This document shows, one piece after another, positions 1 to 64,000 of a stretch of 64,000 nt of DNA; the stretch's first letter is position 1; each line of letters starts with the position of its first letter. Source of the DNA: Helianthus annuus (Eukaryota > Streptophyta > Magnoliopsida > Asterales > Asteraceae); the NCBI RefSeq assembly GCF_002127325.2, contig NC_035447.2, positions 23,232,442 to 23,296,441 of the forward strand. The letters are read 5' to 3'. The notes under the pieces are model-generated. The model saw only the letters and a program-made list of their open reading frames with translations. It was not told the origin of the DNA and did no database searches. The position numbers and the translations under genes are program-made.

Positions 1-3147
<3,147 letters not shown>

Positions 3148-5709
3148 TTATTGCTCCCTTGGCTTCGAGGTTGGCTTCATGGATGAGGTATAACAATCCT
3201 TAGCCTCCTGCTGATCACTGTTTATCTTGATTATCCCCCATGGGCTAGGGAGTTTCACACATTGATGATAGGTGGATGGAACTGCTTTCATATCGTGTAT
3301 CCAGGGCCTGCCAAGGATAACATTGCAACAAGATAAACAGTCAATAACACAAAATTTTTGATAATTATGTAATCCTTCCACGTAGATTGGGAGTTTGATG
3401 TCCCCCAGAGTTTTCTTCGTTTCTCCACTGAATCCTACAAGCACGGAGGATCTTGGTGTGATGTCTGATTCTGGGATACCCATTCTCTTCAGAACATCAA
3501 GCTGGATAATGTTCACTGAGCTTCCTCCGTCGATAAGGATCCTGCGGACAAAATGGTTAGAGATAAAGAGGGTAATAACTAAACTATCATGATGAGGATC
3601 CTGGATGTTAATGCGATCATTCTCATCAAACGTTATCGTCTTTCCTTCCGAGACACTTGATGTTCGAATAGGTCTCTCCCCATTATCCATTTTTGCTTCC
3701 TTTGCATGCCTTTTGGCCGCCGAGAAGGATGTACCACAGATGTCTGATCCTCCGGAAATAAAGTTGATCACTTGTGCATTCGCCGGAGGGGCTGGAGCCT
3801 TTTCAGGGATCCTCTCAGGATCCTGAGTCCTTTGCTTTTTTCTTCCCAACAATTCTTTTAGATGCCCTTTGCTTAACAGATATCCAATTTCTTTTCTTAA
3901 AGCTATGCATTCTTCAGTTAGATGCCCGAAATCCTCATGGTATGCACACCATTTTGACTTGTCTTTAGTCCCGGATGGTTTATCATTCTTCCTGGGCCAC
4001 CTAGCTTTTTCTCCTAGATTCTGCATTGCAAGGATTAGTTCATGATTATCAACGGAAAAACAATATTCTGAGATCGGAGGATAATCTTCATCATCCTCTT
4101 CTTGGTCAACAGCATGCACATTCTGGTTGTCACTTCTATGGTAGGATTTGAATTTATTGTTCTTGAAGGAGGATCCTTGTTTTTCTTGTTTTGAGGATCC
4201 TACTTGTCTCTCCTGGATCCTCTTGTCATCCTCTAGCCGGATGAACCTGAGTGCCCGAGTTCTTACTTCATCTAGATTCCTGCAAGGTGTCATAACAAGA
4301 TCATCATAGAATAATGAATCCTTAAGCAGTCCCATTTTGAAGGCTTCAACAGCCGTAGCCATATCCAAGTTGGGAATGTCCAAGGATTCTTTACTGAATT
4401 TAGTTATATAATCCCTTAATGATTCATTATGACTTTGAGTTACCCTATATAAATCACTAGTTAATCTTTCAAATTTTCTACTACAAGAGAATTGGTTATT
4501 GAATAAATTAACTAAATTAGCAAATGAAGTAATAGAGTAAGGGGGAAGACTTAGCAGCCATTTAAGAGCTGATCCAGTAAGAGTGGATCCAAATCCTTTA
4601 CATAGGCATGCTTCCTTTAGCTTTTCCGGGATTGGATTGATCTCCATCCTTTCCCTGTATTGTGCTATGTGCTCCTCAGGATCCGTTGTACCATCACACA
4701 GCTTCATAGTAGGGATATGGAACCTTTTGGGTACCTCTGCATCACAAATTGGTGGTGCAAAGCGAGATACCTTATGGCTTCCATCTGCAATCTCTGGGAT
4801 AGGCTTGACTACCCCTGGAACACTTGAGATCATATCCTTTAGCTTCTGCAACTCCCTGGCCATAGCATGATTGATACCTGTATCCTGCATGAATCCATGG
4901 TTAGTGGTAAGATAATTATTTAAAGTGTTACCTCCCATTGAGTTCAAGTTAGTGAATCCATATTGCTGGGATTCTGGGATAACGGAGGGACCAGTGGAAG
5001 CAATGGTCTGCATTGGAATGAAGTCCCCTTGATGGACATCTAGACTTCCTGTTTGCAAACTTTTTAGGGATCCTGGCATCTGGAAGGATCCTGGTATCTG
5101 GGATGATCCTGGAACAAAGGAGGGTCCTTGACCCTGGGATGATCCTGGAACAAAGTAGGATCCTTGAAACTGCTGTGCTCCCGGATAGGCTCCTGAATTC
5201 ATGAAGGATCCCATATGCTGGGGATAGGATCCAGCCGGCTGAAAGTGTGAGCCTGATGCCTGAGTCATTGCTGTTGATCCGAGGTGCAATCCTCTTGATT
5301 CTCCCATAATTTGCACGTCCGGAATTCCCGATGGCTGAGAAGTGATCATTGGAGTATCAAAGCTCAAGGATTTGGGCATCAGTGGGGAATGATCCTCTGC
5401 CATTTTCTTTTGTCTTTTGAGATCTCCAATTTCCCTGAGGATCCTTTCATTAGTTTCATCCTGCCGCTGCATACGATCCTTCATCTGCAAAATCAAAGTA
5501 AATACGTCACTAGTACTGGGAGTATAAGAATTCATAGCAGAAGAAGATGGAGGTTTAGAGTTAGTAGGAGTTGGTCTCTTCTCAGCATTCTTCTGGGATC
5601 CTGCCGGTGGAGGAGGCAGAGTGTTCTGAGACGAGGTGACTGCAGACATCGCCGTGGACATGTTTTTCAATGATGAAGCCATGTAATTCTTTGAAATGAT
5701 TTCGAACAA
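3148..5709 (-). CDS. gag: Tat-1 gag-protease polyprotein
   Basis: 853 codons. The N-terminal third is low-complexity, rich in Gly, Ser, Pro and Gln, with repeated PGSSQ-like units. A Retrotrans_gag-type domain follows near residues 370-490 (WLLSLPPYSITSF onward). Next comes a CHHC zinc knuckle, CAYHEDFGHLTEEC, and then an aspartic protease with ILIDGGSSVNII. DGGS instead of DTG/DSG is usual for Tat elements. The first start is 5709; an in-frame ATG at 5682 (MASSLKN) is an equally plausible start, only about 57 nt after the primer site. Gag forms the particle and the protease matures it. The ORF ends in UAA at 3150-3148, with pol in the same frame straight after. Confidence 0.92.
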   Translation of the reverse strand: MFEIISKNYMASSLKNMSTAMSAVTSSQNTLPPPPAGSQKNAEKRPTPTNSKPPSSSAMNSYTPSTSDVFTLILQMKDRMQRQDETNERILREIGDLKRQKKMAEDHSPLMPKSLSFDTPMITSQPSGIPDVQIMGESRGLHLGSTAMTQASGSHFQPAGSYPQHMGSFMNSGAYPGAQQFQGSYFVPGSSQGQGPSFVPGSSQIPGSFQMPGSLKSLQTGSLDVHQGDFIPMQTIASTGPSVIPESQQYGFTNLNSMGGNTLNNYLTTNHGFMQDTGINHAMARELQKLKDMISSVPGVVKPIPEIADGSHKVSRFAPPICDAEVPKRFHIPTMKLCDGTTDPEEHIAQYRERMEINPIPEKLKEACLCKGFGSTLTGSALKWLLSLPPYSITSFANLVNLFNNQFSCSRKFERLTSDLYRVTQSHNESLRDYITKFSKESLDIPNLDMATAVEAFKMGLLKDSLFYDDLVMTPCRNLDEVRTRALRFIRLEDDKRIQERQVGSSKQEKQGSSFKNNKFKSYHRSDNQNVHAVDQEEDDEDYPPISEYCFSVDNHELILAMQNLGEKARWPRKNDKPSGTKDKSKWCAYHEDFGHLTEECIALRKEIGYLLSKGHLKELLGRKKQRTQDPERIPEKAPAPPANAQVINFISGGSDICGTSFSAAKRHAKEAKMDNGERPIRTSSVSEGKTITFDENDRINIQDPHHDSLVITLFISNHFVRRILIDGGSSVNIIQLDVLKRMGIPESDITPRSSVLVGFSGETKKTLGDIKLPIYVEGLHNYQKFCVIDCLSCCNVILGRPWIHDMKAVPSTYHQCVKLPSPWGIIKINSDQQEAKDCYTSSMKPTSKPREQ

Positions 5710-5738
5710 AAGGTTTTCTTATGAATGAAGCACCAATT

Positions 5739-5756
5739 GCCCCACGGTGGGCGCCA
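5739..5756 (-). other. Primer binding site of Tat-1
   Basis: On the minus strand TGGCGCCCACCGTGGGGC begins 3 nt after the LTR ends in CA. It starts with TGG, the complement of a tRNA CCA end. I cannot name the tRNA with confidence. The gag start is only about 30-57 nt further on, so the leader is very short. Confidence 0.8.
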
Positions 5757-5759
5757 AAC

Positions 5760-6479
5760 TGTTTTGGTCAAAAATCACACAAAGGATAATGCAACCAAAC
5801 TCTATGTAAACGGGGTATGATGCTTGGTTTGTTGAAAAAGTAAAGGATCACTTTTACTTTGAAATATGCAAAGACACAATGATTTATACGAGGAAAAAGC
5901 CCTTGATCAGTGTATGATCTCCGGCATAAAAAACCTCAGGTGATGGCAACTACCGATCACCAAACTTCAATATATCAAAATATGGTTACAACTTCGGATG
6001 GTAATGAGCTGAGTACAAGGATCACTATCGTAATGTGTGTCTAAGCGTGTGAGAATTGTGTTGTCTGTTCTTCCGAGTGGGGAAGAGTGTTATATATACA
6101 AGTGTAGGTGACCTATTTTAGGTAAAAAGACTAATAATCAGCTCATTACCCCTTTAGAAATAAAAGCAAATCTAGCCTAAATTATCGCCCTTAAATCATG
6201 CCAAGTTTCCATATCCTTCACAACGTCCATCTCCGATTAAGCACATGCTATAGTTGTAAAGACGCGTCCTTTGATTGTGATGCTTAAGAGCGGATCCTGC
6301 TAGATGTCCTGCAAAACAACATTAAATTCAACGAAAGCAACTGTTAGCATGAGGATCCTATGATGGTCCGTGATCCTGATCCTGGAACTCTGCTGAGGAT
6401 CACTATCTGCCAAAGAAACAAGGATCACTGGTTAGGATCACACGTGAGAATCATGTATTGTAAAAATCCAGCCCTAACA
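5760..6479 (-). repeat. Tat-1 5' LTR
   Basis: 720 bp. On the minus strand it starts TGTTAGGGCTGG and ends CCAAAACA, giving TG...CA ends. The primer site follows 3 nt later. Many AGGATC/GATCCT words are present. The neighbouring segment 6480-6929 is a diverged relative of the same LTR family. Confidence 0.85.
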
Positions 6480-6929
6480 ATAGTGTATCGTGTAAAAGTG
6501 TATGAAAAATGCTAAGTGTTTGCCGAGAGCTGGTGAGAGTAGTTGTACGAGTGTGTGTAGCCAAAAAATATCCAAGTCTTTACTAATTAGCTCGCTACCC
6601 CTTTAAAAATAGAAGTTAACTATGCTAACTAACATCCCGCAATTCATGCAAGTCTTCCCACGACTCCATAACGTCCATTTTCAGCCAAGCACGTGTGGAA
6701 TAAACGTGGAATATTCCCCAGGAACGTTGCCAAGACCAAGTCCAAGCTGGTATTCCTGCAAAATAATACTGAATTCAAAGTAAACAATCGTTAGTATAAG
6801 GATCCTTAGGATGATCCATGATCCTGATCCTGAAGCACTTCTGAGGATCACTAATTGTCACAGAAGTAAGGATCACCAAACAGGATAATACTTGAGGATC
6901 ACGGGTCATTAAGAAATCCTCCCCTAACA
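6480..6929 (-). repeat. Tat-2 3' LTR, U3 part
   Basis: On the minus strand it starts TGTTAGGGGAGGA at 6929, similar to the Tat-1 LTR start. It aligns loosely with the first ~450 bp of that LTR and is cut by the Tat-1 insertion at 6479/6480. The rest of this LTR should lie left of Tat-1, beyond the window. Confidence 0.75.
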
Positions 6930-6943
6930 ATTGCCCCCAAAAT
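6930..6943 (-). other. Polypurine tract of Tat-2
   Basis: On the minus strand ATTTTGGGGGCAAT runs straight into the LTR start TGTTAGG. It fixes the orientation of Tat-2 as minus. Confidence 0.75.
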
Positions 6944-7083
6944 ATAAGGAGTAATTATGTAAAATAAACGAGTTGTATTTTGTTGATCTTATCCGCAACT
7001 AGCTAACGGATAACTAGCCGTTGAACACGGACTAGCCGTTGCAAATCTGATGTCACAGAAGTGACTACCCTGCAAGATCATGA

Positions 7084-7090
7084 TTATAAG
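7084..7090 (+). promoter_or_regulatory. Candidate TATA box of the Tat-2 antisense gene
   Basis: TTATAAG lies about 145 bp upstream of the first possible codons of the plus-strand gene, and a pyrimidine-rich leader (about 7166-7220) follows. Position and composition fit a promoter, but nothing else proves it. Confidence 0.4.
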
Positions 7091-7230
7091 TAGGAGTTAG
7101 AGATAGGATCAATTTGCATTTAAATCCAAGAGAAACTCCCTTTAAATTCTCAGCCGAAGATCAATCAGGTATTCTCTTTTCCTCTTCTTCCTTCTCTTAC
7201 TCTGCTTTTCTTTCTTTACCATCGTCAAGA

Positions 7231-8841
7231 ATGATGCTCGAAACTCTCCCGCCAAGGATCACCAGAAGAACAGCCCTTTGAAGATTCAAGGGATCATCAA
7301 AGATTCACCGACTGAGAGGTGTTGCTTTACTGATCCACAAGTAGATAGGATCCGGCACTGCTTTCCGGCGAACACCTTCTTTAAACCTTTCGATCCTACT
7401 GTTCTGAGTGACTATACCTCTGAGACTTGGGTAGCTTTCCCGGTCACTCCTTTCATGATAGGATATTCGTATCCTTTCCCTGAATTCACCCAATCTTTCT
7501 TCTCCCTCACCGGCATCTCCTACATCCAAGCTATGCCAATGATCTGGAGGGTTTTATATACCCTTGAAAGGATCATTAAGCAGGAAGGGATTGATTTAGG
7601 GATGTCGGAACTGGCAGAGATGTATGATCTCACGACGTTTGGATCCCACCGATATCTGTTCAAACGAAAACCTGGTGAAGAACACCCCATTTTTAAAGCC
7701 ACCAAGAATGATACAAACTGGAAACGACGCTTCTTCTTTGTCAAAAGAGATTCTATCCCAAATGGAAAGGATCTACCAAGAAAGTGGACCACCCATGGTA
7801 GGATAGAGGATCCTGAGAAGGATCACCAGATAACCTTGTCATTGTATAAGGATCACTAACCCCCTTTGTTTTATGTTATGCAGCTGTCTCTGTTTCACAC
7901 CTTATACCATCACCTGTCACTGAGGAAAGGCTTGCTGCTTTTAGAAGACTCAGTCCTGAAACAAGATCATTCAAAACAAACACCCAGGATTCACAAGAGG
8001 TATCCTCAGGCTCAGTCACAATGTCAAGTAAGTATCATGTTTTTTATATAGTTAAAAACTTAAATAAATAGTTAAACAGAAATAGGATAAGGATACTTAT
8101 CTTGCTTTGAATGTGTAGGTGCCGGAAAATCTTCCAAGCCTGCCTCCAAGTTCAGCATTGCCGATCTTGACACCGTGCGATCCACCAAGAAAAAGGCCAT
8201 TGCAAGCCCTAGCGTCTCGATCCCCAAGGCACCCACTAAGGGAAGGGGTGGCAAGAAGAGGAAAAACTCTGAAGCTGAGGATCTACAAGGCCTGCTACTG
8301 ATCCGCCACCAGTTCCTTGAATACTTCAATGACGTGAGGATCACTGATTCTGCTTATATATCCTGCTTGTTTGAGGATCACCTGATCTTGAACTGCTTTG
8401 TCTTTTTTACAGAAATTTGCTGAGATTGAAGATTACGTGGGAAGTGTTGAGGAGTTGGATAAGAAGATTGCTGATCTCCAACAGGTCGCAGTGCTCAAGG
8501 ATCTTAAGATAGCTGATCTCGAAAAAGCCCTCCAAGATGCCAAGAACCAGACAGCTAGAATCTTGATTGACATTGACTACGAGAAGCATGAGCTCGTGGA
8601 AGGTGCAAAGGTCTCCGCTGCCATCACAATGTACAAGACAAAACTGAAGATGGCCCAGGAAGCCCAAGATCCTGACTTCGACAGAAGCAACTGGGATGTT
8701 GAAGGCTGGAAGGTGAGGCTAGCTGATCTGGAAGATGATGAAGAGGCTGAGGAGATTTTGACGATCGAGGTTGGAGGCAGTGGAAAGGATCAGGTGAAAC
8801 ATACCGGAGCCGGAGGGGATGAAGAAGCAGCGAAGGTGTAA
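7231..8841 (+). CDS. Tat-2 antisense accessory gene, four exons (PF04195-like 'putative gypsy type transposon' protein)
   Basis: This gene runs opposite to its element, between pol and the 3' LTR. I infer exons about 7231-7797, 7884-8027, 8119-8333 and 8413-8841, with GT-AG introns of 86, 91 and 79 nt. Phases match at every junction, giving about 440 residues. Exon 1 carries the conserved region (FPANTFFKPFDP, then PFMIGYSYPFPEF) that I recognise from the family named putative gypsy type transposon. Exon 3 is basic (KGRGGKKRKN, possible nuclear signal). Exon 4 is a charged coiled-coil-like tail ending in acidic residues. The frame has no ATG near 7231; the ATGs there are in another frame, so the start may be mutated. 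The function of this family is unknown to me. Confidence 0.72.
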
Positions 8842-10140
8842 GCTGCATGATTGGGCAATGATGGACACTTCTAGACATAGCCGGAGCCCAATTTTTAGGT
8901 TTGGTGGTAGTTTTTTTGTGGTTGTGATGTTTTAAAATAATTATGGTCTGTATTTGAACAATAGTTTTAGGTTTAAGGATCAAGGATCCTTTGGACAATA
9001 GGTAGGATTACAAATGGTGGAGGGATCCTCTGTTTGGGGGATGAAGCCATTGTGATCCTGCCGCCTTTAATTTCCTGCACTTGCTATAACCGCATAAACA
9101 ATGGACACCCTTTGCCAACCCATGTGGACGGGCCACGTTTTGCTGGTAGAAATGTGGGTTGGCAATTTTGACAACCTTAAATGGTTAAACTTTTGTTAAT
9201 AAAATAACTTTAACTTTTTGGCTTACTTTGTGTTGATATTCTTGTTACTATTTTACTTTCCAACTATTGTTATGTTTATTTTGTTTACACTTATCAAGCC
9301 TTGAAAAATTAAAAATTATCCAAAAATTTGAGGATATGATCAAGGATCACATATCCCATAGCCGATAAACTTCAAAAAGTGGTAAAGTCTAAGAAACATA
9401 AGTTTAGTTGTCAAGGTATAAGGGTTATTCAAATAAACAATGAATAAAATCAAAATAGTTAAGGATCATAATTGAGGATCCAAGTTAGGATCCTAACCCT
9501 TAATTCTATAACCAGGATAACCATAAGACAAACCTTATGAAAAGGTGATCAAGGATCCTTTAATGTTTGGCTTCAAAGACCTGAAATAGGATACAACTTG
9601 GGACTAAGCCAATATAAGATAAAAATTAGCAACTGGGGACAAGCCCAAAGGATAACTGGGGACAAGCCCAAGGATAACTAGGGACAAGCCCAAGGATAAC
9701 TGGGGACAAGCCCAAGGATCGTGTGTAAACTGGAGTATGGCCCTCACTGGCGACTATCCAAACTTAGTGACATGAAAATGCCAAAACCTTAGCTAACGTG
9801 AAAATGTTAGAAACCTTAGGAACGGATGTATGGTACGTCTACCATTATACGTAGGATCCTAGATCTAGCCAGTACAATGGAATTATCAGCCCCTAAAGTG
9901 AGTACTGGTCCCACTGCCTTGAACTATACCAGGATCATTGTGCGCTACTGGCGAAACTGGGGTCAAGCCCAAATAACTGGGGTCAAGCCCGAGTAACTGG
10001 TTGCTTTTGGGGATAATCAACCCTTTACTAAGGATACCTGAACCTTTAAAACTCAGAATCAAGTGAAAGGTGGTTAAAGGATGCAGGATCCTTATCCTTA
10101 TGTGAGAATATAAGAAAATGAAATAGTTTGAGATTAGAAT
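8842..10140. other. Non-coding 3' region of Tat-2
   Basis: No coding frame is visible. Possible polyadenylation signals follow the antisense gene (AATAAAATAA near 9199). The stretch has many AGGATC words and two small clusters of a short repeat (9631-9719 and about 9955-9999). It stops at the Tekay-1 LTR. Confidence 0.6.
9631..9719. repeat. 22-nt tandem repeat, four copies
   Basis: Units start at 9631, 9654, 9676 and 9698 and read AACTGGGGACAAGCCCAAGG plus AT; the first has one extra A. Each unit can fold as TGGG-GACAAG-CCCA. Two looser copies with GGGGTCAAGCCC follow near 9955-9999. Confidence 0.9.
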
Positions 10141-12693
10141 TGTAACACCTCGAAAATTCATGTCCAATAATGTATAAACACGTGTCATAAGCTCTGAACG
10201 TGAGAAAGAATACTTTAAAGGGACTAAAGTTGACAAACGGGGAAACTATGCGAATGTAACGGTCCAATGTGTCAAAAATGGATAAATATATTCCAAAATA
10301 GCCCTACATAATGTTTATACTTTCAAACGAATAAATCATGGATCATTCGAAGCTAAATATGAAAGAAATTGAGGAATTACAAACTACAGGGGCTAAATGT
10401 GTCAACATGTGCAAAGTATACCTCTGAGTGACCTTTTGGCAGACCCGAAGCTTTGTAACGATAAAATATACTCACTAGAATATGTGGTTAAAATTTCATA
10501 AAGTTTCGTTATCGTATGAGAAAGTTATGATCAAATTCGTGTATGAGGGGTTAAAAGCGTCAACGTTGAATTCTAAGGCCTTATGGATGATCTCAAAGTT
10601 AGTCAAGGACTTAACTAAGTTAATAAAGGTCCATGAGCCCTTAAAAATCAAGTTAGAGGGCTGAAATAGCAATTTGGAAGCTTAAAACCACGTTACAAAG
10701 GACCAGGGACCAAAAGTGCAAGGAATGAAACTTGTCTGGCTGGTTCAGGAGGTCCAGGCGACCCGCGTAAAGATTCCCTTATGATCTTACACGGGCCGCG
10801 TCAGGGTGCCAGTATCAGAAAACGTGGACAGGTGCCTGTTAAGGCTGTTAACCGACTTAAAACGTTTGTTTCTTATACCAGGGGCTGCCCCAATGGTATT
10901 TCATGCATAGGGGGCACCTGTAATGATCTTGTATCACCTGTAGACTCTTGTGGAATCATCAAATTCATCCATGAATGCTATATAAGAGGAAGAATGTTAC
11001 AACTTGTGAACACTTGCATTTGCAAACTCTTATAAGCTAACTTCTGGAGCTCCTCTAGTCAGCCACAAGCATCCTTAGCATCCCTAATCCTAATTAGGAC
11101 TCTTGTAAGTGTCCTTAACCCTTCTAAATTCATTTTAGCTTAGTTAATTAGCTAAAAGTCAAACCGTCATAATTAAGGTCTGACTTTGGGATTAGTCAAT
11201 GATTACTCACTAATATCCCGAATTAAAAATACCTATAAGTAGGTAATTATGTGGGTAACAAACCCCTCAAAGGGTATTTCCAGATTCCCACTTTAACTAC
11301 GTTAATTGTCGAGTCAAAGATGATTATAAAAAGTCAACAGAATGGTTATTTGCAAATTAATGCATAATTAGCAATATAGGATACATGCAACCTGTTTGAT
11401 CATTAAAATAACTTGGTAATTAATTTAAGAACATGTCCCAACATGTTCAACTCGACAATTTTCAGTAAAGGCTCGGTTTGGAACCGAAAGTCTCAAAGTT
11501 TGACTTTCACTTTGACTTTCAGTTCTGACCCGTTTAAGCCAAGATTAGGATTGCCTTAGAGCTTCTTTTGGACCTATTTACATGTTAGTATAAACCTATG
11601 TGATTATACAACTTGGTTCATTAGATATCTTATTCACTTGCATGTTTCCCTTAATCGCCTATATGTTGACCATTATGCCCGAATGACCTTAAAATGGGAT
11701 TTTTGGAAATGTAAAAGGGTAGACACCTTAGCTACTGATTTATAAACTTGCACCTAAAATTTGAGATCAGTTTGAGGTGTAGGTTAAGAGTTATGCTCAT
11801 TAGCGTAATTTAGAGCTTCTTTATTAATTAAAAGGCTTAAATTACATATAGCCTATCTAAACACAAATTTTTATACAAAACTTTTTACCTACTGATATAA
11901 AATAATATTTTGGGATTTTTGGAGATTTTTATTTAAATTTAGGCTGAGCATAACTTAGTGTTCTAAGATTAATTCGGTTAATACCGGTTTTGCCCTTTTA
12001 GGCTATAAAATGAGTTTTACAAATCCTTTTGACCCCAAACCTTTTTCTACTGATTCAATATGTTAAATAAATTAATATGTTAAATAAATTATGTTGAGCC
12101 TTCTGGAATATTAAAAATATCAGCTTTTATATAAGAACCCGGAAATGGCTCCAAATCGCCTTTTTAAGCATTTTTTAGCACCTAAGTATGCTCTAGAACC
12201 TTGTTAAGCATAAGGGATTGAACTTACTGATATAATCAGTGAATTTTTATATTTTAAACAGTAGGGAATAATTTAAAAATCAGACTTCCAGTTTTGACCT
12301 TTTAGGCCTATGTGAAATTACCAAAATGCCCCTACGGAGCATAGAATGGTTATAAGTTGTAAATTTCACATATAATTGATATCCTACTGATATAACATGA
12401 TAAAATGAGTATACTTACTGATTTATTCAGACCTGTAACTAAACTCTTTTATACCTTATAAAATGACCAAAATGCCCTTATGAGGCATAGTTTTAGTTTA
12501 AAACCATTTGGGGCATAATGGAAGGTATCATTCTGATATCACAACATATTTTAGGCATATTAACTTCAGAAACTTGTATTTGACTCTTATGGTTACTCGT
12601 TACGCACTTTACGCGTTCGGATCGGCTTATGTAACTAGTTTACCCATTTTAGCCGAAACGGGTCAAACCATATCTTTATGTAACTAGTTTACC
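10141..12693 (+). repeat. Tekay-1 5' LTR (3' end probably deleted)
   Basis: It starts TGTAACACCTCG. 10141-11326 matches 62815-64000 at about 98%. The part from 11327 to 12693 has no second copy in the window, so its membership is inferred from continuity. It contains several TACTGAT(A/T)TA words and repeated phrases around CAAAATGCCC. It ends abruptly where sequence of the Tekay-2 LTR begins, immediately after the second copy of a 19-bp direct repeat. Confidence 0.8.
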
Positions 12694-13773
12694 CCTTCCG
12701 AATGCACCAAGCCTCCTTATACGTGATCCTTGACGCTTGAATGGACTTGGAATGTGAAGATCAAAGCTCGAAAAATTGATGGGTGTGTATAGGGGGTTCG
12801 GCCGAAGCTTCTTGAGAGAGAGGGAGAGTTGTTTTTGAGTGGTGAAATGTGATGAATGATCAAGTGTACATAGCTTGTTACTTATAGGCAATGTTAGAGT
12901 TTAAGGTCCAATGGTTTAAGTGTCTTCTTGATACTAAACATGAAGATTAAAATAATAATTGAAGGACAAGGTATGTCCCCCTCTTGGGGACGGTTGGTTA
13001 AGGGGGGGGGGGTAGTTTGGTTCAAATCCAACTAAGCATTAGTTAATAGTTAGGTTAATCTAGTTAGTTAGGTGATTAACCCGGTTAGTAGTGTGTTGTG
13101 CATTACAGTGGGTGTTAGGGTATTCAAGGACCCTAACTGGCTCAGAAAAAAAGACAAATAATGTTATTAACAATATTTTCATGTTCCGGGTATAGTCCGG
13201 TAGTTCGGTTGGATAGTAATCCGTCAAAGCGTTAAACAAAGCTTTAAAGTGTCGTTAATACCATTTTTAGTGACACAACTTATTCCCGACACTTTGGAAA
13301 GTGTCTAGTAATATATTTCTCGTGTTTTGGCACTTTATTTGTTAGCTAAAAGCTGAATTGTTAATTAAAGTGCTGAGTTTTGTGCTTAGAGTACGTTTTT
13401 GGCACATCCTGTCACTGTAACTTATTCCTAGAGACGCAGTTGTACAACCCTTGTATCTTCACACTCACTATTAGTGTAGTTAACTATCTCGGGCTCATAT
13501 AGGCCTTAGAGGCAATATCTGCCTGATGCTGGCTTATCAGCATGTTCAATAGGTTATCCGTTCATTGTGCTACTATGCTTTTGTGCATCATGTTTGTCAC
13601 TAAGGTTCAGCATGTAAATAATGTAGTGACAGTAAGTAGAGTATGATGCAAGTATGTACATGTATCAACATTCAGGTAGCAGTTTATCCACAATTTCAGG
13701 TAAGCACAGTAATTAAGCAGTAATTAATTATCAATTAAGTTGTACGGATACCTGGTTTAGTGAGGTTGTCACA
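12694..13773 (-). repeat. Tekay-2 3' LTR, truncated (U3 end only)
   Basis: Matches 54794-55880 at roughly 98.5%. On the minus strand it starts TGTGACAACCTC at 13773. The remaining ~2.35 kb present in the other LTR is missing. A G tract is 11 long here and 17 long in the other LTR. Confidence 0.88.
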
Positions 13774-13790
13774 TTCTCCCCCCGTTAGAA
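13774..13790 (-). other. Polypurine tract of Tekay-2
   Basis: On the minus strand CTAACGGGGGGAGAA directly precedes the LTR start. It lies about 20 nt beyond the end of the integrase frame. Confidence 0.85.
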
Positions 13791-13808
13791 AAATTTCGTC
13801 CTGAAATT

Positions 13809-14807
13809 TTAAGTTCTGCTTCTAGTCGCAGGGTTCTTGGGAAATAAGTGGGGGTATTTCTCTTTCATTCGGTCCTCACGCTCCAAGGTGTATTCAGGAT
13901 CATGTCTGGCATTCCAATGAACTTTGACGAGCTTGACACTGCTCCGGCGGGTCTTGTTCACTTTCCAATCCGTAACCTCAACAGGTTCTTCAACGAAGTG
14001 GAGCGTGTCGTCAACATGAATCTCGTCGGTAGGAATGACAACGGTATCTTGAGTTGGACTCTTCTTCAAATTGGATACATGAAATGTATCGTGAACTCTA
14101 TTCAGTTCAGCAGGTAAGTCCAGCTTGTAAGCTACTAGCCCAATTCTTTCCAAAATTCTGAATGGACCAATATACCGCGGATTCAACTTTCCACGCTTCC
14201 CAAAGCGTGCCACACCCTTCCAGGGTGATACTTTCAACAAAACCATATCCCCTACCTCAAACTCTAGAGGTTTCCTTTTTCGATCCGCGTAGGCTTTCTG
14301 GCGGTCACGAGCCGCACTGATGCGATCTCGGATCTGTGCAATCTTATCTGTGGTTTCCTGGACCACATCAGGACCAACCAACTGTCGATCACCTGCGTCA
14401 GACCAACAAAGCGGTGATCTGCACTTGCGGTCATATAAAGCTTCGAATGGCGCGGCACCAATACTGGTGTGGTAGCTGTTGTTGTATGAAAATTCGACCA
14501 AAGGCAAATGCTTATCCCAGCTACCGCCCAAATCCATAACACACGCTCTCAGCATGTCTTCCAAAGTCTGTATCGTCCGCTCGATTTAACCGTCGGTCTG
14601 CGGGTGAAACGCGGTGCTCATATTCAATTGCGAGCCAAAAGCTTCTTGGAAGGATTGCCAAATCCTTGATACGAACCTTCCGTCTCTGTCAGAAATGACT
14701 GAGAGAGGTACTCCATGGCGAGTAACAATCTCTCTCATGTAAATTTCGGCCAACTTACTCGTATTATCCTTCTCCCTGATAGGTAAGAAGTGCGCTGACT
14801 TCGTTAA
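13809..14807 (-). pseudogene. pol: Tekay-2 integrase catalytic core and chromodomain
   Basis: The continuous frame runs from 14807 to the stop at 13809. The first part (14807-14565) holds the integrase catalytic region, with SDRD and HPQTDG readable. A UAA at about 14586-14588 stands where Tekay-1 has the Gln of TDGQSER. The rest (14564-13809) has [12 protein letters not shown], a basic linker, [17 protein letters not shown], and a chromodomain-like tail ([12 protein letters not shown] onward to EKYPHLF). The chromodomain places it in the Tekay/Del group. A UGA at 14808-14810, where CGA is expected (IVDRLTK), separates it from the preceding segment. Confidence 0.88.
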
Positions 14808-16761
14808 TCAATCCACTATTACCCAAATAGTGTCATGGCCTCTTGGCGTTCTTGGCAACTTTGTAACAAAATCCATTGAGATTTGTTCCCACTTCCACTT
14901 GGGAATTTCTGGTTGTTGCAGAAGTCCTGAAGGCTTCTGGTATTCCGCTTTAACCTTAGCGCATGTTAGACACTTGTTCACATAAACGGCAACATCGCCT
15001 TTCATCCTAGGCCACCAATAATAATCCTTAAGATCTTGGTACATCTTATCCGCTCCAGGGTGGATAGAGTACCGCGATTTATGAGCTTCATCGAAAATAA
15101 CCTTCCTTAAACCTCCAAACAAAGGAACCCAAATTCTTTTCTCAAAACATAACGTTCCTTCCTTGTTTGGTACCAATAGCTTCTCCATCCCACGGAGATA
15201 TTCTTCTTCAAGGTTTCTTTCCTTGAGAGCTTCTTTCTGCGCGGCACGAATGCGCAAAGAAAGATCGCTCTGGATGATCATCTCTAAAGCCCTAACCCTT
15301 ATGGGCTTGTTCCTCTCCTTTCGACTTAGGGCATCGGCGACCACATTCGCCTTCCCTGGATGATACTTTATCTCGCAGTCGTAGTCATTCAACAACTCTA
15401 CCCATCGTCTTTGCCACATATTCAACTCCTTCTGGTTGAATATGTGCTGTAGGCTCTTGTGATCTGTGAAGATTGTGCACTTCGTACCATAAAGGTAGTG
15501 TCTCCAGATCTTTAGTGCAAAAACCACTGCGCCAAGTTCTAGGTCATGTGGGGTATAGTTCTTTTCATGTACCTTCAGCTGGCGTGACGCGTAAGCAATA
15601 ACCTTTTGGCGTTGCATCAACACGCAACCCAATCCTTGACGTGAGGCGTCACAGTATACCACGAAATCATCTGTACCTTCCGGTAGTGCTAAGATTGGTG
15701 CATTGCAGAGCTTATCTTTCAATATCTGGAACGCTTCTTCCTGTTTGATTCCCCAATTGAACTTCTTATCTTTCTGCGTGAGGAGCGTCAATGGTTGAGC
15801 GATTTTTGAAAAATCCTCAATGAATCTCCGATAATAGCCAGCCAAACCCAAGAATTGTCGAATCTCGGTTGGCGTCTTTGGCGTTTCCCAATTCTTAATC
15901 GCTTCGATCTTGGTTGGATCCACGTGGATTCCATCTCCATTTACCATGTGCCCAAGGAACTGGACTTCTCGTAGCCAAAACTCGCACTTAGAGAACTTGG
16001 CGTACAACTGTTCTTTCTTCAGTAGCTCCAAAATAGCTCTTAGGTGCTGTTCGTGCTCAGCCTTCGTCTTTGAATAAATCAAGATATCGTCGATGAACAC
16101 TATCACAAACTTATCCAAGTACGGCTTGCAGACTCTATTCATCAAATCCATGAACACTGCAGGTGCGTTTGTTAACCCAAACGGCATAACTAGGAACTTA
16201 TAGTGTCCATATCGAGTTCTGAAGGCTGTCTTCGGGATACTCTCCTCTTGTATCCTTAACTGATGGTATCCAGATCGAAGATCGATCTTTGAATAAAAGC
16301 TTGAGCCTTGCAGTTGGTCAAACAGATCATCAATCCTTGGCAGAGGGTATCTATTCTTGATCGTCAGCTTGTTCAACTCTCTGTAGTCAATACACATTCG
16401 AAAACTACCGTCCTTCTTCTTGACAAACAAAACTGGAGCTCCCCAAGGCTAGAAGCTTGGTCGGATAAATCCCTTGTCTAACAACTCTTGAAGTTGTGTC
16501 GACAGCTCTTGCATCTCAGACGGAGCAAGTCTATAGGGTGCCTTAGCCACAGGCGCGGCGCCTGGAACTAAATCGATGTGAAACTCTACTTGCCTCTGAG
16601 GCGGCAGTCCAGGCAATTCCTCTGGGAAGACTTTTGGATATTCCCTCATGACAGGGATGTCTTCGATCCTTGGTTCTGCAGCTTTCTTGTCTATAATGTG
16701 TGCCAGAAAGGCAGCACATCCCTTCTGTAAACACTTTCGCGCTTTCAGACAGCTGATAATT
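14808..16761 (-). pseudogene. pol: Tekay-2 reverse transcriptase, RNase H and integrase N-terminus
   Basis: Begins right after the Sire-1 insertion at 16761. The readable frame includes [18 protein letters not shown] at about 16440 stands in place of a Ser codon in the PSS-PWGAP region. After it come the RT with FIDDILIYS, the RNase H with YCDASRQG, and the integrase zinc region ([23 protein letters not shown]). The N-terminal part continues in frame from the protease segment ending at 34912 once Sire-1 and one TAATT copy are removed. At least three in-frame nonsense codons make it non-functional. Confidence 0.9.
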
Positions 16762-17219
16762 TGTAGGATCGTTTGCTGACCCGAACGAGTCGTTCAGAGG
16801 TTGTCTCTTGCGTTTCAGATGCGGAATAATAAGAAATGCAAGTAGATATAGCTTGTTCTTCCTCCTAACTGCTTGTTTTATTGATTTGAAACGTTTTACA
16901 GCTCAATCGTCACACTGGCAGAGCTTCGGCGTGGAATCCGACAATTACGTTATGAGGTCCGCTCAAACTACCCTATATATAGGCAGTTGGGTCCGCTTAT
17001 GTGTCACATGACCATAAGAGCGGACCAGCTTAGTCCACATAAGCGGACCGGCATGCACCTATGAGCGAACCAAAATCCTAATGACCATATAAGCGGACCT
17101 AGCATATAAAACCTATACAGACTCCTGTTTTCTCGTATTACGTGCCCTATGCTATACATTACGACATAAGACCTGATCCTAGACACCTAGACGCAATCAA
17201 CAGATGTAGTGCACTAACA
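16762..17219 (-). repeat. Sire-1 3' LTR
   Basis: 458 bp; minus-strand ends TGTTAGTGCACTAC and CGATCCTACA. The TATA region CTATATATAG (about 16973-16982) is preceded on the minus strand by a perfect 13-bp inverted repeat, GTCCGCTTATGTG at 16991-17003 and its complement at 17036-17048. Confidence 0.95.
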
Positions 17220-17235
17220 GACTCCCCCTCAGATG
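17220..17235 (-). other. Polypurine tract of Sire-1
   Basis: On the minus strand CATCTGAGGGGGAGTC abuts the LTR start TGTTAGTG. Confidence 0.9.
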
Positions 17236-18233
17236 TTGATGGAGTCGCAAATACACCCTGACAGCGAAACTGTGTCTTTACATCTTTAGTCTAGATCAGT
17301 CTCTGGGCTTTCTCCTTTTTTCAATCTTCAGACTCCCCCTCACGATTTACTGGTATTCCTTTGTTCTTCAGTAACATCTTCAGGATCTTTGTCTGGCTTT
17401 AAAACAATCTAATTCTCTTGATCAGATCTCTTGATTCCTTAAGTTCATCAGCATCAGCAGATGAAGTAATCTTCAGGATCAGAAACTGGCTCTATTCATG
17501 CTTTCAGGATCGATCAACCTGGCTCCAACAGAGATCTTCAGGAATCGAAACCTAGCTACCTGCACAATCTCAACCCCGAAATAAATTTCTTTCACAAATA
17601 TTTCAAATAACTATGCACCAATATTTGACTCTTATATGCACTAAACAAACATATAATCGCAACAACTCAGACTCTCTCTCAAATATCTATGACGAACCAC
17701 TTTAAGAAGGTTAGATTTAATGAAAACAATTAGATTTACACAAACACTCCCCCTCAAATGCTGCTTATCATGTTTAGCACTCGGAATTTTGAAAATCAGT
17801 TTTCCAACATCAGTTGTCGAAAATCTTTTTGACTTTTTCAAAATTTAGCTAAAACACACTAAAATCTTTTTGGATTTTTCAATGAAAAGAAATAAAAAAA
17901 GCAAAGAATGAAATATTTACAAACATATTTTTGTGAGTTCGTGTAAGAGGATCATATCAGTTTATGATACCTATCACCAACACCGTTAAGCTTGATTTCA
18001 TTTTAAGCTTTAAACAATTTACCTAGATTGTCAGTATGTTTGTCCACTTAAATTCTCACACAGATTTCAATCGATTCGAGATATGGTATTAATGTTTTAA
18101 AGACTTAAACTTAATTGTGTATCACTCCACTTGAATATACTCCTGTATCCAGATCCCAAATATTCAGTCTTACAGGTGAGTATACCACAGATGATATCTG
18201 TAAAGGGGTTGATGTGAAAACCGTGAGAGCTCA

Positions 18234-18422
18234 GGTCAGAACTTCCGTTCAGCAGAGAGATGACGGCTCGACTTTTGGTGGGTCCCCTTTAGAGGATCTT
18301 TTAAATTTCAACAGCAGCGACTATCAATTTTATTGTTTCATCAGCATGCTGAGGGCTGCGCTTTTTCAAGCATATGCCTAAAGTATTATCCGGGGATTAG
18401 GTCAGTACTTCCATACAGCAGA
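18234..18422 (-). other. Paired copies of the shared copia 3' hairpin in Sire-1
   Basis: 23-nt copies at 18234-18256 and 18400-18422, 166 nt apart. On the plus strand each is GGTCA, a 4-nt arm, TTCC, a 4-nt arm, AGCAGA. Arms are GAAC/GTTC in one copy and GTAC/ATAC in the other. Both pair on the sense strand (the second using a G-U pair). Confidence 0.8.
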
Positions 18423-19235
18423 AGTCCTGGGATAATACCCCAGATATCACTGAGCATAAAGACCTAGTATCTCAGAATACGGGACCTTTCAAACAAGATT
18501 TCGGGGGTTACCCATATATCCAAGAATAGTTACCCACGAATCAAGCAAGTTTGAATTAGGTTTATATCTCGTTTCAACTTACTAAAAGTGTGAAAATCTA
18601 CTGACACATCCGCAGTAAGATTGTTTATCACATTTCAACTTTACATTTCTTTAGCGTGCCGTGATAGTCCACTGATGTACTATCATTTCCTCTTTTTACA
18701 ACGAAACTCATTTTTGAATTTTATCATGTTTTTGTCTTTTTCAAATTTTCTGATGTTTTTGGATTTTCTAAAAATTTCTTACTCCCCCTAAAATTCAAAT
18801 ACATCGAAAGAAAATTGAAAACAAACTGTACAGAAACTTGACAACTGACATCGAAACACATCAAATCGCCATTCACTAGGCATAAACAATCAGAACTCCC
18901 CCTATCACAAACCATTTTCTCATTTTAGATCTCAAAACACTTAAGTTTGTTTTAATCAAAATGATTTTTCTGGAAAATGAATTTGTGTTGATAAAAACCA
19001 CTTGTAGGTCTATCATTTTAAAAATGGGGATGTGGTTCATCATCTTGTCTATCTTTTACCCATATGTAGTAAATCAAGTACAACTTAATGTCCCTGATTT
19101 ACCATCTGCAATTTAGAATCACTGTACCACTTGTAAATGTAAATTCTTCAAGGTATAACTAAAAATACCACTTGTAGATCAAAAATACCACTTGTAGGAA
19201 TGTTACGTCTACATCACCATTTAACCAATCAGGAT

Positions 19236-19389
19236 GCCGATTCCTGCTTCGCACTTACCAACCTGGAAGCTCCGGCGTAGTCCTTCATCCGGCAAACATT
19301 AAACACATTTCAAAATCTTACAAACAAACTTTTCAAACACTAGAAAGATGCCGTTTCCTGATCCACGATATAAACTTGGGATCTCCGGC
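19236..19389 (-). other. Duplicated stem-loop downstream of the Sire-1 gag stop
   Basis: Copy 1 at 19350-19389 begins 15 nt after the stop and copy 2 is at 19236-19276. On the sense strand both have outer arms GCCG/CGGC. The inner arms are GATCC/GGATC in copy 1 and GCTTC/GAAGC in copy 2. Sire-2 has one copy at the same place. Confidence 0.65.
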
Positions 19390-19404
19390 ATAGTCCTTCA
19401 ACTA

Positions 19405-22400
19405 TCATGGGAAACAGACTTCCATCCAAGTCTTCTCAGACTTGATGGCTTTCAGCTCTTGAGCCGTAGGGTTGTATGTTGCCTTTTTCGTGGCATAAAA
19501 ATCTTTAACCCCCTTTGCTCTCCCACTCAGCATTTTCCCAAAAATCTTTTTAACATTCCCGTTGAATGTTTTCTCGACATCAAAATCTTTTTTCTTAATG
19601 TAAAACTGATTTGAAATCTCAGTTTTTCCCACTTTCTTCTTCACTTCCTCAAACTTCAATGATGGAAACTCCTCATCATTCACTGAGATCTTCTTTTCAG
19701 CCTGTGGGTCTTCTGGCTTTGTGGAACCAGATTCATTGCCGACATTCACTTCACCTTTCTTCGCAACCCACACCTGGTTGTCTTTTCCTTTCTTCTCATA
19801 TTTGTTCTTCTTTGAACACTCACCAACCTCAAATTTTGAATTCTCAAAAATTTTAGGTCTATTGGTTGGTGTGTCAACATCAACAACTTTCTCTTTCAAC
19901 TTCTGAGAAACTCCCTGTTTTAAGTTGGCACTTTTCGAGCAATTAATTGCAATATGACCAGCTTCATTGCATCAATAACAGGTTCTAGTCTCTCTTTGAT
20001 AACAAATATCAGCTCCATTCTTCTTTCTCTCAGCAAGAAACTCTTTATTAGACTGTCTCCAGAACGGTTTCTGTTGTTCCTCCTCTACACTTCCACCTGA
20101 CACAAATTCAGATTTTGTTTTAAAATTTTTCATATTTTTATCATTTTCTGGTGGAACAAAACCAAGACCTTTCTTTTTGTAGCTACGATTCTGGTTAGGT
20201 TTCTTTTGAAAACCAGAACCAGAATTGTTGCCTTTTTTCTTATTTAAACGTTGCTGAACTCTAGACGTGTATTTTTTAGATTTTTCAAAACTTTTCAAAA
20301 CTTTTAATTCTGGAATATTAATTTCTATTAGTTTGAAAGTTTTGTTTATTAGTTCCGTTTTAATACTCATTATTGGGAACTCTTTATTGTAATATAATTT
20401 GTCCGAACCATTCAAAGTATACACAACTTCGAATGTTTCATCATTCAAATCTGCCTTTGACAATAAAAATTCTTTACTATAAGACCGTTTATCCGATGAA
20501 TTTTGACTGTTGACTGACGACTTTGACTTTCCAGACCCAGATTTCGACTCAGACTCCTCATCAGTATCCAACACCTGATCGACCACCTTTTTGATTATTT
20601 CAGACTCATGATCAGTATCGGACGAGGTATACGTGACATCAATGTTATCTGGTAAAATGTCAGTTGTGTCGGTTTTAAGCTTTATATTGACTGCCTTTTC
20701 CAATAGCTCCTCATTTGGTCTCCTAGGTGAATAACCATCCCAAATCGGAGGTGGACATTTGTTGTAACTAACAGTCGATTTCTTACCACAGTCTTTCTTG
20801 TCTTTTAGCTTCTCATCTTTGAACGCTTCCATACCTGCAACAGTTGGGTAAATACGATCAATGAGATAATCAGAACTAGAATAACTTTGCAATAAGCGTC
20901 TAATTCTCTCATTCTCTATCTTTTCCGTCTCCAACTCTTGCTTCCACTTAGCACTCTCTTCAATGTAGAAGTTTATTGCTTTTTGTTTTGTCATTAAAAC
21001 TGCATTCAACATCGTCAATGCTTGCTCTCTTTCTGAGTTTGTCTTTTGAAGACCAGTTACTGTTTTGTTTAGAACATCATATGATTCTTTCACATAGTTG
21101 AGATTGAACAGTAACTGCTCCTTTTTCTTCTCGTACTCAGCTATGATGTCATTTTTAGCTGCACAATTCTTGCAAGCTTCCAAGCACTTCTCACACGGCT
21201 TGACGACTTCAACAATCTTCTCAACCTCGATTGTTTTAACAACTTCAACCACTTTTTCTACTTCAATCACCTTTTCTTCTTCTTTCACAACCTCGGTAAA
21301 CTTCTCAGTGACACTTTCAGCATTCTGAATATCACCTTCAGATTCAGCTGGTTGTTCTTTAGCAGCTCGTTTCTCCTTCAGTTTCTCCATTCTTTCTGCA
21401 AAATAAAAATGAAAACTTTCAGGAGACACATGAGTTTTTGCAATATTTATATGTTTTTCTTCCTCATCATCACTACTGCTGTGATCAGGTGATTGATCAA
21501 ACTGTACAGACTTATCAGAATCACCATCTGATACATCAGAATCAGACGACGTTTTATCAAAAACAACTTCCTTTTCTTGAACATTTTCATTTTTTACACT
21601 TTTATCAGAATTCTGTAAATCTTCATCTGAACCCTGTAAACTTTCATCTGAACTTTCTGACACTTCCCCAGAATTTTCTGAAAGTTTATCAGTACTATCT
21701 GAACTTTCAGATGACACAGATTTTTCATCTTCACTTTTCACAGTCTCTCCAATTGATTTCATCCAAGTAGCAAACAAATCTGGCTCTCGGACGATTTTGG
21801 CAATGAAGGCTTTGAACTCTCCCTCCTCATCCACAAACATATCCCAACTGCAACCTTCTGGTAGTTTCTCATCATCTTGATCAATAATGCGTGCTGCTGT
21901 GGCTTCAGATGATATGTAATCACTCCAGCTGAAATCTACCAAACATGCTCTCTTGGGATCTTCAATCTTTCTTCCATGAGCCTTCTGTGGTTCTTGAGAT
22001 TGACCAACTTGTTGATAGATAGCTTTGCGGTAGTAATCATCTTTCCCAAATGGATTTTGTGCTCCGCTAGCTTCTCTTCCTTTGCACTCCCGCTTGAAAT
22101 GGCCTTTCTCCCTGCATCGAAAACAAGTAACTTTAGATTTATCAAAACCTAAAGTAGATACATGAGCATCAAGAAAGTCAATTCTCCCGGTAATGGTTTT
22201 GAATTTCTCAGCTCGTCGAAGAACACTTGCGAGACACCATTTAATGTCCATGAGTTCCATTTCCTCAGCGTCTATTTGATCGTAATCTTCTTTGGTGAGC
22301 ATAGGATTTCCGATCCGACCAGCAACAAGACCTTCATAGGATAACAAAACTGAACCCAGAAGTGCCATGTGGTCTTTAGCAGTGTCTTCAGAGAAGCTTT

Positions 22401-22429
22401 GACCTTCTGGAAGATTAAGAGCTATGTTG
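19405..22429 (-). pseudogene. gag: Sire-1 gag, C-terminal three quarters
   Basis: Continues the frame of 33833-32870 across the Sire-2 insertion; counting bases with one TGTTG copy removed keeps the phase. It has a CCHC knuckle CFRCREKGHFKREC, a long acidic Ser/Asp-rich stretch, Val/Glu repeats (VEKVVEVVKTIEVEK), coiled-coil segments and a basic region. A second knuckle (CNEAGHIAINC) is preceded by UGA at 19974-19972 where an Arg CGA codon would fit. The frame then continues to UGA at 19407-19405. Total gag is about 1,330 codons. Apart from that stop and the insertion it is open. Gag would form particles; with no pol, this copy depends on others. Confidence 0.88.
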
Positions 22430-22854
22430 TGTTGATGCACGGAATGTCTGTTGACTGCGTCTACAAAAAGTCTGAAGTCAATATTGGTCAACAGGAGGTC
22501 AAATTGTAAATAGTGTGATAGATTGAAGTAGGATCGCTTATTTGTCATTAAACTTAGTGGACCGCTTTTGTGTCATTAATCTGGATCGCTTATGTGACAA
22601 AGGATCTGGATCGCTTATATGGCATGTCACATAAGCGACCCTGGAACTCTATAAATAGGAGGAGCGGTTCATTAGTTGTAACGATGTATGTGTGTGCTAC
22701 GGTGCTGAAACTCTGCCAAATTTTTATCAGAAAGCAATAGAAACGATCGGAATTGAAAGGATATGCTGTTGTAACTTCATATATGTTGATTCCGCCTTCA
22801 TACATGAAGATGAACTACCTTGACTGACTTTTAGGGTCATAGAACGGTCCAACA
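22430..22854 (+). repeat. Sire-2 5' LTR
   Basis: TGTTGATGCACGG to GGTCCAACA. TATA box TATAAATAGG at about 22650. An imperfect inverted repeat with arms TCGCTTATATG (22611-22621) and CACATAAGCGA (22628-22638) lies about 12 bp upstream of it. Other CGCTTATGTG-like half-sites occur further upstream. Confidence 0.96.
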
Positions 22855-22856
22855 AG

Positions 22857-22868
22857 TGGTATCAGAGC
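22857..22868 (+). other. Primer binding site of Sire-2
   Basis: TGGTATCAGAGC, complementary to the 3' end of initiator tRNA-Met, two bases after the LTR. Confidence 0.93.
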
Positions 22869-23077
22869 TCAGGACGAGGAGTTCATACTACTACAGCATA
22901 GATCTGCAAAATCTCTCTTTTCTACTCACTTTCTCTCATACTTTTTCAATTTCTAGTGGTTCCAACGGTCAAAATTGTCTGAAATTCGAGTATAACGTGT
23001 AAAATACACTAATTACAAACCCTAGAAAGAATCAGGTGAAAATACGGACTAAAATTGGTAAAAACAGGCTAAAAACA

Positions 23078-23425
23078 ATGGATCGCGTTTTCGAACATTC
23101 AGGACCGCTTATCTGACATAATTGGTTTGGATCGCTCGAAATTTACCCTTAGGATCGCTCTTTGTAACCAATTTGGATCGCTTTTTCGAACATCATTACT
23201 GATTAGGATCGCTCGAACGTATACTACTTGGACCGCTTGAACGATCACATTGTGAACCGCTCGAATGATCATACTCGGATCGCTAATTCAAACAAATTGT
23301 AGTTCGCTCGAACTTACACTTTGTGGTCCGCTCGAAAGGACATTGTTGTCTGGACCGCGTATTCGGACATTTATTGATCCGCTTTTCTGTCAAGCTGTAC
23401 AAACAGGATCGCTTTTGTGGTTCTG
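23078..23425 (+). repeat. Sire-2 leader array of CGCT-core half-sites (~25 nt period)
   Basis: About 14 copies of GG(A/T)(T/C)CGCT or close variants, often followed by CGAA or TATG. They start near 23080, 23103, 23129, 23152, 23175, 23207, 23230, 23256, 23277, 23303, 23326, 23352, 23377 and 23406. Spacing is 21-32 nt, mostly 23-26. Sequence between sites is not conserved. Confidence 0.85.
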
Positions 23426-23483
23426 TTATTTTTTTAAATCAAAGCTTTTCTAAGTGTTGTCTGATTTTGCAGGTACGTTCACG

Positions 23484-25871
23484 ATGGATGATATGTTCTT
23501 GAATCCATTTAGCGATATGTACGCATTCACGGGAAGTTCAGGAAACAACGATTCGACATCGAACAATACGAACGAGAATCAACAAAAAGAGAAAAAGAAA
23601 GAAGCTTGGGAGTCCGAAAGTGCATTTGGAACGTTTAACAAACCTCCTAAGTTGATGGCTATAGAAGACTACAGCAGGTGGGCAACAAAGTTCGAAGATT
23701 GGCTAATGGCATTCGCTTTCCCCAGTTGGAAGAGTATGAAAAACGGTTATGCTGAGGGAAAGAAAAATGGTGAAGCTTTAAGAAATTCTGAAGAAATTGA
23801 TATCTTTGTAGCTGAACAAAAGTGTGTAGCTCTGTTGTTTCAATCAGTTCGGGAGGATATTATCTCATTGATAGATTATACCAATGCTAAAGACTTATGG
23901 GAAAAACTTGAAAAGAAGTGTCTTGGAAGCAAAGAGATTGTAAAGAACAAAACAAAGTTGCTTAGGAAAGAATTTGACATGTTTGGTTGTCTAAAAAATG
24001 AATCGGTTTGTAAAATGATTGAACGATTTGGTCATCTGAAATTGGAGCTTGCACGACACAAGATCACGTATTCTGATGAAGAAATTGTAGATAAATTGTT
24101 TGATTTATTACCGGATGAAGTTGATTGGAGATATTACGCATTGATGTTGAAGAACACTATTTCTCCGAAAAATCTGACTCCAGATGTGGTGATTGAAAGA
24201 CTTGAAAGCCATGAGCTAGAGTTGAAGAAAACATACAAAGTTAATCACTCATCTTATCAGCAAAATCTGGATTTGTACTATCCGAAGAGTTTGATGCCGA
24301 AAGCTACTTCACCAAAAACTGCATTTTCTGCTGAGAATGTCACTTCAGCAAACAAAGAAAGTCAAAGCAGTTCAAGCAGCGGAAGTCACAGTGGTTATCA
24401 CAGTGGATCTACGTCTTCTGCAAGTCGTTCTGATGCGAAGTTTTCCTGCAATATCGCAATAGATTTGAAGAACGCACAGAATTTTGATGAAGAGTCAGCC
24501 AAGCAACAAATGGTTTTTCTGGCGTCTGTGCTAGAATCTTATGAAGGATTGGTGGCTGGTAAGATCGGGAATACAAATCTGACGAAGGAAGATTACGATC
24601 AGATAGACCCCGAAGAAATGGAACTGATCGATATTCGTTGGGCGATGGCAAGTGCAGTTCGACGTGCACAACGCTTCATGGAGATTACTGGGAGGAAAAC
24701 GATCGGTGGTCCATCTACAAAGTTGGGGTTCGATAAATCCAAAGTGACGTGCTTCAAATGTAAGCAGAAGGGTCACTTCAAGCGTGAATGTAGAAACGCG
24801 TACGTTGATGAGTCAGAGAATCCGTTTCATGACGATTATTACAAAAAGGCAATCTACCATCAAAATAAATCCGAGCCGCCCAGATTGAAGCAACAGGAAG
24901 AAAATAGAGACAAATCGAGGGCATTAGCTGTGATTTATGACGATGAGAGGTACGATTGGAGTAAAGAAGTTCTACCAGAAGATGATACGGTGGGTTACGC
25001 ATTCATGGCAAGTCATGATGAACCTATTCCGTGGAAGGATGATCGTACGGAGGAACAGAAGTATAAATATCGGAAGATGGTTGCTGAAGCCAAAATTATC
25101 AGACTTTCTAGTGTCTTTCTGGAAGCTAGAAGAGCAAACAGATGGGATCCAGACAGAGAATGTTATCTTGATAGATATGGGAACATCGCGGTTGATGACA
25201 AAAAGATAGATATAGAAGCCATCATTCAGGAGTACAAAGAAGATGATGAATATTGGCAGCACAAGTGGTGGGGAACACCAACATCAAAGATGATTGAAGA
25301 AGAGAAAGAGAGAAAGGAGAAAGAAGAGAAAGAGAGAAAGGAGAAAGAAGTGAAAGAAATGAAAGAGAAAGAAGAACTTGAGAAAGTAAAGCAAGTTGAT
25401 ACCGAGTTGATCGATACTACACAGGAGTTGACAGCTGAGAACCTGGGAAATATGGCTGACAAAGTGCTAGCTGCAAAAGCACTTGAGGTAGATTCTGTTT
25501 CTGTTACTGAGTCAAAGGATCAGGTCAGTCAAAACAAGTCAACGAATGTGTCAGGTAACAAAGTTGGGGGTAATGCTGATTGCAAAAGTTGCACCAAAGA
25601 ATGCAATTTTTGTGGCACTGTCACGTACCTAAACGGTGAGAAAATCATTAATCTAACAACTAAGGTTAGAAAGCTTGAGGATCAGATTCTTGAACGTGAC
25701 ACAAAATTAAAAGCTTCAACTGAACAAGTAAATGAATTAACGACTGAATCTAAGAAAATTAAAGCTGAAAATGACAAGGTATTTCTTGAGAATCGACAAA
25801 TTTCTGAAAAATTTGAAAAATTGAAAAGCGTTGTCAAAGATAGTGATGATCGAAATGGAAAAAACATCTAA
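23484..25871 (+). pseudogene. gag: Sire-2 gag, N-terminal part
   Basis: Start chosen at 23484 (MDDMFLNPFSD). It has an N-terminal copia gag region (PPKLMAIEDYSRWATKFEDW), a helical gag domain to about residue 250, and a knuckle CFKCKQKGHFKREC near residue 430. A Lys/Glu-rich coiled region and a second Cys-rich segment (CKSCTKECNFCG) follow. The frame shifts near 25850, where the downstream gag frame (25831-27246) takes over, so one base was gained or lost. The domain plan matches Sire-1 gag closely. Gag packages element RNA. Confidence 0.88.
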
Positions 25872-27246
25872 AGAAAATGAACATCTAAGAGTTGTTTTGA
25901 GATTAAAAGAAGAATCAATTAACAAACAACTGGATGAAATTGCTAAACTAAAACTTAAAGTTCAAGAAATTGAAATTGAAAATGAAAGGATTCAGTTGAA
26001 ATTAAACAGCTATAGCTCAGCTAGCTTTGTTTTGCAGCATATTGTTCCCAAACCTATAGGGAAAAACAAAGCTGGTGAGGATGTGTTTTCTGATGGAACG
26101 GGTGTAGGGTTTCACAAAGTTCCACCGCCAATTTTAGACAACTACACGAAAAAGCAGTCTAGTTTGGTGGAAATCGAGGAAGAAAGTGATGTTACACTTC
26201 CTGAGAACATTGATGTCACGTTCACGTCTTCCAATGAAGAGGGTGTCCAAAATGATGTGGTGAAAAGTGTGGTAGACAAAGTGCTTAAACCGGATTGTGA
26301 CACTTCTGAGGAGGATGGGTGTTTTCTAGATAAATACATTCCGAAACAAAAGTCCAAAAACAACTTACATGATGAATCTGATCTTGTCATGTACAAGATG
26401 TCGGGATCGGATAAGTTGTTTTCGGATTCTGAGTTTCCATTAGAGAATGTTAATTTGAACAAATTGACAAATGTTTTCAAACTGGTCGAAGTCGAGTTGT
26501 CAGCAGTGAACGATCTGAGTCGAAAGAAAGAGAGGGTTTACAACAAGAAAACTGTTTATCCACCACGTTTTTACAATAACAACAGAAACAACTGGTCGGG
26601 TGGTTATCAGGGGGGTAAACCATATCAGAAAAGAAATGTTTCAAACAAGAGGTTTGTCGAAAAGAAAAAGTTTGTGAACAGTTCAAGTTCACTTGCTGAT
26701 GAAGAAAAGGAAATTTTTACAAAATCAAACAAAGAATTTTTTGAGAAGAGAGCTTCACAGGCTCAGTCTGAAGGCACGAGTCGGGTAGCTGATACTCGTA
26801 CTTGTTTTAGATGTGAACAGGTTGGTCATATTGCACGAAAGTGTACATATGTGAAGCCTAAGACTGAAGCTGTGAAGGTTCAACAAAAGAAAGTTGATGT
26901 GAAGGGTAAAACGCCGATGTATGTTGAGAAGAAAGTTGTTGGGAAGAAAAATGTTCAAATTGACAACTTGACTGTAAAAGCTGAACCCGTAAAGAAGTTG
27001 GTAAATCAAAATGATAAATTTTATAAGAGGGTTGCAGTAGCTCAACAGGTGTGGAAACCTAAAATTGAACCTAAAGTTGAGAAGAAAGTTTCAACTTCTG
27101 AGGTGAAAAAGGCTGAAGAATCAATTACGGTTGATTATGATGCACAATTTCCACCTCTTAAGTCTAAGAATTTCAAAACTCAAATTGCTAAAGTCACGGT
27201 TACACCTAAGGCTGATGAGACCTGGGTGGACACCATGTTTGACTAA
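25831..27246 (+). pseudogene. gag: Sire-2 gag, C-terminal part
   Basis: Continuation of gag in the +1 frame: coiled coil (MEKTSKENEHLRVVLRLKEE), a Pro/Asn region and a second knuckle CFRCEQVGHIARKC. The Lys-rich tail ends in WVDTMFD and UAA at 27244-27246. Sire-1 gag ends at the homologous place (WMEVCFP, then UGA). Protease lies in the same frame about 115 nt on, but UGA at 27253 and another UAA near 27313 intervene. Confidence 0.86.
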
Positions 27247-27258
27247 ACAGGTTGAATT

Positions 27259-27293
27259 GCCGGAGCTTCCTGGATCGTGAAGCATGAATCGGC
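27259..27293 (+). other. Stem-loop 12 nt after the Sire-2 gag stop
   Basis: Arms GCCG/CGGC outside and GCTTC/GAAGC inside, separated by a ~9-nt loop and an internal bulge. The same structure follows the Sire-1 gag stop. Confidence 0.6.
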
Positions 27294-27317
27294 ATCGTTC
27301 TTGAAGTTGTTTTAAAT

Positions 27318-29028
27318 GATGATTTGTTATGTGCAGGATCTTCCAAAACTTGTATCCAGGTGGATAATGGATAGTGGAGCGTCAAGGCATATGACAGGGA
27401 AGACCGCATTGCTGTATGATGTGAATAACATTAATGGTGGTTATGTGGGTTTTGCGGGTAATCAAGGAGGAAGGATCATAGGTTAAGGAACATTGTCAAA
27501 TGGCATTATAACGTTTGAAAGAGTTAATTACATCGCTGAGCTGGAGAACAACCTGCTGAGTATCTCCCAGATCTGTGACAGGATGTATACTACTCATTTC
27601 ACCGACAAAGAATGTTTGATCTTGAAACCGGGATTTGTGTTACCTGAAGAGTGGATCATCATGAGGGCACCAAGAGTCAACGATCTGTACGTGTTGGACA
27701 TGAGCGTTGCTACTACAACCACGGGTCAGGCTCATTGTTTTGTGTCCAGAGCAATGGAAAAAGAGTCAAGGTTATGGCACCGAAAGATGGGGCATATTCA
27801 CCTAAGGAAAATGAATCACTTAGTGCATAACGACTTGGTCACTAGAGTGAATATTAAAGGTTTTCATCTGGAAGGGGAGTGCATAAGTTGTGTCAAAGGC
27901 AAACAAAAGAAAAAGTCACATCCTACAAAACAAGTCAATTCAGTTTCAAGACCTTTGGAAAGACTTCACATGGATTTGTTAGGTCCAGTGAATGTCAAGA
28001 GTATAACAGGAGATTCCTACTGTTTGGTCGTGACTGATGACTACTCCAGATTTTCGTGGGTCATGTTTTTGAAAACAAAAGACGAAACCTTTGATAGTTT
28101 GATGGTATTGTTTAAGAAAATTGAGAATCTGTACCAGAGACCGATTTGTAGAATTCAAAGTGATAATGGTACTGAGTTCAAAAACAGTAAGATGGAGGAA
28201 TACTGTGATGAAAGAGGTATACTACATGAGTCTAGTGCTCCGTACACTCCTCAGCAAAATGGAGTTGCAGAACGCAAGAACCGGACGCTAATCGAGACAG
28301 CCAGAACGATGCTTGCAGATTCCAAGTTACCAATTAATTTCTGGGCTGAAGCTGTTTCTGCTGCATGCTATACTCTCACTAGAGTTCTTACTGTGAAGAA
28401 GTTCAACAAGACGTGTTTTGAGCTAATCAATAAACGCAAGCCGAATTTGAAGTATCTAGAACCGTTTGGGTCACCCTGTACGGTGATAGAGCCTAATGGC
28501 AAGTTTGGTTCAAAAAGCTTTGAAGGAATATTTGTTGGATATTCAGGTCCTACACGGCGTGTCTTTGTTCCAAGTGAAAAGCGTATTATTGAAGCAGCGA
28601 ATGTTGAATGTCAGGGTTACACTATGCCGCCACAGAATCCTGGTGATTCATGGCGTTATCATTATGACAAACTTTGGGATTCGTTTGACATGAGAGAAGA
28701 ATCAGAGGAAGAGGAAGATTTCTTTGATGAGCTGGATATTTTGCGAGAGTATGAATCGACGCTCAGGTTCCCAGCGGAGTATTCTAGAAGACCTCGGGAG
28801 ACTTCAAATGATGATGAAGCAGGTCCTAGCAATGCTGGTGAATATAATGATGAAGTTGCTCCTGGTAATCAGTCGGAAGTGAATGATGATCAAGAAGCTG
28901 AAAATATGCCAGTTTTGACCATAGTGATTCAGACCTTGAGGGGGAGCAGATCCAGTTGTCAAGTCAAACAAACCAAGTTGGTGATCAAGATGCAGAGCAG
29001 AATGTTACTAATCTGGAAGGAAATGTAG
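27318..29028 (+). pseudogene. pol: Sire-2 protease and integrase
   Basis: A possible start ATG is at about 27316-27319. The aspartic protease motif WIMDSGASRHMTG starts at 27361. UAA at 27484-27486 breaks the frame inside the protease. After it come the pre-integrase region (LWHRKMGHIHLRKMNH), the zinc region CISCVKGKQ and the integrase core (LHMDLLGPV, IQSDNGTEF, TPQQNGVAERKNRT). The frame runs to 29028 but is shifted near 28915: the true product continues in the frame of 28956-30833. Protease processes gag-pol and integrase inserts the cDNA. Confidence 0.88.
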
Positions 29029-30833
29029 AAGTTCCAAGCGAAGTGATGCCGCGAACTCTTTCTTATCATCCAGAGGAGTTGATCATAGGAGAATTGCAAT
29101 CGGGCGTTAGGACGAGACGTCAAATTGACCAGGGCTTAACATGTTTTTATTCTACAGTAGCACCTTTACAAACTGAATTTTCATTAAGTTGTTTTATCTC
29201 GCAGGTCGAACCGAGAACTTACAAAGAGGCGCTTACTGAAGACTCTTGGGTCATAGCAATGCAAGAAGAGTTAGGTCAGTTTGAGAAGTTAGGTGTTTGG
29301 AAGTTAGTGGATTTGCCGGAGGGTCAACGAAAAATCAATACAAAATGGGTTTTTAAATGTAAGCGGGACGATAGAGGAGTGGTTGTAAGAAACAAAGCTT
29401 GACTCGTTGTTCAGGGCTTTAGTCAACAGGAGGGGATTGATTTTACCGAAGTCTATGCTCCTGTCGCACGAATAGAGGCTATCAGAATTTTCCTAGCATT
29501 TGCGTCTTGGAAGAATTTCAAAGTATTTCAGTTAGATGTTAAATCAGCGTTTCTTTATGGGAAGGTCAAAGAGGAGGTTTATGTTGGTAAGCCGCCGGGC
29601 TTTACTGATCCATTCCACAAGAACAAAGTTTATTTGCTGGACAAAGCGTTGTATGGTCTACATCAGGCGCCGAGAGCCTGGTACGAGACTTTGTCTCAAC
29701 ACCTACTCGCTAACCAGTTCATACGTGGAAAAGTGGATGCCACTCTCTTCACTAAAGTCGTTGATGGTCGTCTTCTGATAGTACAAATTTATGTAGACGA
29801 TATTATTTTTGGGTCAACGAATGAGAAATTGTGCAAAGATTTCGAACAGGTGATGAAGCAGAAATTTGAAATGTCTTCAATGGGGGAGATGAAATTCTTT
29901 CTGGGTTTACAAGTTGAACAACTTCCTGAGGGAATTTTCATTCATCAAACGAAGTATGTGCATGATATTCTGGAGAAATTTGGAATGTCAAGTTCTACTC
30001 TAGCTGCTACCCCACTTGCGACTAATCATGGGATTCACCCAGATCTCACCGGAGACAGGGTTGATGAGACACTTTATCGATCCATGATAGGTTCTTTGAT
30101 GTACCTAACTGCTTCACGTCCTGACATCATGTACCCAACGTACCTCGCAGCAAGATTTCAGTCTAAACCGAGAGAATCGCACATGATTATTGTCAAGAGG
30201 ATATTACGTTACCTGAAAGGTACTCCGTCATTGGGGTTATGGTATCCTAGAAAAGGCGATTTTACACTCGAAGGGTTTTCCGATTCAGATTTCGGATGCT
30301 GCAAAATCAACGCGAAATCAACAACTGCAGGATGCCAGTTCTTTGGTCCGAGATTTGTTACTTGGCAGTGTAAGAAACAAACATCTGTGGCGCTATCTAC
30401 ATGTGAAGCGGAGTATGTTTCTGCTAGCAGTTGCTGCTCTCAGATCCTGTGGATACAGCAACAGATGCGCGACTACGGTTTGCAGTTTCTTAACACACCT
30501 CTGTTTGTTGATAATGAGGCCGCAATTAACATTACTAAAAATCCAGTACATCACGCTAAAACTAAACATATCGAGATTCGTCATCACTTTATTCGCGATT
30601 GCTTCGAGAAAAAGTTGATACGAATTGAGAAAATCCACACTGACGAACAAAAAGCTGATTTGCATACCAAAGCTTTTGATAAAAATCGGTTTCAATATTT
30701 GTTAAAACTTAATGGTATGAAATTGCTTTCGGTGTCAGATGGGGTTGTGAGCGTTGATGAGAGTACTGTTGCGGATGAAGATGAGAAACAATCTGCGATG
30801 GTTTGTCGATTTTTTACGTGTTTTGGTATTTAG
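28956..30833 (+). pseudogene. pol: Sire-2 reverse transcriptase and RNase H
   Basis: Begins in frame after the shift near 28915. WVIAMQEELGQFEKLGVW opens the RT domain. UGA at 29400-29402 stands where Arg is expected in KARLVVQGF. The frame then stays open to 30833, with YVDDIIFGS (the SIRE-type RT signature) near 29790. RNase H motifs include FSDSDFGCC (first catalytic Asp), CEAEYVSAS and the conserved HHAKTKHIEIRHHFIRD. It ends CFGI followed by UAG. Confidence 0.9.
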
Positions 30834-32427
30834 GGGGAGATAGATAGTTGTACATAGTTTATTTTGAGAAAAATACAAAAACAGTAAAAAATGCAAAAAT
30901 ACAAAAACATGATAAAATTGAAAAAGAGCTTGTGTATATAGGGAAAATGATAGTACATCAGCTAGACAATTACAGTATGCTAAAGATTTGGAAAGACAAA
31001 ATGAGTTAAACAGTCTCACTAACGATGTGTCGATAGGTTTTCGTACATTTAGTAGATTTATGCGGGATATAAACCTAAAATTTCAAACTGGTGAAATTCG
31101 TGGGGAACACTACTTGGATATATAGGTAACCCCTGAAATCTCGTTTGAAAGGTCTCGTATTCTGATATACTAGGTGGTTATACTCTATGATGTCTGGGGT
31201 ATTATTTCGGGACTTCTGCTGAACGGTAGTTCTGACCTAGTCCTTGGCTAATACTTTATCCAAAATGCTTGAAATATAGCATGAAGCCCTCAGCTGATTA
31301 GACAATAAAATTGATAATCAGTTGTTGTAGCTGAAAAGATCCTCTAAAGGGGACACACTGCAAAGTCGAAGCTGATATCTCTCTGCTGAACGGTAGTTCT
31401 GACCTGAGATCCCTCATTTATCGCATTTAACCCCTAATTTATGTACAGACATCATTGTAGTATTCTTGCCTGTAAGACTGAATATTGGGATTCTGGATAC
31501 GGGAGTATATTCAAGAGGTGGGATACATGAATTGATCTAAGTTCTTAAAACACTTAAACGATATCCTGAATAGATTGAAGTTTGTGTGAAAATTTAAGAT
31601 GGATCAGTATATCGACAATCGAGGTGAATTGTTTAAGTCTGAGTATGTATTGTAGCTTAACGGTACTTGTAATCTGTCTGAAAAGCTGATATGATTCCTT
31701 GACACGCTCACCAAAAATAAGTTTGTAAATAGTTTATTTTCTGCAATTTAAGTTTTCTGTTATTTCATTTCTTAGTTTAGATCATTTTAAAATCCAAAAA
31801 GATTTTATTTCTGCTTTATTTTAGACAAACCAGAGTAGAAAGTTGATTGTTGGATGCTAGTAAGATGAAGCAGATGCAGGAGATTCTGAGCTGAAGATTG
31901 AGGAGAGCTTACATTGTTGGAATTGTGTTTGTTTTCAAAGTCAAAACAAGTTCATTAAATTGATACTTGTCATTTTCAAAAAGAAAATTGAAAAATGATT
32001 TTACTAAATCAGTATGATTCGTCAACAAATCAACCAGAGTCATTAAATTGAACTTGGTAGATTAATCAAGTATTCAGGGTCATTAACTTGAACTTGAAAA
32101 CTTGAGTGGATTTCTAAAAGCTGATTGAATTTGTGTTTATTGTTTGAAAAGATAGATTGTAATGTTATTGGTTGAGTAACAGGTTTGGACATTATTTCCC
32201 AATGGAGACAAATTGTAAAAGCTTGAACCAGATATTTCAAGATTCCAGCATACTGAGAGGGGGAGTCTGTGAAAGTGGGAGTCTGGATCAACAGCTATTG
32301 GGAAGATAGAAGATAGAGACAGGTGTTAATGCTGAAACCTGTGAAGAATGCTTGAGAGGATAGACAGAGTTTGTGAAAAGACAAGGACTGAAGACTATGG
32401 AACTGAAGACTAATAAAGACTACGTCA
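30834..32427 (+). other. Sire-2 non-coding 3' region
   Basis: About 1.6 kb between RNase H and the purine tract, with no coding frame of note and no ORF3. 31110-31540 aligns with 18110-18540 of Sire-1 (opposite strand), including the paired hairpins at 31215-31237 and 31382-31404. Confidence 0.75.
31215..31404 (+). other. Paired copies of the shared copia 3' hairpin in Sire-2
   Basis: 23-nt copies at 31215-31237 and 31382-31404, 167 nt apart. Each reads TCTGCT, GAAC, GGTA, GTTC, TGACC, giving a 4-bp stem with a GGTA loop. Confidence 0.82.
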
Positions 32428-32444
32428 ACATCCAAGGGGGAGTC
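32428..32444 (+). other. Polypurine tract of Sire-2
   Basis: AACATCCAAGGGGGAGTC region directly before the 3' LTR start TGTTGATG. Confidence 0.88.
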
Positions 32445-32869
32445 TGTTGATGCACGAAATGTCTGTTGACTGCGTCTACAAAAAGTCTGAAGTCAATATT
32501 GGTCAACAGGAGGTCAAATTGTAAATAGTGTGATAGATTGAAGTAGGATCGCTTATTTGTCATTAAACTTAGTGGACCGCTTTTGTGTCATTAATCTGGA
32601 TCGCTTATGTGACAAAGGATCTGGATCGCTTATATGGCATGTCACATAAGCGACCCTGGAACTCTATAAATAGGAGGAGCGGTTCATTAGTTGTAACGAT
32701 GTATGTGTGTGCTACGGTGCTGAAACTCTGCCAAATTTTTATCAGAAAGCAATAGAAACGATCGGAATTGAAAGGATATGCTGTTGTAACTTCATATATG
32801 TTGATTCCGCCTTCATACATGAAGATGAACTACCTTGACTGACTTTTAGGGTCATAGAACGGTCCAACA
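32445..32869 (+). repeat. Sire-2 3' LTR
   Basis: 425 bp, one difference from 22430-22854 (position 12). Followed by TGTTG, the duplicated target. Confidence 0.96.
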
Positions 32870-33833
32870 TGTTGCATTGAATTATGTATCCATTTCCGGT
32901 TTTTGTACTCTGAGACTGAAAACTCGTGTTAGTCTCTTTCGGATTCACACTCGGAAACGATGAAAACCCACTGCTACTCTTGTTTGAACTTTGATCAGCT
33001 TTCTTAGATGAATCACCAACACTGAATGTAGTTTGAATCTTTGGACTTCTTTCAGACTCAGTAACTGGAACACTACCCCGGTAGTACATCTTCACGTCCT
33101 GTTGACCACTCGGACTGTTCATTCTCGCGATCTTTTGCTGTTCAAGATCCTGACTTTCTATTTTCTCAATGAACTGTGAAATAGTCAGCCCGTCATACAT
33201 ACCAGTATTCTTTAAAATCATCAAATACGTTCCCCACTCTTTCTGAGGTAACGCGTCTGCCAATTTATCCACCCATTCCTCACGACCTTTTTCAACTCCC
33301 AACATCGATAGTGATCGCACCAAGTGACAGTATCTCTCGATTAACTTTTTAGTATCCTCTCCCGGCAAACTGCTAAATAGATCGAACTCTTTTTTTAATA
33401 AAGCTTTCTTGCTCTTGATCATGTTTTCACTTCCCTCAAATTTAACCCTAAGAGCATCCCATATCGACTTAGCAGTCTTGTCATGCTGTAACAGGATGAA
33501 TATATCTTCCTTTATTGCCTGCTGTAACAAACTGATCATCATTTTCTCAGCTCTATACATTGCTCGTTCTTGATCAGTAAACTCGGATATCTCTTTAACA
33601 ACTTGCAAATCTGTTCGAGGCAATGTGTACTTTTTCAATATGCACTCCCACGATCTGAGATGATTTGCCTGAACCCAGTTTTCAAACCGATCCTTCCACC
33701 CATAATACTCCTCTATGCTCATCAATCTAGGGGGCTTTTGAGTTGTTCCCGTCTCGTTTTCTAAATTCATTGCTTGAGCAATTGCGGCTGGAGTAGTCGA
33801 TGTAGCAAAAGCGTTGTAGAACTCGGAATCCAT
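32870..33833 (-). pseudogene. gag: Sire-1 gag, N-terminal quarter (cut by Sire-2)
   Basis: Start MDSEFYNAFATST at 33833. The copia gag core follows (PPRLMSIEEYYGWKDRFENW), with Leu/Lys-rich helices similar in order to Sire-2 gag (SKKALLKKEFDLFSSLPGE). The frame is interrupted at 32870 by Sire-2 and continues at 22424. The residues after the junction in the raw ORF are LTR sequence, not gag. Confidence 0.88.
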
Positions 33834-33859
33834 ATTGACGTGGCACGGTTTTCAAGGAA

Positions 33860-34240
33860 GATGACAGAAAAGCGAACCAGAAAGGTACACACAAGCGAAC
33901 CAGACAAAGTCCTTTGGAGCGGACCCTAACTTTGTCACAAACGCGAACCAACAATGTACTTTGGAGCGGACCTAATTTGGTCACAAAAGCGAACTGACCA
34001 TGTACTTTGGAGCGGACCGAGATGATCAAATGAACGATCCTGATATGTACTCTTGAGCGAACCAGAAATGAGTTTGGAGCGAACCAAACTACTAATTTCG
34101 AGCGAACCAGGGAAAAATCGGTACGGATGAGCGAACCAACTTACTAAACTGGAGCGAACCAGACTTAGACGTGTACAAATAAGCGAACCAGACTGTGATC
34201 TAAGAGCGGATCTCGATGACGTCAGTACGAGCGAACCATA
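33860..34240 (-). repeat. Sire-1 leader array of CGCT-core half-sites (~23 nt period)
   Basis: About 16 copies of AGCGAACC or AGCGGACC (plus-strand reading; sense GGTTCGCT/GGTCCGCT). They start near 33871, 33893, 33918, 33941, 33965, 33988, 34011, 34032, 34055, 34078, 34100, 34129, 34152, 34181, 34204 and 34229. Most spacings are 22-25 nt. It lies between primer site and gag. Confidence 0.88.
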
Positions 34241-34439
34241 TACCGAACATGATTTGACCTGTTTTTAAGCTGTATTTCTGCCTGAAACTTTCAAGGGTTT
34301 GCCTTTGTATGATAATACACAATCTGTGAGCTTTTGAACGAAAATTGACCGTGAAATCTCCCGGAAATGAGAAAAGAAGGTGTAGAAGTGAGAAAAATCG
34401 ATGAGAAACAGCTACAATCTGCAGAAAACCTCCTCCCAA

Positions 34440-34451
34440 GCTCTGATACCA
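34440..34451 (-). other. Primer binding site of Sire-1
   Basis: Minus strand TGGTATCAGAGC, initiator tRNA-Met type, two bases from the LTR end. Confidence 0.93.
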
Positions 34452-34453
34452 CT

Positions 34454-34911
34454 TGTAGGATCGTTTGCTGACCCGAACGAGTCGTTCAGAGGTTGTCTCT
34501 TGTGTTTCAGATGCGGAATAATAAGAAATGCAAGTAGATATAGCTTGTTCTTCCTCCTAACTGCTTGTTTTATTGATTTGAAACGTTTTACAGCTCAATC
34601 CTCACACCGGCAGAGCTTCGGCGTGGAATCCAACAATTACGTTATGAGGTCCGCTCAAACTACCCTATATATAGGTAGTTGGGTCCGCTTATGTGTCACA
34701 TGACCATAAGAGCGGACCAGCTTAGTCCACATAAGCGGACCGGCATGCACCTATGAGCGAACCAAAATCCTAATGACCATATAAGCGAACTTAGCATATA
34801 AAACCTATACAGACTCCTGTTTTCTCGTATTACGTGCCCTATGCTATACATTATGACATAAGACCTGATCCTAGACACCTAGACGCAATCAACAGATGTA
34901 GTGCACTAACA
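34454..34911 (-). repeat. Sire-1 5' LTR
   Basis: 458 bp; eight by-eye differences from 16762-17219 (about 1.7%). Followed by TAATT, the duplicated target. Confidence 0.95.
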
Positions 34912-36662
34912 TAATTCTTAACGGCGTATCACGCTTCTCTCCGTGAACCACAATTGTTTCGCCATCTTCGGTTGGGATACGAACGACCTTTTCATGACAA
35001 ACTATCTCAGCCTTGTTGCCTGATAACCAATCCATTCCTACCACCACGTCGAAGCTTCCCAACTGGACTAGTAGTAGATCCAGAGCAAACTCACGCTCTC
35101 CCAATTCGATCACACAACCTCTGATGACTTCATTAGCTTCTATCAACTTTCCATTGGCCAATTCGATCGAGTACGGAATATCTAACTTACTAGCGGCTAG
35201 ACCGAGCATATTCTTAAACTCTAACGACACGAAGCTATAATCGGCGCCAGTATCAAATAAAACGGATGCATAGCGTTGGTTTACAGGGAACGTACCAGTA
35301 ACAATATTGGGATCCTGGCGCGCTTCCCTTGCTTCAATATTAAACACTCTTCCACGGGCTTGGTTCAACCCTGGGCAGTTCCTCTTGTAGTGCCCAAGAT
35401 CACCACAGTTGAAGCATCCGGATCTCTGCCCGTTTCCACCAGCTTGATTATTCCTTTGATTACGATTCACAGCGCCCGCTTGATTAGCATTGTTGACTCT
35501 ATTCCCATTACCTCCATTGTTTCCTTGTGGGCGATTTCCATTCCCACCCCGGTTATTATTCCTGTTTCCAAAACCTCCTTGGCCTCCCTGGCTAACAATG
35601 GCCCAACAAGCATCCTTCAAGTGGCCAGGTTTTCCACAAGCTTCGCATACTTTCACAGTACAATGGCCAGAATGGTGTCGTTGGCAGGTATTAAACTTGG
35701 GCTGGGTGCCCATATATCCTTTTCCTTTCTTCCCACTACCAGCTGTAACCTGAGCTGGCATGCTTGTCTCTCCTATCTTAACCACCCCGCTGGTGCCCTG
35801 CTTGAAGTTCGTGAACTTTCGTTTGTTACTTCCTGATGACTCGACATGAGTCTCTTTCTTCTTTGGCTCAGCTTCATCAAACTTGTTCAGGCGAATAGCT
35901 TCCTCAGTGAGAGCCACGCTCAAATCAATCGCCTCATAAATAGTCGCAGGCTTGGAGGAGGTCACCATGCTTATGATTTGAGGAGCTAATCCCCAAATAA
36001 AACGTTCAATCCTTTTGAACTCTGGAGTGACCATGTAGGGTACCACATGTGACAGGTCGTGGAATCTCTGAACGTATTCCGCGATCTTTGGACCTTCCAT
36101 CTTTAAATGCCAGGATTCAGTTTCCAATCGTTGGATTTCCGCGCGGTAACAGTACTTTTTGCGCATAAGTTCCTTCAGTTCGGTCCAGGTTAGCGCGTAG
36201 GCAGCAACTTCACCAAGTGTCTGTACTTGCAAATTCCACCAAGATAGGGCTCCATCCAAGAATAGCCCAGAGATATAGGTGACTTGCTGGTCTAGTGCGC
36301 ATTTGCTCATGCGAAGAACAGATTCAGTTTTCTCAGCCCAATGAACAAAGGCGACAACACCTCCTATGCCATCAAAGTTGACAGGCTTGCAGTCTAGAAA
36401 CTGCTTGTAGGTGCACCCTGCATATACATTATAACATGTGAACGGCATTAGCATCTTTGCTATAGATATCCAATTAGGTCATGGTATGTCTTAATGACTT
36501 AGTATTACCATGAGGTGGGTTGTTGTTGTTACCAGTATTGCCCGAGTTGCTTCCACTAGTCTCTCCTTGAGAGGCGGCGTATTGCGCGATGGCAGCAGCG
36601 ATGATTTGCTGGAGTTCTGCCTGATTGGTAGGCATTTGCGGTTGTTGACGTCTCGGCGGCAT
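34912..36662 (-). CDS. gag: Tekay-2 gag and protease, with a candidate 90-nt intron
   Basis: Exon 1, 36662-36509, starts MPPRRQQPQMPTNQAE. Exon 2, 36418-34912, begins at the conserved GCTYKQFLDCKPVNFDG. It has the chromovirus gag domain (WTELKELMRKKYCYR, YVQRFHDLSHVVPY), two knuckles (CEACGKPGHLKDAC, CFNCGDLGHYKRNC) separated by a Gly/Asn-rich stretch, and a protease with VLFDTGADYSFV. It then runs to the Sire-1 insertion and resumes at 16761. Without splicing, exon 1 reads into UGA/UAA stops and is out of frame with exon 2. Tekay-1 gag has no such interruption before the homologous GCTYKYF. The coding sequence is otherwise intact up to the Sire-1 insertion. Confidence 0.85.
36419..36508 (-). 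other. Candidate intron in Tekay-2 gag
   Basis: Minus strand: CCTCATG|GTAATAC at the donor and TATATGCAG|GGTGCACC at the acceptor. A branch-point-like GCTAATG lies about 32 nt before the acceptor. Joining restores one frame across a conserved gag motif. Confidence 0.65.
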
Positions 36663-37166
36663 CTTCTAAAAGATGGGTTTACGTCGGTCAGGCCATAGTA
36701 AAGCGTACGTATATAATGATAGTAATAGCACATAACATCTCATGTTTCAATTATATAAATCACACAACATCCCATGTCATAAAAATATAAATAATCAATC
36801 AAACATCAAATATGATGAGAATACTGCGATTGCCATATATCGAGACCACATAGTAAGTGTACAAGTACATCACAGTGTCATACAACATCAATCGACTAAG
36901 GGCTACATCACCCCAGTCCAAAAACTATATCAAATCAGTGCCAATACATCAAATACATGTCAACAAAAGTCAGAATCATAATGTAGTCTCCAAAAATGTT
37001 GTGCAGTCAAAAGCAATCGCCGTCTTCTCACCAGCGTCTACCCATACGGTTCTGAAGAGCTCTACACGGATGGCGGTGGAGGAGGAGGAAAGCGAGTGTA
37101 AAACAAACGACGCAACTGGAGCCAGTCCTCCTCCATGGCTCTCTGGGTACGCAAGAAAGAGGCAAC
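36663..37166. other. Spacer between Tekay-2 ORF0 and gag
   Basis: About 500 bp, AT-rich near 36700-36970. I see no coding frame or clear repeat in it. Confidence 0.5.
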
Positions 37167-38100
37167 CTACTGCTCTAGTGCAAAGAGGCGTGCAGCATAG
37201 TATGGTGGCAATGGTTGAGAGGGCTGCAAAGGAGAGTGGGTCTGACCCTGGCACTGACACGGCGGCGGCTGAGCTCTCTCAAGCTCCTGAATGCGCCGTG
37301 TGTGTGCCTCGTGCTGGGCAACAAAAGACATCAAAACATCCTCAATGGAGTACCCCATGTGGAAAGGATGGTAAGGGTCGGTCGGTGGCATGACAGGTGG
37401 TGACGACCAAAGGAATGGCTCACTGGTGGGATCAAAAGGTGCCACATGAAATGGAGAAACAGGGGGTAAAACAGGTGAAAACTGAGGCATGAAGGGAACA
37501 GACGTCGGCACATGCCCAAAGGGATGGGCCAAAGAACCCTCTCCAGGTCGGGTTGGAGGTGTAAACTGAGGGAATGAAAAGGAGGTATCGACGTAACGGG
37601 TATCAGTGGTCTGAGGGGGAATAGGTGGAACCTCGTCATCAGCAGGAATCCACCCATGTTGGGCGTGCTCATCTCGTGGGTCCATCTGTGCCTCAAAAAG
37701 TGCACGATCAAACTGAACTGGCATAGGATCATGGTGGGGTGCAACAAGAGGGTCAACAGGTGCATCAGCAATAAGTGGGGGATCAACATGATCAGCAGCA
37801 ATGACATGATCGCCCTCCGACAACGGAGCATCCACAGGGTGATCATCTATAGGTGGGTCAGTAATCACAGGCTCAATAAAGTGTGCGCCAGCATGAACTG
37901 GGTCATGCTCAAACGCAGGGTCTAGAGCGGCTACCTACTCAGGGGCAATGGCAGGCTCGGGATCATCAAAGGCCATCTCAAAATCGAACTCAGGGTCGAT
38001 GGGATCAACTGGGTCTACTGGGTCGACTGGATCCTCCATAGGCTGATCCATAGGTATAAACTCTATATCCTGATCTGGGTCGAATCCTGGGGGAAAAACA
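37167..38100 (-). pseudogene. Tekay-2 ORF0, C-terminal part
   Basis: Minus-strand frame from the Sire-3 insertion point to UAG at 37167. It is Asp/Pro-rich (DPVDPVDPIDPEF, HDPMPVQFDRA). The end is Pro-rich with a short helix (VAQHEAHTRRIQELERAQPPP) and closes LFALEQ. A UAG at 37937-37935 interrupts it. The 5' part lies at 51401-51949. No domain is recognised. It precedes gag in the same way as the ORF0 of Tekay-1. Function unknown. Confidence 0.6.
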
Positions 38101-38557
38101 TGTAGATCCCAAAACGTATCCGGATCACAGTGGTTGGTTGTTTTAGTCCAAAACACCTATTGATTAAGTGTTTGAACTATGAATAGTCAAGAAATATCAA
38201 GAATGAAGATGAAGGTGAAGCTAATGGATTGAGGAATACAACTAGTGTTGTATTGAATCCAAATAGAAAGATATAGCAATAAACAACCTTGGAAATCAGA
38301 TCAAAGCACAATATGAATGTAAACAACACTTGATTCCACCAAGAGCCAAAAGCTTGAATGTGTTACAATGCTTGGGGTATATATACTAGTTTCCTGACTA
38401 GCCAGCAAATTTATAAATTTGCTGGAATCTTAACTACACTAGGTCAGGAATATAACTTCTAGATAATTACAAAACAACCCCCTAAACATTCAAAATGCAT
38501 ACAAACTACAATTAAACTAATCCAGTACAAGTACCAACGATCTCACATGCTCTAACA
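38101..38557 (-). repeat. Sire-3 3' LTR
   Basis: 457 bp, identical by eye to 50944-51400. Minus strand starts TGTTAGAGCATG and ends GGATCTACA. Confidence 0.96.
38376..38425 (-). promoter_or_regulatory. Sire-3 LTR core promoter: palindrome plus TATA box
   Basis: A perfect 24-bp palindrome at 38402-38425 (arms CCAGCAAAT and ATTTGCTGG around TTATAA). It is followed on the minus strand, after 16 nt, by TATATATACC (38385-38376). The same arrangement is at 51219-51268. Confidence 0.75.
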
Positions 38558-38573
38558 ATATCCCCCCTAGATC
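38558..38573 (-). other. Polypurine tract of Sire-3
   Basis: Minus strand ATCTAGGGGGGATAT directly before TGTTAGAGC. Confidence 0.9.
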
Positions 38574-38590
38574 GTTGCGTGATTGTCTTC

Positions 38591-41325
38591 TCATTCTTCC
38601 GTGGTAACCGCTGGATCTTCCGTAGTTTGCTTTTCTGGCTCGATTGGATTTTCTTCCACAACGATCGTTTCTGGTGGTGTGACAATCTCCGTTGGTGCTA
38701 CCGGAGGTTCCTGATTAACATTGGCTTCACTTGATTTTTGATCCTCCTTAGCGGCCTCATATGTGGATGAGGCCGGAGGTGTTGGTGTGGCTTGAGAGTC
38801 GGTGGTGGTTGGATCTGCAGTTGAAGTAGCGCTTCCTTCCACTGTTGTCTCATGTTTCTTTGTCTTTCGAGCTTCTCTCTTTTTCTGTTCTTTCTCTTTT
38901 CGCTTTTCTATTTTGTCTACCATGTCGAGCATATCTCTTTTTAATTTCCAGGCACGCTCCACTGCTCGCTGAAACAATGCTGCCTCTTCAAGATTTGCAT
39001 TTCCAGCTCCGACGTTGATTCGACTTGCATTCAGCATGGTGAGATCCGAGAGCCCGAACTGAAATACGTCCATAGGATCCAGAATTCGTATATCGACATT
39101 GTCGTTTGACCTGATTACAGCTTCACCGGTTTGACTATCATAAAACCATTTCTTGAAATCCTTAAGGGCCACAGGGATTTCTTCCGGAAGCTTGACTCTG
39201 GTGACAACTTTAGCAGGGTTAACAACCCACGTCACCTTTCCCTTGCCTGTTACTGGATCGAAGGTAGTTTTTGACACTCGGCGTCTTGGGCGCTGCGGGG
39301 CATGATTCGGAAAATTCTTGTCACATTCTTTCGTAATTAGACGTTCAAAATCTCTTCCAATGCCTCTGTCACCATGGTTTAGCAGATTCAGACGCCCAAG
39401 CTCTCTTAAATCCCACCTTGGGAGCGAGAAGAGATCAAATCCTGTTGCAAAATACTGTATCACACCACCCCGTCTCTTCACTACAAACATGCCTCTGAGG
39501 TTGTCATACATCCAGCTGATGATTTTCTCAGTTTCCTCAGATTTTACGACCTTTATCACTTGATGAAGATCAGGAAGCTTTTCTCGTTCTTTTCTAAACC
39601 ACTCGGGGTGCTCTGGAGTAAACGTTTTACCGTCTTCTTGCTCATACAGGACTTCATCCTCCAGTCCCCATTCAATGAAGGTCGGTGGCATTATTTCTCG
39701 ATCAGCCTCCTCTTCTTCGCTTTCGTTTCCCTCCAATGCCTTGTCAACAGATTCTAATCTCTTTTTCTTAGCTTCGGCTTCCTTTTCTTTGCGAGCCGTT
39801 TCTTCCTGAATGAAAGCTTCAAAATCGAAGATTTCATCGAATGTAAACATCGGCTCAATGTTCGCTTTTTCGCATATTCCCCGCATCATCCTGTAGAGCT
39901 TCTCCAAGCTGGCTTGCTGAAATCTGACAAACTTGGCTTGCTTGGCCATGTATGCCGTCATTTCTTTGTTCTTCTTTCTCTGATCTTTGAGTTTCTCTCT
40001 CAGGATGTTTGTATCATTGACTTGATTCTTTAATAGACAAATTTCTTTCGCCACAGAAGGCCCGGTGTCTTTTATCAACCGATCATACAAGTCTTGAAAT
40101 GGACGTAGCCTTTGTGGAACAACAGGTGGCTTTGAGATTCTTGTTGGTTTGACTGGGGAAACTTTTGATGTGCCTTCATCTGCTTCTGCCTCATCTGGAT
40201 CAACAAGAATTTGATCAACGAAATCATTGAGGTTTTGAGTTTCTTCAGGAACTACTTTGGGCATCTCGGAAGAAGATATTTCTTTACGTTTCAGGCTCTT
40301 TTCTCTTTTCTCTTTCTCCTGCATTGCATGAATGGCTTTCAGATCTTGAATATGTTTACGTTGCTCTTCAGTTTGTGCCGCCTTGATTGCAGAACTCATT
40401 AAACGTTCAGAACCTCCTGTTGTCTTTTTCTTCTTAGGAGGTTCTTCTACTGCAGGTTGCTTGCCCTTTTGTTTTCCTTTACTACTTTCTTCTTTGGCGG
40501 CTGCTTCGGCCTGTGCTTGTGCAGCTTTCTGTTGTTTAGCTTTGACACCTTCTTTGTATTTCTGATATGCAGCTTTAACAATGGGTAGTCTCTCAGCTCT
40601 ATACATCCAGTCGTGCAACAGAACCCATTCGTTGGTTTTGATTTCTGTATATTGTCTGCTTGTAGGCACGTGAAACTTGTAGGTATTTCCGTCATTGGGG
40701 AGGTCTTTCTGTTGATCATTTATGAGCATTTGAATAAATCTCGGGTACATCGCCCAAGTCGGTCCATTTGCATTCTCTCTCATATAATTGAATATTAATC
40801 CAGAGAGATTGAACTTTTGATTAGTACATAAGCTCAGCATAGCTGCAGACCACTCCAGATTCAAAACCCGCCTTTTCGATGAGCTAGGCTCATCGAGATC
40901 ACGTGAACAATAAACCTCCAATCCCGGGTAAGACCTCCCCTCTTGATTTCTTTCTTGTTTCTGAAATCCCCAGCGTATCCCATTCCTCTAAAACCGTCGA
41001 GAATATCATCTTGACTGAGACTTTGCGGTTCATCACTGTTGTCTTTAAGCTTCAGAACTTGACGTATCCTTTCCTCTGTCACTTCCACTCTTTTGTTGCG
41101 CACAGTTGAAGAGATTCCCGGTTTGTTGTTTATAGACTCCAGCTTCACGTTCTCCCAGAATTCTTGAATGTGAAGGGGATAGACAGCAACTGAGGTCTCC
41201 ACCGCGTATCCGATCCTGCTTTTACGTACCCATCTGGTTACGTCTTCGAAGTCGGTTGGAACTAGATCAAGATTTATACTCTGATTATGCTTGAGGGTTT
41301 TATCCCATTCCAGTACTTTCACCAT
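38591..41325 (-). CDS. Sire-3 ORF3: accessory protein of unknown function (one frameshift)
   Basis: Start chosen at the ATG at 41325 (MVKVLEWDKTLKHNQ), one base after a splice acceptor. The first ~155 codons (to 40861) and the next 776-codon frame (40921-38591) are one protein: VHVISMSLAHRKGGF in one frame leads into LNLEWSAAMLSLCTNQKF in the other, so a small indel lies near 40865-40880. An N-terminal globular region is followed by Lys/Glu-rich helices with a basic cluster (EEPPKKKKTTGG, possible nuclear signal), more coiled coil, and an acidic, Pro/Thr-rich tail. There are no membrane segments, so it does not look like an envelope protein. It sits where SIRE elements carry their extra ORF. 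I do not know its function. Confidence 0.7.
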
Positions 41326-41326
41326 G

Positions 41327-42186
41327 CTGCACAGAAAACGATGCAAGTTAGAATAGAATTTTACAAAAGATATGTACAAGAAAAAAAAATTGAATATATA
41401 ACAACTTCGCTGCCAGATCAGATATTTTCTTCGCTAATGTTGGCCATAGACACAGATTACCGGATAGATAAGTTAAATCCGCTAGCGAATTTAACGAAAA
41501 CATGGTTTTGACACGGAACTGATTTTGTCAGCGGAGATCACGATCTATCTCGCCATCCGGGCGGATTAGATCAAATGACTCGGTGCTTGAACTCGCGTTC
41601 AAGACTTGATATCTTCGCTGACTTCGCCAACACATCTGATCTCGGTAACTATCGACAAATTCGCTATGTTCGCTGGTGGATCAGTCATGATTTCAAGTGA
41701 ATCTTCGCTAGCGAACTTAGCGAAGACATCGTTTCATTACCGGAAATGGTTGATCAGCGAAGATAGCGATTTAGATCACTATCCGAGCGAATTGGATCGC
41801 TCGCTGATCGCTCGAACTCGCGTTCGAGACTTTTGGAGTTCCCTTAAATTCGCTATCATCGCTGTCACCATATTAAATTCGCTGTGTTCATGATTTTCTT
41901 ATAAAACCCTTTTCAAAACCCATGACAGTTTATGACCGATTGATTTCTTTTAAGACCGTTTTTGCTTACACTACTCAAAACAAACTCAAATGATAACAAC
42001 AATGACTGATACGATTAGGAACTTGATAAATAATTTTTAATCTTAACATCCGATTCAACAAGTAATCCCCAACAAATAACCCAAGACCTTCAAACAAACC
42101 CTTAACACAATGATATATACCATGAACAGAGATTTAAACAAATAATCATCAAATCAAAGACCTATAAACCGAACAAGCAATCATAC
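41327..42186 (-). other. Candidate 860-nt intron in the 5' leader of ORF3
   Basis: Minus strand donor CATCAG|GTATGATTG at 42187/42186 and acceptor TTTTCTGTGCAG|C at 41327/41326, with the ORF3 ATG following at once. The upstream exon would be about 100 nt. Confidence 0.55.
41400..41890. repeat. Cluster of TTCGCT/AGCGAA half-sites within the ORF3 leader intron
   Basis: About eight TTCGCT and five AGCGAA words in 490 bp, several in inverted pairs (for example TTCGCTAGCGAA near 41705). Spacing is irregular. Confidence 0.75.
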
Positions 42187-42322
42187 CTGATGTTCTTTGA
42201 TTGGAAGGAACCTTGTGTTGAAGTTTTTATGTTGATTAACTTATAAAGAAATGAAAGTGGAGGGAGTTTCGGCGATGTAATGTAGAAGAAGAAGTAAAAT
42301 TTTGAAAAATGACGGTTAAAAA

Positions 42323-42375
42323 GGTATATATATGTACGGTCAAAATGGTAACCAGCGAACTTATATGTTCGCTGG
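42323..42375 (-). promoter_or_regulatory. Candidate internal promoter for ORF3
   Basis: A 24-bp inverted repeat at 42352-42375 (arms CCAGCGAAC and GTTCGCTGG, spacer 6 nt) is followed after 19 nt by TATATATACC (42332-42323). A CT-rich leader leads to the donor site. The layout copies the LTR promoter of the same element. Confidence 0.6.
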
Positions 42376-43738
42376 TATCTTAATTTCGCCGGCCCATTTT
42401 TAATATCAAATGTTTTTGATTTTGCGAGTTGATTTCAAACTTTCTCGAAAAAAAACGTGCCCATTTTTGTTTTAAAAAAATTTATTTCAGAATATCCACA
42501 GTAATGCTAAAATTTGGGCCATTTTGACTCCGAACTTTAAATATCTTGCTCTGCGAGGATTCATTTAACTTAGAATTTCCTGATATGTCCGACACTTACC
42601 GAACTTACCTGCAGAGGATCATACTACCAACACTTGCCACATTCTTTATATATTATTACTATTATATTACTAACCAGGGCACAAGAAAAACTGTCAGTAT
42701 GTTTGTCCGCTTAAATCCATGCATCCTTCTTTCAACGTACCTTCGGAGAGCGTGTTTTATCATGTTTTTGGTAATTTTGACAAGTCTTCGATGGCCCCCA
42801 CACAAGCTATTGAAAATAGAATCATTACGCCCTCGTGAGTCCCACATCAGGACATACCCCCGCGATCAAGGTATGCACAAAGATTCCTCATAACGGGTGA
42901 GTATATTGGATTCATTCTCTTCAACGATAGAACGGAGATCAGGTCTGTACTTTCGTACAACAGAGATTCCAGAAACTATCGAGGGTTAAGATAGATGGTT
43001 CGGCGAACAGGTCAGTACTACCGTACAGCAGAGTTGCCTACTGATCTATCAGAGAATTTGGCCAAAGATGGCACTTATTATGGATTTTGGCCAATAATGG
43101 CGCTTATTATACAGGGTTTGGCCTCTTTTTTTTTTTTTTTTTTAAGGCACTTATTAATAAGAGAATATCATAGCATCGCGTCTAGGTCAGTACCACCGTA
43201 CAGCAGAAGAGCAACTATGATATCCTCCGAATGACATACCAATATAAAGACCCGAAATCTCAGACTTTGGCAATCCGTCAACGCAAGATTCAAGACCATT
43301 AAGCCATATGCCGCAACGTGTTACCCACTGAGGTACGTAATGCCTGAGAAAAGCCAGAATTCTTGTGTAGATATTATGTTCGGCTCCCTACCAGCAGTTT
43401 ACTCGTCGGTGTTGCTGAATCTACCGACACGTCGTTGCTTGGTACCCTGATTGTATATTGTATTCTGTTCAAAGAGATGACAAAGTGTTAGCAATTTTCT
43501 ATCACTTCTTCTAACAGGAGTCTGACATAAGCATCTGTTTCAAGGATTTTCTGAATATCCCCCCTAAAATTTTCATTTTCGTAAGTCCATTAGCCCGAAA
43601 ATAAAATTTTAACAAGAAAATCTTTTTGGTGGGCGACATTTTCAATACTAGTTTTATTTTCAACAGGCAAAAGCTTTATTATATTGATTTTAATTAAAAG
43701 TGTTTTTTTTTTTTTTTTTTTTTTAATCAACACAAGAT
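42376..43738 (-). other. Sire-3 non-coding region between RNase H and ORF3 promoter
   Basis: About 1.36 kb without a coding frame. It holds three copies of the shared hairpin, two runs of T (about 43123-43143 and 43703-43724) and a short duplicated phrase around GGCACTTATTA near 43070-43160. Confidence 0.65.
42942..43207 (-). other. Three copies of the shared copia 3' hairpin in Sire-3
   Basis: 23-nt copies at 42942-42964, 43010-43032 and 43185-43207 (68 and 175 nt apart). The arms are GTAC/GTAC in all three. Sense-strand loops are GAAA, GGTA and GGTG. Confidence 0.8.
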
Positions 43739-45601
43739 TCATTTCCAGTCAAGGAAATTAACCATTTCTAACCAGGTTACCAACTGGTTAAAACGGGTTT
43801 TGTCAAACGCTTTCGTAAAGATGTCGGCCCGTTGCTGTGTTGTATCCACAGGCACCACTTGAATATAGCCCTTTTCGTAAGCGTCTCGAATTGCATGAAT
43901 GCGAATTTCGATGTGCTTGGTTCTTGAGTGGTGCACGGGATTCTTCACAATTCCTAGACAAGCTTCATTGTCGATAAATATCGGAGTCTTCATGATGTTG
44001 ATTCCGTAATCCAGCAACTGATTCTGTATCCAGAGAACTTGTGAACAGCAACTGTATGCCGCAGTGTATTCTGCTTGAGCTGTTGACGTGGACACTGTTG
44101 TTTGCTTCTTGCTTTGCCATGAAATCAGTCGGTTTCCCAGAAATTGACATCCTCCGGATACGGACCTGCGATCCACTTTGCAACCTGCATGATCACTGTC
44201 AGAATATGCAATTAAGTCAAAATTACTATCTTTAGGATACCAAAGCCCTAGTTTTGGAGTTCCTTTCAGATAGCGGAAGATGCGCTTTACGGCAATTTCA
44301 TGGGATTCCTTTGGATTTGTTTGGAAACGAGCGCAAAGACAAACTGCCCACATGATATCAGGTCTGCTTGCTGTCAGATACATCAAAGATCCGATCATTG
44401 AGCGATAGAAGGATTTGTTCACTGACTTTCCCTGAGGATCTAAAGTGAGCTCTGTTTGGGAGGCGAATGGCGTGCTTGCCACTTTGCAGTCATTCATGTT
44501 GTATTTCAAGAGAATGTCCCGAATATATTTAGCTTGATGAATCAGAATTCCATCCTCCCTTCGCTTCACTTCTAAACCCAGAAAGAAATTCAGTTCTCCC
44601 ATCATGCTCATTTCGAATTTTGCCTTCATGATCGATTCAAACTCTCTGCACAAGGCCTCATTGGTTGACCCGAATATGATATCGTCCACATAGATTTGGA
44701 CTAGCATAACATCTTCCCCTACCTTCTTGGTGAAGAGTGTCATGTCAATCGTCCCTCTGGAATAACCACAATCCAGAAGGTATGTGGACAGAGTTTCATA
44801 CCAGGCGCGTGGAGCTTGATGAAGGCCATAAAGTGCTTTATCTAATTTGAAATAACGGCCTGGAAAATGAGGATCTTCGAACCCTGGAGGTTGACACACG
44901 TAAACTTCTTCCTTGACTTTCCCGTACAGAAACGCACTTTTGACATCCATTTGAAAGACCTTGAAGTTTCTATAAGAGGCATACGCCAGGAATATTCTGA
45001 TTGCTTCCAATCTTGCGACTGGAGCAAAAACCTCTTCGTAGTCAATCCCCTCTTCTTGTCGAAAACCCTGCACCACCAATCGAGCCTTGTTCTTGATAAC
45101 CACCCCACGATCATCCATCTTGTTTCGAAAGACCCATTTAGTGCCGATAGGAAACTTTCCTTCAGGTAAATCTACAAGTTCCAATACTTTGAGTTTCCTG
45201 AATTGGGATAATTCTTCTTGCATTGCCTGAACCCAGCTGGAGTCTTGAATAGCGTCTTCGATGTCACGTGGAACTGATTGTGATAGAAAAGCTGCGAAGA
45301 GACCTTTGTTGATGCTTGCTGACTGCCCTCGAGTGCGTACTCCTTCTTCTACTGCGCCAATGACATTTTCAAGAGGATGATTTTTATTTGTCTTGTAACC
45401 TGCATTTGTCAGAGATTCGATTTGCTGCGGAAGGTTGGTGAAATGTTCGTCGACATAAATTATTGGTGGATCATCGTCTTGAGTTGGCTCATTCACATTT
45501 GCCTGTGAAGAAGAAGCACCATTGTCTTGGATGTTCTCAGGCGAAGTGTCACCATTTGATTCATTTACAGCCATAATCGGATCAGCAGATGATGGAGATA
45601 A
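43739..45601 (-). CDS. pol: Sire-3 reverse transcriptase and RNase H
   Basis: Same frame as protease-integrase, after UGA at 45604-45602. The first ATG is at 45574 ([11 protein letters not shown]), but it is likely the continuation of one polyprotein. RT opens with [29 protein letters not shown] is the catalytic motif. RNase H shows [18 protein letters not shown] and [22 protein letters not shown]. It ends VNFLDWK with UGA at 43739. It is open over 612 codons. It makes and trims the cDNA. Confidence 0.93.
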
Positions 45602-47107
45602 TCAGGTGGTAAAAGGAGTGAAACCAATGTCAGACGAGTCAAACAAGGGTTCAACTTGAGTGTCTTCGACTGGTTCAGGGTCAGACGCAGTTTCCGGAAT
45701 TTCAAAGTTATTGAAGATCACACTCACATCATAGAACCAGTCAGGAGTGCTACCAGTGTTGGTGTAATTTCCTTCTTGAAAGTCCACATAGTACGATTCG
45801 ATCACCATCTTTGTTCGTTTGTTGTAAACACGATAAGCCTTCTGAGTGGATGAATACCCCATAAAGTAGCAGATATCACCCACAGCTTCAAACTTGACGA
45901 GATTTTCTTGAGTGTTCAACAGAGTGCACGAACATCCGAATGGCCTGAAGAAATCTATAAGAGGCTTTCTTTTGAAGAGAAGCTCGTATGCTGTCTTTCC
46001 ATGAGGTTTCACGATGAGCACCCTGTTCAGAACGTAGCATGCTGTATTTACTGCTTCGGCCCAGAAGATAATTGGAAGCTTGGAGTCCACCAGCATGGTT
46101 CTTGCAGCTTCAATCAATGTTCTGTTCTTGCGTTCAGCAACTCCATTTTGCTGAGGAGTTCTGGCTGCACTGTATTGAAGATGAATTCCTTTTTCTGCGC
46201 AGAAGGATATGAAGGTCTGATTTTTGAATTCAGACCCGTTGTCGCTTCTTATGGACTTCACTTTCCGTTTGATTACGTTCTCTATCAAGGGAATGAATGC
46301 TTTTAAGACTTCAGCAGTCTCGCTCTTTGCTTCAAGAAAATACACCCATGAAAATCGAGAGAAATCATCTGTTACAACCAAACAATAAGAACTTTTAGCG
46401 AGACTTTTAACACTGATAGGACCAAAAAGATCCATGTGCAGTAACTGAAGTGGTGCAGAAATCGTGTTCACTGCTTTGGTCTTGTGAGGTTTCTTATGCT
46501 GTTTTCCCTGGGCGCATGCAATACATTTTTCAGAAAATGGAAATTCTTTAATCGGAAGACCTCTAACTAAGTTTAACTTAGATAGTTTATTCATATTTTT
46601 GAAATTGACATGGCCCAGTCGTCTATGCCAAAGCAGTGACTCCGATTCTGAAGCTTTAGAGATAAGGCATGTTAGATTGTCATTTGTCTTGGCATTCTTC
46701 ATGTTGAGCACATATGTGTTGTTCTGTCTTGGAGCAGTAAGCATGATCATTTCTGCAGGAACAACATAACCCGGCTTCAGGAACAGGCATTCCATGTCAT
46801 TGAACAGCACTGAGATTCCTTTATCACACACTTGAGAGACGCTCATGAGATTGTAGCACAACTCTGGAACATAGTTGACATTTTCCAGCGTGAGAGCTTC
46901 GGATACTACATCGCCTACTCCAACAATCTTCCCTCCCTTTTCGTCTCCGGCAAAAGACACGAAGTCGCCATCAATAAAGCGGAAGTTCTTCAATAGTTCT
47001 TTTAACCCCGTCATGTGTCTTGAGCATCCGCTGTCGACGTGCCAGATGTATTCCATGAGCATTCGAAGCCATTTCTGGAGCTTATTCTGATATATACAAA
47101 TATACAA
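45602..47107 (-). CDS. pol: Sire-3 protease and integrase
   Basis: In the gag frame, beginning just after the gag UAA. Protease: WHVDSGCSRHMTG close to the start. Pre-integrase: LWHRRLGHVNFKNMNK, then CIACAQGKQ. Integrase core: LHMDLFGPISV, IRSDNGSEFKN and TPQQNGVAERKNRT, giving the D,D,E set. The frame ends in UGA at 45602-45604 (ACC UGA UUA), immediately before the RT region in the same frame. That stop is either a mutation (CGA to UGA would do it) or a leaky stop. Confidence 0.92.
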   Translation of the reverse strand: MYICIYQNKLQKWLRMLMEYIWHVDSGCSRHMTGLKELLKNFRFIDGDFVSFAGDEKGGKIVGVGDVVSEALTLENVNYVPELCYNLMSVSQVCDKGISVLFNDMECLFLKPGYVVPAEMIMLTAPRQNNTYVLNMKNAKTNDNLTCLISKASESESLLWHRRLGHVNFKNMNKLSKLNLVRGLPIKEFPFSEKCIACAQGKQHKKPHKTKAVNTISAPLQLLHMDLFGPISVKSLAKSSYCLVVTDDFSRFSWVYFLEAKSETAEVLKAFIPLIENVIKRKVKSIRSDNGSEFKNQTFISFCAEKGIHLQYSAARTPQQNGVAERKNRTLIEAARTMLVDSKLPIIFWAEAVNTACYVLNRVLIVKPHGKTAYELLFKRKPLIDFFRPFGCSCTLLNTQENLVKFEAVGDICYFMGYSSTQKAYRVYNKRTKMVIESYYVDFQEGNYTNTGSTPDWFYDVSVIFNNFEIPETASDPEPVEDTQVEPLFDSSDIGFTPFTT

Positions 47108-47116
47108 ATATACAGA

Positions 47117-50100
47117 TTAGTTTGATTTAGGAACCCAAATCTGTTTCATTTCAAATCTATCGTGGTTTTGACCCACTTTGACCTCTTTTTGTTTCCAAAG
47201 ATACGCAGTTGAATCAACCAGATTTTTAACAGATTTCTTAAGATAATTTAGTTGCTGCGTGACGTTTGTAATAAAATCATGCTCTGGTTTAGGAAACTTT
47301 TTGGTTTTACAATGTTTCGCTGTATGTCCTAAATGACCACAGCGAAAACATCTTTTATGTCTGGGTCTTTTGGTGTGAGAAGATGATGTATGTGATGAGA
47401 GTCTTGAGCTTTTTGCTTTCTTCATTTTCTTGTCCACTCTGCTTTCATCTTCGGGAAATTCTTCATCACTGTCTGAATCGAGTGAGCTTTCAGACGTGTT
47501 GTCCTTGCTTGAATTTTGTTCTTCACTTGCTTCACAACTTGAACATTCGAAGCTTTCATCACTAGTTGCTTGATCTTCAGTTGAGATTTCTGAATGCGAA
47601 CTTTCTGATGTCTGTTCGTCTTCTGTGGTAATGGCGCTTGATTCTTGATCTTCAGTAGCTTTCTTTTCTGATTCTGTCATACCTGTTCTGGAAGGAATAA
47701 ATTCGGGAATTTCCTTTGTAAGGAATTTTCCAAAGCTATTCCTTTTTAATTCTGGCACAAATACAGGAGATTCACAAGCAACATTATCATCACGACACGC
47801 ATAATTCAAACCATGACATTCAGACACATAAGGTTCATGATCACGGGTCTCAAATGTAGGCACATGGCCTTTACAGTCATCCACAGATTTAGTTTTAGGC
47901 GCTTGGCCATTACAGTTATCCATCCTACTTAAACTATTACATTCATCCTTAACATTGTTTTTAGAACAATTCCAGACGAACCAGTTAACGGTAGAATAAC
48001 TGTCGCCTGAATAACCAATTCCTATTTTTGACCCTCCGCAGTCTCCATCATCATCGCACACATCTTCTTTACACTCAATGGAATCTGCATTGCTTTTAGA
48101 ACAGTTAGCAGTTGTCTCATTTTCATAAAATTCATTTTGTTCAACTGAGGCCTTTTCATTTATGAGATCATTTTCGGGATGAGGAGTAGGCATAGGCACG
48201 TAGTTTTTGCTGTGAGGCGGAAAGAAGAGTTTTCTTTCATTTCCGTGCCTATCCTTATAACCAATCCCGTCTTTCACAAACGTTGGTCGTTGGCAATTTT
48301 TGATGTCAGTAAAGGCCTTTTGACTGACATTCCATTTATCTATTATAATCTGGAGTTTGTTCTTTTCATTTAACGCTTTTTCTAATCTTTCAGTAAGATC
48401 ATTTATGATAAAATCTTTTCTAAACACAAATTCTTTAAGAGTTTGCATTTCAGCCAAAGTTGAGTTCAACTTTCTCTGATATGCAGCCTCATTTTGTTTA
48501 AGCTCATTATTAATTTTTAAAGCTTTGTCCTTTTGCCTTTCAAACTCCAGATTTAGGAATTTATAATGTGCCACGACATCAACGCATGCTTCGGAGCATA
48601 ACTTCTCCTTGAAACTGAGTGGAATACTATTTACCAAGTCTTTGTCAGCCTTCTCTTTTGATGCATCTGCTTTCATGGCTGTAGCTTGAGCTTTATCCTT
48701 TCCTTTTTCAGCATCTTTTTCAGCTTTATCACCAGACTCCACTGAAGGCAGAATACCTTTCAATCCCTTGTCAGCATCATTGTTCCCAGTTGGGATTCCC
48801 GTTGTCTGCTTCTCAAAATGCTTTGCAGATGATTCACTAGAGATTTTGGCCATCAGGGCTTTGCTGACTTGTTCCTTAGCTTCAGTGATCTCTTCGCTCC
48901 AGTCATAGTCTTCAACAACCAAAGCCTTTGGCGTGCTGGGAGAAGTGTTGCTTTTGTTCTCTTCGGCAGTGATCTGTTTAGCAGCAGGAGTATCTTCACT
49001 GTTTCCCTCTTTCAACATCGGACAGTCACGCTTGAAGTGTCCAAGATTCTTGCAGTTGTAGCACCTCAGCTTAGACTTGTCAAAACCAGCTTTTCCAAGA
49101 CCTAATCGCTTGCCTGTCTTGTCTTGAAACTTCTTCAATCTCAGAGTGATCATGGCCATTTGCCATTTCAGATCCATTTCTTCCATATCATCTGGATCAA
49201 CCTGATACATGTCTTCGGCAGTAAACATCTCCTTCTTCAATTCCCCAGACATTAGGGCTTCATAGCTGCTTAGGAAAGTGTTGAAGAGTGCCACATTCTC
49301 GGTTGAAACTTTCAATGCTTGAGTGTCGACAGTGATCGTCTTCTCAACAAGTTGTGGGGCTTTAGATGCGCTTGCGGAAGCATTTGCATAAATTAGATCA
49401 GAAGCTTGTGGAGTAATGCCCCCTGAAGCGAGAAACGCTTCATTCTTCAAACCTGCTGAAGGTTGAGTTGCTTTAGGTTGATATCCAGCAGTGTTCATCT
49501 CTCTCTTGTTTACGTCCATTTCAAATGCCCTTAGAGTGTTGATCAGATCTGACAGAGTAACAGGATTAGGATTGTTGAGGAAATCCTTCTTGATCATCAT
49601 ACACTGCAGGCTCCATTCCTTGGGGAGCGAGTCAAGCAATTTCTTTATTGCAGCACGATTGGTTACAGGATTTCCAGCTTTCTTCATTTTGGTCATCAGG
49701 TTTAGGAAGCGGCTAATGTGATCAGACAGGCTCTCTCCACGGACTCCGCAAAACATGTCGTATTGCTTTTGCACCATATCTCTCTTGCTTTCGATCAGTT
49801 CTTCATTTCCCTCATAGTACTCGATCAATGCATTCCAGAGTGCATTAGCAGTTCGGTGTTCTTCAAACATGTTGCAGTCATTTGTTGATAAAGCCATGGT
49901 TAGAGCGGCGTGTGCACGACGATCACGTTGAATGAGGGCCTTGTCTTCGTCAGTGAAGGTGGTAGCATCGTTGTTAGGAACCACCGCATCTCCTCTAACT
50001 ACCGTAGGAACGTGAGGTCCGGCCGTAACGGAGAGCCACAGATTATAATCCGTGTACTCGAAGAACGATTGAATGCGTGTTTTCCAAGTGCTAAAATCTT

Positions 50101-50185
50101 CCGATCCTTTCAACTTTGGTGGGCGAGTTGTGGTTCCAGTTTCAAGTTCCGCTTGAGCGATTGGACTTAGTTGATTTAGCGACAT
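47117..50185 (-). CDS. gag: Sire-3 gag
   Basis: 1022 codons, start MSLNQLSPIAQAELE. Copia gag core (PPKLKGSEDFSTWKTRIQSFF), helical domain and knuckle CYNCKNLGHFKRDC near residue 390. A Lys/Glu-rich coiled coil and Cys/Asn-rich middle follow, then an acidic Ser/Glu-rich region and a second knuckle CFRCGHLGHTAKHC near the end. The C-terminus QIWVPKSN ends in UAA at 47117. It is larger than typical copia gag, as expected for SIRE types. Protease follows in the same frame after 75-90 nt. It is fully open. Confidence 0.93.
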   Translation of the reverse strand: MSLNQLSPIAQAELETGTTTRPPKLKGSEDFSTWKTRIQSFFEYTDYNLWLSVTAGPHVPTVVRGDAVVPNNDATTFTDEDKALIQRDRRAHAALTMALSTNDCNMFEEHRTANALWNALIEYYEGNEELIESKRDMVQKQYDMFCGVRGESLSDHISRFLNLMTKMKKAGNPVTNRAAIKKLLDSLPKEWSLQCMMIKKDFLNNPNPVTLSDLINTLRAFEMDVNKREMNTAGYQPKATQPSAGLKNEAFLASGGITPQASDLIYANASASASKAPQLVEKTITVDTQALKVSTENVALFNTFLSSYEALMSGELKKEMFTAEDMYQVDPDDMEEMDLKWQMAMITLRLKKFQDKTGKRLGLGKAGFDKSKLRCYNCKNLGHFKRDCPMLKEGNSEDTPAAKQITAEENKSNTSPSTPKALVVEDYDWSEEITEAKEQVSKALMAKISSESSAKHFEKQTTGIPTGNNDADKGLKGILPSVESGDKAEKDAEKGKDKAQATAMKADASKEKADKDLVNSIPLSFKEKLCSEACVDVVAHYKFLNLEFERQKDKALKINNELKQNEAAYQRKLNSTLAEMQTLKEFVFRKDFIINDLTERLEKALNEKNKLQIIIDKWNVSQKAFTDIKNCQRPTFVKDGIGYKDRHGNERKLFFPPHSKNYVPMPTPHPENDLINEKASVEQNEFYENETTANCSKSNADSIECKEDVCDDDGDCGGSKIGIGYSGDSYSTVNWFVWNCSKNNVKDECNSLSRMDNCNGQAPKTKSVDDCKGHVPTFETRDHEPYVSECHGLNYACRDDNVACESPVFVPELKRNSFGKFLTKEIPEFIPSRTGMTESEKKATEDQESSAITTEDEQTSESSHSEISTEDQATSDESFECSSCEASEEQNSSKDNTSESSLDSDSDEEFPEDESRVDKKMKKAKSSRLSSHTSSSHTKRPRHKRCFRCGHLGHTAKHCKTKKFPKPEHDFITNVTQQLNYLKKSVKNLVDSTAYLWKQKEVKVGQNHDRFEMKQIWVPKSN

Positions 50186-50199
50186 TTTTCTTTGTTTTT

Positions 50200-50690
50200 G
50201 ACAAACGTGTGCTGAAACAGGCTTAAATTCGCTGACAGATCTTTAATTTCGCCGGCGAACGATGTTGACTGATGATCTTTGCTGGCTAGTTCGCTACTTC
50301 CGCTGACAAGTTGTTGGATCCTGCACGAGCAGCCAACTTATCTACGCTGACAAATCAAACACCAAGAAGGTTAGGTTAAAATTGCCGGAAACCGTGATAG
50401 GAACGCTGTGATTCGCTAGCACGGTTCTCGAAGTCGCCTTCGATAATTTCGCTAATGGAACAAATGATGCTATTTCGCTGATGATCAGTAAATTCGCTCG
50501 AACGATAGTCGGCTAATTTGCTGATTATGCGATGAAACACTCAGCGATTCAAACTATTTCGCTGAATTCAACGCTGAGTTCGCTATGTTCAAAATATAAT
50601 TTCGCTGTATTCAAAAAAAATCTTCGCTGTATTAAAAAAATCTTCGTTGTATTCAAAAAATCTTCGCTGTATTCAAACTAATTTCGCTGA
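50200..50690 (-). repeat. Sire-3 leader array of TTCGCT half-sites
   Basis: Twelve exact TTCGCT words on the plus strand (sense AGCGAA), most followed by G or A, plus variants such as TTCGCC, TTTGCTG and AACGCTG. None is in the opposite orientation. The last five are in near-identical phrases around TTCGCTGTATTC (50600-50690). Confidence 0.82.
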
Positions 50691-50928
50691 CCAGAGGGTT
50701 TATCACGAACTAAAACCCACTAATCACTCAAAAACAGCCCAAAAACCATGTTTTGATACACCAAAATGACCAAAATAACTCCCTAACCAAGTATTAACAC
50801 CAACATATCGATTAAACACACCAAATCAATCCATTTTAAGCCCAAAAATTTGAAAAACCTTGAGACTTTGAAAAACCTTCAAAACAATGAAAAATCTTAA
50901 CAAGAACACAACAACCAAGAGCACAAAG

Positions 50929-50940
50929 GCTCTGATACCA
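50929..50940 (-). other. Primer binding site of Sire-3
   Basis: Minus strand TGGTATCAGAGC, three bases from the LTR end. Confidence 0.93.
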
Positions 50941-50943
50941 AAT

Positions 50944-51400
50944 TGTAGATCCCAAAACGTATCCGGATCACAGTGGTTGGTTGTTTTAGTCCAAAACACC
51001 TATTGATTAAGTGTTTGAACTATGAATAGTCAAGAAATATCAAGAATGAAGATGAAGGTGAAGCTAATGGATTGAGGAATACAACTAGTGTTGTATTGAA
51101 TCCAAATAGAAAGATATAGCAATAAACAACCTTGGAAATCAGATCAAAGCACAATATGAATGTAAACAACACTTGATTCCACCAAGAGCCAAAAGCTTGA
51201 ATGTGTTACAATGCTTGGGGTATATATACTAGTTTCCTGACTAGCCAGCAAATTTATAAATTTGCTGGAATCTTAACTACACTAGGTCAGGAATATAACT
51301 TCTAGATAATTACAAAACAACCCCCTAAACATTCAAAATGCATACAAACTACAATTAAACTAATCCAGTACAAGTACCAACGATCTCACATGCTCTAACA
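50944..51400 (-). repeat. Sire-3 5' LTR
   Basis: 457 bp, identical by eye to 38101-38557. It includes the 24-bp palindrome at 51245-51268 and the TATA box at about 51219-51228. Confidence 0.96.
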
Positions 51401-51949
51401 AAACAGGATCGGAATCCTCCACATCATCGTGGTCGAAGGCAAAGCTAGGAACAGGGGCAACAGAGGACGCTCTATCTGGGTCTGATCCGTGTGAAAAGTG
51501 CTGCCACTCTGAGTGTGTGAAGGTGCGGAAGCCACAGATTCGAAAGAGTCCGGGACCGGAGAGTGAGCAGGTGACTCCTCGGCGGGAGCATCTGCGATCA
51601 TCAAGAGATCACCAGCAGCAAGAATGTCCTCGCCCTGAACCTCATCCTCTATGGGCTCATCGTCAAACAGATCGACGTCGCCATCAACGTCGGCGTCGAG
51701 AAGCAAATCGTAAGCAGGATATGAAGCAAGTGGTATGGGAGCAGGGATCTCCACTAACGGTAGGTCCCCGACCAAAGGGCCATCAGCGAGCTCATCAGCA
51801 CCATCAGGTAATGCAAAGGGCTGAAAGTCATCCTCGTCAGTGCTAGTAACGTCGGATGTGTGGACCTCGTGCTCTGAAGACTCTAAGTCGTCTGATACTA
51901 TAGGTCTAGGGCCTGTGGTGTCTGAATCACCAGTGCCGGTCGAGTCCAT
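51401..51949 (-). pseudogene. Tekay-2 ORF0, N-terminal part (cut by Sire-3)
   Basis: Start MDSTGTGDSDTTGPRP at 51949. Very acidic (DVDGDVDLFDDEPIEDE). The frame that would continue into 38095 (FDHDDVEDSDPV) differs from the start frame, so a one-base indel lies near 51490-51510. The target duplication AAACA sits at the break. No known domain seen. Confidence 0.6.
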
Positions 51950-52041
51950 GTGTCTGTAACATAAACACAAATATGCACAAATAATCAGTCATACAATCAG
52001 GTAAACACATTAGTCACCAAGTAAGCAATCAAATAATTCTC

Positions 52042-52281
52042 CTAGTCCCACTAGCCTCCCAGTCTCCTAGACTGATACTACTAGTCCCACTAGCCAAATT
52101 CTCCCAGCCTCTAAGACTGCTCTATCATCTACCTCGATCTCTTAGATCGAGCCTCGGCCTCCAAGACCGAGCCTCAGCCTCCAAGACTGAGCCTGCTCTT
52201 CCTAGTCTCACTAACCATCTACCTCGATCTCTTAGATCGAGCCTCGGCCTCCAAGACCGAGCCTCAGCCTCCAAGACTGAG
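52042..52281 (-). repeat. Hairpin-rich leader of Tekay-2, including a 90-bp tandem duplication
   Basis: Short self-complementary units in a row: CTAGT-CCC-ACTAG, CAGTCT-CCT-AGACTG (52060-52074), CAGCCT-CTA-AGACTG (52105-52119), CTCGATCT-CTT-AGATCGAG (52133-52151), CTCGGCCT-CCA-AGACCGAG and CTCAGCCT-CCA-AGACTGAG. The last three recur 90 bp later (52223-52281). It lies between primer site and ORF0. Confidence 0.88.
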
Positions 52282-52430
52282 CCTAAAAAAATAAATAAAA
52301 TGTGCTCAACATTTGTTTGTAAAAACGTTTTGGATCTGGACTTAAGGGGTATGCAGTAAAAATGTTTTCGTGAGAGCCCTAGTAATCATAGTCTAGACTC
52401 GAGAAGGAATCCTAGTTCGCTATGATCAGA

Positions 52431-52442
52431 GCTCTGATACCA
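52431..52442 (-). other. Primer binding site of Tekay-2
   Basis: Minus strand TGGTATCAGAGC, tRNA-Met type, three bases after the LTR end. Confidence 0.92.
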
Positions 52443-52445
52443 AGC

Positions 52446-55400
52446 TGTCACACCCTGGCTTTGCGGAAGCGTGGTTAATTTGGTGTGACTTCTTAATACC
52501 ATAGCTTAATCATAACAAAGCTATATGAAATAAAACCATGCAAGATCATCCATTTGATTAAGTTTTAAAAACCAAACACAACAACATTGTATCAACGGAA
52601 ACACATCCTAACGACATAAACATTGTTCAACAAACATCAACATAACATAATCATAAACACAGTTTAAGGACTGTGACTTGTCCAGGAAAGAGTCACATTC
52701 CCTAAACCCGGATGACCTCGTGACTAGTGCAGCGGGAAAACGTGCCATACCGCGCCAGATCCTCTAATTCCCTGAAATACATGTAAGTTGAAAAATCAAC
52801 AATAATGTTGAGCGAGTTCATGTGTAAGTGAGTAAATAAACCTTTGTATGTATAAAATCCTGGTATGTAGCAAATAAGGGAATTGAGATCACCAATGGTT
52901 TGCAAGGCCATTGATATGTGTGAAGTGCAAGTAGGGAGACTCAAACCTAGCAGATTTATGCGTTGGGCACAAAGTCACCCCGAGGTCCGTTTCTAGTTTG
53001 GCCTGGGGCTGGGCTCGCTACAACCAGATAGATCTACCGCTCCTGTCCCTCGGTCCTACCATGAGGATTAATGACCTCATGTTGCTCCTACCCATTCACA
53101 TGATCTAAGTAGTAAACCTCCTTACGCTAACCATACCATGTATAAAGTACTTGTAATCAAAGTAACATGTATTTCACCCCCGCAGTTTATAAAACTGAAA
53201 ACAGTTAAGAGAAAAGGGGGACATGAACTCACAGTGGTGCGTCTCTACCAAGTATATCTCCTGCTCAAGCAGCTGTGCGACGACCTACACGTACTAGCTC
53301 TATTAGACGGACGGCCGTGCCTTAGCCTTATGGTTTAAGTTTTTGGGAAATAGTTAGACAACTATTTCGTGTTTACATTCTGTATATACTTGGTAATCAT
53401 TTTCCTTCCCAAGGATGGGGGATTTAATACATGTGTGTTCGAAATATATTATTAAGTCTCACTTAAAATAAATTTTATTTCTAACTCCAAAATATAAATA
53501 TTCTTCTCAAAAATATTATATTTTAACACATATGATTTTCCCAAAATAATACTTTGGCAAAAATACGCGTTCATAAATATTTCCTTAAATGCGTAAGTTA
53601 CGTTTTAATGATCGAGTGGTAATAATAATTACCGGTGTAACTTATATATTTATCGTAGAGGCGTTCGTATTATTTTGGATTCGTTAACATTTGATAGTAT
53701 TATTTTCACCCTAAAAATAATATTTATACACTTCACAAAATAATTTACAAATGACGTTGTGAAAAATATATTTACTAAATATATGTTTATCACGTTTTAT
53801 TTTGTGAAATCCCACCTCCGATATTTTGTAAATAAGGTCGTGGCGAAACTTACATTTTGAAAACATGTTGAAAAGTATTTCTAACACTTATAGTGAAAAT
53901 AATTCTAAGTGTTAGGTTTTTAGAAAAATTTCGCCAGAGTTTCCTCTGTAACTGGAGGTGGCCACGCTTTCAAGCGTATCATTTTCTTTTACAAATCAAT
54001 CCAACAATTTTCTTATTCAATCAAAATAACGCTCAAAGCAACAAACTAGTAAATAAATATGTAAGTCGCATAAATTACATGAACTTGTAGTTTTTCCAAA
54101 ACTATGATGTAAATCCCATTACTTTTAGCGGATCTTTATATAAAGCAATTCGATTTCGTAAAAACCTCATTTAGAGAAATTCCGTCTTTACAACTTCTCG
54201 TCAACTTTTACAAAATTAGTTATTTTGTCGAAACTTTGTGCTACACAAGTGTTCACACACTTGTGTGTTCTAAAAATCATTCTTGTTAATGTAAGATCCG
54301 TCTTTAGAAAACATGATTTCTTTGATACTTGGTTCTTTAAAAATACCGCTTGTAGATCCGTAGATCTACTAGTTTTAAACACTATTTCATAATAAAAATC
54401 GCTTTTACACAAGTTCATGATTCGTGTGTGGTAGAGTTTCATCCTTTAACCCTTGTTACATCCAAAACAACTTTATGTCATGATCCATGATCATGACCAA
54501 CCCGGGTTAAACGATGATCCGAGCTACCACAACATAGATCGGGTCCAAATAACTACACAAATCAAATACTACAAGATTTACACAACAAACAAGCTTTTAA
54601 CCATCACTTTTAGTGTTTTTAGTAGACTTTCATGTTTCAAGTTGCATGTTTACGAGTTTTAACCGTTACAAATCATTTTAACCACTTCAAAATAGTTCGA
54701 GAGGGTGATTATAGCAACTTACTACTAGCTCGAGGCTAGGGAAGAATCTAGACGCAAAATGAGAGGATAAAAGCAATAGAGTGAGGTCCTTCGCCTTCCG
54801 AATGCACCAAGCCTCCTTATATGTGATCCTTGACGCTTGAATGGACTTGGAATGTGAAGATCAAAGCTCGAAAAATTGATGGGTGTGTATAGGGGGTTCG
54901 GCCGAAGCTTCTTGAGAGAGAGGGAGAGTTGTTTTTGAGTGGTGAAATGTGATGAATGATCAAGTGTACATAGCTTGTTACTTATAGGCAATGTTAGAGT
55001 TTAAGGTCCAATGGTTTAAGTGTCTTCTTGATACTAAACATGAAGATTAAAATAATAATTGAAGGACAAGGTATGTCCCACTCTTGGGGACGGTTGGTTA
55101 AGGGGGGGGGGGGGGGGGTAGTTTGGTTCAAATCCAACTAAACATTAGTTAATAGTTAGGTTAATCTAGTTAGTTAGGTGATTAACCCGGTTAGTAGTGT
55201 GTTGTGCATTACAGTGGGTGTTAGGGTATTCAGGGACCCTAACTGGCTCAGAAAAAAAGACAAATAATGTTATTAACAATATTTTCATGTTCCGGGTATA
55301 GTCCGGTGGTTCGGTTGGATAGTAATCCGTTAAAGCGTTAAACAAAGCTTTAAAGTGTCGTTAATACCATTTTTAGTGACACAACTTATTCCCGACACTT

Positions 55401-55880
55401 TGGAAAGTGTCTAGTAATATTTTTCTCGTGTTTTGGCACTTTATTTGTTAGCTAAAAGCTGAATTGTTAATTAAAGTGCTGAGTTTTGTGCTTAGAGTAC
55501 GTTTTTGGCACATCCTGTCACTGTAACTTATTCCTAGAGACGCAGTTCTACAACACTTGTATCTTCACACTCACTATTAGTTTAGTTAACTATCTCGGGC
55601 TCATACAGGCCTTAGAGGCAATATCTGCCTGATGCTGGCTTATCAGCATGTTCAATAGGTTATCCGTTCATTGTGCTACTGTGCTTTTGTGCATCATGTT
55701 TGTCACTAAGGTTCAGCATGTAAATAATGTAGTGACAGTAAGTAGAGTATGATGCAAGTATGTACATGTATCAACGTTCAGGTAGCAGTTTATCCACAAT
55801 TTCAGGTAAGCACAGTAATTAAGCAGTAATTAATTATCAATTAAGTCGTACAGATACCTGGTTTAGTGAGGGTTGTCACA
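52446..55880 (-). repeat. Tekay-2 5' LTR (3.4 kb)
   Basis: Minus-strand ends TGTGACAACCC and CCAGGGTGTGACA, TG...CA type. The long LTR is typical of Tekay/Del chromoviruses. 54794-55880 matches the truncated 3' LTR. Only short ORFs. It has a run of 17 G at 55102-55118. Confidence 0.88.
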
Positions 55881-55980
55881 AAGAACATAGGACAAACTCT
55901 GTTTTGTTTTATTTCATTTTTGTCTTTATATTTTTTTATATATTTTGTATGTTATCTTAAAACATGTATGCATGTCGACA

Positions 55981-57153
55981 ATGCCACCAAGATTTTTAAG
56001 GGGAAGAGGCAAGGGCCTAGCTACGGGCAATGATCATGAAGCCGGGCCTTCGCACCGGCGAACGCCATCAATCACAATGAGTACGAGCCCACAAGAGCCG
56101 TGGAGACTCTATGTTGAACCTGGGAGGCGGTCAGTCTCCCTCAGTTCCTCACCTTCGTACCAACATTCCTTTGGGACCCAATCAGAGAATGAGCCCAACG
56201 ATCAACCACCCTCTTTCATACCTCTGCAAAGGTCCAACTCCCACCACTCTTTTGGTGACCCAACCCCCGCATTCCAAAGCCGGTTGTACCCGGCTAACTA
56301 CCTTCAAGAACCCGTGGGTTTTAACCCACTTGGACAAGAAGATCATTTTTCTGGTGAGAACGACATGGACGAAGATACTGACCCCATGGAGCCTGCTACA
56401 GGGACGCCGAACCACCCCATCGAGATCTCAGACAGTTACCAGGAGAGGTTCAAACCGTGGGACTAGTATTTCACCCCGTCCGAGCACTCGTCCCCTTATC
56501 ACTAGCAGCAGCAGGATCCTTCCGAGGATCACCATTTTGTGGCAGTCACTCCGCCACCACCACCACCTGTGGAGCAGCAGCCGCCTCCGGAGCCACCGAG
56601 GCGGAGGAGGTCAAACGCACGGATGTCCGTGCGAGGGGGTGTTCGCATCAGCACACCCCAACCATCGAGTGGCAGTCACTACCCGCCACTCCAAGAAGAA
56701 GAAGAACCACAGATAGGGGGTCCATCAAACCCCGTTCCAGAGATCAACTCTGCGCCTATGGCGCCACCGGTGGGTTTTGACAACCCAATACCTGCTTACG
56801 CCGGCTCAGCGGCGTACAACCCTTTTGAGCAGCCGGCTCATACCCAGTTCGACTATGCCAACGTAGACCCATATCAAGAAGCATGGGACTACAACGCACG
56901 TCACCCAGAGGGACCTTATGGTGGTCTTTTGACCACTGGTTACCCAACTTATGGGTACCAGCGTCCACCACCTCCTCAACCTCTGTACCAGCCGCCGCAG
57001 CCGCAGCTAATTCCGCCGGAGCGCCAACAGGAAGTTCTCGACCGGTTGAACCGAGTCGAGCAAGTAGTCCGTGAAGACCGCGAAAGCAACCGAGGTTTCT
57101 TCAAAGGTCTGTCAGACTTGCTCAAGGGGAAGTCCAAGAGAAGGGGTCATTAA
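55981..57153 (+). pseudogene. Tekay-1 ORF0 (upstream ORF of unknown function)
   Basis: Start MPPRFLRGRGKGLATG at 55981. The same frame continues to 57153 but has two UAG codons, at 56464-56466 and 56503-56505. It is Pro/Ser-rich and basic at the N-terminus, with PPPPP runs near 56560. A helical basic tail (LDRLNRVEQVVRED, ending KGKSKRRGH) closes it. It lies upstream of gag with a ~1 kb gap, as ORF0 does in Tekay-2. I recognise no domain. It could be a separate accessory protein or a gag extension expressed by splicing. Confidence 0.65.
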
Positions 57154-57185
57154 AGACCTTTGTTTATTTTATTTAGTTGTAATCC

Positions 57186-57322
57186 AGTCCCTGCGTGGAC
57201 TTATTGTTTCTGTATTCAGCTCCTGTGTGGGCTTGTCTTTTAGTATTCTGCCCCTGCGTGGGCATGTCTTTCTGTTAACCCCTGCGTGGGTTTGTTTGTT
57301 TGTATTTCGCCCCTGCGCGGGC
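57186..57322 (+). repeat. Array of five covarying hairpins after Tekay-1 ORF0
   Basis: Units at 57186-57201 (AGTCC/GGACT), 57218-57233 (AGCTC/GGGCT), 57249-57264 (TGCCC/GGGCA), 57277-57292 (AACCC/GGGTT) and 57309-57322 (GCCC/GGGC). Each has loop CTGCGT or a close variant and they are 28-32 nt apart. Confidence 0.88.
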
Positions 57323-58190
57323 ATGTTGTTTTGTAGAACTCCCGTTTAGGGCAAAGTATTGTACTGCTTAATCTTTATTAGTGGAATGATTGCATTTAAG
57401 TTTTCATGATTGTTTATTATAAATAAGTATATGTGTAAACTTAAAATAAAAAGTAAAATAAAATTAACATTCCTAAAATAAAGAAGATCTACCATGAATA
57501 GAAAATGGTAAAATCTAAAAAGGGACAAGACCTAGCCATGTGTCATGTTAAGACAAGGCCAAGATGGTATTTCCATAATTAGATTCAGATCCATAATTAA
57601 CGTCTCAACTTAGGATTGATCTGCGTTATGTTAAAAAAGAGAATCTTAGGGGTAAAACACAGCCACGTGTCGTCGCAGACATGGCCAAGATGGTAGAACC
57701 TGTCTAAAAGATTCCAAAATTTTGCTAACATCTGTAAGTATGTTAACATTATAGGCAAATTGTGATGCAGTAAAAATCACATAGGCCATCTTTGAAAATT
57801 GGGTTAATTTGAAATTCCCTGTAAGTAAATAACCATCCTTTGGGGATGAAGTACCTACGGGTAATAAATAAATGTCCTATGGGACTAAGGGACAGTAGAA
57901 GTCTGCAACTCCCTGTCTAAAAAGGGATAATGAACTCTGATTCAAACCCTAATGCCTTGATTCTGTGAGAATCCTGGTTATAATTAAAACTTGTCTACGT
58001 GACTTGGCCTTTTGGTGCCAATATTAAAATTTTAATGTAGGATTATAATAAAGGTCCTGTATAAGTAGTTAATTAACAAATTAACCAGCAATGACTATTT
58101 AAAGCCATGGTTAATAAAAATCTAAAATACTGTGTTAGCTTCTAAATAAAACCTTGCCCATTATTGTTTATATGTAGCAGTTGAAGCTAC
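57323..58190. other. Spacer between Tekay-1 hairpins and gag
   Basis: AT-rich, about 870 bp. I see no coding frame. Two phrases, ACATGGCCAAGATGGTA and a close copy, occur near 57550 and 57680, hinting at an old internal duplication. Confidence 0.45.
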
Positions 58191-59438
58191 ATGGCTAGGT
58201 CGGACGAGGTAAACAGTCGTCCGGTGGAAAATCACGAGAATGCAAGGATACAGTTAATGGGCGCAGAGCTGAAAGCGCTTGTTGATGATGCTGTTACAAA
58301 GGCTTTAGAGTGGCAGTATAGTGAGTACAGTGGGACCCATAATAGGACCCTGTCTACACCGCATAATAAGTCTAAGACTCACTCGGAGTCCCACAGCAAG
58401 CCACCCTCTGTTCAACCCAAGTCTAAAAAGGATGAGTCCAAGAAGGATGATGATAGACATTCTTCAAATGAAAACAATGATCATCCCAAGAAGATTGTGT
58501 TTGATGATGCCCCACGTGCCAAAGGTTGCACGTATAAATACTTTGTGTCTTGTAAACCCCGGGATTTTAATGGGGAAAAGGGGGTTGTGGACTGTATGAC
58601 TTGGCTAGATGAGATGGACACTGTTGTGGACATCAGTGGGTGTGCTGAAAGGGATATTGTGAAGTTTGTATCCTAGTCGTTTAAAGGTGAAGCCTTGGCC
58701 TAGTGGAGGTTATTAATTTAGGCTAAGGGGAAGATTCCACTGTACAACATGTCGTGGGATCAATTTGTTGCTCTCATCAAAGAGAACTATTATCCTCAAC
58801 ACGAAGTGGAGAAGATAGAATCTAATTTTCTGTCCTTGGTCATGAAGAACCTGGATTGCCAGGCTTACCTCACAAGCTTCAATACCCTGTCAAGGTTAGT
58901 TCCGTACCTGGTGACACCAGAACCAAAAAGGATAGCCCGTTTCATAGGGGGTCTGGCCCCAGAAATCAAAGCGAGTGTCAAGGCCTCTCGGACCGCTACC
59001 TTTAGGTCAGCAGCTGACATATCTCTATCCCTTACGTTGGACGCTGTTAGGCAGAGATCATTGAGAAGTACGGATGCTGAAAAGCGGAAACGCGAAGATG
59101 ACGGCTCGCGGCGCTCAAACAAGAAGCGCAAGGGGAACAACGACCACAAGAAAGGGTCGGAATCCAAGAAGGATGGGCATCAGTCGGGTGATAAGCCAAG
59201 GTGCAAGGTTTATAAGAAGCACCATTTTGGGAAGTGCAGGATTGAGTCTAGATCCTCATCTCAGCCAAAAGCATGTGGGATTTGCAAGTCCCCAGATCAC
59301 AAGGCATTAGATTGTAAGAAACTTAAGGATGCCACCTGCTATAACTGTAATGAAAAAGGGCATCTTAGGCCCAACTGCCCGAAGCTTGCAAAGAAGGCAG
59401 AGGAAGGAAAGAAGACCAACGCCAGGGTCTTCAGATGA
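58191..59438 (+). pseudogene. gag: Tekay-1 gag
   Basis: Start MARSDEVNSRPVENHE. A charged N-terminal region is followed by the conserved GCTYKYFVSCKPRDFNG and the gag domain (SWDQFVALIKENYYP, YLTSFNTLSRLVPYL). The C-terminal part is basic, with Cys-rich segments CGICKSPDHKALDC and CYNCNEKGHLRPNC. UAG stops lie at 58674, 58701 and 58719, all where Gln or Trp codons are expected. UGA at 59436-59438 reflects loss of one base: the protease frame (MNVQEAV) continues directly. Compared with Tekay-2 there is no intron before GCTYK. Confidence 0.88.
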
Positions 59439-59791
59439 ATGTTCAGGAGGCGGTACAGAACGATAACGTGATAACAGGTACATTCCTTATAAATGATGTC
59501 TACGCAAGAGTATTATTTGATTCTGGGGCGGATAAGTCTTTTGTAGATAATAAGTTCTGTGAATTACTGAAACTACCTGTTAAAGCCTTAAGTGTAAAAT
59601 ATGAAGTGGAATTAGCTGATGGAACCATAGAAATAGTTTCGACTGTATTAGATGGATGTGTCCTATCCATTAGGAACTACTCTTTTGCTTTGTCCTTGTT
59701 GCCCTTTAAACTAGTAGGCTTTTATATAGTGATAGGTATGGATTGGTTATCCATAACCAAGCCCAGATTGTATGCAACAAGAAACAAGTAG
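59435..59791 (+). pseudogene. Tekay-1 protease
   Basis: ATG overlaps the gag stop. VITGTFLINDVYARVLFDSGADKSFV contains the DSG active site, split here as VLFDSGADKSFV. GMDWLS near the end is the usual C-terminal protease motif. The frame is lost just after it by another one-base indel, and the polymerase frame starts at the overlap (59743). Two successive one-base losses suggest decay rather than programmed shifting. Confidence 0.85.
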
Positions 59792-62778
59792 TAATCAAGA
59801 CTCCATCTGGTGAGCCACTCACTATTCAGGGAGATACTCAACATGGATTGCCTGAGCAAGTGACTATGCTCAAGGCATCCAGATGTCTGAGTAAGGGTTG
59901 TGTCATTTATATGGCACAAGTAACCATCGATGAGAAGAAGCCCAGGATCAAAGACATACCAGTCATTTCTGATTATCCCAAAGTTTTTCCGGAAGAACTA
60001 CCTGGTTTGCCACCAGATAGACAAGTGGAATTCAGGATTGACATTATCCCCGGAGCTGCACCAGTGGCCAGAGCACCATATAGATTAGCACCAACGGAAA
60101 TGAAGAAATTAAGAACGCAACTAGATGAATTGCTAGCTAAAGGTTTCATTAGACCTAGTTCATCTCCATGGGGAGCGCCGATTTTGTTCGTTAAGAAGAA
60201 GGATGGATCAATGCGTCTATGCATTGATTATCGTGAGCTAAATAAGGTTACTATCAAGAACAGATATCCTTTGCCCAGAATCGATGATCTGTTCGACCAG
60301 CTTCAAGGAGCAAGTTACTTTTCCAAGATAGATCTCAGGTCAGGCTATCATCAATTAAAGGTCAAGGAGGAGGATGTACATAAGACTGCATTCCGGACTC
60401 GTTATGGTCACTACGAGTTCCTAGTGATGCCTTTTGGGCTCACCAATGCACCTGCTGCATTCATGGATCTCATGAATCGCGTATGCAAACCTTACCTGGA
60501 CAAATTTGTCATCGTCTTCATCGATGACATCCTCATCTACTCGAAGAGCCAAGCTGACCACGAGAAGCATCTTAGATGCATTCTTAAACTGCTTCATCAA
60601 GAGAAGCTCTATGCCAAGTTTTTGAAGTGTGAATTTTGGCTTCGTGAAGTTCAATTTCTTGGACATGTTGTGAGTAAACGTGGAATTCAAGTGGATCCCG
60701 CGAAGATAGAAGCTATTATGAACTGGCTAGAGCCGAAGACGCCCACAGAGATCCGCAGCTTTCTAGGATTGGCAGGATACTACCGACGCTTCATTGAAAA
60801 TTTTTCAAGGATTGCTGCACCCTTAACTGCGTTAACACGTAAGAATATTAAATTTGATTGGGGACCCAAGCAGCAAGAATCTTTTGATATCTTGAAGCAG
60901 AAATTGAGCAATGCTCCAGTGTTGACTCTACCTGAAGGTATTGAAGAATTTGTGGTATATTGCGATGCATCACACACCGGGATGGGTTGTGTGCTTATGC
61001 AGAAAGGCAAGGTCATTGCCTACGCTTCACGTCAACTGAAGGTGCACGAGAAGAACTACACCACCCATGACTTGGAGTTGGGTGCCATTGTATTTGCACT
61101 GAAGCTATGGAGGCACTACTTATATGGAACTAAGTGTGTGATCTACTCTGATCACAAGAGCCTTCAGCACTTGTTCAATCAGAAGGATTTGAACATGAGG
61201 CAGCGACGCTGGATGGAAACTCTGAACGATTATGACTGTGAAATAAGATACCATCCAGGCAAGGCCAATGTAGTCGCAGATGCCATAAGCAGAAAGGAGA
61301 GAGTAAAGCCTTTAAGGATCAATGCCAAGCGCAGTGAGATAAAGAACAGTCTGAATGAAAGATTGTTAGCAGCACAAAAGGAAGCTGTGCTAGAAGCTAA
61401 CTATCCCGAGGAAAAGTTAGGAGTAACTGAAGAACAGTTATCCTATGATAAGGACGGGATGTTGAAATTGAATGGACGAATATGGGTTCCTGTGTATGGA
61501 GGACTTCGAGATGTTATTCTCAAGGAAGCCCATAGTTCCAAGTATTCCGTTCATCCTGGAGCTGATAAGATGTACCAGGATTTAAAGGCAAATTATTGGT
61601 GGATAGGCTTGAAAAAGTCTATAGCTGCTTATGTAGCTAAATGTCTGACGTGTGCTCAGGTAAAGGCTGAACATCAGAAGCCGTCTGGTTTGCTGCAACA
61701 GCCTGAAATTCCCACTTGGAAATGGGAAATGGTAACAATGGATTTCATCACCAAGTTGCCTAAGACGCAGAAAGGAAACGATACAATATGGGTCATAGTT
61801 GATAGAATGACTAAGTCAGCACATTTCCTGCCCATTAAAGAGACTTACAGTTCTGACATGTTAGCCCAACTGTACGTTGATAAGATTGTATCTCTGCATA
61901 GAGTACCAGTGGCTATTATCTCGGATAGAGATACAAGATACACGTCACATTTTTGGAAGAGTTTCCAACAGTCTCTGGGCACGCAATTGAATTTTAGTAC
62001 AGCTTACCATCCTCAAACGGATGGGCAGAGTGAGCGTATTATTCAAACGCTGGAAGACATGCTACGTGCATGCGTTATAGATCTAGGTGGTAGTTGGGAT
62101 AGGCACCTACCCTTAGTCGAATTCTCCTACAACAATAGCTACCATACCAGCATTCAGGCTGCACCTTTTGAGGCACTGTATGGTAGGAAGTGCAGAACGC
62201 CCATCTGTTGGGCAGAAGTAGGAGACACTCAATTATCGGGCCCTGATATAGTCTTTGAGACTACGGACAAGATTTTCCAGATTCACGATCGCCTTAAAGC
62301 TGTCCGGGACAAGCAGAAGAGCTATGCTGATAAGAGGCGAAAACCTCTCAAGTTTGAGGTTGGCGATAAAGTCTTGCTCAAAGTATCACCTTGGAAAGGG
62401 GTGATGCGTTTTGACAAGAAAGGTAAGTTAAGCCCGAGGTACATAGGACCGTTCGAGATCATTGAGTGTATTAGATCAGTGGCTTATAAGTTAAACTTAC
62501 CTGAAGAGCTCCGTGGTATTCATAACGTATTCCACGTTTGTAATCTGAAGAAATGTCTAGCTGACGAATCGCTAGTCATACCACACGCAGATGTGCACAT
62601 AGACGAGAGCTTAAAATTTGTTGAAAAACCTGTGTCGATTGAGGATTGGCAGGTGAAGAAACTTCAAAGGAAACTTGTGCCTATCATCAAGGTGAAATGG
62701 GATGCCCGTAGAGGTCCTGAATATACGTGGGAGTTAGAGTCCACAATGAAAGAGAAGTACCCTCAATTGTTTCAGTAA
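59743..62778 (+). CDS. pol: Tekay-1 reverse transcriptase, RNase H, integrase and chromodomain
   Basis: 1011 open codons. [26 protein letters not shown] (FIDD at about residue 259). RNase H: YCDASHTG (Asp about 408), DLELGA, SDHKSLQ. Integrase: zinc region [11 protein letters not shown]...[12 protein letters not shown], catalytic Asp about 667, Asp 728 (ISDRD) and Glu 764 (GQSER), i.e. D,D35E spacing. A GPFEI region and a C-terminal chromodomain-like segment follow ([12 protein letters not shown] to EKYPQLFQ). The start codon is nominal, as this is the rest of a polyprotein. The chromodomain would direct integration to chromatin. Confidence 0.94.
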
Positions 62779-62796
62779 ATCTCGAGGTCGAGATTT

Positions 62797-62814
62797 CTTT
62801 TAAGGGGGTGAGGA
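62797..62814 (+). other. Polypurine tract of Tekay-1
   Basis: TTAAGGGGGTGAGGA immediately before the LTR start (CGTAACACC here, TGTAACACC in the 5' copy). Confidence 0.85.
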
Positions 62815-64000
62815 CGTAACACCTCGAAAATTCATGTCCAATAATGTATAAACACGTGTCATAAGCTCTAAACGTGAGAAAGAATACTTTAAAGGGACTA
62901 AAGTTGACAAACGGGGAAACTATGCGAATATAAGGGTCCAGTGTGTCAACAATGGATAAATATATTCCAAAATAGCCCTACATAATGTTTATACTTTCAA
63001 ACGAATAAATCATGGATCATACGAAGCTAAATATGAAAGAAATTGAGGAATTACAAACTACAGGGGCTAAATGTGTCAACATGTGCAAAGTATACCTCTG
63101 AGTGACCTTTTGGCAGACCCAAAGCATTGTAACGATAAAATATACTCACTAGAATATGTGGTTAAAATTTCATAAAGTTTCGTTATCGTATGAGAAAGTT
63201 ATGATCAAATTCGTGTACGAGGGGTTAAAAGCGTCAACGTTGAATTCTAAGGCCTTATGGATGATCTCAAAGTTAGTCAAGGACTTAACTAAGTTAATAA
63301 AGGTCCATGAGCCCTTAAAAATCAAGTTAGAGGGTTGAAATAGCAATTTGGAAGCTTAAAACCATGTTACAAAGGACCAGGGACCAAAAGTGCAAGGAAT
63401 AAAACTTGTTTGGCTGGTTCAGGAGGTCCAGGCGACCCGCGTAAAGATCCCTTATGATCTTACACGGGTCGCGTCAGGGTGCCAGTATCAGAAAACGTGG
63501 ACAGGTGCCTGTTAAGGCTGTTAACCGACTTAAAACGTTTGTTTCTTATACCAGGGGCTGCCCCAATGGTATTTCATGCATAGGGGGCACCTGTAATGAT
63601 CTTGTATCACCTGTAGACTCTTGTGGCATCATCAAATTCATCCATGAATGCTATATAAGAGGAAGAATGTTACAACTTGTGAACACTTGTATTTGCAAAC
63701 TCTCATAAGCTAACTTCTGGAGCTCCTCTGGTCAGCCACAAGCATCCTTAGCATCCCTAATCCTAATTAGGACTCTTGTAAGTGTCCTTAACCCTTCTAA
63801 ATTCGTTTTAGCTTAGTTAATTAGCTAAAAGTCAAACCGTCGTAATTAAGGTTTGACTTCGGGATTAGTCAATAATTACTCACTAATATCCCGAATTAAA
63901 AATACCTATAAGTAGGTAATTATGTGGGTAACAAACCCCTAAAAGGGTATTTCCAGATTCCCACTTTAACTATGTTAATTGTCGAGTCAAAGATGATTAT
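62815..64000 (+). repeat. Tekay-1 3' LTR (continues beyond window)
   Basis: Aligns with 10141-11326 at about 98% (26 substitutions and one indel by eye). The first base is C for T. Short ORFs here duplicate those in the other LTR and are not genes. Confidence 0.93.

Follow-up and report, generated by a model that had tools for sequence, protein, structure and literature searches.

A predicted rod-like RNA domain with repeated hairpin modules in the post-pol linker of sunflower Sirevirus-type copia elements

The window, the whole 64,000-nucleotide stretch of Helianthus annuus DNA analyzed here, holds three LTR elements (Table 1). Sire-1 and Sire-3 lie on the minus strand, and Sire-2 lies on the plus strand, nested inside Sire-1. 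In all three, the 5′ LTR is followed by the PBS TATCAGAGC. Sire-2 and Sire-3 have a copia-type RT (RVT_2) and the order gag-IN-RT. No IN or RT was found in Sire-1, which has nothing matching the integrase and RT ORFs of the other two elements. The long linkers of Sire-1 and Sire-2 carry several copies of the PPT octamer AGGGGGAG, the terminal one about 10 nt before the 3′ LTR (at 32435 versus an LTR start at 32445 in Sire-2; at 17222 versus an LTR end at 17219 in Sire-1). Sire-3 has no such octamer on its own strand, and a variant G-run precedes its 3′ LTR; therefore, we file it only as a Sirevirus-like copia element. Its 798-aa ORF in the env position has no Pfam match at E ≤ 0.01, and the 190-aa ORF there matches PF20167 below that family's cut-off.

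Table 1. Coordinates of the elements, hairpin modules, and predicted rods in the window
Feature	Position	Strand	Remarks
Sire-1 5′ LTR	34443..34911	-	
Sire-1 gag, 5′ part	32742..33851	-	Retrotran_gag_2
Sire-1 gag-type ORFs beyond Sire-2 insertion	19405..22429	-	zf-CCHC
Sire-1 PPT octamers AGGGGGAG	18896, 18782, 17747, 17333, 17222	-	
Sire-1 rod	17861..18767	-	155 pairs enclose both modules, 143 with probability ≥0.5
Sire-1 module a	18400..18422	-	GUAU-GGAA-GUAC; inner-stem probability 0.17 in single-sequence ensemble
Sire-1 module b	18234..18256	-	GAAC-GGAA-GUUC
Sire-1 3′ LTR	16753..17219	-	97.7% to 5′ LTR
Sire-2 5′ LTR	22430..22857	+	PBS GGTATCAGAGC starts at 22858
Sire-2 RT ORF	29403..30833	+	RVT_2; stop immediately 5′ of rod
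Sire-2 sense PPT octamers AGGGGGAG	30832, 32258, 32435	+	
Sire-2 rod	30864..31775	+	MFE, 210 pairs enclose both modules, 139 with probability ≥0.5
Sire-2 module a	31215..31237	+	GAAC-GGUA-GUUC; tip of outer stem
Sire-2 module b	31382..31404	+	GAAC-GGUA-GUUC
Sire-2 3′ LTR	32445..32872	+	99.5% to 5′ LTR
Sire-3 5′ LTR	50944..51401	-	100% to 3′ LTR
Sire-3 gag	47117..50242	-	Retrotran_gag_2, zinc knuckle
Sire-3 RT ORF	43739..45601	-	
Sire-3 rod	42421..43671	-	233 pairs enclose all three modules, 199 with probability ≥0.5
Sire-3 module a	43185..43207	-	GUAC-GGUG-GUAC; on outer stem GAUAUCAUAG/CUAUGAUAUU
Sire-3 module b	43010..43032	-	GUAC-GGUA-GUAC
Sire-3 module c	42942..42964	-	GUAC-GAAA-GUAC; U·U mismatch replaced by U-A
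Sire-3 ORFs in env position	38591..41433	-	798 aa + 190 aa
Sire-3 3′ LTR	38101..38558	-	

An earlier note on this DNA had described a 23-nt hairpin in seven copies. All seven 23-mers sit where it placed them, and TCTGCTGWACGGWAGTWCTGACC, with up to three mismatches, finds exactly these seven in the window, against a mean of 0.00 matches over 100 dinucleotide shuffles of the window (0 in 100). The arms and loops it listed, the pair spacings of 166, 167, and 175 nt, and the common orientation, with every module on the sense strand of its own element, were all confirmed; Sire-3 has an additional spacing of 68 nt. Its placement of the hairpins downstream of the coding regions needs correction for Sire-3, whose modules lie between pol (end at 43739) and the ORFs at 41433 to 38591. 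The module as we define it spans 24 nt and consists of a conserved 4 × 4 internal loop (UCUG/ACCU), a C-G pair, a U·U mismatch, a 4-bp stem, and a mostly GNRA tetraloop. The note had also offered dimerization as a role. However, the loops GGAA, GAAA, GGUA, and GGUG are not self-complementary, which argues against loop-loop dimerization.

In the predicted folds, the 4-bp hairpin only caps a far longer structure; neither the outer stems nor the rod appeared in the earlier note. The longer stems capped by the modules differ in sequence among copies; the outer stems of modules 18234, 31382, and 42942, taken alone, were no better than shuffles. The entire post-pol linker folds as one rod, about 0.9 kb long in Sire-1 and Sire-2 and about 1.25 kb long in Sire-3, in which 155 to 233 base pairs enclose all modules of the three window elements. 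The innermost rod pair is 31196-31446 in Sire-2, where it encloses the head, and 43229-42917 in Sire-3. In five of six linkers, the MFE nesting depth was 237, 178, 259, 179, and 200, versus shuffle means of 87 to 107 and a shuffle maximum of 174; eight control windows gave 59 to 125. The sixth linker (L044) reached 140, inside its own shuffle range (maximum, 157). The MFE energy z-score was modest for Sire-2 (−2.4), and we dropped it as a sole criterion because one gag/pol control window reached −4.3, so that energy alone is non-specific.

Sire-1 and Sire-2 have no ORF of at least 120 aa between the rod and the 3′ LTR, and the role of the rod is therefore not env expression. A rod bracketed by PPT octamers could instead control plus-strand priming, strand transfer, or RNA 3′ processing. 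In Sire-1 and Sire-2, AGGGGGAG copies do flank the rod on both sides, and Sireviruses are known to carry more than one PPT (PMC2829016). However, Sire-3 has a rod and lacks the octamer on its strand, and the distance from the modules to the 3′ LTR is about 1 kb in Sire-1 and Sire-2 but 4.4 kb in Sire-3, so we regard a role in reverse transcription or 3′-end formation as improbable. The inverted repeat flanking the Sirevirus PPT is, like the rod, a structured non-coding element of this linker; unlike the rod, it is described as flanking the terminal PPT with arms of about 28 nt (PMC2829016).

Covariation was assessed with our own implementation, not R-scape, against a tree-based null of 30 null alignments. 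When a structure predicted only from Sire-2 was tested in 48 linkers, 8 of the 271 testable pairs covaried above this null. Each of the eight has at least 98% standard pairs, and four join bases 501 to 756 nt apart. Six slid versions of the Sire-2 structure gave 0 to 3 pairs by E-value, none with at least 80% standard pairs; across all 30 slid controls, 29 had no qualifying pair in which 80% or more of the cells were paired, and one (L066, +3) had a single pair. Within the module, inner pair 8-17 switches between U-A and A-U, pair 10-15 between C-G, U·G, and U-A, and pair 7-18 between G-C and A-U (13 loci). In 13 related loci, the second module has AUAC/GUAU arms and is a real variant with a one-base insertion, and we therefore rejected misalignment as the source of the covarying block at 31388 to 31419. 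Pairs 31388-31399 and 31389-31398 fall within one block of linked changes; the cross pairs among its columns are likewise linked changes, perhaps from few events. The earlier description of the hairpin as conserved, structured, and covarying is supported, and long-range rod pairs covary as well.

Projected onto the alignment, the Sire-2 rod beat letter shuffles modestly, with 0.884 of cells paired (shuffle maximum, 0.859) and 68 two-sided pairs (shuffle maximum, 65). Elsewhere in the structure, away from the rod and module a, two-sided changes were not in excess (21 versus a mean of 22.9). For mutual information with APC, since superseded by the tree-based null, 5 of the 20 highest-ranking column pairs belonged to the Sire-2 structure. 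In a second family (20 linkers, 93% mean identity), 95.5% of the cells of 180 enclosing pairs were formed, and 13 pairs had changed on both sides, versus 3 to 9 in slid versions. Sire-3 against L078, a weak comparison, gave 3 compensatory, 19 one-sided, and 19 broken pairs, and the slid versions gave 1 compensatory pair each.

All of this evidence comes from one genome, in which the module pattern has 27,584 matches (reversed control, 0) and a compensated variant has 8,170. Ten of the 24 module positions are invariant in 117 copies, a conservation that partly reflects the sampling, because an exact pattern was used to fetch most loci. Mispairs at pair 8-17 (33, 25, and 84 versus 27,584) were rejected as proof of selection, because young copies would give the same; neither G-C nor C-G occurs among the 84 mispairs listed. 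These counts suggest that the copies are young and that the genome totals mostly reflect amplification. A purine before the module gave 103 matches, and the 30 fetched were mostly mutated copies of known families. A scan of viral contigs returned six single matches, two pairs of them with identical flanks, and in one (L031) the single-sequence MFE has pairs outside the module. We read these six as chance, their count being near our own estimate for a pattern of such specificity.

The youth of the copies, together with covariation that may in part trace to few events, would also fit common descent alone, that is, a functionless hitch-hiking duplication or the remnant of an inverted duplication or an ORF. 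Covariation nevertheless exceeds the tree-based null. The Sire-3 linker has little besides modules in common with that of Sire-2, yet it has the same fold, and the rod architecture is likewise shared by linkers with little alignable sequence outside the modules. In addition, no other DNA can be aligned between Sire-1 and Sire-2 over anything like the length of the linker (75.7% over 961 columns), although recombination could also explain this. We found no coding signal in the linkers, and the main module spacings, 163 to 172 nt, are spread over all three frames; on these grounds, we rejected the reading of the hairpins as coding remnants of a lost ORF. Descent without function is, in our view, very improbable.

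At pairs that are Watson-Crick in the reference, G·U exceeded A·C in eight of eight tests, and none of 80 loci had a module on the opposite strand. Therefore, the sense RNA is supported as the form in which the structure acts. These results also bear on a DNA-level element, in which the modules would be palindromic transcription-factor boxes like the Sirevirus repeated motifs (RMs) of Bousios et al. 2010 (PMC2829016). RMs are short, symmetric, repeated dyads, partly in the linker upstream of ENV; in that source they have a CGG-CCG core in 12 of the 13 listed, occur in at least eight copies, and are abundant in LTRs (PMC2829016). In contrast, the modules have asymmetric flanks, keep the sense orientation in 80 of 80 loci, number one to three, and in the window occur in the linker only, being absent from the three LTRs tested. 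The linkers have no CGG-CCG palindrome, and the one CGGACCG in the three LTRs is in that of Sire-1. DNA boxes would account neither for the tolerance of G·U above A·C nor for the rod, and we give them very little credence.

Sire-1 keeps its rod though it has no detectable integrase or RT; therefore, the rod acts in cis. Similarly, 21 of the 80 module-bearing loci (two pairs overlap) have gag-type ORFs and no RT within about 1.5 kb, as expected of elements that need proteins in trans. This retention fits equally with the main rival to the reading we prefer, an RNA export element in which the rod and modules would bring unspliced RNA together with a host export factor, in the way of the retroviral CTE and RRE. 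CTEs lie 3′ of pol, as the linker does here. The CTE/RRE architecture resembles a long stem with a branched head carrying repeated internal-loop sites. Those elements are cis-acting structured RNAs, several of them complex and multi-stemmed, and CTEs work without a viral accessory protein (PMC11379458). However, the linker rod gave no Rfam match, and none of the titles among the matches listed for plant retrotransposons and CTEs describes a plant CTE. We judge export to be rather unlikely.

Protection from silencing is another reading of a long imperfect duplex, which might shield the RNA, act as a decoy, or feed small RNAs as a Dicer substrate. In maize Copia elements, structured regions, mostly in LTRs, are reported to collect small RNAs (PMC10760457), and the pararetroviral leader has been proposed to hinder silencing complexes (PMC5902531). 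This would leave unexplained why one 24-nt module recurs on the tips of stems that differ in sequence, and we consider it quite improbable.

In line with the earlier note, which knew of no described element of this kind, Rfam 15 covariance models had no match at E ≤ 1 anywhere in the window, and the literature matches listed contained nothing similar. A close likeness, by description, is to the pregenomic RNA leader of CaMV and RTBV, plant reverse-transcribing elements with a large stem-loop that exposes a signal on top (PMC5902531). The coat protein of CaMV binds the packaging signal exposed in the top part of this stem-loop; the RTBV equivalent is putative (PMC5902531). Unlike the linker rod, which lies between pol and the 3′ LTR or further ORFs and carries one to three GNRA-type modules, theirs is a 5′ leader upstream of long ORFs, with uORFs and shunting (PMC5902531).

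We suggest, with slightly less than even confidence, that in Sirevirus-type copia elements the post-pol linker of the sense transcript acts in cis as an RNA domain for genomic-RNA recognition, most likely as a Gag packaging signal displayed on a rod in the manner of the CaMV leader. In this scenario, the linker of the sense transcript would fold into a rod whose tip or branched head displays one to three modules, and the stem would keep them exposed and folded. The modules may be where a protein that marks full-length genomic RNA docks; the likeliest candidate is the element's own Gag, a zinc-knuckle protein. Against packaging, the known packaging signals of related elements lie in the 5′ region.

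Sirevirus linkers have been described as highly divergent except for PPTs, the inverted repeat, and palindromic boxes (PMC2829016), and the RNA packaged in LTR retrotransposons other than BARE is described as little known (PMC3735527). We see an even chance that this is a retroelement RNA domain of a new class: the 3′ linker of plant Sireviruses would form a kilobase-scale rod with one to three GNRA-type docking modules on its head, conserved across lineages with little other linker similarity, kept by pol-less elements, represented in one genome by tens of thousands of modules, and labeling genomic RNA for packaging or export. If so, no earlier 3′ handle of this kind would have been described in a plant LTR retrotransposon. 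A module on a covarying rod would provide a testable RNA handle and a marker for comparing related plant genomes, and it could explain how pol-less elements are mobilized in trans.

The earlier note had proposed seven copies of a hairpin in the window. All seven were recovered in place and are non-random, with seven matches (≤3 mismatches) against a mean of 0.00 in 100 dinucleotide shuffles. The genome that the window comes from (3.01 Gb, 334 contigs) has 13,643 + 13,941 matches to a looser pattern of this module, a hairpin of about 24 nt with an internal loop; the reversed control had 0. We collected 117 distinct copies (≤6 mismatches to the canonical form) from the window and 80 genome loci, some of which overlap. 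Positions 1 to 4 (UCUG), 7, 9, 16, 20, 21, and 23 are unchanged in all 117, an invariance that is partly by construction, because exact patterns were used to retrieve 60 of the 80 loci and the remaining 20 were picked from such hits. Pair 8/17 is A/U in 66 copies and U/A in 51, and pair 10-15 occurs as C-G, U.G, or U-A. The tetraloops are mainly GGAA or GAAA, both GNRA; GGUA and GGUG were also seen. Forty-five loci have one canonical module, 34 have two, and one has four. These numbers leave out a variant second module, the third form seen (AUAC/GUAU, one base inserted), which 13 loci have; in most of them a G-C pair replaces the U.U mismatch. Genome-wide, this form has 4,068 + 4,102 matches. 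Variant modules also stand in tandem, 91 to 92 nt apart, at several places among the matches listed (e.g., G000:C1:17645441-17645555), which suggests duplicated second modules.

The modules lie in the linker, the DNA after pol, of three copia LTR elements. Self-comparison identified Sire-1 as the host of the nested Sire-2 insertion. ORF searches found gag-type, integrase, and RT ORFs in Sire-2 and Sire-3, and gag-type matches only in Sire-1. Sire-1's own DNA gave no tblastn match to the integrase/RT ORFs of Sire-2 or Sire-3. Therefore, judged by sequence, Sire-1 looks non-autonomous, despite an LTR pair that is 97.7% alike. The PBS TATCAGAGC was found in all three elements, and multiple AGGGGGAG PPTs were found in Sire-1 and Sire-2. 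Both features agree with published Sirevirus hallmarks (PMC2829016). We filed Sire-3 as Sirevirus-like only, because the exact AGGGGGAG octamer is absent from its own strand. Besides its 805-aa gag ORF, Sire-2 has another ORF with a second CCHC zinc knuckle, and both ORFs have related sequence in Sire-1. Two ORFs 3' of the Sire-3 rod are a candidate env-position protein; the 798-aa ORF had no Pfam match, and the 190-aa ORF matched PF20167 beneath the cut-off. The region is bracketed by two more LTR-like repeat pairs, and gypsy-like pol ORFs are also present; a pattern search of the window found no module within these.

Features in the window and the basis of each
Feature	Position	Strand	Basis
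Sire-1 LTRs	34443-34911 and 16753-17219	-	self-comparison
Sire-1 element	16753-34911	-	
Sire-2 LTRs	22430-22857 and 32445-32872	+	self-comparison
Sire-3 LTRs	50944-51401 and 38101-38558	-	self-comparison
Sire-2 gag/pol stretch	25500-26446	+	folding against shuffles
Sire-2 second CCHC ORF	25825-27246	+	
Sire-3 downstream ORFs (798 and 190 aa)	38591-41433	-	stop to stop
Further LTR-like pairs	10142-11327/62816-64000 and 12694-13773/54794-55880		self-comparison
RVT_1-type pol ORFs	14808-16448 and 59710-62778		
Rod arms	30926-31196 and 31446-31709		RNAalifold, 48 linkers
Covarying pairs	30942-31698, 30944-31696, 31033-31612, 31065-31566		Sire-2-only structure, E≤0.05
Covarying pairs	31124-31134, 31222-31231, 31388-31399, 31389-31398		Sire-2-only structure, E≤0.05

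The modules cap longer stems, whose sequence differs from family to family. Sorting copies by flank gave ten groups, and we count at least seven distinct stems among them: two single-copy groups are altered forms of larger ones, and families 2, 3, and 6 have a few bases beside the module in common. In the window, the left flank of a module pairs better with its own right flank than with that of another module (18 of 5,040 assignments were equally good). Taken singly, four of the seven flank pairs outperformed shuffles at the 3% level or better. The flanks of 18234, 31382, and 42942 did not, being equaled by 514, 253, and 154 of 1,000 shuffles. A chance-level pattern match in a viral contig (L031:1921-1943) also has flanks that pair in a single-sequence fold.

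The whole linker is predicted to fold back on itself as a rod with the modules at its tip. The pairs enclosing all modules number 210 in Sire-2, 155 in Sire-1, and 233 in Sire-3, of which 139, 143, and 199 have a base-pair probability of ≥0.5. Elsewhere, there are 152 to 192 in six loci of family 2 (a second linker family, with a single module at the rod tip) and 150, 164, and 200 in loci L044, L070, and L078. Nesting depth exceeded every one of 40 shuffles in five of six linkers tested, L044 being the exception, and was 59 to 125 in eight control windows (gag, pol, env-position, and post-rod sequence). A Sire-2 gag/pol stretch folds far better than shuffles (MFE z, -4.3) without a long rod.

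We assessed covariation with our own implementation rather than R-scape, using a FastTree tree and 30 null alignments that keep the substitution number per column and place substitutions on random branches. When only the pairs of the structure folded from the single Sire-2 sequence were considered, 8 of 271 reached E≤0.05, with 98 to 100% standard pairs. Structures folded from four other copies gave 6, 8, 9, and 4 pairs. Thirty slid controls, in which the structure is shifted along the alignment, gave 0 to 3 pairs by E-value, of which a single one (L066, +3) also had ≥80% standard pairs. Among all 353,220 column pairs, 12 reached E≤0.05. These are the inner pair of module a (31222-31231) and 11 combinations among six linked columns in the variant second module, including two true pairs and five neither in nor near the structure. 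In the 20 family-2 linkers, 180 enclosing pairs had 13 changes on both sides, versus 3 to 9 when slid. Comparing Sire-3 with L078 added little.

The linkers of Sire-2 and Sire-3 fold alike, although their common sequence is limited to module-sized matches and one further 25-nt stretch. The family-2 linker L006 also aligns to the beginning of the Sire-2 rod, over 93 columns at 73%. Sire-3, L044, L070, and L078 have two segments of about 80 nt in common (78 to 81% in L044 and L070), whose coordinates identify them as the two neck arms under the head. No other DNA that aligns between Sire-1 and Sire-2 comes near the linker in length (75.7% over 961 columns), which could be due to selection or recombination. 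Among pairs that are Watson-Crick in the reference, G.U exceeded A.C in eight of eight tests, as expected for sense RNA. No opposite-strand module was found in the 80 loci, and 77 have a sense PPT octamer. An RT match was present in 33, and 21 have gag-type ORFs without RT inside about 1.5 kb. These 21 loci and Sire-1 suggest a large non-autonomous family.

An Rfam search of the window (E≤1) gave no match. Nothing comparable appeared in the openly accessible literature searched (among the top-ranked papers where result sets were long), and no paper matched the exact module strings. Within that scope the module and rod appear to be undescribed, and an earlier mention may exist.

At the rod head the internal loop and the tetraloop are conserved, and along the rod the sequence varies with its pairing kept. 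This is the appearance expected of a site on which a protein docks, and we suggest that the head may be one. Retention in elements without pol indicates that the rod and modules act in cis, and a role in env expression is disfavored by their presence in elements where no ORF follows. RNA export ranks second among the roles considered and is rather unlikely. The CaMV leader is the nearest working analogue: there, the packaging signal is exposed atop a large stem-loop and binds the coat protein (PMC5902531). Because of this analogue, and because zinc-knuckle gag-type ORFs are common to Sire-1, Sire-2, and Sire-3, we tentatively favor packaging by Gag as the role that the rod may serve in these elements.
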